Assembly (NCBI GenBank): GCA_028293445.1
Contig: JAQGOU010000006.1
Span: forward strand, 1-49,631
Direction of reading: 5' to 3'
DNA: 49,631 nt
Source of the DNA: Verrucomicrobiales bacterium
GTDB taxonomy: Bacteria; Verrucomicrobiota; Verrucomicrobiia; Limisphaerales; JACDHS01
The translations under genes and the position numbers were made by a program. Below the pieces are notes generated by a model. It searched no databases, was not told the origin of the DNA, and worked only from the letters and a program-made list of their open reading frames with translations. This document shows positions 1 through 49,631 of the stretch, one piece after another (position 1 is the first letter of the stretch; each line of letters starts with the position of its first letter).

Positions 1-15
1 GAAAACTGAATCGGT

Positions 16-375
16 TTAACCTCCGGCAAAAACAGGACGGAAGCCGGCTTCTTCCAGGATGCGGGCCACTTCAGCGCGTTTGTCGCCTTGGATTTCGATG
101 TGCCCGTCCTTGACGGTTCCGCCGGTGCCGCAGGCTTTCTGCATCTGCTTGGCCAGCTTTTCCTTTTCAGGTAAACCGATTCCCACGAAGTTCGTGATGA
201 CGGTGACCGTTTTGCCACCGCGTCCGGCTTTGTTGCGGAGAATGTCGACGCGGCCACGGCTTTTCTTACGCTCGATCGGTTCCGGAATATGTTCCGGGCC
301 GGGCGGCAAGCCTTCGATGTTTAAACTGGCGAAAGGGTTGTTGCCGAACTTTTGCTGGTCATCAGGGCCGTCCAT
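16..375 (-). CDS. SUI1/eIF1-like translation initiation factor (YciH family)
   Basis: 119 aa; RGRVDILRNKAGRGGKTVTVITNFVG...LAKQMQKACGTGGTVKDGHIEIQGDKR is typical of the SUI1 domain. Confidence 0.9.
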   Translation of the reverse strand: MDGPDDQQKFGNNPFASLNIEGLPPGPEHIPEPIERKKSRGRVDILRNKAGRGGKTVTVITNFVGIGLPEKEKLAKQMQKACGTGGTVKDGHIEIQGDKRAEVARILEEAGFRPVFAGG

Positions 376-537
376 ACGTTGCTAATTTAAACCGAAGAAT
401 CGCGGCTGTGAATGCTTTTCGGTGGCGGAGTATTTTATGCGCAGGGCAATAGAGAGTTCTCGGAGCATCGGTTTGAAAACTTACGCTCCGAGAGTCGCCG
501 GATTGACCTCGCGCCCGAAACATGTTGAAACTTGGCC

Positions 538-870
538 ATGGCAACACCTGATTTGAAAATTGAAAAGATCGTCACCGGCACCGGCGCGGCACCGAAAAAA
601 GGTCAGACCGTCACCGTGCATTATACCGGTTGGTTCACCCACGGCGGGAAATTCGACAGCTCGGTCGATCGCAAACAACCGTTCAGCTTCGTGCTCGGCG
701 CGGGACAAGTCATCGCCGGTTGGGACGTCGGCGTCGCGGCGATGAAGGTCGGCGATAAAGTGAAACTCACAATTCCGCCGGAGCTGGCTTATGGTCGCGA
801 CGGTTATCCTGGTGCAATCCCACCGAACTCCACGTTGGTCTTTGAAGTCGAATTGCTGAAGATCGATTGA
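538..870 (+). CDS. FKBP-type peptidyl-prolyl cis-trans isomerase
   Basis: [12 protein letters not shown]...[41 protein letters not shown] at 538 preferred over the TTG at 532. Confidence 0.93.
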
Positions 871-890
871 TCGGCAGCCGACGGGTTTAC

Positions 891-1304
891 ATGAGTGCTC
901 TTTCAGCTTTAACGGAAAACGAAGATCAACTGGCCCAGCGCATGGCGGCGCTCGGCGTGCGCGAAGCGGATATCGAGGAGACGTTCGTGCGCTCGGGCGG
1001 GCATGGCGGACAAAATGTGAACAAGGTATCCACCTGCGTGGCGCTGGTGCATCGGCCGACCGGCATCCAGGTGAAATGTCAGACGACGCGGCACCAGGGG
1101 CAGAATCGTATTCTGGCGCGCGAACTTCTCATTGAGAAACTGGAAGCACGCAAAAAGAGTGCGGCCGATGCGGAACGCGCGCGGGTGGAGAAGGTGCGCC
1201 GACAAAAGCGCGGGCGAAGTCGTGCGGCAAAGCAACGGATCCTTGCGGACAAATCGCATCGTGCGACGAAGAAGGATTCACGGCGCCGGCGCGTTGATGA
1301 TTGA
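891..1304 (+). CDS. Peptide chain release factor-like protein (GGQ domain, ArfB/RF-1-like)
   Basis: [40 protein letters not shown] plus a basic C-terminal tail; ATG at 891. Confidence 0.85.
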
Positions 1305-1350
1305 TTGGCGAGTGTCTTTGGTTGAGCCGTCGCTTCGACCTGTCATCCGG

Positions 1351-1663
1351 CGACGCTTTTCCCAGAGCAGGAAAATACTTTCCGAGCTCAGCGGCCATTT
1401 TTCCGGAGTAGAAAAACTCTTTCCGAGGTCGGCGGACCTTTTCCCAGACCGGTAAAACACTTTCCGAGCTCAGCGAGCCTTTTTCCAGAGTAGAAAAACT
1501 CTTTCCGGCTCGACGGCGCTTTTCCCAGAGCAGAAAAACACTTTCCGAGCTCGGCGGACCTTTTTCCGGAGCAGAAAAACTCTTTCCGAGCTCAGCGGGC
1601 CTTTTTCCAGAGCGGTAAAACACTTTCCGAGCTCGGAAAGTTTTTCCCGGAGTGGAAAATCCG
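1351..1663. repeat. Intergenic array A1: about 7.6 degenerate tandem units of 41 bp
   Basis: Units start at 1351, 1392, 1433, 1474, 1514, 1555, 1596, 1637; unit ~ CGGACCTTTTTCCGGAGCAGAAAAACTCTTTCCGAGCTCAG; lies between convergent genes. Confidence 0.9.
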
Positions 1664-1801
1664 TAGTTTTGGTCAAAAATCGAGGTTTTTGGAACGCATT
1701 TAGGACCGTCGGCCGTGAATCTGTCCCTTAGGAGAGACAATCGTCCCGGTGATCCTCGATGGTGTGGCGCGGGTACGACCGTTGTTCCGCAACCAATCGA
1801 A

Positions 1802-2662
1802 TCATTCGCCAGGAGACCAATCGGCGGGAGCGAGTGCTTCGATGCCGGGATTTCGAAAGGCAATGCGGCGTTCTTTGTAGAGGGCGCCGAGGGCTTGTTT
1901 GAAAGCTTTTTTGCTCACACCGAATTTCGCACGGATGGTTTCCGGCGAACTATCGTCGTCCAAAGGGAGTTTGCCTCCATTCTTTTCCAGAGCGTCGAGA
2001 ATCAGCTGCTTGAGCGGGACTACGCGCTTGTAACCAGAAGCATTCAGACTGAGATCCATTTTGCCGTCGGGTCGAATGGCGCGGACAAATCCTTGTAGTT
2101 TCTGGCCGATATCCAGCGGTGCCGGGAGTTGATCGTGATAAAGGAGACCGCGATGCGAATTTTCGACAATGGCGTTGTAGCCGAGCGGGGTTCTATCAAT
2201 GACGATGAGATTTACCGGTTGTCCATTGCGATAGTTTGCAGGCTGGCGACTCAAATGGCGGTGGAGTCGTGTTGTTGCCACGATGCGATTGGTTTTTTCA
2301 TCGAGCATGACATAAGCGACGATCTTTTGACCGACACGCACCGGAGCATCCTGTTCGCGAAAGGGAAGCAGCAGATCTTTCGAGAGCCCCCAATCGAGAA
2401 AGGCGCCGATGCGGGGATTCACGCTGATGACTCTAAACTCGGCGAATTCGCCCACCATGGCGCGCGGCATCTCGGTCGTGGCGACCAGGCGATCCTCCGA
2501 ATCGAGATAAATGAAGACGTCGAGGAGTTGTTTCGGGGCAACGTCGTGAGGCACATACCGACCGGGCAGCAATACTTCGCCGAGCTCACCGGCATCGAGA
2601 TAGAGGCCGGGCGCGGAAGCGCGGACAATGGAGAGAGTGTTGCGTTGACCGATCGTTGCCAT
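1802..2662 (-). CDS. cvfB: S1 RNA-binding domain protein, CvfB/YitL family
   Basis: MATIGQRNTLSIVRASAPGLYLDAGELGEVLLPGRYVP...; S1-like repeats and C-terminal winged-helix-like FGVSKKAFKQALGALYKERRI. Confidence 0.85.
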   Translation of the reverse strand: MATIGQRNTLSIVRASAPGLYLDAGELGEVLLPGRYVPHDVAPKQLLDVFIYLDSEDRLVATTEMPRAMVGEFAEFRVISVNPRIGAFLDWGLSKDLLLPFREQDAPVRVGQKIVAYVMLDEKTNRIVATTRLHRHLSRQPANYRNGQPVNLIVIDRTPLGYNAIVENSHRGLLYHDQLPAPLDIGQKLQGFVRAIRPDGKMDLSLNASGYKRVVPLKQLILDALEKNGGKLPLDDDSSPETIRAKFGVSKKAFKQALGALYKERRIAFRNPGIEALAPADWSPGE

Positions 2663-2853
2663 AACACGGCAATATAACTTGCCAGACCGAAAGTGGAGAA
2701 AAAATTACCGGAAGGGAGGTGAAGCGCGTTGCGATTTTGGAGTGAGCCGGGGTCCCCACGCGCGAGAAGGACTGGCTGGATCGAGGCCGGGGCTGTCCAC
2801 CTTGCCGAAGCAAAGTCCGGACAAACCGCCGGCCATCAGATCCGACCGGAAGA

Positions 2854-2946
2854 CTACTTCTTCTTAGCGGCTTTTTTTGCAACCGGCTTTTTAGCGGCTA
2901 CTTTTGCTGCGGGTTTCTTAGCTGCTGCTTTGGATTTAGCTGCCAT
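2854..2946 (-). CDS. 30-aa Lys/Ala-rich histone H1-like microprotein
   Basis: Reverse complement reads MAAKSKAAAKKPAAKVAAKKPVAKKAAKKK*; purine-rich stretch upstream of the ATG; too short for the ORF track. Confidence 0.7.
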   Translation of the reverse strand: MAAKSKAAAKKPAAKVAAKKPVAKKAAKKK

Positions 2947-3526
2947 AGTATTATGTTTTCTTTTTTTAGTTTACTTGATTCCGGAGACAACGTTTCGCCG
3001 GAGATCATGGAAACCATGCCCTGTTTTAACGGGTTTTGTAAACAACGGACGTAAATTCATTTTAGGATAATCGGATCGCGTGGACCGATCCGATCACGAC
3101 ATCACTGCGGCCCAATTTCGTCCGCGGGAGAAATTCATTGCGTAGACAATAAATGCCAATACTCATTTATACCCTGTAAACATTGACGCAAAACCTCTCC
3201 TGCTCTTTTCTCGAGCGGGCTCAGATCATTGCGTGAACGGGTGCATTTTTATTTCACGACGCCGTCACCAAAGCTCCGGCATGCACGCGACATTCTTGCG
3301 CTCACGACCTCGCGATGAAGTTTTTTTTCGCCATTTGAGAATTAAAATTCGCGACGAATGCTTTTCCCGGCGCTCTTTTCCGCCGTTGTGATTTTCGAAT
3401 TTCTCATTTTACAAAATGAACCCGCGCATCTTTTTTATGGCGCGTAAACACGAAAAATGCGCCTCACAAAAAAGAACTCGCGTGCGCGTGACGAACCCAG
3501 GTTCTTTGGAGCCATTCTATGTTGAC

Positions 3527-3549
3527 ATCCTCTTATCTATTTAGAGGAT
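3527..3549 (+). promoter_or_regulatory. Dyad that would sequester the Shine-Dalgarno of the pilin-like gene
   Basis: ATCCTCT-N9-AGAGGAT perfect 7-bp arms; the right arm contains AGAGG just upstream of the GTG at 3556. Confidence 0.55.
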
Positions 3550-3555
3550 ACGCAG

Positions 3556-4434
3556 GTGGTCAGGATACAACTTCCGCGGCAAAGGGTTTCGCGGCCGATA
3601 AATCAGCGGCTCGGTTTCACATTAACTGAATTGTTAGTGGTGATCGCTGTTGCGGTCGTCCTGGTCAGTTTGCTGTTCCTGGTGATCACCCGGTCAAAAT
3701 GGATGGGCCAGAGCAAATATTGCCTGAGCAATCTCAAACAACTAATGACGGCGAACCAGCTTTATGCTGGGGACAATCAGGATTATCTGCCACCCAATGA
3801 GCCGATTGCTCACGGACAAACGGCGCCGTGTTGGGTGGGTGGCTACTTGGATTTTGCCTCCGATAACACCGACAATACGAACAGCGCTTTGCTGACCGAT
3901 CCCCGGTATTCAAAGTTGGCCCCGTATGCCACTTCGGCCTCGTTGTATAAGTGTCCTGGCGACCCGAGCGTTGTCTCAGGGCTCGGCGCTCGCGTTCGTA
4001 GTGTTGCCATGAATCAGGCAGTTGGGACGCGAGCGAACCGTGAGCCGGTTTCGGGCGCCTGGCTGCCCGGGGGCTGGGATGACCGACAAACGTCCTGGGT
4101 CACCTATCCGAAGTTGTCGAGCATGACGAACCCGTCCCCGGCAATGCTCTGGGTGTTGATCGACGAGCAACCGGACAGCATCAATGACGCCGGCTTTGCG
4201 GTACAATGCAAGTTCGCGACCGGGGATGACGCCGTGATCATCGATTTTCCGGGTGTTTTCCATGAGGGCGGGACAGGAATGGCTTTTGCCGATGGCCACT
4301 CGGAAACCCGCCGTTGGACCGGGCAAGCCATTCAACCGAAGCCAGACTACAAGGGCTGGACGCATCGCAAGCCGGCACGAGACAGTGAGGAAGATTTGAA
4401 ATGGCTACAGGTGAGAACTTCCGCGGCGAAATGA
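3556..4434 (+). CDS. Prepilin-type N-terminal cleavage/methylation domain protein with H-x-DG-like C-terminus
   Basis: LGFTLTELLVVIAVAVVLVSLLFLVI; C-terminal GTGMAFADGHSETRRW. Confidence 0.88.
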   Translation: MVRIQLPRQRVSRPINQRLGFTLTELLVVIAVAVVLVSLLFLVITRSKWMGQSKYCLSNLKQLMTANQLYAGDNQDYLPPNEPIAHGQTAPCWVGGYLDFASDNTDNTNSALLTDPRYSKLAPYATSASLYKCPGDPSVVSGLGARVRSVAMNQAVGTRANREPVSGAWLPGGWDDRQTSWVTYPKLSSMTNPSPAMLWVLIDEQPDSINDAGFAVQCKFATGDDAVIIDFPGVFHEGGTGMAFADGHSETRRWTGQAIQPKPDYKGWTHRKPARDSEEDLKWLQVRTSAAK

Positions 4435-4624
4435 TCGGCCGCAAAAAGAGCTGAATTCAGAATTACCGCCGGCATTCTTTCGGATCGCACACGTTTGCCT
4501 GCCGGCATTCTCGCATCGCGTGAAGGGGCTGCGGATAAACTGGACGGCCTCTCTGTGTAATCCCTTGGCCGTCGACGGCACTACATGGTTTCACAAGATC
4601 CGCCGCTTCACGTCGAGCCAGTAC

Positions 4625-4660
4625 AAGAAAAAGCGCGAGCGTTCCGCAACGCCCGCGCTT
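4625..4660 (-). terminator. Rho-independent terminator of the large amidase gene
   Basis: Minus strand AAGCGCGGGCGTT-GCGG-AACGCTCGCGCTT followed by a T-rich tract. Confidence 0.85.
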
Positions 4661-4679
4661 GTGTTACCCATCCAAATGA

Positions 4680-7600
4680 CTATTCGTTTGAAGAAGCCGT
4701 ATCGACTTCGATAATGCGATAAACTCGTTCTTTCGTCGCATTGCTGACGGCCACAGATTCCGTGGCTTGCGTCGCAGTGATCGGCGCGTTGAGACTCACC
4801 CAAGCGGTGCCTTCGCTGCTTTCTTTGTATTGCACCTGATAGGTTTTCCCGACGATCGCATTCCACGTGAGGGTCGCTGTTTCATCCGAAGAAACAATAT
4901 CTCCGCCGTCCACGGACAGTGCACCAACACTGTCAGCAATTACCACCACGGTAATGTCCTTAGAATCCGCTTTCGGGGATGATCCATTCGTCGGAGCATC
5001 TTGTACGGTGACCGTGATGAGATTGGTCGTTCCAGCAAACGTCGCGTCGGGTGTCCAACTGAAGGCGCCTGTGGCTTCATCCATCACCGCGTTCGTTGGC
5101 GCATCGGCATCAATCGTGAAGCCGAGCAATTCTCCAACGTAAGCATCCGGATTTACGCCGGTCGCCGTGAAGTTGATTGTGCTGCCGGCTTTAACAGTCA
5201 CTGGACTGCTGAGCGATGCCGTCGTGACTACCTGGAAGTTATCCATATAGACTTTGTACGTTCCTGTGCCGCCTGCGGGCACGAGGGCCAAATGTTCCAG
5301 CACACCTTTACCGGAAGCGAGGACGCCATTACCCGTCATGGAACGACAGGCTTCAGCAGGCAGGTTGAACGTTAGAGTAGTCCAATTGCTCGCCACGAGT
5401 TGACGATTGGGGAAAGGAGCACCGCCGACCACATTGGTGACGCCCACGAATTCAATGTTTCCGGATACACCACCATTGGCTCCGATCTCAGCGGTTCCGC
5501 CGGTCTCACGAAGGCCCAAGCCAACTTTCAATGCTTTATCGGACCAGATGTCGAATCGAACCGTCTGGCCCAGATCAATCGTCGGGTTCGGAACGAATTG
5601 CGCATCGCTAGTGGTAAGACGTACCCATGGATTCGTCGTCCCGGTCTTGAAGTTGAACGTCGCAAACATTACCCGGGTGCTCGTGTGGCCTGCCGGATAG
5701 GTATTCGTCACGCTCGTCAGATTAGGCGTGGTGTTCAAGAAACCCGACATCCCCGGAGCGAACGTCGGTTGACGGAACATAACGATACCGCTGGATGTGC
5801 CGGATGAGAACGTTTGGTAATCGACAACGGTTTCAGTCACCGTGGCAGAGCCAAGGGTCAGCACCGGTGGCGCATTCGTCGCTGAGATGATGATGGTAAT
5901 GTCCTTCTCGTCATAGAGTGGTGGCACTCCATTATCCGTCACGCGAATGGTGATAATGTTGGTGCTATAACCGCCCGAGGATGGCCATGTGAACAACCCT
6001 GTTGACGGATCGATTGTCGCGCCAACCGGCGGTGTGCCTTGCAAACTGAACGTCAGCGTGTTGGCGGGGAGATCATCGTCTTCGGCTTCCCCTTGCAGCA
6101 ACACCACTTCTCCTGAAGCAATTTCGACGGCCTGATCCGGGAATCCACCGAGTCTCGGCGGGGTGTTCACTTTGTTAACAACAATCGTTACATTCTTCGA
6201 GTCGCTAAGATTACCCGGACCGTCGTCGGTTACCGTCACGGTAATCACGTTTGTGCTTGGTCCCTGAATTGAATCGGGGGTCCAGGAAAAGACGCCGGTG
6301 GCAGGATCGATTTCAGATCCAGCCGGGGCGTTTGTACCAAGGCTGAAAGTTAGGTTTTGACCCGGCAGATCTGCGTCCGTAGCAGAGGCAGTAAACGAGA
6401 GCGATGTTCCAGTATCAACCACCAGATTAGTTGTGACACTGACGACCTGAAAGTTATCGAAGTAAGCATTATAAACTCCCATACCTCCCGCTGGAACTAG
6501 CGCGAGATGTTCGAGAACGCCTTTTCCAGTCGCAAGAACTCCATTACCCGTGAAAGCACTGGTCGCTTCGCTTGGCAGGTTGAACTCCAGGGTGGTCCAG
6601 ACTCCCGCAGCCACGGTGTGGGTGGGATTGGGTCCGGTGCCAAGTGCGCCACTCGATCCAACGAATTCCAGCGAACCAGTTGTTCCACCGTTTTCGCCGT
6701 AGTTTGCGCCAGTAGCAGTCTCACGAACGCCCAGTGCGATCTTGAGAGCCTTGTCGGTGTAAACATCAAACCGGACTCGTTGATTCAGGTTAATCGTCGG
6801 ATTCGGCAAGGTGCTCGCATTAAAGGTGCTCAGGCGCAGCCATGGGTTCGTCACGTTCGTTTTGAAACTAAAGTTCGCCCACAAAACGCGCGAGCTGATG
6901 TTCCCTGCCGGGAATGTTCCCTCGACCGAAGTCGTGTTCGCAGTTGTCGTATCCAGGAAGCCGCTGGTTGTACTGGAATACGAGGGCTGATGGAATAACA
7001 CCGTTCCATTGTACGTTCCATCAGACAACGTTTCGAAGGTGGCTATATTCGTTATCGTCGTCACCGTCGTATTTACGTTGAGAACTGGCGCAATGTTTAC
7101 TTCATTGACGACGACGTTGAAGCTTTGCCGTGCAAATAATGCCGGTGAGCCGTTATCCGTGACGCGCACGGTGACGGGATAAGTATCGGGACCATCTGCT
7201 TCAGTGGTCGTCCAGGAAATCGCACCGCTCGCTGCATTGATGGTCATTCCTGCAGGGGCGCCGGCTTCGAGACTATATGTTTTTCCATTTGCTGGCAGAT
7301 CCGAATCGGTGGCCGAAGCTGTGACACTTAAGGTGCTTAGCTCATTGATCGTCTGCGTCGAAATCGTTGCGAGCACAGGAGCGACGTTAACTTCCAGCAC
7401 CGTCACAGTAATGGTCTCGAAGTCATTTGAGTTCGGAGATCCATTGTCTGTAACTCTAACTGTTAGCGGGAATGAGCCCGGACCTTGAGCTTCTGTGGGG
7501 GTCCAGGTGAAGGCGCCGCTCGCGCCGTCGATGGCGGCACCTGACGGCGCACCAGCGTCGAGGGAATAAGTCCGGGTTTGCCCGACATCCGGATCCGTGG

Positions 7601-10070
7601 CAGGCGCGGTGAAAGTCAACAAGGCTCCTTCGCTCACGGTTTTGTTTCCAATCGCGGCCAACACGGGGGCGGAGTTTCCGGTGGAAATAACACTGACTTT
7701 GACAATTTCAAAATCTTGTCCGCCGAGCTGATCGGTGACGCGAACCGTAATGTTCCAGGTGCCCACTTGGCCTGCAGTCGGAGTCCAGGTGAACGCTCCG
7801 GTTTTCGGATGAATCGCTGCTCCGGCGGGAGCTCCTGCATCAAGGCTGTAAGTTAACGTGTTCTGTGCGATAACCGCAAAGTCGTCGAGATACACCGTAT
7901 AAGCGCCGCTGCCGCCCGCTGCGGATAACGCGACATGCTCAAGAACCCCCTTTACGGCAGCAACTGCACCATCACCCGTAAAGCCCTTCTGGCTTTCAAA
8001 GGGAATGTTGAAGGTCAACGTCGTCCAATTCGACGCCGTAATCGCATGGTTCGGAAGAGGCGCGCCGCTCACAACGTTTGTCACTCCAGCCCAATCGATA
8101 GTTCCGGTCGAGCCGCCGTTCGCACCGTAAGCGACGGCTGTGCCTGTCTCGCGCACACCAACGCCCACTTTCAATGCCTTTGTGGAGTAGAGCTTGAAGG
8201 AGAGCGCTTGGGCTCCATCGATTGTCGGGTTCGGGATATTCGGCACGTTGAACGTGTTTAGACGAACCCATTCATTCGTAGTTCCGGTTCTAAACGTCCA
8301 GCCTACTTTCATCACTTTGGCACTGCCGTTCCCAGTCGGACCGGTCGTTACTACCATGGTGTAGTTGGTCAAGGCTGTGTCGATAAAGGCACTTGTTGTT
8401 GCCGAGTTCGCTGGCTTGTTAAACATCACCGACTCGTTCGCCGAGTTGTGCGCGAAGCTTTCAAATGTCTGCCACGTCGTTGTTGTGACCGAATGATTCG
8501 GATCGGTCGAAGCAGCGGTGAACGCGAGCGGTTGGCCCGCGGTTACCTGCTTGGTCCCGATGGCTGACAAGACAGGAGGCGCAGCCGGTGTAGTCGCACT
8601 TGCGACATTGGAATAGGTCGAGTTGCCGTTGGCGTTGTACGATCGCACGCGAAAGTAATAGAGCGTATTCGCCGCGAGTCCCGTGCTTGCAAATGTCGTA
8701 GCGGCCGCGGCATTCGTCGCGATCTGCGTAAAGGTTACGTTGTCCGGAGACCGCTCAATTTTAAATCCAACTTCGCTGCTGGAATTGTCCGTCCAGGCTA
8801 TATCGATCTCGGACGAACTGACTGCGCTGGCGGTTAATGCGGTCGGCGCCTGCGGTGCCGTGATATCACTGGCCGTATTCGAATAGGCGGAGTTGCCGGC
8901 TAAATTGTAAGCACGAACGCGATAATAATAGGTCGTATTCCCCGCGAGTCCGGTATTCGAATATGTAACCACGTTTACCGCGGTCGTCGCTATTTGAGCG
9001 AAGGTGACGTTATCGCCGGACCGCTCAACTTTGAATCCCGTTTCGTTCGCCGAGTTTTGCGTCCAGGCAAGATTAACCTGGGAACTGGAAGCAGCCGTCG
9101 CCGTCAAAGCCGTCGGCGCCGCTGGCGGCACGTCGGCGGTTGTGGCGTTCGCCGTGTTGGAATAGCCAGAGTTGCCGGTCGCGTTATAGGCGCGAACGCG
9201 ATAGTAATATGTGGTCGCTGCGGATAATCCGGTATTCGGATAGGTGAGCACATTCGCACCTACCGTAGCGATTTGCACGAATGTCCCCGCAGCGGCGGGC
9301 GCGCGTTCGATTTTAAAACCGGTTTCGATGCCGGAGTTATCTGCCCATTTCAAATTGATCTGCGTTGTGGAAGCTGCTGTTGCCGTCAAGGAGCTCGGTG
9401 CCGAAGGGGTCGAAACCGTTCCTTTAACAAGGTCTACGTATCGGGTCCAATCCCAGTAGGCGCCGGGATCGGTATGGTCGTTGCAGTTGATGAAGGCGTC
9501 GCTATACCCTTGCCCCGACATCCAGGTGCGCCATGCCGAAATACGTTTTTGATCGTGACCGATGATGTGGTTGCGGTCTTTTGCAAGAGAGTACTTGTCG
9601 CAGACGTGCCGCGTAGCGAGGGAGGACGTGTTATACATGGCGTCCGTAAACCATGCCGGATTGCTCACAAAGCCTTCATGCTCCGTGCCGTGGCAATATT
9701 GATTCCAACAGCGCGCGCCCCAGGAATAATAGGCTTCGCGCACCATCTGTGTGATTTCACCCGCTGCATAATCCGAGCTCGTGTCCTTTTTGCCATTAAC
9801 GCAATAGGTCATGCTTACCATCGTGCTGGATCTCTGAAAATAAGAGATGGTCGAAGCGTAATATCCCTCCATATCGTGCTCGACCATGAAGCGATGGCCA
9901 TAGCCCGTTGTATACCAGTGGCCGGAATAGGCCGATCGCCATACCGCCGGGGCGTAATCCGTGCTCGCGTTCACTCGAAGAACGCCGCACAAAATACTTA
10001 TCAGCAACAGGAGTTTTAGGACTTTATTCGCGCCGTAAAAACGCGCGACCGCGGATGTGGTGGTTTTCAT
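4680..10070 (-). CDS. 1796-aa secreted protein: N-terminal N-acetylmuramoyl-L-alanine amidase-like domain, 3 FN3 domains, cadherin/He_PIG-like Ig repeats, 3 related lectin/CBM-like modules
   Basis: FMVEHDMEGYYASTISYF...NHIIGHDQKR...DHTDPGAYWDW (Amidase_2-like); three FN3 repeats (APTALTA...YYRVRAYN); repeated TYSLDAGAP.G..ID..SGAFTWTPT; three ~200-aa modules ending GVLEHLALVPAGG.G.Y..Y.DNFQVV. Confidence 0.88.
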   Translation of the reverse strand: MKTTTSAVARFYGANKVLKLLLLISILCGVLRVNASTDYAPAVWRSAYSGHWYTTGYGHRFMVEHDMEGYYASTISYFQRSSTMVSMTYCVNGKKDTSSDYAAGEITQMVREAYYSWGARCWNQYCHGTEHEGFVSNPAWFTDAMYNTSSLATRHVCDKYSLAKDRNHIIGHDQKRISAWRTWMSGQGYSDAFINCNDHTDPGAYWDWTRYVDLVKGTVSTPSAPSSLTATAASTTQINLKWADNSGIETGFKIERAPAAAGTFVQIATVGANVLTYPNTGLSAATTYYYRVRAYNATGNSGYSNTANATTADVPPAAPTALTATAASSSQVNLAWTQNSANETGFKVERSGDNVTFAQIATTAVNVVTYSNTGLAGNTTYYYRVRAYNLAGNSAYSNTASDITAPQAPTALTASAVSSSEIDIAWTDNSSSEVGFKIERSPDNVTFTQIATNAAAATTFASTGLAANTLYYFRVRSYNANGNSTYSNVASATTPAAPPVLSAIGTKQVTAGQPLAFTAASTDPNHSVTTTTWQTFESFAHNSANESVMFNKPANSATTSAFIDTALTNYTMVVTTGPTGNGSAKVMKVGWTFRTGTTNEWVRLNTFNVPNIPNPTIDGAQALSFKLYSTKALKVGVGVRETGTAVAYGANGGSTGTIDWAGVTNVVSGAPLPNHAITASNWTTLTFNIPFESQKGFTGDGAVAAVKGVLEHVALSAAGGSGAYTVYLDDFAVIAQNTLTYSLDAGAPAGAAIHPKTGAFTWTPTAGQVGTWNITVRVTDQLGGQDFEIVKVSVISTGNSAPVLAAIGNKTVSEGALLTFTAPATDPDVGQTRTYSLDAGAPSGAAIDGASGAFTWTPTEAQGPGSFPLTVRVTDNGSPNSNDFETITVTVLEVNVAPVLATISTQTINELSTLSVTASATDSDLPANGKTYSLEAGAPAGMTINAASGAISWTTTEADGPDTYPVTVRVTDNGSPALFARQSFNVVVNEVNIAPVLNVNTTVTTITNIATFETLSDGTYNGTVLFHQPSYSSTTSGFLDTTTANTTSVEGTFPAGNISSRVLWANFSFKTNVTNPWLRLSTFNASTLPNPTINLNQRVRFDVYTDKALKIALGVRETATGANYGENGGTTGSLEFVGSSGALGTGPNPTHTVAAGVWTTLEFNLPSEATSAFTGNGVLATGKGVLEHLALVPAGGMGVYNAYFDNFQVVSVTTNLVVDTGTSLSFTASATDADLPGQNLTFSLGTNAPAGSEIDPATGVFSWTPDSIQGPSTNVITVTVTDDGPGNLSDSKNVTIVVNKVNTPPRLGGFPDQAVEIASGEVVLLQGEAEDDDLPANTLTFSLQGTPPVGATIDPSTGLFTWPSSGGYSTNIITIRVTDNGVPPLYDEKDITIIISATNAPPVLTLGSATVTETVVDYQTFSSGTSSGIVMFRQPTFAPGMSGFLNTTPNLTSVTNTYPAGHTSTRVMFATFNFKTGTTNPWVRLTTSDAQFVPNPTIDLGQTVRFDIWSDKALKVGLGLRETGGTAEIGANGGVSGNIEFVGVTNVVGGAPFPNRQLVASNWTTLTFNLPAEACRSMTGNGVLASGKGVLEHLALVPAGGTGTYKVYMDNFQVVTTASLSSPVTVKAGSTINFTATGVNPDAYVGELLGFTIDADAPTNAVMDEATGAFSWTPDATFAGTTNLITVTVQDAPTNGSSPKADSKDITVVVIADSVGALSVDGGDIVSSDETATLTWNAIVGKTYQVQYKESSEGTAWVSLNAPITATQATESVAVSNATKERVYRIIEVDTASSNE

Positions 10071-10305
10071 TTTCGTTTTAGTTCCTGAATTGGGTGTTCA
10101 GAAACAATAGGTTTTTTAACAACTGTTGCGGGATAAGTGTAGGTCTTATACTACGTCGAAAGCTCTTTTGTCAATAGGGCTTATAGAATATATGGAAAAA
10201 TATTGCCTTTCGGCCTTCGTGTGTAGTAAACAGCCTATGCGCTTTGACGGGGGGCGGTGATGGACAAGATCTTCTATCGCATCGTACACTACGAGCACCT
10301 TTCCC

Positions 10306-11595
10306 ATGAAGCGCATACAAACAACGGCGTCGCGTGTTGCGATCAAGAAAAAGAACCGGGCGCCGAGCCAAATCTCAAAGGAAGCATTCTTGAACCTGGG
10401 ACAAAAGTTAAGTTCAGCGAATACGGCAAAGGACGCCGCTCGCATCATACTGAAAGCCGCAGATAAACTTCTCGGATGGGAATGCGCGTACCTCTACGTT
10501 TATTCGCCTCCCGAAAGACGCATTTATCCCGTTCTCCTGGTTGACATCAAAAACGGTCGCAAGGTGGAGTTTCCTTCAACCTATACTCCCTATAAACCGA
10601 CCGCACTCGTCCAACGCGTTCTCTCGGGCGGTGCTCAACTCATCCTGCGAACTAAAAAAGATTTATCCTCGCACGGCATGATTCCCTTCGGTGATACAAG
10701 CCGGCTCTCGGCTTCCATTATGATCGTGCCGATTCGACGGAAAACCCGAATCACCGGTTTTCTCTCCATCGATAGTTACGCGCACAATGCCTACGACGCG
10801 GAGGACCTGGAGACACTGCAATCGCTCGCCGATCATTGCGGTGGCGCGCTGGAACGCATCGCGGCGCAAGAGGCGCTTCGCGAAAATGAACAAAAGCTTC
10901 GCGCCCTGGCAACGAGGTTACAAACGGTGCGTGAGCAGGAAAGCCTGCGGATGGCCCGGGAAATTCACGACGAGATGGGCCAGGCGATGACAAGTTTGAA
11001 AATCGATTTGCTCTGGCTGGAAAAGAAAATTGCAGCGTCCGAGAAGGGGATCGAGCCCCTGGTGAATCGAATTCACTCCATGGTTGAGGTCACGGACACC
11101 GCAATCAAAAGCGTGCGGAAAATTTGTACGGAGCTTCGACCCCGCATTCTTGATGACTTAGGTTTGGTCGCCGCGATCGAATGGCAGGCACGCGAGTTTG
11201 AACGCAGAACGGGCCTCGCCTGCAAAATCCGTGTGCCGAAGAAACCGCTTTCTCTCGACGCGGAGCGGGCAACTGTCGTCTTCCGCATTCTTCAGGAAGT
11301 TCTGACCAACGTGGCGCGACATGCCTCCGCGCATCAGGTGTCAATTGCACTGCGGGAGGCTGAAAGCAACGTGACGCTTTCGGTTCAGGACGACGGTCGT
11401 GGCATTTCTGAAGCAGAAGTCGGCAGCACCAAATCGCTCGGCCTTTTGGGGATGCGTGAACGGGCTTTTGCCTTTGGCGGTGAAATTAAAATCACTAGTG
11501 CCCGCAATAAAGGAACAGCCGTTTCCGTAAGAATTCCGTTGCATTCGAAAACTAATGGCTCAGTTTTGAATCATGAAAGTCCTGATCGCCGATGA
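10306..11595 (+). CDS. GAF-domain sensor histidine kinase (HisKA_3/HATPase, NarX/DegS type)
   Basis: MAREIHDEMGQAMTSLKIDL H-box; LGLVAAIEW; VTLSVQDDGRGISEAE...GLLGMRERAFAFGGEIKI. Confidence 0.92.
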   Translation: MKRIQTTASRVAIKKKNRAPSQISKEAFLNLGQKLSSANTAKDAARIILKAADKLLGWECAYLYVYSPPERRIYPVLLVDIKNGRKVEFPSTYTPYKPTALVQRVLSGGAQLILRTKKDLSSHGMIPFGDTSRLSASIMIVPIRRKTRITGFLSIDSYAHNAYDAEDLETLQSLADHCGGALERIAAQEALRENEQKLRALATRLQTVREQESLRMAREIHDEMGQAMTSLKIDLLWLEKKIAASEKGIEPLVNRIHSMVEVTDTAIKSVRKICTELRPRILDDLGLVAAIEWQAREFERRTGLACKIRVPKKPLSLDAERATVVFRILQEVLTNVARHASAHQVSIALREAESNVTLSVQDDGRGISEAEVGSTKSLGLLGMRERAFAFGGEIKITSARNKGTAVSVRIPLHSKTNGSVLNHESPDRR

Positions 11596-12202
11596 CCACG
11601 ATGTGGTGCGGCGCGGCCTCAAACAAATTCTGGAAGAAGAGTTTCACGCCATCAAGTTTGGCGAAGCCCGCAACGCCGAAGAAGCCATCGCCCTTGCCTC
11701 AAAGCAAACCTGGGACGTTGTCATTCTCGATATCAATATGCCGGGCAAAAGCGGTTTCGAAGCGATGAAAGAAATTCGCGCCGCTCGACCGAAGCTGCCG
11801 ATTCTCATTTTAAGTGTTCAACCCGAAGATCAGTATGCCATTCCTGTTTTGAAGGCTGGCGCTTCCGGTTACCTCACCAAAGACAGCGCGTCGGCCGAAT
11901 TGGTCAACGCCTTCAAGAAAGTTGCTTCCGGTGGAAAATACGTCAGCCCGAGTATCGCGGAGAAGCTCGCCTCTTCCCTGACGGACGCGCGGGACAAGGC
12001 GCCACACGAGTTGCTGTCCGTTCGTGAATTTCAAGTGATGCGTTTGCTTTCCTCGGGCAAGACGCCGAGTCAAATTGCTTCCGAACTTAAGTTGAGCGTT
12101 CAGGCGGTGAGCACTTATCGCAGCCGGATTTTGCAAAAACTTAAGATCACGAACAACGCCGACCTTGTTCGCTACGCCATGCAAAATGGTCTTGTGCACT
12201 AG
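11573..12202 (+). CDS. NarL/FixJ-family response regulator
   Basis: MKVLIADDHDVVRRGLKQIL...VVILDINMPGKSGFEA; C-terminal LuxR HTH; overlaps the kinase ORF. Confidence 0.95.
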   Translation: MKVLIADDHDVVRRGLKQILEEEFHAIKFGEARNAEEAIALASKQTWDVVILDINMPGKSGFEAMKEIRAARPKLPILILSVQPEDQYAIPVLKAGASGYLTKDSASAELVNAFKKVASGGKYVSPSIAEKLASSLTDARDKAPHELLSVREFQVMRLLSSGKTPSQIASELKLSVQAVSTYRSRILQKLKITNNADLVRYAMQNGLVH

Positions 12203-12311
12203 ACAGCTCAATTCATCCATTCACCGTATCCGGCTCCGTTTCCGCGATTGCAAATTACCACGGCGCACCTTACAAAGTCAGCGCGCCCCGAACTCACGAA
12301 ACATAAAAGCT

Positions 12312-13268
12312 ATGAACCGTATCGTACAAACATTGGCTCTCATCTCTCTCGTCTCCACGGCGGCGTTTGCCGAGGAGCTAAAATATTCCATCGCTCCGAA
12401 TTTCTTTGAACAGACTCCCGGTGGCCAGACGCTTGGCGCTTGTCATGGCGGCACAGTCATCGATAAGGCCGGCAATATATATGTCAGCACCGATACAGAT
12501 CGCGGAATCGTCGTCTTTTCGTCCAAAGGCAAATTCCTGCGCGCGTTCGGTCCACCGCGCATTCACGGTTTGGAACTTCGCGCCGAAAAGGGCGGAGAGG
12601 TTATCTATGCCGCGCGTCCGTCGGATCACGAAGTGATCAAGCTCAAGCTGGACGGCACGCAGGAATGGTCCATCCCGTTTCCGAAAGAAGCGGGCCACTA
12701 TCAAAACGCCGATGGCTATAAACCTTGCGCGGTCACCGTTGGGCCCGACGGTTCGATTTTTGTGGCTGATGGTTACGGCTCCAACTACGTGCTGAAATTC
12801 GATAAAGACCGCAAGTTCGTGAAGAAGTTTGGCGGAGCCGGCCCTGAGGAAGGCAAGTTCAACACCTGTCACGGTATCGCTCTGGATACGCGCGGAACTA
12901 AACCGCTCCTGCTCGTTTGCAATCGCAATAATAATCGCGTCGAATATTGGGATCTCGAAGGTAATTTTGTGCGTGTGATCCAAAAGGATTTGCGCATGCC
13001 CGCGGCAGTGCAGATCCGCGGCGACTACGCGGTGTTTCCTGAGTTACAAGGTCGCGTCACAGTGTTGGACAAAGAAGGAAAGATTGTCGCACAAGTTGGC
13101 GACAATCCGATTGCCACCCAGCGTGCCAACTACGGTTTGCCTAAAGACCAATGGAAGGACGGTATCTGCAACTCGCCACACGGCGCGGCCCTGGACAAGA
13201 AAAACAATATCATTGTGTCGGAGTGGAGTTTGTTCGGCCACCTGCATAAGTTTGTTCGCGCAAAATAG
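12312..13268 (+). CDS. Secreted NHL-repeat/beta-propeller protein
   Basis: Signal peptide MNRIVQTLALISLVSTAAFAEE; repeats such as TVGPDGSIFVADGYGSNYVLKFDKDRKFVKKFGG. Confidence 0.85.
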   Translation: MNRIVQTLALISLVSTAAFAEELKYSIAPNFFEQTPGGQTLGACHGGTVIDKAGNIYVSTDTDRGIVVFSSKGKFLRAFGPPRIHGLELRAEKGGEVIYAARPSDHEVIKLKLDGTQEWSIPFPKEAGHYQNADGYKPCAVTVGPDGSIFVADGYGSNYVLKFDKDRKFVKKFGGAGPEEGKFNTCHGIALDTRGTKPLLLVCNRNNNRVEYWDLEGNFVRVIQKDLRMPAAVQIRGDYAVFPELQGRVTVLDKEGKIVAQVGDNPIATQRANYGLPKDQWKDGICNSPHGAALDKKNNIIVSEWSLFGHLHKFVRAK

Positions 13269-13345
13269 GTCTTAATAATTCGAGCAACGCAGCTTTCCGT
13301 TCCTTATCGAAATCGACTGCTGCGTGTTCTTCACTTTCGAATCGC

Positions 13346-14224
13346 ATGTCTGGTTGCCGCAAAGTTTTGCTCGGTTCATTGATCTTACTATTCATTGGCA
13401 TTCAACTCTCCGTTGCTGCTGAAGCGATCAAACACCGGCTCATTCTTTGCGAATATCCACAACGCATCATCGAAGTTTCTGCCGAAGGGAAACTGACGTG
13501 GGAGCATCAGACGCCGAGCGTCATGGTGATGTGCGAGGTGTTCACCAATGGAGATATTCTCTACGCCTGCGGAGGTTCTCCCAGTGGTGCGCAACGCGTC
13601 AACCGGGATCACAAGGTTTTATGGAATTACGTCAGCTCCTGTCCACAGGTGATGGCTCTTTCTGCGTTACCGAACGGCAATGTGTTACTCGGCGAACAAG
13701 GACCTTGCAGAGCCGTCGAAGTGACCGCGAGCGGCCAGGTAGCGCACACGGTGGATTTGATCACCAGCGAAAAGGAGTTCCATCGTCAGCTGCGACACCT
13801 GCATCAACTGGCAGATGGGCATATTCTGGCCTGCCACGAAATGGAGGGTGCGGTGCGCGAATACACCTCAGATGGAAAAATGGTTTGGGAATACCTTGGC
13901 GTTCCTTCCGTCTTCGAAGCCCTGCGACTGAAGAACGGGAACACATTGATCGCCTGTGGCACGCAAAAACGCGTCATCGAAGTAAGTCCCGAAAAGAAAA
14001 TCGTCTGGCAATTCGGCGCCGAGGACGCACCGGAGTTGAATCTGACGTGGATCACCAGTTTGCAGCAGCTCAAGAATGGTAATTTCGTGATCGGAAACTT
14101 TTTGCGAGGCCAGGAAGGGAAGGGCGCGCACGCCTTTGAAGTCACGCGGGAGAAAAAAGTCGTTTGGACCTTTGCGGATCATCATTTGGCAAAAACCGTT
14201 ACCGAAGTGCGCGTCCTTGAGTGA
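13346..14224 (+). CDS. Secreted PQQ-like beta-propeller protein
   Basis: Repeats: IIEVSAEGKLTWEHQ, VNRDHKVLWNY, EYTSDGKMVWEY, VIEVSPEKKIVWQF, AFEVTREKKVVWTF. Confidence 0.85.
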   Translation: MSGCRKVLLGSLILLFIGIQLSVAAEAIKHRLILCEYPQRIIEVSAEGKLTWEHQTPSVMVMCEVFTNGDILYACGGSPSGAQRVNRDHKVLWNYVSSCPQVMALSALPNGNVLLGEQGPCRAVEVTASGQVAHTVDLITSEKEFHRQLRHLHQLADGHILACHEMEGAVREYTSDGKMVWEYLGVPSVFEALRLKNGNTLIACGTQKRVIEVSPEKKIVWQFGAEDAPELNLTWITSLQQLKNGNFVIGNFLRGQEGKGAHAFEVTREKKVVWTFADHHLAKTVTEVRVLE

Positions 14225-14428
14225 ATGCGTTAGAAATAATTGGCGACCAAGCCAGGAATAATTCCGGCGCTAATTTGCCCACGAAAGCTTTCCCCTCTTT
14301 TTTCTCCGGGCGAAAAAGCGGGAGCTTTTAAGCTCTCCCGAAACTGGCTCCGTTTCTGTTTTGCCTCGGATCCTTTCCACGGACGAAAGTTGCCAAAAAA
14401 TCGACTCGATTTAGCCTCCCGGAAAAAA

Positions 14429-14780
14429 TTCCGCTAAAAATCCGGACCTTTTGCACACACTCAAAAACTTTCCGCTAAAAAAATATGAGATTTGCACTGT
14501 GTGCAAAAACTTCCGCTAAAAAAATAAAAGTTTTGCACACACCGGAAAACCTTCGGCACGCGGATAACTTTTTTGCACACACTTAAAAACATTCCGCCAA
14601 AAAAATATAAAATTTGCACTGTGTGCAAAAACTCCCGCTAAAAGAATAAAAGTTTTGCACACTGTGCAAAATGTTCCGCGAAAAAAATAAAAGTTTTCTA
14701 CTGTGTGCAAAAGTTCCGGCGAAAAAGTTTTTTCTTTTCAACTCAGTGGAAAAAATTCCGCTAATTAGCGGAATTTTTTT
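14429..14780. repeat. Intergenic array A2: eight ~41-bp units plus a terminal palindromic half unit
   Basis: Units start at 14429, 14470, 14511, 14552, 14592, 14633, 14674, 14714, 14756; consensus ~ TTCCGCTAAAAAAATAAAAGTTTTGCACACTGTGCAAAAAC; convergent intergenic region. Confidence 0.92.
14750..14779. terminator. Perfect 30-bp palindrome, bidirectional terminator-like
   Basis: AAAAAATTCCGCTAA|TTAGCGGAATTTTTT between convergent genes. Confidence 0.8.
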
Positions 14781-14952
14781 AGGGAGGTGCAAACCAACCA
14801 GCGACAAGGACTTAGAGATTTTGACCAGTTTTGCGCTGTGAAAAATCGAAAATGGCAGGATTTCTTCCGGTAACGTTATCGGGAGTTCGTCGTGTCGCGG
14901 TTCACCCGTGGAAAATTTCACCGGCATTTGCGGCGGCACACGGCGTAATAAA

Positions 14953-16398
14953 CTAATTCATCTTCTTCCGTTTATAATCCGGATTGGACGCCGGGCTTTG
15001 GGCTCCTACGTTTTTCAACCAGTCGTGCAGAAGCAATTTCAATTCCTCCGTTTTTTCGGGCATTGTCGTCGAAAGGTCCTTTTTCTCGGAAGGATCCAGG
15101 TTCAAATTGTACAGTTCCGCGTGCTTGTCTTCGTAGTATTCCAACAGCTTCCAATCCCCGGCACGCACAGCGCTCACTGGACCTGTGGTTTGATAATAAT
15201 GCGGGAAGTTGAAGAAGAGTTCCTCGCGCGCTTGCGACCCTTTTTCATTTTTTAAAAACGGCAACAGGCTCGTCCCATCTGCGGATGTGTTCTTAAGATT
15301 TGCGGCAGCCGCGATCGTCGAATATAAATCTGTCGAAATCACGGGTGCGGAACAGACTTTTCCGGCGTGCGTCACGCCGGGGCACCGAACAATCAACGGA
15401 ACCCGAATGCCGCCTTCATAGAGCGAACCTTTCCCGGATCGAAGCGGGTAATTATCGGTGACCTGCTGCTTATCCCATCTACCGATGTAACCGCCATTGT
15501 CAGAGGTGAAGATGACCAGGGTGTTTTCTTCCGCGCCACACGCCTTCAATTTCGCCAGCACGCGGCCGACACTATCGTCCAGGCTCTGAATCATGGCTGC
15601 ATATTTGGCGTTACGATGATGCAGGCTGGGATTCGCTTTGAGTTTCTCCGCGTATCGTTCAACGTATTCCGGCTTCGCCTCCACCGGTGTGTGCGGCGCG
15701 TGATGCGCCAGATAAAGGAAAAATGGTTTCGCCTTTGCATCGTCGATGACCCGCATTGCCTCATCCGTCAGGCGGTCGCTCAAATATTCGTTGGTGTTAC
15801 CGAATTCCAGATGCGGGACATAACGGAAGCCGTCGCCCCAGGTATTCGAACCGCGATACGGAAAGAAATAGGTTTCAGGCGCGCCCCAATGCGTACCACC
15901 GATATTCGCATCAAAGCCAAACCCTTCGGGATAGTGCGATGCGTCCCCCAGATGCCATTTGCCGACGAGCGCGGTGACATAGCCCGCGTCATGAAGCACC
16001 GCGGCAATTGTCTTCTCTTCTAGAGGCAGATTGCCGATGGCAACAGGAGGAACAAGCTTTTGATTTCCGGCGGACTGCAATGTCGCTTCAAACCAAGTCG
16101 TCATATGCAGGCGCGCGGGATGTTTGCCCGTTAGAATGCTGGCTCGCGTTGGCGAACAGACCGGCGACGCGCTGTAACAATCAGTGAAGCGAACGCCTTC
16201 GCTCGCGAGACGATCAATATTCGGCGTCTCCACCAAATCCCCGCCATAACAACCCAGATCAGACCAGCCCAGGTCATCAGCCAGAATGAGAACGACATTC
16301 GGCGGTCTGCTTGCGGCGGGCGACGCGATCACCACGCTGAAAAGAAACGCCACGACCATGCAGGGCGTAATGAGGACGCGCGGTGAAAGCCAAGGCAT
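14953..16398 (-). CDS. Sulfatase (arylsulfatase family, Cys-type)
   Basis: NVVLILADDLGWSDLGCYGG; FGly motif CSPTRASILTGKHPARL. Confidence 0.95.
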   Translation of the reverse strand: MPWLSPRVLITPCMVVAFLFSVVIASPAASRPPNVVLILADDLGWSDLGCYGGDLVETPNIDRLASEGVRFTDCYSASPVCSPTRASILTGKHPARLHMTTWFEATLQSAGNQKLVPPVAIGNLPLEEKTIAAVLHDAGYVTALVGKWHLGDASHYPEGFGFDANIGGTHWGAPETYFFPYRGSNTWGDGFRYVPHLEFGNTNEYLSDRLTDEAMRVIDDAKAKPFFLYLAHHAPHTPVEAKPEYVERYAEKLKANPSLHHRNAKYAAMIQSLDDSVGRVLAKLKACGAEENTLVIFTSDNGGYIGRWDKQQVTDNYPLRSGKGSLYEGGIRVPLIVRCPGVTHAGKVCSAPVISTDLYSTIAAAANLKNTSADGTSLLPFLKNEKGSQAREELFFNFPHYYQTTGPVSAVRAGDWKLLEYYEDKHAELYNLNLDPSEKKDLSTTMPEKTEELKLLLHDWLKNVGAQSPASNPDYKRKKMN

Positions 16399-16451
16399 GC
16401 GAGGAACTTAGAACGCCACGCGGAAGTTGTTCAATTTGATTTGTGCGCGAT

Positions 16452-17057
16452 CTACTGCAGCACGATGGTCCGAAAAGTTAGATTGATCCTCGGCGTTTTG
16501 ATTTTCGTCGCCTTCGGCAGGCGGTGCTGCCAGTGGGTTTGCGTGGCGTCTTTCATCATGAGCAGGCTGCCTTTCTCAAGGACCACGGACACCACCTGCT
16601 GGGTTTGTTTGTGTTTGAAACAAAATTTCCGTTCTGCACCGAAACTGAGTGATGCGATGCTGGTGTTTTTGCCGAGCGCCTTTTCGTCGTCGCTGTGCCA
16701 CGCCATGCCTTCGTTCCCGTCGTGATAAAGATTCAACAGACATGAATTGAAGGTTGTCGCGGTGAGTTTCTCCACGCTTGATTTGAGGGTCACCAATTCT
16801 TTAGTCCAAAGCCGCGCCTGTTTGGTACTGCCCGAATAGGTATAAAAATATTCGGCGTCGCCATACCAGGCTACCTTCCGCGCGGTGACAATATGTTTGC
16901 CGAAAATATTTGCCTCGTCGTTCTTCCACGCAATGGTGTCCAACAACGCCTGAAAATAGTTCTCCGCTTGCTGCTCGCTGAAGATTGGCCCGTAATAATT
17001 CACGGTGCCGTCACACGGCAACAGATTGACGCTCGGCTCGCTCGCAAACAGGTTCAT
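16452..17057 (-). CDS. alkB: AlkB-like 2-oxoglutarate/Fe(II) dioxygenase
   Basis: NLYHDGNEGMAWHSDDEKALGKNTSIASLSFGAERKFCFKHK...PRINLTFR; overlaps the ada stop by 4 nt. Confidence 0.88.
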   Translation of the reverse strand: MNLFASEPSVNLLPCDGTVNYYGPIFSEQQAENYFQALLDTIAWKNDEANIFGKHIVTARKVAWYGDAEYFYTYSGSTKQARLWTKELVTLKSSVEKLTATTFNSCLLNLYHDGNEGMAWHSDDEKALGKNTSIASLSFGAERKFCFKHKQTQQVVSVVLEKGSLLMMKDATQTHWQHRLPKATKIKTPRINLTFRTIVLQ

Positions 17058-18148
17058 ACTCCGGATGCTCGGCCCTTCATCTGGTTTCGTTCTCTTTCCA
17101 ACAAAGCGCGCTTGCGTTCCACGCCCCAACGATAACCGGAAAGATTGCCGTCGGTCCGCACCACCCGATGACACGGAATCGCGACTGCGATCGCATTCGC
17201 AGCGCACGCACCCGCCACCGCACGCACGGCTTTGGGCAGGCCGATGCGCTTGGCAATTTCTGTATAGTTCGCCGTGGTTCCGACCGAAATCTCGCTGAGT
17301 GCTTTCCAAACTCGCTGCTGGAAGGCGGTGCCGCGCACGTCGAGAGGCAGGTTCAAACCGAGTCGTGGCGTTTCAATGAAACCAACGACACGAGCGACCA
17401 CACGTTCAAACTTTTTGTCGCCCCCAATCAACCGCGCCCGGGGAAATCGGTTCTGAACATCTTTACAAAGATCTTGCGGATCATCTCCGAGTAGAATCGC
17501 ACAAACTCCCTTCTCGGACGACGCCACCAGGATTGATCCCAATGAACATTCGCCTACCGCGAAGCGAATCGTCGTTCCTTCTCCCCCTGCGCGATAACGC
17601 TTCGGTGCCATCCCGAGCATCTGGGAAGAGTCCGCGTAGAAGCGGCTATTAGAATTGAATCCCGCGCTGTAGATCGCAGTGGTCACAGTGTTGCGTTTTG
17701 CGAGTTCACTGCGGGCTCGTTCATTACGCTGCGCCTTCGCGTAGGCTTTCGGAGTGAGACCGACCCGCTTCGTGAAGACTCGATGGAAATGAAACGGGCT
17801 CATGCCCACTGCTTTCGCCAGAACGCCAAGGTTGGGCGATTGCGTAGCCGTCGTTATTAGCCTGCAAGCCTTGGCCACCGTCGCGGCGTGCAATTCCTCG
17901 AGCGCTTGCCCATTCGGTTGACACCGCTTGCACGCGCGAAATCCTGCGGCTTCCGCTTGCTCGCACGTGACGTGGAACTGAATATTGTTGCGGAGCGGCA
18001 AACGAGCCGAGCAGGACGGACGGCAATACACTCCTGTTGTTTTTACCGAATAGTAAAACGCACCATCCGCTTCGCTGTCGCGCTGGACCACTGCCTCCCA
18101 TCGCGCCACGTCACTCGTATATGCTCTGTTTTTAGATACCGCTTTCAT
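17054..18148 (-). CDS. ada: Ada-type regulator/O6-methylguanine-DNA methyltransferase
   Basis: YYSVKTTGVYCRPSCSARLP...CKRC metal site; AraC-type HTH; IPCHRVVRTDGNLSGYRWG active site. ORF extends to 18181; Met at 18148 more likely. Confidence 0.93.
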   Translation of the reverse strand: MKAVSKNRAYTSDVARWEAVVQRDSEADGAFYYSVKTTGVYCRPSCSARLPLRNNIQFHVTCEQAEAAGFRACKRCQPNGQALEELHAATVAKACRLITTATQSPNLGVLAKAVGMSPFHFHRVFTKRVGLTPKAYAKAQRNERARSELAKRNTVTTAIYSAGFNSNSRFYADSSQMLGMAPKRYRAGGEGTTIRFAVGECSLGSILVASSEKGVCAILLGDDPQDLCKDVQNRFPRARLIGGDKKFERVVARVVGFIETPRLGLNLPLDVRGTAFQQRVWKALSEISVGTTANYTEIAKRIGLPKAVRAVAGACAANAIAVAIPCHRVVRTDGNLSGYRWGVERKRALLERERNQMKGRASGV

Positions 18149-18310
18149 TAATTCATTCTTCTTCTGAGCTGAATATAGCAATTCTTCCGACGAAAAAACT
18201 CTGGTTCTTGCTTTTCAATTCCAGCTTGTGTTCAGGCCGGGGGCCTCAGATTCATAAAAACGACTTGGACTAACCGCCGGTCGCCGGTAACAATTTACGT
18301 TCTCACGAAT

Positions 18311-19633
18311 ATGCGTTCACTTATTTTTCGCTCGGGCTTTTCGATCCTGGCTGGGTTCTGTTTTTTTTCCCTTTCCTCCGTTGCGGCCGAGAAGGCGCGC
18401 TGGTTCAAAGGGAATACACATACTCATTCGTTCTGGAGTGATGGTGATGAATTCCCGGAAATGATCGCCGACTGGTATAAAACCCATCAATACGATTTCC
18501 TCGCCTTCTCAGATCATAACTCGGTACAGGACGGAGAAAAGTGGCTGCCCATCAATGACCCTAATCGTCCCGCGATTCTCAAGAAATATATCACGCGCTT
18601 TGGTGTGATCGGTGTGGAACAAGAAAAACGCAACGGCACGAATTATGTCCGTTTGAAAAAGTTCCAGGAGTTCGAACCTCTTTTCCAGGAAAAGGGGAAG
18701 TTCCTGCTGCTGCGCGGCGAAGAAATTTCTGCGTCCGTCCCTGGCACCCCTCTTCATATTGGCGCCGTCAACGTGACCACCTTGATTGAACCCCACTACG
18801 GCAGCAACGTCGCCAACATTACCGAGGTGATCGATCAGAATCTCGCGGCCATCTTTGAGCAACGCAAAAAAACGCGTCAGCCGGTACTCGGGCATGTGAA
18901 TCATCCGAATTTTCAATGGGCCATCACGGCTGAAGAATTGATGGCGGTAAAAAACGAACATTTTTTCGAAGTCTTCAACGGTCATCCCCACGTCCACAAC
19001 GACGGTGATGCCACCCACTCTGGCACAGAACGGATTTGGGATATCATGCTCACGCATCGCCTCACTGATTTGAAATTACCCGTCGTTTACGGGATCGCAA
19101 CCGATGACTGTCATCACTATCAAGTCTGGGGCGCGCGGAAAAACAATCCAGGTGAAGGCTGGGTCATGGTGCGGGCGAAGACGTTGAGTGCCAAGAGTCT
19201 GATTGAGGCAATGGAACAAGGAGACTTCTACGCGTCGAGCGGAGTCACGTTGCGCGACGTGCGCCGCGATAAAAAAACCTACACCGTGGAAGTTGAACCC
19301 ACCAGCGGTGTCGATTACACCATTCAATTCATCGGCACCCGCGCCGGTTTCGATCCGAAGAGCGAGGCCGTGTTGGACAAGAATGGCACCGCTCTCCGTG
19401 TGTCGCGTCGGTATAGTCCGAGCATTGGTGAAGTGTTCCAGGAAGTTAAGGGCACCGCCGCCACTTATACGCTGAAGGGCGATGAGATCTACGTTCGTGC
19501 CAAAATTGTTTCTTCGAAGATGAAATATCCGGAAGCCGCCGCGACGGCACAGAAGAATTCCATGGAAACATTTGAGTCGGCGTGGACGCAACCACTCGTG
19601 AATGCGAAGGTAAAGCTGGCCTCTAAAAACTAA
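18311..19633 (+). CDS. Secreted PHP-domain (CehA/McbA-like) metallohydrolase
   Basis: WFKGNTHTHSFWSDGDEFPEMIADWYKTHQYDFLAFSDHNS; signal peptide. Confidence 0.87.
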   Translation: MRSLIFRSGFSILAGFCFFSLSSVAAEKARWFKGNTHTHSFWSDGDEFPEMIADWYKTHQYDFLAFSDHNSVQDGEKWLPINDPNRPAILKKYITRFGVIGVEQEKRNGTNYVRLKKFQEFEPLFQEKGKFLLLRGEEISASVPGTPLHIGAVNVTTLIEPHYGSNVANITEVIDQNLAAIFEQRKKTRQPVLGHVNHPNFQWAITAEELMAVKNEHFFEVFNGHPHVHNDGDATHSGTERIWDIMLTHRLTDLKLPVVYGIATDDCHHYQVWGARKNNPGEGWVMVRAKTLSAKSLIEAMEQGDFYASSGVTLRDVRRDKKTYTVEVEPTSGVDYTIQFIGTRAGFDPKSEAVLDKNGTALRVSRRYSPSIGEVFQEVKGTAATYTLKGDEIYVRAKIVSSKMKYPEAAATAQKNSMETFESAWTQPLVNAKVKLASKN

Positions 19634-19647
19634 CCGCGAGGCGCGGT

Positions 19648-20298
19648 TTAACCAGGCCGGTTTTTACCGAGAAATTTCACCACCGCTTCCGTGCGCGACC
19701 GCACCTGAAGTTTTTCGTAAATATTTCGCAGATGATTGCGCACTGTAAAAACGCTGATGCCGAGCATGTCAGCGATTTCCTTGTATTGATAACCCTTGGC
19801 CAGGTGCGTGAGGATTTCGTGCTCGCGCCCGGATAGTTCCGCCGTCTGCTCGGAGGTTTTTCCCATGTCCTGCACATATTGCACAACCTTCCGTGCGATC
19901 TGACTGGACATCGGTGAGCCCCCTTTTTGGACCTCCGCTATCGCTTCGATAATTTGCACCGGCGCCGTTTGTTTAATCAGGTAGCCGCTTGCGCCCGCCA
20001 TCAACGAATCGAAAATCTTCGCGTTGTCCATGTAAACGGTGAGCATGATCACCTGCAACTTCGGGCGCACCGCTTTCAACTTCCCGACGCATTCTATCCC
20101 AGAGATTTCTGGAAGGTTGATATCCATCAGAACAACATCTGGCCAATCGAGCGGCAGCCGTTTCAACGCCACTTCGGCATTCGGAAACGTGCTGATGCAG
20201 CGATAGCCGGGCGTGCCGTTGATAAGGATGCTCATGGTTTCGCGCACACCGGCGTCATCCTCCACGATGGAAACTTTGATCGGGTTGGTTGTGCTCAT
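19648..20298 (-). CDS. NarL-family response regulator
   Basis: SIVEDDAGVRETM...VLMDINLPEISGIE; C-terminal LuxR HTH; 4-nt overlap with the upstream kinase. Confidence 0.95.
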   Translation of the reverse strand: MSTTNPIKVSIVEDDAGVRETMSILINGTPGYRCISTFPNAEVALKRLPLDWPDVVLMDINLPEISGIECVGKLKAVRPKLQVIMLTVYMDNAKIFDSLMAGASGYLIKQTAPVQIIEAIAEVQKGGSPMSSQIARKVVQYVQDMGKTSEQTAELSGREHEILTHLAKGYQYKEIADMLGISVFTVRNHLRNIYEKLQVRSRTEAVVKFLGKNRPG

Positions 20299-23279
20299 GT
20301 CTGCTCAGGCTTGGGGGTTTTGATCGGAAATTGAATCGAAATCTTAGCGCCTTTTCCGGCAGCGCTCTGCAATTCAAACTGGCCACCGACTGCTTGCATC
20401 CGTTTCTGCATATTTTTCAAACCGTTCCCGGCGTGGGCTGCTTCAGTCGGGCTAAATCCTTTGCCATCGTCCTCCAGTGAAAAAAATAAAATGCCGTCAC
20501 CACTGCGTAGCTGCATGGTGGCTGCTGTGGCGCCCGAATGTTTAACGACGTTGTTTAAACATTCTTTCACCACGGAAAAGAAATTATGCCGCACATCGGA
20601 GGGTAATTGGATGTCTACTACTTTGTCGGGAAACTCGAACCGGCTTCGAATGGAAGCAGTTTCGAGATAGGCCTGCGCATACTCATGAATGTATCCGACA
20701 AGTTTTTCGAGCGAATCGTTTTCCGGGTTCACTGCCCAGACGATGGCGTCGAGGTTGCGCACCACATCGTGCACGGCCGAGTTCATTTTCGTGAGGTGCG
20801 CTGGCGTGTCAGTGGCATTCTTTTTTGAGGCCAATTCACTCAAGAGAAGAATTTCGGTTAACCGCGCGCCGAGTTCGTCGTGCATATCTTGGGCGATGCG
20901 GGTGCGCTCGCGTTCGACAGCATGCTCCTCTTCAGTGCGACGCAGCTGCGATTTAATCTTATGCACGGACACATAACGTACCGTTCCCACTACTAGGCCG
21001 GAGGCGAGCAGCGCCAGCGCGCTCATGAACCACCAGCTTTTATAAAATGCCGGCGTCAGCGACACATTAAATGTGATCCCCTTTTGATTCCACAGGCCGT
21101 CACTGTTGCAGGCTATCACGCGGAATTGATACTCACCTGCAGGCAGGCGCCCGTAATGAGCCTCCCGCTTCGTAGCGTCGATCCAATCGCTATCCCATCC
21201 GTCGAGTTTGTATTTAAAGGCCATCTTTTCCGGCGCATCAAAACTCGGGGAGGTAAACCGAAATACCATTTCGTTTTTATTAGCCACCAGGCGCACGGGC
21301 TGTGTTGAGTCTACTTCATGGCCATCAACGAGGACCTCTTCCAGGTGCAGTTGGGGCGGTTCCTGATTGAATGTTTCCCGGCGCGGATCAACAACAACAA
21401 CCCCTCTACTCGTGGGGACCCAGAGCTTTCCATCCTGCGTTTTACAGAGCGCGGTGCTTCCTGTTCCTTTGCATTCGGTGCTTAACATTCCGTCTGCTTT
21501 GCCGAACACCGTGCAGGAGATTGTCTTCTCCAGCCCCGCTTCAAAATCGGCCAGGTTCTTCTTGTGGATACAGAATATCCCGCGGGACGATGTGAGCCAC
21601 AGCCGGCCGAATTCGTCTTCCTGAATCCCGTGGATCTGGTCATGGAACAATCCATTCGTGGTCGTGAAGGTAGAAAAGGTTCCGTTGTGAAAACGATTCA
21701 GGCCGCCCATCGTTCCGACCCAGACACTGCCTTCTTTGTCTTCAAAGATTACTGACACGAAGCGGTGCGAAAGACCGTTCTGCACTCCATAGCTTTTAAA
21801 CGTTCCCTTTTCTCCAATGGCCATTCCCCCATCCGTTCCACACCACAACCTGCCCTGCCGATCTTCATAAAAGCACTCAATCGAATTGGATGGCAGCCCG
21901 TTCGCGACGGTGTAGCGCGTGAATTCTGAATTCTGGTATGCCGCCAGCCCGCTCCTTGTGCCGACCCACAAAACTCCTTTGCTGTCTTCAAACAATGCGC
22001 GAATGGAGTGATCAACAAAGCCTTCCTTGCTGCGAAGGTGATCGATCCTCTCGTTCGACATTCGATTTAGTCCGCCGTCATAATCCATGCCGAACCACAT
22101 CTCACCTGCGCGACTGGGGAGAAGCGTTAAAACCAAATCACTCGAGAGGCGTTCGGTCCGTGAAAATTTTTGGATCTCATTCCCGCTGACCTTGTTGACA
22201 CCACCACCCCACAAGCCAATCCAAACCGCACCGGCTTTGTCTTCCGCAATTGAGCTGACGGAGTTGTGCGAAAGTCCATTCTGCATCGTGAGCGTCGTCA
22301 GCACCCGGCGCTTCATCCGAATCAAGCCATCCCGCGTGCAGACCCAGAGATTTTGCTCGCGATCTTCGCTGATGCCATAGACGCGGTCGAAAGATCCGCC
22401 ATCCGTCGCCGTTTCGATGATGAACTTTTCTTCACTGCGCCGGGTCAGCCCATTGAGAGTACCGATCCAGAGCTGTCCCTCGTGATCTTCAAAAACGGAG
22501 CTGACGATGTTATCCGACAGCCCGTCTTTCTGCGTGAAATTCCTAAACTTCCCATCTTTGAAGCGGCTCAACCCGTAATGCGATCCGACCCAGAGATTTC
22601 CAGAACGATCCAGGCAAAGCGCCCGCGTTGAATTGTGTAGCAATCCCTGCTTCGAGGTGTAGGTCGTGAATTTGCCTTCCGCATAGCGGGACAGGCCCGA
22701 CGCCGTGGCGATCCACAAGTTGCCCTTGGTATCTTCGCATATCGCACGAATGGAGTTATGAACAAGGCCATCGTTTGTGGTGAAATTGGTGAAAGCGCCG
22801 TTCTGGTGTTTGAACAGGCCTTTCGATCCCGTCCCGATCCACAACGATCCGTCCCTGCTCTCAAAGAGCGTGGTGATTGCATCCTCACCGATCACTTTCG
22901 GAATTGGGAATGGCCTGATGGCGCCTCGCAAAATATGCGTGACAGTTCCCGAATCGGTTCCAATAAAGATCGCACCGGATTGGGTTTGGTGGATCGCTGT
23001 GATCATCTGATTGCTGAGCCCCGTGGTGGTAATGGTGACGAACCTCGCCCCGTCGAAGCGGGCCAGGCCTGCTTCCGTGCCGATCCACAAATAATTGTCC
23101 GCTGACTGAGCCGCGCTCCGGACAGCGTGCGTTGGAAGTCCATGTTCTGACTGCCACCGCTGGGAGATATAAGATTCGGTCTCTCTGACCACGGCCGCCT
23201 GAAGTTGGGGCACGACCGAGAGCGCCACGCACAAGGCGAGGATGAGAAGGCGACACTGCTGGCTTGCGCTCATGTTCAA
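20295..23279 (-). CDS. Periplasmic two-component-propeller/Y_Y_Y sensor histidine kinase
   Basis: Repeats of LWIGT..GL.R; FKYKLDGWDSDWIDATKREAHYGRLPAGEYQFRV; DMHDELGARLTEILLLSE; HATPase motifs. Confidence 0.95.
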   Translation of the reverse strand: MNMSASQQCRLLILALCVALSVVPQLQAAVVRETESYISQRWQSEHGLPTHAVRSAAQSADNYLWIGTEAGLARFDGARFVTITTTGLSNQMITAIHQTQSGAIFIGTDSGTVTHILRGAIRPFPIPKVIGEDAITTLFESRDGSLWIGTGSKGLFKHQNGAFTNFTTNDGLVHNSIRAICEDTKGNLWIATASGLSRYAEGKFTTYTSKQGLLHNSTRALCLDRSGNLWVGSHYGLSRFKDGKFRNFTQKDGLSDNIVSSVFEDHEGQLWIGTLNGLTRRSEEKFIIETATDGGSFDRVYGISEDREQNLWVCTRDGLIRMKRRVLTTLTMQNGLSHNSVSSIAEDKAGAVWIGLWGGGVNKVSGNEIQKFSRTERLSSDLVLTLLPSRAGEMWFGMDYDGGLNRMSNERIDHLRSKEGFVDHSIRALFEDSKGVLWVGTRSGLAAYQNSEFTRYTVANGLPSNSIECFYEDRQGRLWCGTDGGMAIGEKGTFKSYGVQNGLSHRFVSVIFEDKEGSVWVGTMGGLNRFHNGTFSTFTTTNGLFHDQIHGIQEDEFGRLWLTSSRGIFCIHKKNLADFEAGLEKTISCTVFGKADGMLSTECKGTGSTALCKTQDGKLWVPTSRGVVVVDPRRETFNQEPPQLHLEEVLVDGHEVDSTQPVRLVANKNEMVFRFTSPSFDAPEKMAFKYKLDGWDSDWIDATKREAHYGRLPAGEYQFRVIACNSDGLWNQKGITFNVSLTPAFYKSWWFMSALALLASGLVVGTVRYVSVHKIKSQLRRTEEEHAVERERTRIAQDMHDELGARLTEILLLSELASKKNATDTPAHLTKMNSAVHDVVRNLDAIVWAVNPENDSLEKLVGYIHEYAQAYLETASIRSRFEFPDKVVDIQLPSDVRHNFFSVVKECLNNVVKHSGATAATMQLRSGDGILFFSLEDDGKGFSPTEAAHAGNGLKNMQKRMQAVGGQFELQSAAGKGAKISIQFPIKTPKPEQT

Positions 23280-23416
23280 AGAGGGATGCGATGAGTGTAT
23301 CAGGCAGGTGTCGGGTTTTGAAAACGTTTTTCGCGGTGTTATTCTTCCGTCCGCAATCGCAACCGCCGGGATTGGTCTCGCCTGTTCGTTTCTTTTGTAT
23401 TTAGATCCGCCGTCCT

Positions 23417-24515
23417 GTGCTCACAAAGCAATTTTTCGTTTTATGCTTTCTGCTTGGCTTCGCTTTTCCGCGTTGCGCTGTCTCCATGGAATCAATTGAG
23501 GTTTCAGCAGATCACGAGCATTTCGCGTTCAGCAAATCGAAAGCCAAGTTCTCTCCGCGAGGTTTTAATTATGACCGTGATTACAAAATGCGTTTGCTGG
23601 AAGACTACTGGGATACGGAATGGGAAACCGTCGTCGAAGATTTTCGGGAGATGAAACAGCTCGGCGCCAATGTTGTTCGCATTCATCTACAAGTGGCGAA
23701 ATTCATGGAAGGTCCTGATAAACCAAACCGCCGCTCTCTCTCTCGTTTGAAACAGCTGCTGAACCTGGCAGAAACGACCGGCCTCTATCTCGACATCACC
23801 GGCCTTGGTTGTTATCGCAAAGCAGACGTCCCGGCCTGGTTCGAACACCTCAACGAACAGGACCGTTGGACTCTCCAGGCCAACTTTTGGCGAGCCATCT
23901 CAAAATCTTGTTCGAAAAGCCCCCGCTGTTTTCTGCTACGACCTGATCAATGAACCCGTGGTTCCAGAAACCCGCTCGACCGATTGGCTCGTAGGACAAC
24001 TGGCCGGATTTTACTATGTGCAGGCCATTTCGCTTGATCGAGGGGATCGAACGCGCAGCGCTGTGGCCGCAGCCTGGATTTCAAAACTGACGAAAGCGAT
24101 CCGCCGCGAAGACCAAAGGCACCTCATCACCCTCGGCTTTCTTCCCAACAGTGCCGAAGCTTCCGGTGGCTCCGGTTTCCCTCCGCGCGAGGTGGCTCGC
24201 GATTTAGATTTCGTTTCGGTGCATCTTTATCCTAAACCCGGACATTTAACGGAGGACTTGGCTCTCTTACGCCAGTTTGCGATCGGCAAACCGCTCGTCA
24301 TTGAAGAAACTTATCCAATGCCGGCCAGTGCTGCTGACTTGAAAACGTTTCTCGAGGCCTCAATTCGGATAGCTAACGGCTGGATCGGGTTTTATTGGGG
24401 CAAACCGCCCGCAGAACTCCGCGAATCCAAACAAATCGGCGATCACATCCTCTTGAGTTGGTTAACTGTGTTCAAGGAGCTGAATCATTCGAACCCTCCT
24501 GGGAAGGAAAAATAA
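23417..24515 (+). pseudogene. Cellulase/GH5-like glycoside hydrolase split by a frameshift
   Basis: ORF 23417..23953 and ORF 23805..24515 join as ISKSCSKSPAVFCYDLINEPVV if one C is removed from the CCCCC at 23920-23924. Confidence 0.75.
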
Positions 24516-24790
24516 TTGTGAACTGTTCACCGGTTACGTTGGAATCCTCCGTGAATAGTATGGGTGCAACTTTAATAACATCGACTAAAGCGACATACGG
24601 GAACTTACCGACAGAGTTATCAGGGGGTGCTGACGCCCGTTTTGAGCCCGTCCGTCCTGACGGATTGGAGTTGTTTGACTTATTCACACCCCTTAATAAG
24701 AATAGACTTTTAGATTCAAAGAAGTCTTTAATAGAGCGTTGTGGATCGCGCACACCATCGATTTAAGTAAATCGACCCGATTCCAACCCG
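24515..24790. other. Candidate origin/DnaA-binding region
   Basis: TTATTCACA (24680-24688) matches TTATNCACA; AT-rich stretch; dyads TCGATTTA-AG-TAAATCGA (24758-24775) and GTGAAC-T-GTTCAC; dnaN and mnmG nearby. Confidence 0.35.
24678..24737 (+). repeat. Copy 1 of a ~60-bp direct repeat shared with the dnaN leader
   Basis: acttattcac...aataagaatagacttttagattcaaagaagtctttaatagagcg, compare 25626-25688. Confidence 0.75.
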
Positions 24791-24835
24791 GTGTCCAGAC
24801 CTTGCCGTCAGGACCGTTGTTTTAAGAAGAAGCGT

Positions 24836-25477
24836 ATGAAAAAATTAGTTTTGTCTGTCCTCCTACTAGTTGCGGCGTTCGCCAGCCACGGAATGGTCCT
24901 CTGTGTGGTCAACAAAACAGATGCCCCTGTGACGCTAACGTGTCAATACGGAGGCCTGATGACTGTGGATCCCGGGACTACGAACGAAGTTTCCGTCGTT
25001 CTTCCGACTCTGCCCATCACATTTTCTCAGCCATTCGATCCAGCCGTTGGCTTTGAGCCCACGACGGTTGCCTGGGTCAACTGGATTACCGATTACAACA
25101 TCACCATCACGAAAGCACGCTTTTGGAATGACCCGGCCAAGTTGCTGCGAGTCAACCTGCGTCCAGTCCGCATCGAATACGTCACAGTGTGGAATGATTG
25201 CGCCGAAAATTTCAGAGTCGTCGATGTGAACACCCATCGGTTGTACGGGATCGTCTATGGAACGAACGACAGCGAGCACGATCACTTCACCACGTTTCGG
25301 TTTGTGAACAGGGTGAACCTGATGTTTCGCCAGCCCTTTAACGCCGAGTTGCATCGCGTTCCGACCGGTCACGTGCGCATCCCCGCCGGGGGCAATTGGA
25401 ATGTTTTTGTGTCGCAACCGGCTGGCTATCGCTTCAACGGCGACGTGTTGCTGAGCAAGATGGAAACGGCACCGTAA
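24836..25477 (+). CDS. Secreted protein of unknown function
   Basis: Signal peptide MKKLVLSVLLLVAAFASHG; ATG at 24836. Confidence 0.65.
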   Translation: MKKLVLSVLLLVAAFASHGMVLCVVNKTDAPVTLTCQYGGLMTVDPGTTNEVSVVLPTLPITFSQPFDPAVGFEPTTVAWVNWITDYNITITKARFWNDPAKLLRVNLRPVRIEYVTVWNDCAENFRVVDVNTHRLYGIVYGTNDSEHDHFTTFRFVNRVNLMFRQPFNAELHRVPTGHVRIPAGGNWNVFVSQPAGYRFNGDVLLSKMETAP

Positions 25478-25525
25478 GCCTTGCCGAATTCTGCAGGGTG
25501 GCGGTCACCCCGAGTGTTTATTTTG

Positions 25526-25559
25526 GACCTCCCGACGAAAGCGGGAGGTCTTTTCGTTT
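25526..25559 (+). terminator. Rho-independent terminator
   Basis: GACCTCCCG-ACGAAAG-CGGGAGGTC-TTTTCGTTT. Confidence 0.9.
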
Positions 25560-25625
25560 CCATACCGCAGAAAAATCGGAATCACGCCGGAAAACTCCTC
25601 ACTCCTTGACACCTGGGGTTCTTTC

Positions 25626-25688
25626 ACTTATTCAGAACTCTTAAAGTAAGAATAGACTTTTAGTTTCAAAAAAGTTTTCATTAGCGCG
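25626..25688 (+). repeat. Copy 2 of the ~60-bp direct repeat, immediately 5' of dnaN
   Basis: acttattcagaactcttaaagtaagaatagacttttagtttcaaaaaagttttcattagcgcg. Confidence 0.75.
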
Positions 25689-25690
25689 CC

Positions 25691-26797
25691 ATGAATCTCG
25701 CAATAGCAAAAGATCAAATCATTCACGGGTTGCAAGCGGTCCAAAACGTCGTCAGCACACGAACCACGCTGCCGATTCTTTCGAATGTGCTTTTGCGCGC
25801 CGAAGAGAACATGCTGGAACTGACCGCGACAGATCTGGACGTAACCGTCTCCTGCTCAGTGGAAGCGGCCGTAAAAAAGGTGGGCTCAACGACGGTTCCT
25901 GTGAAGAAAGTTTATTCACTCATCAGCGCGTTGACGAATCCCGAAATCGAATTCGAAGTGGACGACAAAAACGCCTGCAGCATCCGCGCAGGCTCGTCGT
26001 TTTATAAGATCAACGGTCTCGCCGCCGAAGAATTCCCGCCGATCCAAAAATTTAAAGAGAACAAAAAGATCACGCTCCCTCAGGAAAAGCTGAAGAGCAT
26101 GCTCAAGAAAACGTCCTTCGCGATCTCCACGGACGAATCGCGTTACGTCTTGAACGGAATTTTCATCAGCCTGAAGGATCACAAGATGACCATGGTTGCG
26201 ACAGATGGCCGCCGCCTTGCCCTCGTAGATGAAGAAGTGGAACTCGGCGACACCACGGGAGAATTCATCGTCCCAACGAAGGCTGTGAACGAATTGAGCC
26301 GCCTGCTCAGTGACAAGGGTGAAGTTGAAATCAAATTTACGGAAAACCAGGTCGCCTTCGCGTTGAAGAACGAAAAGGGCGCTTCGATTTTGATCATTTC
26401 GAAATTGGTGGAAGGAAATTACCCCAATTATCGCCAGGTGATCCCGGCTGAAACCAAGGAACGCATTCCTTTGGTGCGCGAAGAATTTCTGGCCGCCTTG
26501 AAGCGCGCCGAAATCATGACCAGCGACAAGGCGAACTCGGTGAAACTGCATTTCACGAAGAACAACCTCGCGATCACGGCCAATTCCCCCGAAGTCGGTG
26601 AAGCCCGCGAAAGCATTGCCGTGAATTACAAAGGCAAGGAATTCGCGATCGCGTTCAACCCGGCTTACATGATTGATCCCCTCAATGCGTTGAGCTGCGA
26701 CGAAGTTTATCTCGAACTGATCGATGAACTGAGCCCCGGCGTCCTGAAGACCAACGCGCCGTTCCTCTACGTCGTCATGCCGATGCGTTTGAGCTAG
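25691..26797 (+). CDS. dnaN: DNA polymerase III beta sliding clamp
   Basis: MNLAIAKDQIIHGLQAVQNVVSTRTTLPILSNVLL...; VATDGRRLAL; C-terminal YVVMPMRLS. Confidence 0.97.
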   Translation: MNLAIAKDQIIHGLQAVQNVVSTRTTLPILSNVLLRAEENMLELTATDLDVTVSCSVEAAVKKVGSTTVPVKKVYSLISALTNPEIEFEVDDKNACSIRAGSSFYKINGLAAEEFPPIQKFKENKKITLPQEKLKSMLKKTSFAISTDESRYVLNGIFISLKDHKMTMVATDGRRLALVDEEVELGDTTGEFIVPTKAVNELSRLLSDKGEVEIKFTENQVAFALKNEKGASILIISKLVEGNYPNYRQVIPAETKERIPLVREEFLAALKRAEIMTSDKANSVKLHFTKNNLAITANSPEVGEARESIAVNYKGKEFAIAFNPAYMIDPLNALSCDEVYLELIDELSPGVLKTNAPFLYVVMPMRLS

Positions 26798-26830
26798 GAA
26801 GCTTCGGCTGGAGCTGATTTATAATCTTGA

Positions 26831-26860
26831 GGCTGCGATCCTGATGATCGCAGCCTTTTT
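26831..26860 (+). terminator. dnaN rho-independent terminator
   Basis: GGCTGCGATC-CTGAT-GATCGCAGCC-TTTTT. Confidence 0.92.
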
Positions 26861-27086
26861 CGTTTCAATAGAGGCGGATAATCGATCTCAAGCGTCCAAC
26901 CTCCAAGCTCCAGAGAATTTCCAAAAGCCAAAATCCAATCGTCAGTGGTGAGTGGCCAGGCCAAGCCGAGCTTGGCAATCGGTTATTGGCTTTTGACTAT
27001 TGCTCCTCAGGTAGGCTGAAGTTCAGTAGCTGAAAGGATCACGAAAGGCTGCCACACATGCTTCCCATTGCTCATCAGCCAGTTAA

Positions 27087-27300
27087 GGCCTTTCTAAAAG
27101 GCTTTAAAAAATCGGTTTACTCAGAAAAGGGCATTTTAAAAGTCTTTCAAAGAGCCCTAAACTGGGAAAACCCCTTTTCAAAAGTCTTTTGGAGAGGGGT
27201 AAACCGAGAAAAGGGCTCCTTAAAAGTCTTTTGAAAAGGCCTTTCCCGGGGAAAACGCATTTTAAAACCCTTTTTGGGAGGCACTTTTTCTTCCCAGCGA
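27087..27300. repeat. Intergenic array A3: four ~42-43 bp units plus a partial
   Basis: Units start at 27087, 27130, 27172, 27214, 27257; unit ~ GGCNTTTTAAAAGTCTTTTGAAAGGGC..AAACCGGGAAAA(C/G). Confidence 0.85.
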
Positions 27301-27476
27301 CCATTAAATGCCGCTGAGACACCCTGTTTTCCCGGAGAGGACTTTGAGTCGAGACGGAGCCGAAAGTCGATCGAAAGTGCTTTCCAAAGCCGAACGAAGA
27401 CAAGGGCCACCTTTTTGGAAAGGAGCAGATTAGATTTTCCATTTCCGCGCGCATAAAGTAAAACCTCGCCCGCGTT

Positions 27477-29072
27477 ATGAAGTTCACAAAAGAACAGCTC
27501 TGGGAACGGTTCAAAAAATATTACTTCGAGTTTCCAACGATCGGTCTGGCGATCGATGTGAGCCGGATGAATTTTTCGGAAGATTATTTCGACAGGATGA
27601 ACGCGCCAATGGCGAAGGCGTTTCAGGCGATGGCGGAAATTGAACGCGGCGCCATCGCGAATCCGGATGAAAAACGGATGGTCGGACATTACTGGCTCCG
27701 CAACCCGCAACTCGCTCCGACCCCTGCTATCACTAAGGAAATTGAAGATACGCTCGCGGCGGTGAAATCTTTTACCCGCGAAGTTCATGACGGAAAAATC
27801 CAGGGCGAACGCGGTGCTTTCAAAAATGTGCTCGTGATCGGCATCGGCGGCTCGGCGCTCGGGCCGCAATTCGTCAGCAACGCCCTCGGCCATCCGCTGA
27901 CCGATAAAATGGATGTCTTTTTCTTCGATAACACCGATCCCGACGGGATGGACAAAGTCATCTCGAAGATTATCAATGAACTCGGGCAGACGCTTTGCGT
28001 AGTGATTTCCAAATCGGGCGGAACCAAAGAAACCCGCAACGGCATGCTCGAAGCCGAAGCCGCCTTCACGAAGGCCGGCTTGAACTTCGGCAAACACACG
28101 GTTGCTATCACCGGTAAGGATAGCGAGCTCGACAAAGTGGCGGTGAAGAACAATTGGATCCGCCGGTTTCCCATGTGGGACTGGGTTGGCGGACGAACCA
28201 GCGAATTGTCGGCCGTTGGCCTTCTTCCAGCCGCCTTGCAAGGCATTGACATCGATTTAATGCTAAAAGGGGCGAAAGAGTGCGATGAGGCGACACGCAG
28301 GAATAACGTTACCGAAAACCCTTCTTCCCTGATTTCTTTGGCATGGATGCAGGGATGTAACGCTAAAGGTGAAAAAGACATGGTTGTCCTCCCTTACAAG
28401 GATCGGCTTGAGCTTTTCTCGAAGTATCTTCAGCAACTGATCATGGAGTCGCTCGGAAAAGAACGAGACCTGGATGGTAAAGTGGTGAATCAAGGGCTCG
28501 CAGTTTACGGGAATAAAGGGGCAACCGACCAGCATGCTTACGTCCAGCAGTTGCGCGAAGGGGTGCACAATTTCTTCGTCACGTTTATCGAGGTATTGCA
28601 GGATCGAGGCGCGAAATCGTTGCCCGTTGAGCCACGCGTTACGGCGGGCGATTACTTGAGCGGCTTCTTTCTCGGAACGCGCGAGGCGCTCTTCGATAAC
28701 GGACGCGAATCGATCACGATCACGATTCCGAAGGTTTCGCCCTATTCTGTTGGGGTGCTGATCGCGTTATTTGAGCGAACGGTCGGACTTTACGCCTCGT
28801 TGATCAATGTAAACGCATACCATCAACCTGGAGTGGAGGCCGGAAAGAAAGCGGCCAGCGCGGTGATCCAGCTTCAGCTGAAAGTGCTCGATTATCTTCA
28901 GGAGAAGAAGGGTCACGCCTTAACCTCCGCACAGATCGCCAGCGGCATCGGCGCGCATGACGCTTTTGAAACGGTGTTCAAAATCAGCGAGCATCTGTCG
29001 GCCAATCCCGATAGCGGCGTGAAAAAAGCCGCCGGCAAAACCCCATTTGAATCTACCTACCAGCTAGCGTAA
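27477..29072 (+). CDS. pgi: Glucose-6-phosphate isomerase
   Basis: [44 protein letters not shown]. Confidence 0.96.
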
Positions 29073-29085
29073 GTTCCGCGCCTCA

Positions 29086-31101
29086 ATGTTTGTCTACCCC
29101 AAAAAATACGACGTGATCGTCGTCGGAGCCGGCCACGCGGGCGTGGAAGCGGCTTTGGCGGCCGCGCGAATGGGATGCCAGACGCTTTTGCTGACCATTA
29201 ATGCGGATAGTATCGGGCAAATGTCCTGTAATCCGGCCATTGGCGGTCTTGCCAAAGGACACCTGACCCGGGAGATCGACGCCTTGGGTGGTGAGATGGG
29301 AAAGTGCACAGACATGACCGGCCTGCAGTTCCGGATGCTGAATATGAAGAAGGGGCCGTCCGTTTGGGCTCCTCGCGCCCAGTGCGACAAGAAAGCCTAC
29401 CAGTTCCGGATGAAGTGGATTTGCGAGCGGGAAAAGAATCTCGACGTCAAGCAGGGACAGACCTCGAAGCTCCTGCACAAGGATGCGGAAGTTTGCGGGG
29501 TCGAAACAACCCTGGAGATCCAATACCTCAGCAAGACGGTGATTATTACCACGGGAACGTTCCTTCGCGGATTGATGCACGTCGGCAGCAACCAGCAACA
29601 GGGCGGTCGTTTGGGAGACGCGGCGTCGATGGGGTTGTCGAGTTCACTGAAGGAAGTCGGTTTGGAGTTGGGCCGCTTAAAAACCGGAACCCCACCTCGG
29701 CTCCTGAAGAGCTCCATTGATTTTTCCAAGACCGAGATCCAGCCCGGGGACGAACCGGCACCATACTTTACCTATTGGAAAGATGATTTGTTCCACGTGG
29801 AACAAGGAGACCCGGGAATGGAGCCCCGACCGTACGACCAGTACTTTGCCGTCAAAGAAGGCAAAAAGTTCCACGTGGAACAAAACGACCAGTATCCGCG
29901 CGGATCCATTCTGGAGCAGATCGGTGGACAGCTTCCTTGCTACATTACCTACACGACCGGGAAGACGGCCGAAGTCATTCGGGCGAACCTTCATAAATCA
30001 CCGATGTATTCGGGCGTGATCGAAGGGGTGGGGCCGAGGTACTGTCCCTCCATTGAAGATAAGATCGTCCGGTTTGCGGATAAGGAGCGGCATCAGATCT
30101 TTTTGGAACCGGAAGGGATCGCGACCGACGAGATTTACGTCAATGGCTTCTCCACCTCGCTGCCGTTCGATGTTCAGTATGAATTGGTGCGGACCATTAT
30201 CGGTTGCGAAGAGGCGGAGATTCTTCGTCCGGCGTATGCGGTCGAATATGATTTTTCATTCCCGACTCAGCTCCATGCGTCCCTGGAAACCAAGGGTTGT
30301 CGGAATCTTTTCCTCGCGGGACAGATTAATGGCACCTCCGGATATGAGGAGGCGGGTGCTCAAGGATTAATGGCTGGAATTAATGCCGCTCGTCGGGTGC
30401 AACAGCGCGAACCGGTTATCTTGCGTCGTGATCAGGCCTATATCGGCGTGCTCATCGATGATCTGGTGACGAAGGGGACCTCCGAGCCGTATCGGATGTT
30501 TACGTCCCGGGCCGAGTATCGGCTGATTCTGCGGCAGGACAACGCCGATATGCGCTTGAGCGAGATCGGGCATGATATTGGTCTCTTGCCCTCGCGCAAC
30601 TATCGCAAGTTCCAGGAAAAAAAGCTCGCGATCGAGTGCGAACTGGATCGTCTGGGAAAGACCAGAGTCGGACCTGATTTGTTGGCGCGATTGCTGAAGC
30701 GGCCGGAAGTGGCTTACAAGGATCTGCCAAATCGACGGGAAGATCTCAGCGACGAAGTGGTCCTGCAGGTGGAGATCGCGATTAAGTACGCCGGCTACAT
30801 TGATCGTCAGGACGCGGAAGTCGCGAAGTTCAAGACGCTCGAAGATAAACAGATTCCGCCTAACTTTGATTATGCAACGGTCCACAGCCTCCGAAATGAG
30901 GCGCGGCAAAAGCTGACGAAGATTCGTCCAGGGACGATCGGCCAGGCTTCCCGTATTTCGGGTGTCTCGCCGTCGGATATTAGCATCCTGATGATTTGGC
31001 TGAAACGCGGCTCCCCGGCCAAGCCGGTTGAGGAGCCCACGGATGTCTGCGCAGCGGCGGAACATCTGGACGAAACGCCGCCTTGTTGTGGCGATTTGTA
31101 A
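29086..31101 (+). CDS. mnmG: tRNA uridine-5-carboxymethylaminomethyl modification enzyme MnmG/GidA
   Basis: YDVIVVGAGHAGVEAALAAARMG; MSCNPAIGGLAKGHLTREIDALGG; GPRYCPSIEDKI. Confidence 0.98.
   Translation: MFVYPKKYDVIVVGAGHAGVEAALAAARMGCQTLLLTINADSIGQMSCNPAIGGLAKGHLTREIDALGGEMGKCTDMTGLQFRMLNMKKGPSVWAPRAQCDKKAYQFRMKWICEREKNLDVKQGQTSKLLHKDAEVCGVETTLEIQYLSKTVIITTGTFLRGLMHVGSNQQQGGRLGDAASMGLSSSLKEVGLELGRLKTGTPPRLLKSSIDFSKTEIQPGDEPAPYFTYWKDDLFHVEQGDPGMEPRPYDQYFAVKEGKKFHVEQNDQYPRGSILEQIGGQLPCYITYTTGKTAEVIRANLHKSPMYSGVIEGVGPRYCPSIEDKIVRFADKERHQIFLEPEGIATDEIYVNGFSTSLPFDVQYELVRTIIGCEEAEILRPAYAVEYDFSFPTQLHASLETKGCRNLFLAGQINGTSGYEEAGAQGLMAGINAARRVQQREPVILRRDQAYIGVLIDDLVTKGTSEPYRMFTSRAEYRLILRQDNADMRLSEIGHDIGLLPSRNYRKFQEKKLAIECELDRLGKTRVGPDLLARLLKRPEVAYKDLPNRREDLSDEVVLQVEIAIKYAGYIDRQDAEVAKFKTLEDKQIPPNFDYATVHSLRNEARQKLTKIRPGTIGQASRISGVSPSDISILMIWLKRGSPAKPVEEPTDVCAAAEHLDETPPCCGDL
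29789..29804. promoter_or_regulatory. parS: parS-like ParB-binding site 1, inside mnmG
   Basis: TGTTCCACGTGGAACA, perfect 16-bp palindrome. Confidence 0.85.
29868..29881. promoter_or_regulatory. parS: parS-like ParB-binding site 2, inside mnmG
   Basis: GTTCCACGTGGAAC, perfect 14-bp palindrome, 78 bp centre-to-centre from site 1. Confidence 0.82.
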
Positions 31102-31219
31102 TTTGCGGAGCCGAGGGTTGGGCTGAACTTCTCTTCGCGAAAAGCATTTTCAAAAGGTCAAAAAATAGTATTTTAACCGCAGCGCTAAAATCGCCGGACG
31201 TCAGGAACCCTTTCCGCAT

Positions 31220-32857
31220 ATGAACGAAGCATTCGCCGATAAGATTCAGATGCAACACATGTTGTTCTCGGAATTATCCAACATGTTCGGCCACGAGGTC
31301 CCGCTTTACGACAAAGCTCTGTTGGTGAATAAGGAGTGCAACAAAACCGTTTGCGATCTGCTCGCTAAACATTACCCCGGGTTTACTCTTTCCGACAGCC
31401 AACTGGATAAGACCAGTGGCGAACGACATGGCGCCATCCGCATCGGCAAAGCCGACGAATATCGCTGGGTCACTGGTTTCTTCGGCGCCTTCGGCATGGA
31501 GCCGCATAATTACTACGACATGACCAATGTCGGCAGTAAAAGTCAGCCGATCGTTGCGACTGCCTTCCGTTCCCGCCTGAATCCTGAGCATCGCATTTTT
31601 TGTTCTCTCCTAATGACGGACTATTTTGATCCGGAAACCAGGAAGCGAATCGAAGGGTTGTTGGCGACGCGGGAAGTCTTTTCCGATAAGGCAAAAGGCC
31701 TCATTGAGAAGAACGCGAAGCAAGGCGGCTTGAGCGAATCAGATGCGAAGGAACTAATCCGCGAAGGGACAACTCGAATCTTCAAATGGACTGGCAAAGC
31801 GCGTGATCATCATCTCTACCAGGATCTTTCCGCAGCTGGATTCAAGATTGCCGCAGACATCGCCTGCTTTGAATCGCATCATCTTAACCACCTGACTCCA
31901 AATACTTTCTGCATGGATTTCTATACAGCATCCATGAAGTTCTGCATGGGGGAATTGGATTCAGAAACATATCACGTCCGAGCGAGCATGGCCTTGGATC
32001 GCTTGATGGAATTCGCGGATTGCGACTACATGAAGTTGCATTTCAAGCACCTGACCCTGGCCCAAATTCATTCGTTTGGTCGCGGTGATGTTCCGGCCTA
32101 CGATATCATGGGTGCGGTGGTAAAAGTCGGGCGCCGCTTTCGGGAACCGGATTTGGATCTGACAAAGTTAAAGCATGCGGGCTTTAAGGATTTCACGGAA
32201 GGCCCCTCTGAAGATACGCCGATCTTGTTGCGACAGGATGCTTACAAAGCTTTGACCGAACCGGTCACATTTCACGAAGCAGATGGCTCGAAGGTGGAAA
32301 CGGTTCATACCGCGCGCTTCGGTGAAGTGGAACAACGCTTTTACGCAACGACGCTGGTGGGTCGGGAGCTTTATGACAAATGTCTGGCTGAGGCGGATGT
32401 CATGAAAGAGAAGAATCCCGGCCTCATGAAGAAGGATTACGACGAGTATCGAAAAGCTTACGCGAACTGTTTCGCCGCATTTCCCAAGACGCTTTCCGGG
32501 TTACTCACGCAAAAGTTGGTTTACGGGCGCTTCAGCCCCACGGAAAAAGGATTGGAAGCGGCGAAGAAGAAGCAGATGGTCGGCAGTGACCTTTCCGACT
32601 TGATGCAGCGCGGCTATGTCCAGGTGGAAGGGTTGCGTTACGAAGATTTCCTACCGGTCAGCGCGGCCGGCATCTTCGCTTCAAACCTCGGTCAATACGG
32701 GACGAAATCGACGGCAGCCGAAAAGCCGGTCTATCGGAAAGAACAGCTCGAGGAAATCATGGGAAGAAAGATTGTGGACTCGAATGAGACTTATCGGAAT
32801 CTTGAGGCCGAGTCAGTGGCAAAAACCCGCGCACAGCTCGGAATCAAAACGAATTGA
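31220..32857 (+). CDS. hglS: DUF1338/YdcJ-type VOC protein (2-oxoadipate dioxygenase/decarboxylase, HglS-like)
   Basis: FGHEVPLYDKALLVNKECN...ERHGAIRIG; FESHHLNHLTPNTFCMDFY; RGYVQVEGLRYEDFLPVSAAGIFASNL. Confidence 0.82.
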   Translation: MNEAFADKIQMQHMLFSELSNMFGHEVPLYDKALLVNKECNKTVCDLLAKHYPGFTLSDSQLDKTSGERHGAIRIGKADEYRWVTGFFGAFGMEPHNYYDMTNVGSKSQPIVATAFRSRLNPEHRIFCSLLMTDYFDPETRKRIEGLLATREVFSDKAKGLIEKNAKQGGLSESDAKELIREGTTRIFKWTGKARDHHLYQDLSAAGFKIAADIACFESHHLNHLTPNTFCMDFYTASMKFCMGELDSETYHVRASMALDRLMEFADCDYMKLHFKHLTLAQIHSFGRGDVPAYDIMGAVVKVGRRFREPDLDLTKLKHAGFKDFTEGPSEDTPILLRQDAYKALTEPVTFHEADGSKVETVHTARFGEVEQRFYATTLVGRELYDKCLAEADVMKEKNPGLMKKDYDEYRKAYANCFAAFPKTLSGLLTQKLVYGRFSPTEKGLEAAKKKQMVGSDLSDLMQRGYVQVEGLRYEDFLPVSAAGIFASNLGQYGTKSTAAEKPVYRKEQLEEIMGRKIVDSNETYRNLEAESVAKTRAQLGIKTN

Positions 32858-32914
32858 GTTTTTTAAGCGTTTTTGTTCACTTCGAGTAGCGTGCTTTTCA
32901 TGCGGGCTGCGTGA

Positions 32915-32968
32915 ATGTCACATTTGGCACACAATGTGTGACATGAACAAGGTAAGTGTGCCAAAATG
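32915..32968 (+). promoter_or_regulatory. Two overlapping inverted repeats upstream of dnaK
   Basis: ATGTCACA-N14-TGTGACAT (32915-32944) and CATTTGGCACAC-N23-GTGTGCCAAAATG (32921-32968). Confidence 0.6.
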
Positions 32969-33114
32969 TCTCACTTCCAAGCATTTCCATTTATCGACAT
33001 TTGATTCGTAAGTGCTTATATACAAGTGGCTTAAATTAGGATTCACCTCGGTGGCACCTCTACTGCTAAAGAACTCTTGAGCTTTTACGCTCTTTTGAAA
33101 GGAAACCAGATTTT

Positions 33115-35049
33115 ATGGCTAAAGTTTTAGGTATTGATTTAGGAACAACCAATTCTTGCATGGCGGTGATGGAAGGCGGCGAACCTCTCGTTTTGGAAAA
33201 CTCTGAGGGTAAACGCACAACGCCGTCCGTAGTCGCATTTGCAAAAAACGGCGAACGCCTCGTCGGCGAAGCTGCCAAACGGCAGGCCGTGACCAACCCA
33301 CGCAATACGGTTTATTCCGTGAAGCGCTTCATGGGTCGTAAATTTGAAGAGGTCCAGGAAGAATTAAAGCGCGTCCCATACAAAGTGGTGAAAGCTGCTA
33401 ACGGCGACGCCGCTGTTGAAGTTGAAGTGGACGGCAAGCCGAAGCAATTCACGCCGCCCGAGATTTCCGCGATGATCCTCGCGAAATTAAAAGCCGATGC
33501 GGAAACACGCCTCGGCGAAAAAGTAACCCAGGCGGTGATTACCGTTCCTGCTTACTTCAACGACTCACAACGTCAGGCTACTAAAGATGCGGGACGCATC
33601 GCTGGCCTCGAAGTGCTTCGTATCATCAACGAACCGACGGCAGCTTCCCTCGCCTACGGTCTCGATAAAAAGAAAGACGAAGAAATCGCGGTCTACGATT
33701 TGGGCGGCGGTACATTCGATATTTCTGTTCTCGAAATCGGCGATGGTGTTTTCGAAGTGAAGGCGACCAACGGTGATACTCACCTCGGTGGTGACGACTG
33801 GGACAATCGCATCATGGATTGGATCCTGGATGAATTTAAGCGTGAGAACGGCATGGACCTGCGCAAGCAGCCGGATGCATTGCAGCGCATCAAGGAGGAA
33901 GCCGAAAAAGCGAAGATCGCGCTTTCGAGCGCTCAGCAGTACGAAATTAATCTTCCGTTCGTGACGGCAGATGCCACTGGGCCGAAACATATTTCGATGA
34001 AGCTGTCGCGGGCGAAAATGGAACAGATGTGCGACGACTTGTTCGAACGCACGATCGGGCCCGTTAAAGCATGCTTGAAAGACGCCGGTGTTGGCGTGGA
34101 CAAAATCAATGAGCTCGTGCTCGTCGGCGGCATGACCCGCATGCCCCGTGTGGTTGAAGTTGCGAAAACGCTCGTCAACAAGCCGCCTCATCAAGGTGTG
34201 AATCCGGACGAAGTCGTGGCGATCGGCGCTGGCATTCAAGGCGGCGTGCTCAAGGGCGACGTAAAAGACGTGTTGCTCCTGGACGTGACCCCGCTCTCGC
34301 TCGGTATTGAAACGCTCGGTGGTGTGTTCACGAAGTTGATCGAACGCAACACCACGATCCCGACACGCAAATCGGAAATTTTTTCGACGGCCTCAGATAG
34401 TCAACCGGGCGTAGAGATTCACGTGTTGCAAGGCGAACGCCAGTTCACCCGCGACAACAAAACGATCGGCAAATTTAATCTGTCAGACATTCCGCCCGCC
34501 CCGCGCGGCGTGCCGCAAATCGAAGTTACCTTTGACATCGATGCGAACGGCATCCTGCACGTCAACGCAAAAGATCTTGGCACTGGCAAAGAGCAGAAGA
34601 TCACGATCACCGCGAGCAGTGGTCTGTCGAAGGACGAAATCGAGAAGATGCGCAAGGACGCGGAACTGCACGCGGAAGAAGATAAAATCAAACGCGAAGA
34701 AATCGAAACACGCAACGAAGCCGATGGTGCCGTGTATCGCACGGAGAAGTTGCTCAAGGAAAGCGGCGACAAACTCACCGCGGATAACAAAGGCAAGATC
34801 GAAGGCGCTCTCAACGAAGTGAAAGAAGCGCTCAAGGGCAATGACGCGGCCGCGATTAAGACCGCAAGTGAGAAACTGAACACCGTTTGGCAGGAAGCAT
34901 CTGCTGAACTTTATAAGGCCGCTTCTGAAAAGGCGAAAGCCGGCCAGGCTGGTCCGCAACCAGGCGCTGACGCTGGTCCCAAAGAAGGCGGCGAGAAGAA
35001 GGACGAAGGTCCGATCATCGACGCTGAAGTCGTGGACGAGAAAAAATAA
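33115..35049 (+). CDS. dnaK: Molecular chaperone DnaK (Hsp70)
   Basis: [22 protein letters not shown]...; [20 protein letters not shown]-terminal [14 protein letters not shown]. Confidence 0.98.
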
Positions 35050-35053
35050 TTCG

Positions 35054-35100
35054 CACGCGAAGGCGCGGGAGAGTCTTAACTCTTTCGCGTTCTTCGCGTG
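35054..35100 (+). terminator. Long hairpin between dnaK and groES (terminator or processing element)
   Basis: CACGCGAAG ... AGAGT-CTTA-ACTCT ... CTTCGCGTG; no clear T-tract. Confidence 0.5.
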
Positions 35101-35194
35101 AGTTCGTTCCCTAAAACAAATTTCCCGATCGCGAGTGCGACGGGGTCTTTTGATTCGTTAACAAATCAGAAATAGAAAAAGGAAAAGAAACACT

Positions 35195-35488
35195 ATGGCA
35201 TTAAATGTAAAACCTCTCGGCGACCGCGTAATCGTGGAAGCTGTTGAAGAAAAAGAAGTCAAAAAGGGCGGCATTATCATTCCCGATACCGCTAAAGAAA
35301 AACCGACCGAAAGCATCGTGCGTGCACTCGGCACCGGCAAAACAGACGACAAAGGCAACAAGATCGCTTTTGAAGTCAAAGTGGGCGATCGCGTTCTGAC
35401 CAGCCAATACGGCGGCCAGCCGATCAAGCTCGACGGCAAGGAATACAAAATTCTGAGCTCGGACGACATCCTCGCGGTGATCGCTTAA
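35195..35488 (+). CDS. groES: Co-chaperonin GroES
   Basis: [37 protein letters not shown]. Confidence 0.98.
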
Positions 35489-35506
35489 TCCAACAAACAA
35501 TTTTAA

Positions 35507-37177
<1,671 letters not shown>

Positions 37178-37210
37178 GCCGAATAGATTTCGGAGGAACT
37201 GAAGAACACG

Positions 37211-37241
37211 GCGAGGCTGGTGCACACCAGCCTCGCTTTTT
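37211..37241 (+). terminator. groESL rho-independent terminator
   Basis: GCGAGGCTGGTG-CA-CACCAGCCTCGC-TTTTT. Confidence 0.95.
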
Positions 37242-37389
37242 ATTTGCTGGGAGCGCGTGACGGTGTCAGACAAGACCAGCCCACACGCTTCCTGGCAAGC
37301 GACATCGATATAATTCTGACCCAAGACTACGCAGTCGCTCAGTAGGCGGTCAAAAGAAGTGATCCGGTTGCCGGAGATTCCGTCTTAGC

Positions 37390-39127
37390 TTAGGGCTTTT
37401 TCGGGGAGCGTCGCAGAACCAGCAAGAGCGCCAAGCCGCTACAACCCCAGCCGAACCAATCGCCATGCAGATTGTAGAATGTTGGAGATGCTTTTCGAGC
37501 GGCGGTGCGAAGCGGGATCTTTGTCACTAGATATCCTTCGCCGTAGACTGTGCCCTTGGCGTCACGGAAGATTTCACGAACGCGTCCGTTCTCATCGACC
37601 CAACAGGTTAGCCCATTGTTTGTGCAGCGGATGAGCGGGATGCCGTTTTCTACGGCGCGAAACACAGCGTTCATGGCCTGTTGCCATTGCGCGGCGCTCT
37701 TGCCGAACCAACCGTCGTTCGTGAGGTTTAAAAGAATATCCGTGTCGCGATTGACGTGTTCTCGTGCGTAATGCGGAAAGACATCTTCGAAACAAATAAG
37801 CGGAGCAATGGTGGCGGGGGGGATCAAGCAGTTCAAAGGGGACTGGACCTTTGCCGGCGGCGAAGCTGCCTGGAATCGGCGTGAGATACTTTATGAATGG
37901 AAGCCATTTCTCGAGCGGAATGTATTCACCGAAGGCAACGAGCCTCTGTTTGCGATAAGTTTCAACGTAATTGCCGTCAGGTCCGAAAAGGAAACTGGAG
38001 TTATAATAATTGGTTTCGGTCGGGAGATATTCCGCGTCGTCTGCGCCGAGAATCATCCAGGCTCGCTGTGAGGCAATGAGGTTCGTGATGGCGGCGTAGT
38101 TTTCCTTGTCCAAGCCCGGCAGGGCTGCCTCCGGCCAGAGGAGGAGTTGCGGCTTTTCTGCGAGCGCGTTGGCCGAGAGACTCATCAAGGTGCGAAAGCG
38201 ATTGGGTGTTTCGGCCGGATCGAAAATTAATTCCTGCGGGATGCTCGGTTGGATGAGTGCCACTTTTAATTCCCGCCCGGGTGCCGGTGCTTTGCTGATA
38301 CGGTCTGTTCCCCAGGCAAACACGGCCGCCGTCACAGCGACAGGGAAGAGAATTTCCGAAAGCCACATGCGGCGCTCCGTGGGTTTGTGGATGAAAACCA
38401 AAGCGAGCGATAGCAGCGACGAGGAAAACCAGACTAACAGAAAGGTGACCCCATAGACGCCGGTCGTCGACGCGATTTGAATCAGTGGCACAAGCTTGTG
38501 CTGCGAGACGCCAAGAAAATTCCATGGGAAACCGCTGAGAAAACGGGCGCGCAACATTTCCAGGGCTACCCAGAATACGGCGCACGACAGCGCCCAGAGG
38601 GTGCGGTCGATCCAGGCCGACTGGAGAAATTGTTCGCGAAGCGGTAATTCAGCTCCAGTGAACCGGCGCTTCGCCAGTCGTTGACAAAGCCAAACCCAGG
38701 TCGCGATAAACAGTCCGAGATAAAGATTCAGCGCCAGCCACCCACCCACGGCGCCGGCTGGAAACGGAATGAAGAGCAGCCAGTAAATCGAGGTAAGGAA
38801 GTGCACGACTCCCGCGACGTATCCGATGCGAAACGCTTGCCATCCCTGCGTGCCAAATGCAGCGGCCAAAATTAATCCCGGAGCGATCCACGCAAATCCA
38901 GCAACACCTGCGTTCGGAAAGGCGAGCGTGAGCAATAAGCCGCCCACCGCCGCCAATAAGTAGCGCCACCAGCAAATTGCTTTGAAATTGATTTTATTCA
39001 ACGGGCAAAATGTAACCACGAATCGAGATGTATAAAGACGAATAAACAGTAGGCAATTCGCCCAGGTGACACGTGTCTGCTGCATTTTACACTGCCAGCA
39101 TGTTGCGGCCTCGCCGCGTGGGGGCAC
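37390..39127 (-). pseudogene. lnt: Apolipoprotein N-acyltransferase split by a frameshift
   Basis: ORFs 37592..39127 and 37390..37836 join as PFELLDPPATIAPLICFEDVFPHYAREH if one base is removed from the G7 run at 37816-37822 (+ strand); LLLWPEAALPG motif. True start probably lies inside the 39127 ORF. Confidence 0.82.
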
Positions 39128-39135
39128 GCGGCCTA
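39107..39135. repeat. REP-like GC-rich hairpin
   Basis: GGCCTCGCCGCGTG-GGGG-CACGCGGCCTAC. Confidence 0.5.
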
Positions 39136-39241
39136 CATCTTGCCCGCTGTCGGTCGGCTACCGTCAGCGTGCGTGTTCGTAATGCGAGATGCGTTTCTTC
39201 TGCATACACGAATGTTGTAAATTGTCCGCGACACTTTTAGT

Positions 39242-40324
39242 TTGGCCTACTGCTTGAGCACTCAAAACTCACAATCGAATAGTCCGAGCCCGCGACAGTT
39301 GGGCTACCGCATGCCGGCCGAATGGGAACCTCATGTCGGCACCTGGTTTTCGTGGCCGCGACCTGAAGGAATCAGCTTCCCGGATAAATACGACACCGTC
39401 CCGCCGGTTTATGCCGAGCTCATCAAACAGATCGTGCAAGTCGAAGAGGTGAACATCAATGTGTGGCACCGAGAGATGGAAGAATGGGTGCGTGGCCTGC
39501 TGACCAAAGAAAAGGTTCCGCTCGCGCGCGTGCAGTTCCATCATTTTCCAGCCTACGAACCATGGTGCCGTGATCATGGACCAATTTTTCTGTTACGGGA
39601 TCAGCCAGGAAAACATGAGCGAGCGATTGTGGATTGGGGTTACAACGCGTGGGGTGGCAAGTATCCACCATTCGATCTGGACGATGCTGTTCCGCAGCAT
39701 GTGGCAAAGTTGCGCGGGTTGCCCCTCTTCTCACCGGGCATTGTCATGGAAGGCGGTTCGATTGAGGTGAATGGGCGCGGCACGGTCTTGACGACCGAAG
39801 CCTGTTTGCTGAATCCGAATCGGAACCCGCATCTGTCCAAAGCGGAGATTGAGAAATATCTCTGCGACTATCTGGGGTGCACCAATGTGCTTTGGCTTGG
39901 TGACGGTATCATCGGCGACGACACGGACGGACACATCGACGATCTCACGCGGTTCATCAATCCGACAACCGTAGTCACAATCATCGAGAAGGATCCAGCC
40001 GATCCCAATTGTGAAATCCTCGCGGACAACCTGAAACGACTTCACACCTTACGCGATCAGGACGGCCAACCACTCCGCATTGTGGAACTGCCGATGCCGC
40101 GGCTGATTGAATTTGAGGGGCAACGGTTACCGGCGAGTTACGCCAATTTTTATATCGCCAATAAAATTGTCGTGATGCCGACCTATCGCGACAAGAACGA
40201 TCAGGTGGCGATTGATATCCTGCAACGCGAGATGCCGAACCACCGGGTCATCGGTGTGGATTCAACCGAATTAATTTGGGGACTCGGCTCGTTCCATTGC
40301 ATCAGCCAACAGGAGCCCGCCTAG
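39242..40324 (+). CDS. aguA: Agmatine deiminase/peptidyl-arginine deiminase family
   Basis: RMPAEWEPHVGTWFSWP; EPWCRDHGPIF; DDTDGHIDDLTRF; C-terminal GLGSFHCISQQEP. Start uncertain (TTG 39242 or ATG 39311). Confidence 0.92.
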   Translation: MAYCLSTQNSQSNSPSPRQLGYRMPAEWEPHVGTWFSWPRPEGISFPDKYDTVPPVYAELIKQIVQVEEVNINVWHREMEEWVRGLLTKEKVPLARVQFHHFPAYEPWCRDHGPIFLLRDQPGKHERAIVDWGYNAWGGKYPPFDLDDAVPQHVAKLRGLPLFSPGIVMEGGSIEVNGRGTVLTTEACLLNPNRNPHLSKAEIEKYLCDYLGCTNVLWLGDGIIGDDTDGHIDDLTRFINPTTVVTIIEKDPADPNCEILADNLKRLHTLRDQDGQPLRIVELPMPRLIEFEGQRLPASYANFYIANKIVVMPTYRDKNDQVAIDILQREMPNHRVIGVDSTELIWGLGSFHCISQQEPA

Positions 40325-40327
40325 CCC

Positions 40328-41104
40328 GTGAAGACCGAAGCCCCAGTCATTGAAATGCAAAACGTCTCGATCGTCTCGCCGCAGGAAGCGGATGTGGCGC
40401 AGGTCGAGAACGTGAACTGGCGCGTGCAGCGGGGTGAATTCTGGATCATTGGTGGAAGTCACGGTTCCGGTAAAAGCAATCTGCTCTCAACGGCCGCGGG
40501 ATTGCAAAATCCTCTTCGCGGTAAGGTGACGCTGTTTGGACGCGACGCTTCCGGCACGCGCGAGAAAGAGTTGGAAGAAGAACGCCGACGCATCGGTCTA
40601 GTGTTTCAGAGCGGCGGCCGTAATCTTTCCCGGCTGACTATTGCTGAAAACGTGGCGTTACCGCTCCGGTATCACGGCAATTTATCGGAGGCTGAAGTGG
40701 AACACGAACTGCGTCGGATTTTGGAACCGATGGAATTGATCCCGATGGCGAAAAGTATGTCGAAGACGGTGAGCCTTGGATGGCAACAACGAACGGCTTT
40801 AGCCCGTGCGCTGACGCTGAAGCCGGAAGTTCTGTTGCTCGACAAGCCGCTGAGTTCTGTCGAGGCACGCCACCGCCGCTGGTGGTTGGAGTTTTTGCCG
40901 AAATTGTTTTCAGGTTCAGCCTTGGAAGATCAGCCGGCGATGACGGTCGCCCTGGTGACGGACGATGTTGAACCGTGGATCAATATCGGCACTCATTTCG
41001 CCGTGTTGAAAAAGAACGGTTGGCAGTTTTTGGGAAACCGCGCAGAGTTACAGCGCGATGAGAAACAACTGCGCGAATTGTGGGCAGATGAACTGATCTT
41101 TTAG
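40328..41104 (+). CDS. ABC transporter ATP-binding protein with degenerate catalytic motifs (MlaF-like position)
   Basis: Walker A GGSHGSGKSN; signature VSLGWQQR; Walker B EVLLLDKPLSS; H-loop TDD. Confidence 0.85.
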   Translation: MKTEAPVIEMQNVSIVSPQEADVAQVENVNWRVQRGEFWIIGGSHGSGKSNLLSTAAGLQNPLRGKVTLFGRDASGTREKELEEERRRIGLVFQSGGRNLSRLTIAENVALPLRYHGNLSEAEVEHELRRILEPMELIPMAKSMSKTVSLGWQQRTALARALTLKPEVLLLDKPLSSVEARHRRWWLEFLPKLFSGSALEDQPAMTVALVTDDVEPWINIGTHFAVLKKNGWQFLGNRAELQRDEKQLRELWADELIF

Positions 41105-41106
41105 CG

Positions 41107-42384
41107 ATGGCGCAACAAGACTTAACTCCACAGCTTCGCACCCGGCTCAGCCGCGTTGAACGCGCCGTCGGGCTCTTTGTCACGTTCGCGACACTCGTGC
41201 TCCTGGCGGGGTTTGTGTATTACATTTACCATAGGGCGAAGAGCAAAGGCTGGTTTCTCACCAAAATCGTTTACCAGACAGGAGTCAACAACGCGGCGGG
41301 TCTTGCGATTGGCAATCCAGTAAAGCTCATGGGCTTTAACGTCGGCGAAGTAACGGAAATTATTCCCAACGAACCGTATGACTACTACGGCGTCACGCTG
41401 AAGTTCCGAATCCAAGATCCAAACTTTGGTTACATTTGGACCGACTCAAAAGTGCGCGTTGCGGCGGCAGATTTTCTCGGCAACCGCTACCTGGAAATTT
41501 TGAAAGGGAGGGAAGGAATTCCGACGGTGCTCACAATCAACAAAAAGGCTGTTGGTCTGCTCGATCGCAAGGGTGTGGAGAGAAAGTTTAAGGAAGAGTT
41601 TTCCGTGCTTCTCAAGAAAATCCAAGAGGAGAACCCGGATTTCAACGAACACTCTGCACGTGCTGAGGCGACCAATGCGGTCCAAAGCTTCCTCAACGGG
41701 CAGGCAAAAACACGCTCCGAATTGTACTATGTTGCTCTTTCCAATACGAACGAGGCTTATTGGCTGGATCCGCTTGAATCGCCGGCGCTAACGGATCGTC
41801 TGGAGACGGTTGTCAACATGGTAGAAGCAGCGCTTCCCAATGTCCTGGGTCTGACGAATAAGTTGACGAGTCTTTTGGGCGGCGCGAATACCACGGTCGC
41901 TGAAGTAAATGCGATTCTCAAAGACGTGCGTCCTGTCGTGACGAATCTTTCCTTCATTACTTCAAACTTGCGCGAGCCGAAAGGTTCCCTTGGTGAATGG
42001 ATTCTGCCGAAAAACATTAACTCGCAACTCGAGAGCACCCTGGCCAGCGCCGATTCGACCATGCGGACAGCGGACGCCACCCTTAAGACCGCGCGGACCA
42101 CGCTACACAATACGGATACCAATATTACGCTGCTTGTTTCGAACCTCAATAACTCACTCGAGAACCTCGCGAATCTCACGAGCAATTTGAACGCCCAGGT
42201 TCAAGTGAACACGAATATCATCAGCGCACTTTCTGAAACTATTGTGCATTCGGATGACCTGATACAGGGCTTGAAACGTCATTGGCTTCTACGCTCCGCC
42301 TTCAAGACCAACAAGGTGCAAAAGGGTGAATCGCCTTACCCCTCCAGGACCGAGCCGCTGGCGATTCCGCGCCTGAAGAAGTAG
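41107..42384 (+). CDS. MCE-domain (MlaD-like) substrate-binding protein
   Basis: N-terminal TM then YQTGVNNAAGLAIGNPVKLMGFNVGEVTEI...DSKVRVAAADFLGNRYLEI; long C-terminal helical region. Confidence 0.92.
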   Translation: MAQQDLTPQLRTRLSRVERAVGLFVTFATLVLLAGFVYYIYHRAKSKGWFLTKIVYQTGVNNAAGLAIGNPVKLMGFNVGEVTEIIPNEPYDYYGVTLKFRIQDPNFGYIWTDSKVRVAAADFLGNRYLEILKGREGIPTVLTINKKAVGLLDRKGVERKFKEEFSVLLKKIQEENPDFNEHSARAEATNAVQSFLNGQAKTRSELYYVALSNTNEAYWLDPLESPALTDRLETVVNMVEAALPNVLGLTNKLTSLLGGANTTVAEVNAILKDVRPVVTNLSFITSNLREPKGSLGEWILPKNINSQLESTLASADSTMRTADATLKTARTTLHNTDTNITLLVSNLNNSLENLANLTSNLNAQVQVNTNIISALSETIVHSDDLIQGLKRHWLLRSAFKTNKVQKGESPYPSRTEPLAIPRLKK

Positions 42385-43332
42385 TTACTCCTTAGCGGAA
42401 TCCTTATCGATCACCGCGCGCGGATGGAATTTCCGGTGAACCTCGCGTAATCGTTGTCCGGCCACATGCGTGTACACTTCGGTGGTATTGATCGTCGCGT
42501 GACCGAGCAACTCCTGGATCACACGTAAATCCGCACCATGCTCGAGCAGATGTGTGGCGAAACTGTGTCGAAGCATGTGAGGCGTAATATTCTTCGTGAT
42601 GCCCGCGCGCCGCGCTCGATCTTTGATCCGCTTCCAGATTGTCCCGGATGCAAACGCTGTGCCGCGCTTCGTCAAAAAAACATTCGCCGTCGACTTTTTG
42701 TTCACAAGCGCAGGACGTCCTGAATCCAGATAGCGTTGAATCGCTTCGATTGCTTTCTTGCCCACCGGCACGACACGTTCCTTGTTTCCTTTGCCGATAA
42801 CGTTGATGAATCCAGCCTCCAGTTGCAGTTGCTCGAGCCGAATGTCCTTTAACTCCGAGCGGCGCAGTCCTGAAGCGTAAGCTAATTCCAGAATCGCCTG
42901 ATCGCAGAGCGTGTGCGGCGTTTGAATCGGCTCCGGGCTAAGCAATTGATCGATGTCCGGGTCGCTGAGAGATTTCGGCAGCCGTTTCCAACGACGTGGT
43001 AACGAGAGATTTTCGGCAATGTTTGCCGGCAGGAATTTCTCCTGTTCTGCAAATTTATAAAGGGCACGCAAAGCAGCAATCTCGAGATAGACGCTTTCCG
43101 AACTTAACGTACGGGTCGATTCCTTCGGCTCCGTTTCAAGACTGCGCGAGCGCTCATACTCAATAAACGACATGAGGTGCGACAACTCGACCGACTTCCA
43201 ATCGCTCAGATTATTTTTTTGCGCCCAGTCCGTAAATCTGAACAGCAGGCTCGCATAAGTGCTCGCGGTGCATTCGGAGTGACCACGTTCGTGGCGAAGA
43301 TACGAGAGGAAATCTTCAACGAGAGCACGCAT
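42385..43332 (-). CDS. Tyrosine recombinase XerC/XerD family
   Basis: ASGLRRSELKDIRL; HMLRHSFATHLLEHGADLRVIQELLGHATINTTEVYTHV. Confidence 0.95.
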   Translation of the reverse strand: MRALVEDFLSYLRHERGHSECTASTYASLLFRFTDWAQKNNLSDWKSVELSHLMSFIEYERSRSLETEPKESTRTLSSESVYLEIAALRALYKFAEQEKFLPANIAENLSLPRRWKRLPKSLSDPDIDQLLSPEPIQTPHTLCDQAILELAYASGLRRSELKDIRLEQLQLEAGFINVIGKGNKERVVPVGKKAIEAIQRYLDSGRPALVNKKSTANVFLTKRGTAFASGTIWKRIKDRARRAGITKNITPHMLRHSFATHLLEHGADLRVIQELLGHATINTTEVYTHVAGQRLREVHRKFHPRAVIDKDSAKE

Positions 43333-44263
43333 GATATTTGGATAAAATGGTTTCCACGATCGCGCCCGGCTCACTCGTGGGCGTCAGATGAGTCCAATCC
43401 AGATACATCTTGCGCCGGAACCAGGTCATCTGCCGTTTGGCGTACTGTCGGGTGCGAATCTTCACCAACTCCACCGTCTCAGCCAGCGACCGTTCGCCTC
43501 GCAGATGCTCAACGACCTGTCGATAGCCGATCGCCTGCAATGCTGTTTGATTTCCATCGAGGCCACTCGCCAGCAACGATTGGGTTTCGTTGACCAGGCC
43601 TTGCGCAAACATTTCATCCACTCGGAAATCAATTCTCCGCCGCAAATCTCCGGGCTCGCGGGATAATCCGAACAGAAATCGTTTGTCTGGAGTCTCGGCC
43701 GTTGGCTTCTGCCAAGCGGAACGCTGTTCGGAGAATGGTTTGCCCGTCAAACGAATCACTTCAATAGCGCGAATGACCCGGCGCGGATTCTTCTGATCGA
43801 TCCTATCGAAGGTGACGAGATCTTTCTCCTGTAACTCACTTAATAACGTCTCGAGCGGAGACGCTTCCAGTTCGGCGCGTAAATTTACATCCGAAGGAGG
43901 CGCTTCTCCCAATCCTTCGAGGAAGGCTTTGAAATAAAGACCGGTTCCACCACAAAAAATCGGGATGCGCTTTCGGGCGCAAATATCCACGACTGCTCTC
44001 TGGGCCAACTCACAAAACTTTGCAGCGTCGACTGCGCCAGTGAGTTCGGCTACATCGATGAAGTGATGAGGAATCTTTACTCGCTCAGCAGCACTTGGTT
44101 TGGCCGTGCCGATATCCAGACCTCGATAGACCTGCATCGAATCAACCGAAATGATTTCGCCAGCAATCTTTTCGGCCAGAGCCAGGGCAACGGCTGATTT
44201 TCCGACGGCGGTGGGACCGGCGATAAAAATCGGCTGCTGTTCAGGTAAAGGATACAGAGTCAT
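43316..44263 (-). CDS. miaA: tRNA dimethylallyltransferase
   Basis: IFIAGPTAVGKSAVALALAEK; VDSMQVYRGLDIGTAKPS. Confidence 0.97.
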   Translation of the reverse strand: MTLYPLPEQQPIFIAGPTAVGKSAVALALAEKIAGEIISVDSMQVYRGLDIGTAKPSAAERVKIPHHFIDVAELTGAVDAAKFCELAQRAVVDICARKRIPIFCGGTGLYFKAFLEGLGEAPPSDVNLRAELEASPLETLLSELQEKDLVTFDRIDQKNPRRVIRAIEVIRLTGKPFSEQRSAWQKPTAETPDKRFLFGLSREPGDLRRRIDFRVDEMFAQGLVNETQSLLASGLDGNQTALQAIGYRQVVEHLRGERSLAETVELVKIRTRQYAKRQMTWFRRKMYLDWTHLTPTSEPGAIVETILSKYHACSR

Positions 44264-44277
44264 TGGGAACGGCGGCG

Positions 44278-45069
44278 CTACTTTGTACGAACAGTTCGTC
44301 GTGGCAGAAGGAAAAACAGCGCGAGACCGGCTGTAATGATTCCGATGCTCACAAATTGCCCGGGACTGATCAGCCCATTAAGATAGTACTCGGCCGGTTT
44401 ATAATCGGCGCGGAACAACTCTACGATGGAACGCAGAACGGCATAGCAGATCAGATACATCGCAAAAACTTGTCCGCTGAATTTTTTGCGCTGATAAAAC
44501 CACGCAAGGAACAAATAAAGACTGAAGTTCAACACCGCCTCATAGATTTGGGTGGGATGCACCGGGGTAGCCAGTCCCCCCATGACATGGGTTTCGTGTC
44601 CCTCTGGAAAAGTAATCGCCCAGGGCAAGCTGCACTGTTTGCCGAAACAACATCCTGTCATCAGACAGCCAATTCGTCCAAATGTATGACCCAGGGCGAT
44701 ACTGGGTGCCACGGCATCTGCGAACTTCCAAAGGGGAATCTTTTTCAAGCGGGTATATAGAACCATGGCCAACAGCGCGCCAATAAAGCCGCCGTAAAAA
44801 ACCAACCCGCCCTTTTGAATCATGAAAACCTCAGTGAAAGGTTTGTTCGCGAATTCCTCGCGCCAATACGAGATGACGTGAAGCAACCGTGCCCCAACCA
44901 TGGCACCGATTAACAGCCACGGTGCTGCATCACTGATCTGGTCTGGGGTCAATCCATCCCGCACGCCTCGGCGGCCAGCAGTCCAGATGCCCGCGATGAA
45001 ACCGAGCGCGACAAGAATGCCGTACCAATAAATCGTGAGTGGCCCTAAATGAAATGCAATTGGATGCAC
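44278..45069 (-). CDS. lgt: Prolipoprotein diacylglyceryl transferase
   Basis: YGILVALGFIAGIW; GGLVFYGGFIGALLA; GRIGCLMTGCCFGK; HPTQIYEA. Confidence 0.97.
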   Translation of the reverse strand: MHPIAFHLGPLTIYWYGILVALGFIAGIWTAGRRGVRDGLTPDQISDAAPWLLIGAMVGARLLHVISYWREEFANKPFTEVFMIQKGGLVFYGGFIGALLAMVLYTRLKKIPLWKFADAVAPSIALGHTFGRIGCLMTGCCFGKQCSLPWAITFPEGHETHVMGGLATPVHPTQIYEAVLNFSLYLFLAWFYQRKKFSGQVFAMYLICYAVLRSIVELFRADYKPAEYYLNGLISPGQFVSIGIITAGLALFFLLPRRTVRTK

Positions 45070-45220
45070 GAATTAACAATCTAGATTTCAAATTTGAAAA
45101 TACAAATTTCAAATCAGGTCTCGACCGGATGCAGAAATGAGGCTTTTTGCCCGGCGCTCTTCAATCCCCCACTTTGCGATTTGTTCTTTTCGTTGATTGG
45201 TGCATTTTGGCCACGGACTC

Positions 45221-48200
45221 ATGACCATTTGGACACTGATATTCCGCAGTCTGCGCTTTCACGCCCGGTCGCATCTGGGTGCGTTGCTCGGGGCGGCTAT
45301 CGGCAGTGCGGTCCTCATTGGCGCATTGATTGTGGGGGACTCGGTTCGAGGCAGTCTCCGTGACATGGCATTGCAGCGGCTCGGGAAGATCGAGTGCGCG
45401 CTTGTGGGCGGCGATCGGTTGTTTCGTTCGGCGCTCGCTCACGACCTCCTCTCCATCGGGAACTCAACGACGGACGGTACTGTTACACCCATATTAACCA
45501 TTCCAGCGATGGCGACCCGCTCTGACGGGAGCGCACGGGCAAATCGCGTGCAGCTGCTCGGAGTGGAAACCAACATCGTCCGATTGGGAGGGGATCTAAG
45601 ACTGGCAAATTTGCCCCCGGGGACGGTCGCGCTGAACGAGGCTCTGGCGTCGCATCTGCGCGTGCAACCGGGGGACACGGTGATCTTCCGTGCGGAAAAA
45701 GCCTCCGCTCTTTCACGCGAAGCGCCCATCTCCCCGCAATCTGAATCATCCATTGTGTTGCGGCTAAAGGTTCACTGCGTCATCGCCGCGGAAAATCTCG
45801 GGAACTTCAATTTAGCAGCCACTCAGCTTACACCCTTCAATGCCTTCGTCTCTCTTGCTGAATTGCAAAAGAGCGCTCATGCAGAAGGTCGAGCGAACCT
45901 GCTCGTCGGCGCTCTCGAAGGCTCCACATTAAACCCGGATTACTTCAAAAAGGTTTGGAGATTGGAAGATGTTCAAGCCGAATTGAAGCTGCTCCCGGCC
46001 GCACAGCAGATCGAACTGCGTTCTGAACGAATCTTTATCGATCCCGCTCTCACAGAAGCCGCGTTGAAAAACAGCGACCGTGTCCGTGGGCGACCTTGGA
46101 CAAATTCCAATGCAATCGATGCTGATCAAAAGCTCGCCGCCGAACTGACGAACGTACAACCGATACTCACTTACTTCGCGAATCAACTTCGATCCGGCGA
46201 ATATGCAACGCCTTACTCCATGGTGACGGCCACAACAGCGCCGCGCGTTCCGGCCGATCTAAAAGAAGACGAAATTGTAATCAATGAGTGGCTCGCCGAG
46301 GATTTGCAGGCGAGGCCTGGAACCGAAATTGAAGTCACCTATTTTCTTCCTGAATCAGCCGGCCATCTCGTAGAACGGACCAATCGCTTTCGCGTGCGCA
46401 GTGTAGTCCCGCTTAGCGGTCCTTACGCCGATCGCACCTTGATGCCGGAATTTCCTGGCATTACCCAAGCGGAGAAGACACAGGACTGGGACGCGGGCTT
46501 TCCACTGGTTCACAAAATTCGTCCCAAGGATGAGCAATACTGGAAAGAGCATCGGGGCACACCAAAGGCTTTCATTTCACTGACGGCGGGGCAGAAGCTC
46601 TGGGGAAATCGATTTGGCAATCTCACGGCGATTCGTTTTCCACTTCTAACCGTTGCGCAGGAAACAGATCGTGTAGCACGAACCAAACAGGCTCTCGAGG
46701 TAAAAATCCTTTCGGAGGTCCATCCAGCACAACTTGGTTTGCGCTTCGAACCAGTGCGCGAGCGGGGCCTTGCTGCGGCGTCGCAATCAGAAGATTTCGG
46801 AGGGCTCTTTCTTGGCTTCAGTTTCTTTTTAATTATTGCGGCTGTGCTCCTCATGGCGCTGCTCTTCCAGTTTGGGTTGGAACAGCGTGCTCCCGAAATT
46901 GGCACTCTCCTCGCTTTGGGATTCACACCTAAACGCGTTCGCAGGTTGCTACTGGTTGAAGGCGCAATCATTTCACTTGGCGGCGGGTTTATTGGCGCGG
47001 TCGGCGGGATTTTCTTTGCCAAGGCGATGTTGCAGGGGCTGACGACGATTTGGCGCTCGGCGGTGGGGACTTCGTCTCTGCAGTATCACGCCACCGGCAC
47101 GAGTCTGGCGATTGGTTTTACGGCGAGCTTCCTGATCAGCACACTTACAATCTGGGCGATGCTGCGCAAACAGGCTCGCCAACCCGCACGGCAGCTTCTG
47201 AATGAAGGTTCCAACAGTGAGATTCAGAATACGGCTTCCATAAAACCGAAGCGCCAGTTTGCTCAGTGGATTGCGTTAGGATGCTGCTCGAGCGCGATCG
47301 GATTGCTGGGCTGGGCCATTTCGCAAAAGGAAAGTCACTCCGCGGAAACATTTTTCTTTTCCGGAATGTTGTTGCTCGTCGGCGCACTTGCCGGTTGTTC
47401 CGTGCTTCTGCGCAAGCTCGCACAATCGCATGCCGGCAATCACGTTTCCATGATGGCGGTCGCCCTCCGCAATTCCACGCGCCGCCGCAAGCGTAGTCTC
47501 ACCACTATTGCCCTCCTCGCCAGCGGCGCTTTTCTGATTGCAGCAATCGGCGCATTTAAACTCGATTCCAATCAAAACGCAGAAAAGCGTTCGTCCGGCA
47601 CGGGCGGTTTCGCCTTCATCGGGGAGACAACCTTGCCCATCGTGCAACATTTGAATGAGGCCCCCGGTCGCGACTTCTTCGGCTTGAACGAAAGGGATCT
47701 CGCGGGTGCATCGTTTGTCCCGCTCCGAGTGCATGACGGCGACGATGCCAGTTGTTTAAATCTTAATCGGGCACAGAAACCGCGCCTTCTCGGCGTCCGG
47801 CCTGAAGAATTGTACAGTCGCAAATCGTTCACGTTTGCAGGTCTTGCGAAATCAATTCCTGCGGATCAGGGCTGGCTGTCGCTTTCCACCACAAACATCG
47901 AAGAGATCCCGGCGATTGGCGATGAGGCATCAATCGCCTGGGCATTGCACAAGAAAATTGGGGATACACTCGATTACACAGACGAACGCGGGAATGTATT
48001 TAGAATTCGCATCGTCGGTGCGGTCGCTAATTCTATTCTGCAAGGAAGTCTCATTATAGATGAACAAGCGTTCACAAAGAAATTTCCAGGAGATACTGGC
48101 TACCGCATGTTCCTGATCGATGCCCCGCGTGCACAGTTACCGCAACTTTCTCGCGAGCTTTCGCGCGGTTTAAAAGATGTCGGACTTGAACTTACACCCG

Positions 48201-48619
48201 CCAACAAACGTCTCGCCGCTTTCAACGCAGTGCAGAATACTTATCTCAATACCTTCCAAATCCTCGGTGGGTTGGGCCTGCTTTTGGGCAGCGCTGGTCT
48301 CGGGGTTGTGGTTCTCCGCAATGTTCTCGAGCGTCGCAACGAACTGGCTTTGCTCCTCGCTGTTGGATTTCGAAAGCGATCACTCCGCATGCTTGTCCTT
48401 AGTGAACACGGCGTTCTGCTGGTGCTCGGTCTTTGCATCGGCATCGCCGCCGCACTGCTCGCCGTTTTGCCGGCATTGATTTCGCCACGCGGCGACATAC
48501 CTTATGAATCATTGGCCATCACTCTCGGTGCGATCCTGCTGAGCGGATTGCTTTGGACGTGGGTGGCCACGCGGGCGGCGTTGCGCGGGGAGTTATTGAA
48601 AGCATTGCGGAACGAATGA
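45221..48619 (+). CDS. Large FtsX-like ABC transporter permease
   Basis: ~1132 aa; IGSAVLIGALIVGDSVRGSL; FtsX-type blocks EIGTLLALGFTPKRVRRLLLVEGAI and ELALLLAVGFRKRSLRMLVLSEHGVLL. Confidence 0.88.
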   Translation: MTIWTLIFRSLRFHARSHLGALLGAAIGSAVLIGALIVGDSVRGSLRDMALQRLGKIECALVGGDRLFRSALAHDLLSIGNSTTDGTVTPILTIPAMATRSDGSARANRVQLLGVETNIVRLGGDLRLANLPPGTVALNEALASHLRVQPGDTVIFRAEKASALSREAPISPQSESSIVLRLKVHCVIAAENLGNFNLAATQLTPFNAFVSLAELQKSAHAEGRANLLVGALEGSTLNPDYFKKVWRLEDVQAELKLLPAAQQIELRSERIFIDPALTEAALKNSDRVRGRPWTNSNAIDADQKLAAELTNVQPILTYFANQLRSGEYATPYSMVTATTAPRVPADLKEDEIVINEWLAEDLQARPGTEIEVTYFLPESAGHLVERTNRFRVRSVVPLSGPYADRTLMPEFPGITQAEKTQDWDAGFPLVHKIRPKDEQYWKEHRGTPKAFISLTAGQKLWGNRFGNLTAIRFPLLTVAQETDRVARTKQALEVKILSEVHPAQLGLRFEPVRERGLAAASQSEDFGGLFLGFSFFLIIAAVLLMALLFQFGLEQRAPEIGTLLALGFTPKRVRRLLLVEGAIISLGGGFIGAVGGIFFAKAMLQGLTTIWRSAVGTSSLQYHATGTSLAIGFTASFLISTLTIWAMLRKQARQPARQLLNEGSNSEIQNTASIKPKRQFAQWIALGCCSSAIGLLGWAISQKESHSAETFFFSGMLLLVGALAGCSVLLRKLAQSHAGNHVSMMAVALRNSTRRRKRSLTTIALLASGAFLIAAIGAFKLDSNQNAEKRSSGTGGFAFIGETTLPIVQHLNEAPGRDFFGLNERDLAGASFVPLRVHDGDDASCLNLNRAQKPRLLGVRPEELYSRKSFTFAGLAKSIPADQGWLSLSTTNIEEIPAIGDEASIAWALHKKIGDTLDYTDERGNVFRIRIVGAVANSILQGSLIIDEQAFTKKFPGDTGYRMFLIDAPRAQLPQLSRELSRGLKDVGLELTPANKRLAAFNAVQNTYLNTFQILGGLGLLLGSAGLGVVVLRNVLERRNELALLLAVGFRKRSLRMLVLSEHGVLLVLGLCIGIAAALLAVLPALISPRGDIPYESLAITLGAILLSGLLWTWVATRAALRGELLKALRNE

Positions 48620-48627
48620 CTTTTTAA

Positions 48628-48658
48628 TCACGGATAGACACAGATGAACACGGATTCA
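48628..48658 (+). repeat. 'aatcacggatagacacagatgaacacggattc' intergenic repeat-like motif
   Basis: Internal repetition cacggataGACACAGATGAACACGGATt; overlaps the start of the next CDS. Confidence 0.45.
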
Positions 48659-49294
48659 AAACAATTCCTTTTACTGGTCGCGGCTCTCTCGATGGTAACA
48701 TTTGGTCAGGCCGCCGAACCGAAAGCGCTTTACGCAAATACGTTTGATATGGTCACGGTCGGCCCCCTGCCCGAAGAGTTTCTTGTGATCGATGGCGCCT
48801 TCGCCGTGAAAGAGGATGGCGGGAATAAGTTTATCGAACTGCCCGGCGCACCACTCGACACCTTTCGTTTATTGTACGGTCCCACCACCAACTTTAACGT
48901 CGCGGCTTCCGCAAAGATCCTTGGCACGGCCAAGGGCCGTCGCTTCCCCACATTCGCGGTCGGCTTGAATGGGGTGGGTGGATATCGCCTGCAAGTTTCA
49001 CCTGCGAAAAAGATGCTGGAACTTTACAAAGGGGACGACCTCCTCAAGGGCGTTGCTTACGAATGGAAATCGGGCGAATGGACACAGCTGCGTTTGGAAA
49101 TGAAAAAAGCGGGGGAGGGAAAGTTTGTGTTACAAGGCACAGCTTCGGCCAAATCCGAAACCGAACCAAAAGAACCGCAGCTTACCTTCGAGGCAAATGC
49201 CACGCCATCAAACGGTCGGCCTTCAGTGTGGGGCAGCCCCTATTCCGGGACTCCGATCTGGTTCGATGATTTGTCTCTTTCGGTCAGCAAATAG
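48644..49294 (+). CDS. Secreted protein of unknown function (LamG-like fold possible)
   Basis: KQFLLLVAALSMVTFGQAAEP signal peptide; C-terminal GTPIWFDDLSLSVSK. Confidence 0.6.
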   Translation: MNTDSKQFLLLVAALSMVTFGQAAEPKALYANTFDMVTVGPLPEEFLVIDGAFAVKEDGGNKFIELPGAPLDTFRLLYGPTTNFNVAASAKILGTAKGRRFPTFAVGLNGVGGYRLQVSPAKKMLELYKGDDLLKGVAYEWKSGEWTQLRLEMKKAGEGKFVLQGTASAKSETEPKEPQLTFEANATPSNGRPSVWGSPYSGTPIWFDDLSLSVSK

Positions 49295-49296
49295 AA

Positions 49297-49631
49297 TTAC
49301 CAATCGGTCGGTTGGTAATCTTTTAAAAACTTCCCCCAGACATGTTCACCGGTGTTAAAGCCGGCAATGATGGGATCCACGATTCGCGCGGCCCCATCCA
49401 CAATATCCAGCGGCGGATGAAAGCGATGTTCTTTCGTTTTGCGCTCCGCAATCTGCACCGGATCTTCGTCCGTGACCCAACCTGTATCCACACTGTTCAT
49501 GTGAATGCCATCCGCGTGGTAGTCAGCAGCCGAAGTACGCGTCATCATGTTGAGCTCCGCCTTCTCCATGTTCGTTTGCGGTTGGCGGTTCGTCTTATAT
49601 TTTCGATAAAACTGACCTTCTACTGCCGACA
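49297..49631 (-). CDS. C-terminal part of a short-chain dehydrogenase/reductase, truncated by the window edge
   Basis: Frame stays open to the edge ([57 protein letters not shown]...). Confidence 0.8.

What the first reader, a model, noticed from the sequence alone, without database searches (positions are those of the whole stretch)
1351..27300. Possible common class: three sequence-unrelated arrays sharing one architecture
A1 and A2, rotated to TTCCG, both read TTCCG - ~14 nt - T-run - ~10 nt core - A-run - C at similar offsets (T-run near 19-24, A-run near 33-40 of 41). A3 keeps the length and the GAAAAC element but is less similar. Array bodies differ between loci yet are homogeneous within a locus, as if each array is homogenised locally around a fixed length and A/T phasing. 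I know of no described bacterial element class with these properties, but I could not search.
Basis: inference. Interest (0 to 1): 0.85.

Follow-up and report, generated by a model that had tools for sequence, protein, structure and literature searches.

The report
Fixed-length palindrome arrays between bacterial genes
Two related, uncultured bacteria (Verrucomicrobia) each carry an estimated 270 or so short repeat arrays scattered between genes; the arrays share no common sequence, yet nearly all follow the same 40-43-base blueprint built on palindromes, which suggests a shared but still unknown job such as organising the chromosome.

Summary
A1, A2 and A3 are tandem arrays with 41, ~41 and 42-bp units. 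In a nearly unbiased 1.31 Mb of this genome and the only other genome of its family held, 58 of 63 intergenic arrays have period 41-43 (or a multiple), about 270 and 280 per genome by extrapolation. 80 arrays fall into 51 families without sequence similarity, none shared between the two genera. They share a layout: a 40-43-bp unit with one ~18-bp dyad, a ~4-bp GC-rich linker, often a second ~14-bp dyad half a unit (about 20.5 bp, two helical turns) away, and another linker. Arms tend to read T-run/core/A-run. Between units the dyads are better conserved than the linkers. No compensatory covariation, no gene-orientation bias, no Rfam, plasmid or phage match; one marginal 42-bp case overlaps a called gene. 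Phased A-tract curvature, the REP/RAYT signature and RNA structure are not supported by the tests made. Best reading: dispersed non-coding satellites acting as lattices of palindromic sites for a dimeric, shape-reading architectural protein (inferred). Main rival: self-spreading satellites whose form reflects how they are made. Function was not shown.

The parts
1348..1659 (.). Array A1: ~7.5 units of 41 bp, CTTTTTCCAGAGCAGAAAAACACTTTCCGAGCTCAGCGGAC; intergenic between convergent genes (RF-1 domain protein and CvfB-like protein)
1623..1640 (.). Perfect palindrome CTTTCCGAGCTCGGAAAG in the last A1 units; the same ending (GAGCTCGGAAAGT / CTCGGAAACT) closes the A1-family arrays L042, L043, L045 and L046
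   Evidence: and direct reading of the sequence
14252..14928 (.). A2 dispersed element: array plus conserved left and right flanks, filling nearly the whole gap between convergent genes; further copies in contigs C5 (93.6% over 677 bp), C185, C301, C495, C434 and a distant one in C330
14419..14764 (.). Array A2: ~8 units of 40-41 bp, TTTTGCACACACTCAAAAACTTCCGCTAAAAAAATAAAAG
14750..14780 (.). Terminal palindrome AAAAAATTCCGCTAATTAGCGGAATTTTTTT, conserved (with small changes) in the A2 copies
27085..27281 (.). Array A3: ~4.5 units of 42 bp, AAGGGCTTTTTAAAAGTCTTTTAAAAAGCCCTAAACCGAGAA; between dnaN and pgi-gidA (mnmG)
27129..27157 (.). Imperfect palindrome GGGCATTTTAAAAGTCTTTCAAAGAGCCC in an A3 unit; the A3 consensus unit is 76% identical to its own reverse complement (null 54%)

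Best explanation
These are dispersed, non-coding bacterial satellites that act on double-stranded DNA as lattices of palindromic sites. Each unit of 40-43 bp carries a strong dyad (~18 bp, T-run/GC-containing core/A-run) and often a second dyad (~14 bp) half a unit away, so that sites recur every ~20.5 bp, two helical turns, and would face the same side of the helix. A dimeric, loosely sequence-specific or shape-reading architectural protein is proposed to coat an array of about 7 units (~300 bp) and form a nucleoprotein node between genes, helping to organise the chromosome or set topological borders. Arrays spread mostly as whole cassettes and are then partly homogenised in place, so sequences diverge while length, dyads and phasing stay. 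Shown here: fixed length, dyad architecture, higher conservation of dyads than linkers, intergenic location, family members at several loci with similarity mostly confined to the array. Inferred: the protein, the node, the role.
For: 58 of 63 intergenic arrays in a nearly unbiased 1.31 Mb have period 41-43 or its multiple, median 295 bp and 7 copies, in 51 families without sequence similarity. Best dyad per unit 6.43 of 8 pairs against 5.49 +/- 0.09 in shuffles, second dyad 5.29 against 4.74 +/- 0.08, dyad-score autocorrelation at half a unit 0.11 against -0.01 +/- 0.022. With centres chosen on pairs d=3-8 alone, symmetry extends to d=9, vanishes at d=10-13 and returns at d=14-20. Units within an array are better conserved at the dyads than in the linkers after adjustment for base: +0.105 (95% CI 0.072-0.144) for dyad 1 and +0.087 (0.048-0.127) for dyad 2, which was not used to choose the centre. 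Linkers are GC-richer than arms (p=7e-5) and 5' arms T-rich (p=0.0014) across families. No orientation bias relative to genes and no strand asymmetry in folding, as expected for a dsDNA function. Lack of covariation fits half-sites read by a protein rather than pairing arms. Four other loci of the same order carry 21-bp-period intergenic arrays, three of them with a clear short palindrome per period.
Against: No protein was identified. Families within one genome differ so much that one ordinary sequence-specific protein cannot read them all; the shared consensus is weak. Many families show only one clear dyad: two-best-dyad spacing of 20-21 bp in 14 of 51 families against 5 expected, and 18 of 48 arrays are significantly self-complementary over the whole unit. 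Array positions could be compared between genera at only a few syntenic places. Only two genomes of the family were available, both fragmented assemblies.
Confidence: 0.4

Rival explanations
1. Self-spreading satellites without a host role: a replication or recombination process that favours short palindromes (hairpin-primed slippage, or a transposase acting on hairpins) creates and moves arrays, and the 40-43-bp length and the dyads are traces of that process.
For: Arrays disperse as cassettes: homology between family members usually ends within 0-30 bp of the array. High density, no position or orientation preference, families confined to one genus each. Many bacteria and archaea carry satellites that arise spontaneously, and dispersed non-coding families imply some transposition mechanism (PMC6749651).
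Against: The excess conservation of dyads over linkers within arrays indicates constraint after birth. Y1 transposases (PF01797) are common in the whole order and not enriched in these two genomes.
Confidence: 0.33
2. RNA-level elements: the arrays are transcribed into strings of hairpins that end transcription, protect mRNA ends or act as small RNAs.
For: Arrays have strongly negative folding z-scores against shuffles (mean -6); A1 and A2 lie between convergent genes; A2 ends in a terminator-like palindrome with a T-run (14750-14780).
Against: Folding is alike on both strands. No compensatory covariation within arrays or families. Arrays lie between convergent, divergent and co-directional genes in about background proportions. 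No Rfam match. The z-scores are inflated by repetition itself.
Confidence: 0.12
3. Structural DNA without a dedicated protein: arrays absorb negative supercoiling by extruding cruciforms or by intrinsic curvature.
For: Perfect palindromes with arms of 6 bp or more are 3-4 times commoner in arrays than in shuffles, 9.8 per kb (inflated because units repeat); central base pairs of the dyads are matched less often than the arms, as for hairpin loops.
Against: A-tract power at the helical repeat (P/4) is not specially raised compared with P/3 and P/6; dyad arms are short (about 7 bp), poor for cruciform extrusion (established knowledge); no covariation.
Confidence: 0.1

Closest known systems
Dispersed non-coding bacterial satellites (e.g. 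Leptospira interrogans families of 46 and 37 bp; Subirana & Messeguer 2019, PMC6749651)
   Same: Intergenic tandem arrays with units over 30 bp, scattered over the chromosome in several sequence families.
   Different: There, few families with 3-6 arrays and unit lengths that differ between families (37, 46, 69); here an estimated ~270-280 arrays per genome (~39-49 per Mb in my scan; their highest tabulated bacterial density is 23 per Mb, with another detection method), nearly all at 40-43 bp and with a shared dyad layout.
REP elements and BIMEs / REPINs with RAYT transposases (PMC3733652, PMC2817692)
   Same: Intergenic palindromes of 20-40 bp, repeated and clustered, proposed roles in supercoiling, termination and mRNA protection; reported also in Verrucomicrobia (O. 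terrae).
   Different: REPs share one sequence per family, mostly with a GTAG or CGTC tag, and appear as singletons, dimers or irregular clusters; here the repeats are in strict tandem with fixed period, in many unrelated families, without such a tag standing out in the consensus units and without a special transposase signal.
Iteron- or centromere-type arrays of protein-binding sites (general knowledge)
   Same: Phased direct repeats a whole number of helical turns apart, dyad sites, nucleoprotein assembly.
   Different: Those are one or few loci per replicon with one sequence and an adjacent cognate gene; here arrays are spread chromosome-wide with many sequences.
Intergenic tandem repeats of Planctomycetota noted in lake metagenomes (PMC9426551)
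   Same: Intergenic tandem repeats in the neighbouring phylum of the same superphylum, linked to deletions.
   Different: No fixed unit length or internal architecture was described in the passages read.

Membership tests
Dispersed non-coding bacterial satellites | Four or more tandem repeats with unit 10-200 nt, internally regular | tested here: met
   median 7 copies, unit 40-43 bp
Dispersed non-coding bacterial satellites | Non-coding and found as families at several loci of the genome | tested here: met
   intergenic by a codon-usage gene caller; 16 families with 2 or more arrays in the sample
REP/BIME/REPIN | Single palindrome family with GTAG or CGTC tag at one end | tested here: not met
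   51 unrelated families; no common tetranucleotide tag stands out in the consensus units or in the k-mer counts
REP/BIME/REPIN | Associated RAYT (Y1) transposase | tested here: inconclusive
   3 PF01797 matches in this genome, 7 in G001, 1-30 in most of the order; no enrichment; neighbourhoods of the Y1 genes not analysed for flanking units
CRISPR array | Conserved repeats separated by unique spacers of constant length | tested here: not met
   the whole 40-43-bp unit repeats, linkers of ~4 bp only
Structured RNA family (Rfam) | Match to a covariance model at the curated threshold | tested here: not met
   0 matches in the window
Structured RNA family (Rfam) | Compensatory base changes in stems | tested here: not met
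   mean excess pairing 0.002 +/- 0.008 within arrays, -0.005 +/- 0.013 within families
Intrinsically curved phased A-tract DNA | A/T-tracts phased at ~10.3-10.5 bp | tested here: not met
   tract power at P/4 +0.11 +/- 0.20 (log2 against shuffles); P/3 and P/6 +0.90
Iteron/centromere-like protein-binding array | Bound by a cognate protein | not testable with these tools
   needs pull-down or footprinting

The most novel reading that the evidence does not exclude
A bacterial chromosome-organising system built on hundreds of short arrays that are recognised by layout (two-helical-turn spaced dyads with T-run/core/A-run arms in a 40-43-bp frame) instead of by a shared sequence, so that sequences turn over freely between loci and genera while the architecture is kept by selection.
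Probability: 0.3. Interest if true: 0.92.

Novelty: new variant of a known kind. Interest (0 to 1): 0.76.

Why it matters
Bacterial intergenic DNA is normally compact, and non-coding satellites are considered rare. Here a single unit length dominates the intergenic tandem arrays of two genera whose arrays share no sequence, together with a common dyad layout that is conserved within arrays. That is hard to obtain from random slippage alone, and makes concrete tests possible: which protein, if any, reads layout rather than sequence, and whether bacteria maintain satellite-like nodes along the chromosome.

Tried and rejected
Chance periodicity: rejected (0 shuffled peaks; one dominant period in two genomes). 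Protein-coding repeats: rejected for the class (41 and 43 are not multiples of 3; arrays lie outside called genes; one further 42-bp array, L252 12269-12557, was 62% covered by a called gene and left out). Rfam RNA: none. Curvature by phased A-tracts: not supported. RNA/hairpin covariation: not found; in A1 alone the two best column pairs of all (6-16 and 28-38) do lie symmetrically in the two dyads, but the pooled A1-family test showed no excess. RAYT: not diagnostic. Viral, plasmid and phage origin: A1 and A2 patterns absent from viral contigs, A2 element absent from plasmids, A1 absent from phages. A single common short motif: a first count with too loose families gave only weak hits for TTTCCG and is not relied on. 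Arrays near the cvfB gene in 80 named loci of Verrucomicrobia and relatives: no counterpart of A1. More of G001 for synteny could not be fetched.
Full report
OBSERVATION. Tandem Repeats Finder reports A1 1348-1659 (41 bp), A2 about 14419-14764 (40-41 bp) and A3 27085-27281 (42 bp). A plain lag scan with 123-base windows gives exactly three peaks in the window, at lags 41, 41 and 42, and none in block-shuffled copies of 320 kb. The shared reading TTCCG / T-run / core / A-run / C is correct for A1 and A2. The window matches no Rfam family and holds no tRNA gene.

CONTEXT. The window is contig C267 of a 6.89-Mb assembly in 659 contigs; homologues of the CvfB-like protein at 1802-2662 come from Limisphaerales/Pedosphaera-type Verrucomicrobia at up to 71% identity. 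A1 lies between an RF-1 domain gene and a cvfB-like gene (convergent), A2 between a gene for a Mal s 1-like protein and a sulfatase gene (convergent), A3 between dnaN and pgi-gidA (co-directional).

NOT THREE BUT AN ESTIMATED 270. BLASTN in the own genome finds arrays related to A1 in six other contigs, A2 in six or more and A3 in four. I then scanned stretches of contigs chosen mostly by number. In 621 kb of this genome 24 of 26 intergenic arrays, and in 693 kb of G001 (same family, other genus) 34 of 37, have period 41-43 or a small multiple; the rest are 103, 24, 21, 21 and 16. The two 21-bp ones are heptamer repeats. By extrapolation that is about 270 and 280 arrays per genome. A few stretches (transposase loci, the start of C551) were not chosen blindly, so 'unbiased' means nearly so. 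About 1.14 Mb from other families of the order and related lineages gave no comparable density: four 21-bp-period arrays and one group of similar loci with a short 41-bp array.

UNRELATED SEQUENCES, ONE LAYOUT. 80 arrays cluster into 51 families by BLASTN; no family is shared by the two genera. Median length 295 bp, median 7 copies, unit 40-43 bp. For one representative per family, the best dyad in the unit pairs 6.43 of 8 positions (shuffled units 5.49 +/- 0.09), the second best 5.29 (4.74 +/- 0.08), and the dyad score correlates with itself at half a unit (0.11 against -0.01 +/- 0.022). Choosing the centre only on distances 3-8 leaves the other distances as an independent test: symmetry continues at 9 (0.53 against 0.29), is absent at 10-13, and returns at 14-20 (for example 0.53 against 0.25 at 14). 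So a typical unit is dyad, ~4-bp linker, second dyad, linker, with centres ~20.5 bp apart. Not every family has a clear second dyad. Arms tend to be T-rich on the 5' side (36 families against 13, p=0.0014) and linkers GC-rich (p=7e-5).

CONSTRAINT. Across units of the same array, the dyads are better conserved than the linkers: base-adjusted difference +0.105 (0.072-0.144) and +0.087 (0.048-0.127), bootstrapped over 38 families; the second figure concerns positions not used to pick the centre. This is the best evidence here that the arrays are more than debris. There is no sign of compensatory change between arms, so the constraint looks like conserved half-sites and not like pairing. A1 alone had its two highest-scoring column pairs in the dyads, but the pooled family test gave no excess. 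Tract power at a quarter unit (helical repeat) is not raised.

DISPERSAL. In most families the similarity between two arrays ends within 0-30 bp of the array, so the array itself is the unit that moved or was copied. A2 is an exception: flanks of 100-300 bp on both sides are conserved between copies in different contigs, including a terminal palindrome at 14750-14780. A1-family arrays end in the same closing sequence, GAGCTCGGAAAGT or CTCGGAAACT, in five of six. Y1 transposases are spread over the order and not enriched in the two genomes. No trace in viral contigs, plasmids or phages for the arrays tested there.

POSITION. No array of the class lies inside a confidently called gene, with one marginal 42-bp case (L252, 62% overlap) set aside; neighbouring genes are co-directional, convergent or divergent in about the proportions of long gaps in general. 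Distances to gene starts and ends do not differ significantly (median 319 and 233 bp, p=0.14). In one of the few syntenic blocks that could be compared, the pgi gene has an array upstream in both genera: A3 here and an unrelated 42-bp array in G001 (L089 12083-12438). In two others (groEL: L235 3907-4243; the MlaD-domain gene: L074 10798-11178) only G001 has one. With this density such a coincidence may be chance.

MECHANISM. I favour a lattice of palindromic dsDNA sites read by a dimeric, shape-reading architectural protein (0.4). Shown: length, dyads, conservation, location, dispersal. Inferred: the protein and its role. A self-spreading satellite whose form reflects its making is nearly as likely (0.33). 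RNA elements (0.12) and protein-free structural DNA (0.1) are less likely on the tests made. The possible H1-like peptide at 2854-2946 (MAAKSKAAAKKPAAKVAAKKPVAKKAAKKK) is not linked to the arrays by anything found here.

COMPARISON. A survey of 261 prokaryote genomes (PMC6749651) found dispersed non-coding satellite families with long units only in Leptospira interrogans and Methanocella conradii, with 3-6 arrays per family and unit lengths such as 37, 46 and 69. REP/BIME elements (PMC3733652) share intergenic palindromes but have sequence tags and no fixed tandem period. The full-text searches found no description of a class fixed in length and layout but not in sequence; only open-licence papers were searched. 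I class it as a new variant of bacterial satellites.

Noticed in passing
L148 1274-1462 (G039 C28 53368-53547 and C85 62662-62862): Another Verrucomicrobia genome has two arrays of an invariant 12-bp palindrome AAGCGGGAGCTT every 21 bp with variable 9-bp spacers; four consecutive spacers are shared in order between the two loci and most others differ, like a miniature repeat-spacer array.
   Followed up: partly
L103 1310-1560 (G017), L111 500-690 (G037), L175 20-300: Further 21-bp-period intergenic arrays in other families of the order; in L103 the palindrome varies while symmetry is mostly kept (TGTCGGACGACA, TGTTCCGGAACA, TGTCGTCCGACA). The L103 array has one weak second match in its genome and the L111 array none.
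   Followed up: partly
window 14252-14928: A2 is part of a ~680-890-bp non-coding dispersed element with conserved flanks, including a palindrome TTCCGGTAACGTTATCGG on the right, in at least six contigs.
   Followed up: partly
L171 3221-3637, L174 1990-2368, L172 487-738: Three similar loci in assemblies labelled as planctomycetes carry a short 41-bp-period intergenic array, in two of them next to a 48-bp-period array.
   Followed up: no
window 2854-2946 (- strand): Possible 30-residue lysine/alanine-rich peptide MAAKSKAAAKKPAAKVAAKKPVAKKAAKKK resembling the tail of H1-like bacterial proteins; may be a complete small protein or a chance ORF.
   Followed up: no
G001 L217 7246-7400 and L236 1155-1280: Heptamer tandem repeats (TTCAAAG and GGAGTTT types) in intergenic regions, a different kind of repeat from the 41-43-bp arrays.
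   Followed up: no
G013 (same order): About 30 PF01797 (Y1 transposase) matches, nearly all covering only model positions ~6-62, suggesting a truncated or divergent multi-copy element.
   Followed up: no
G001 whole genome: 84 matching stretches with the window's sulfatase (14953-16398), a large sulfatase set as known from polysaccharide-degrading relatives.
   Followed up: no
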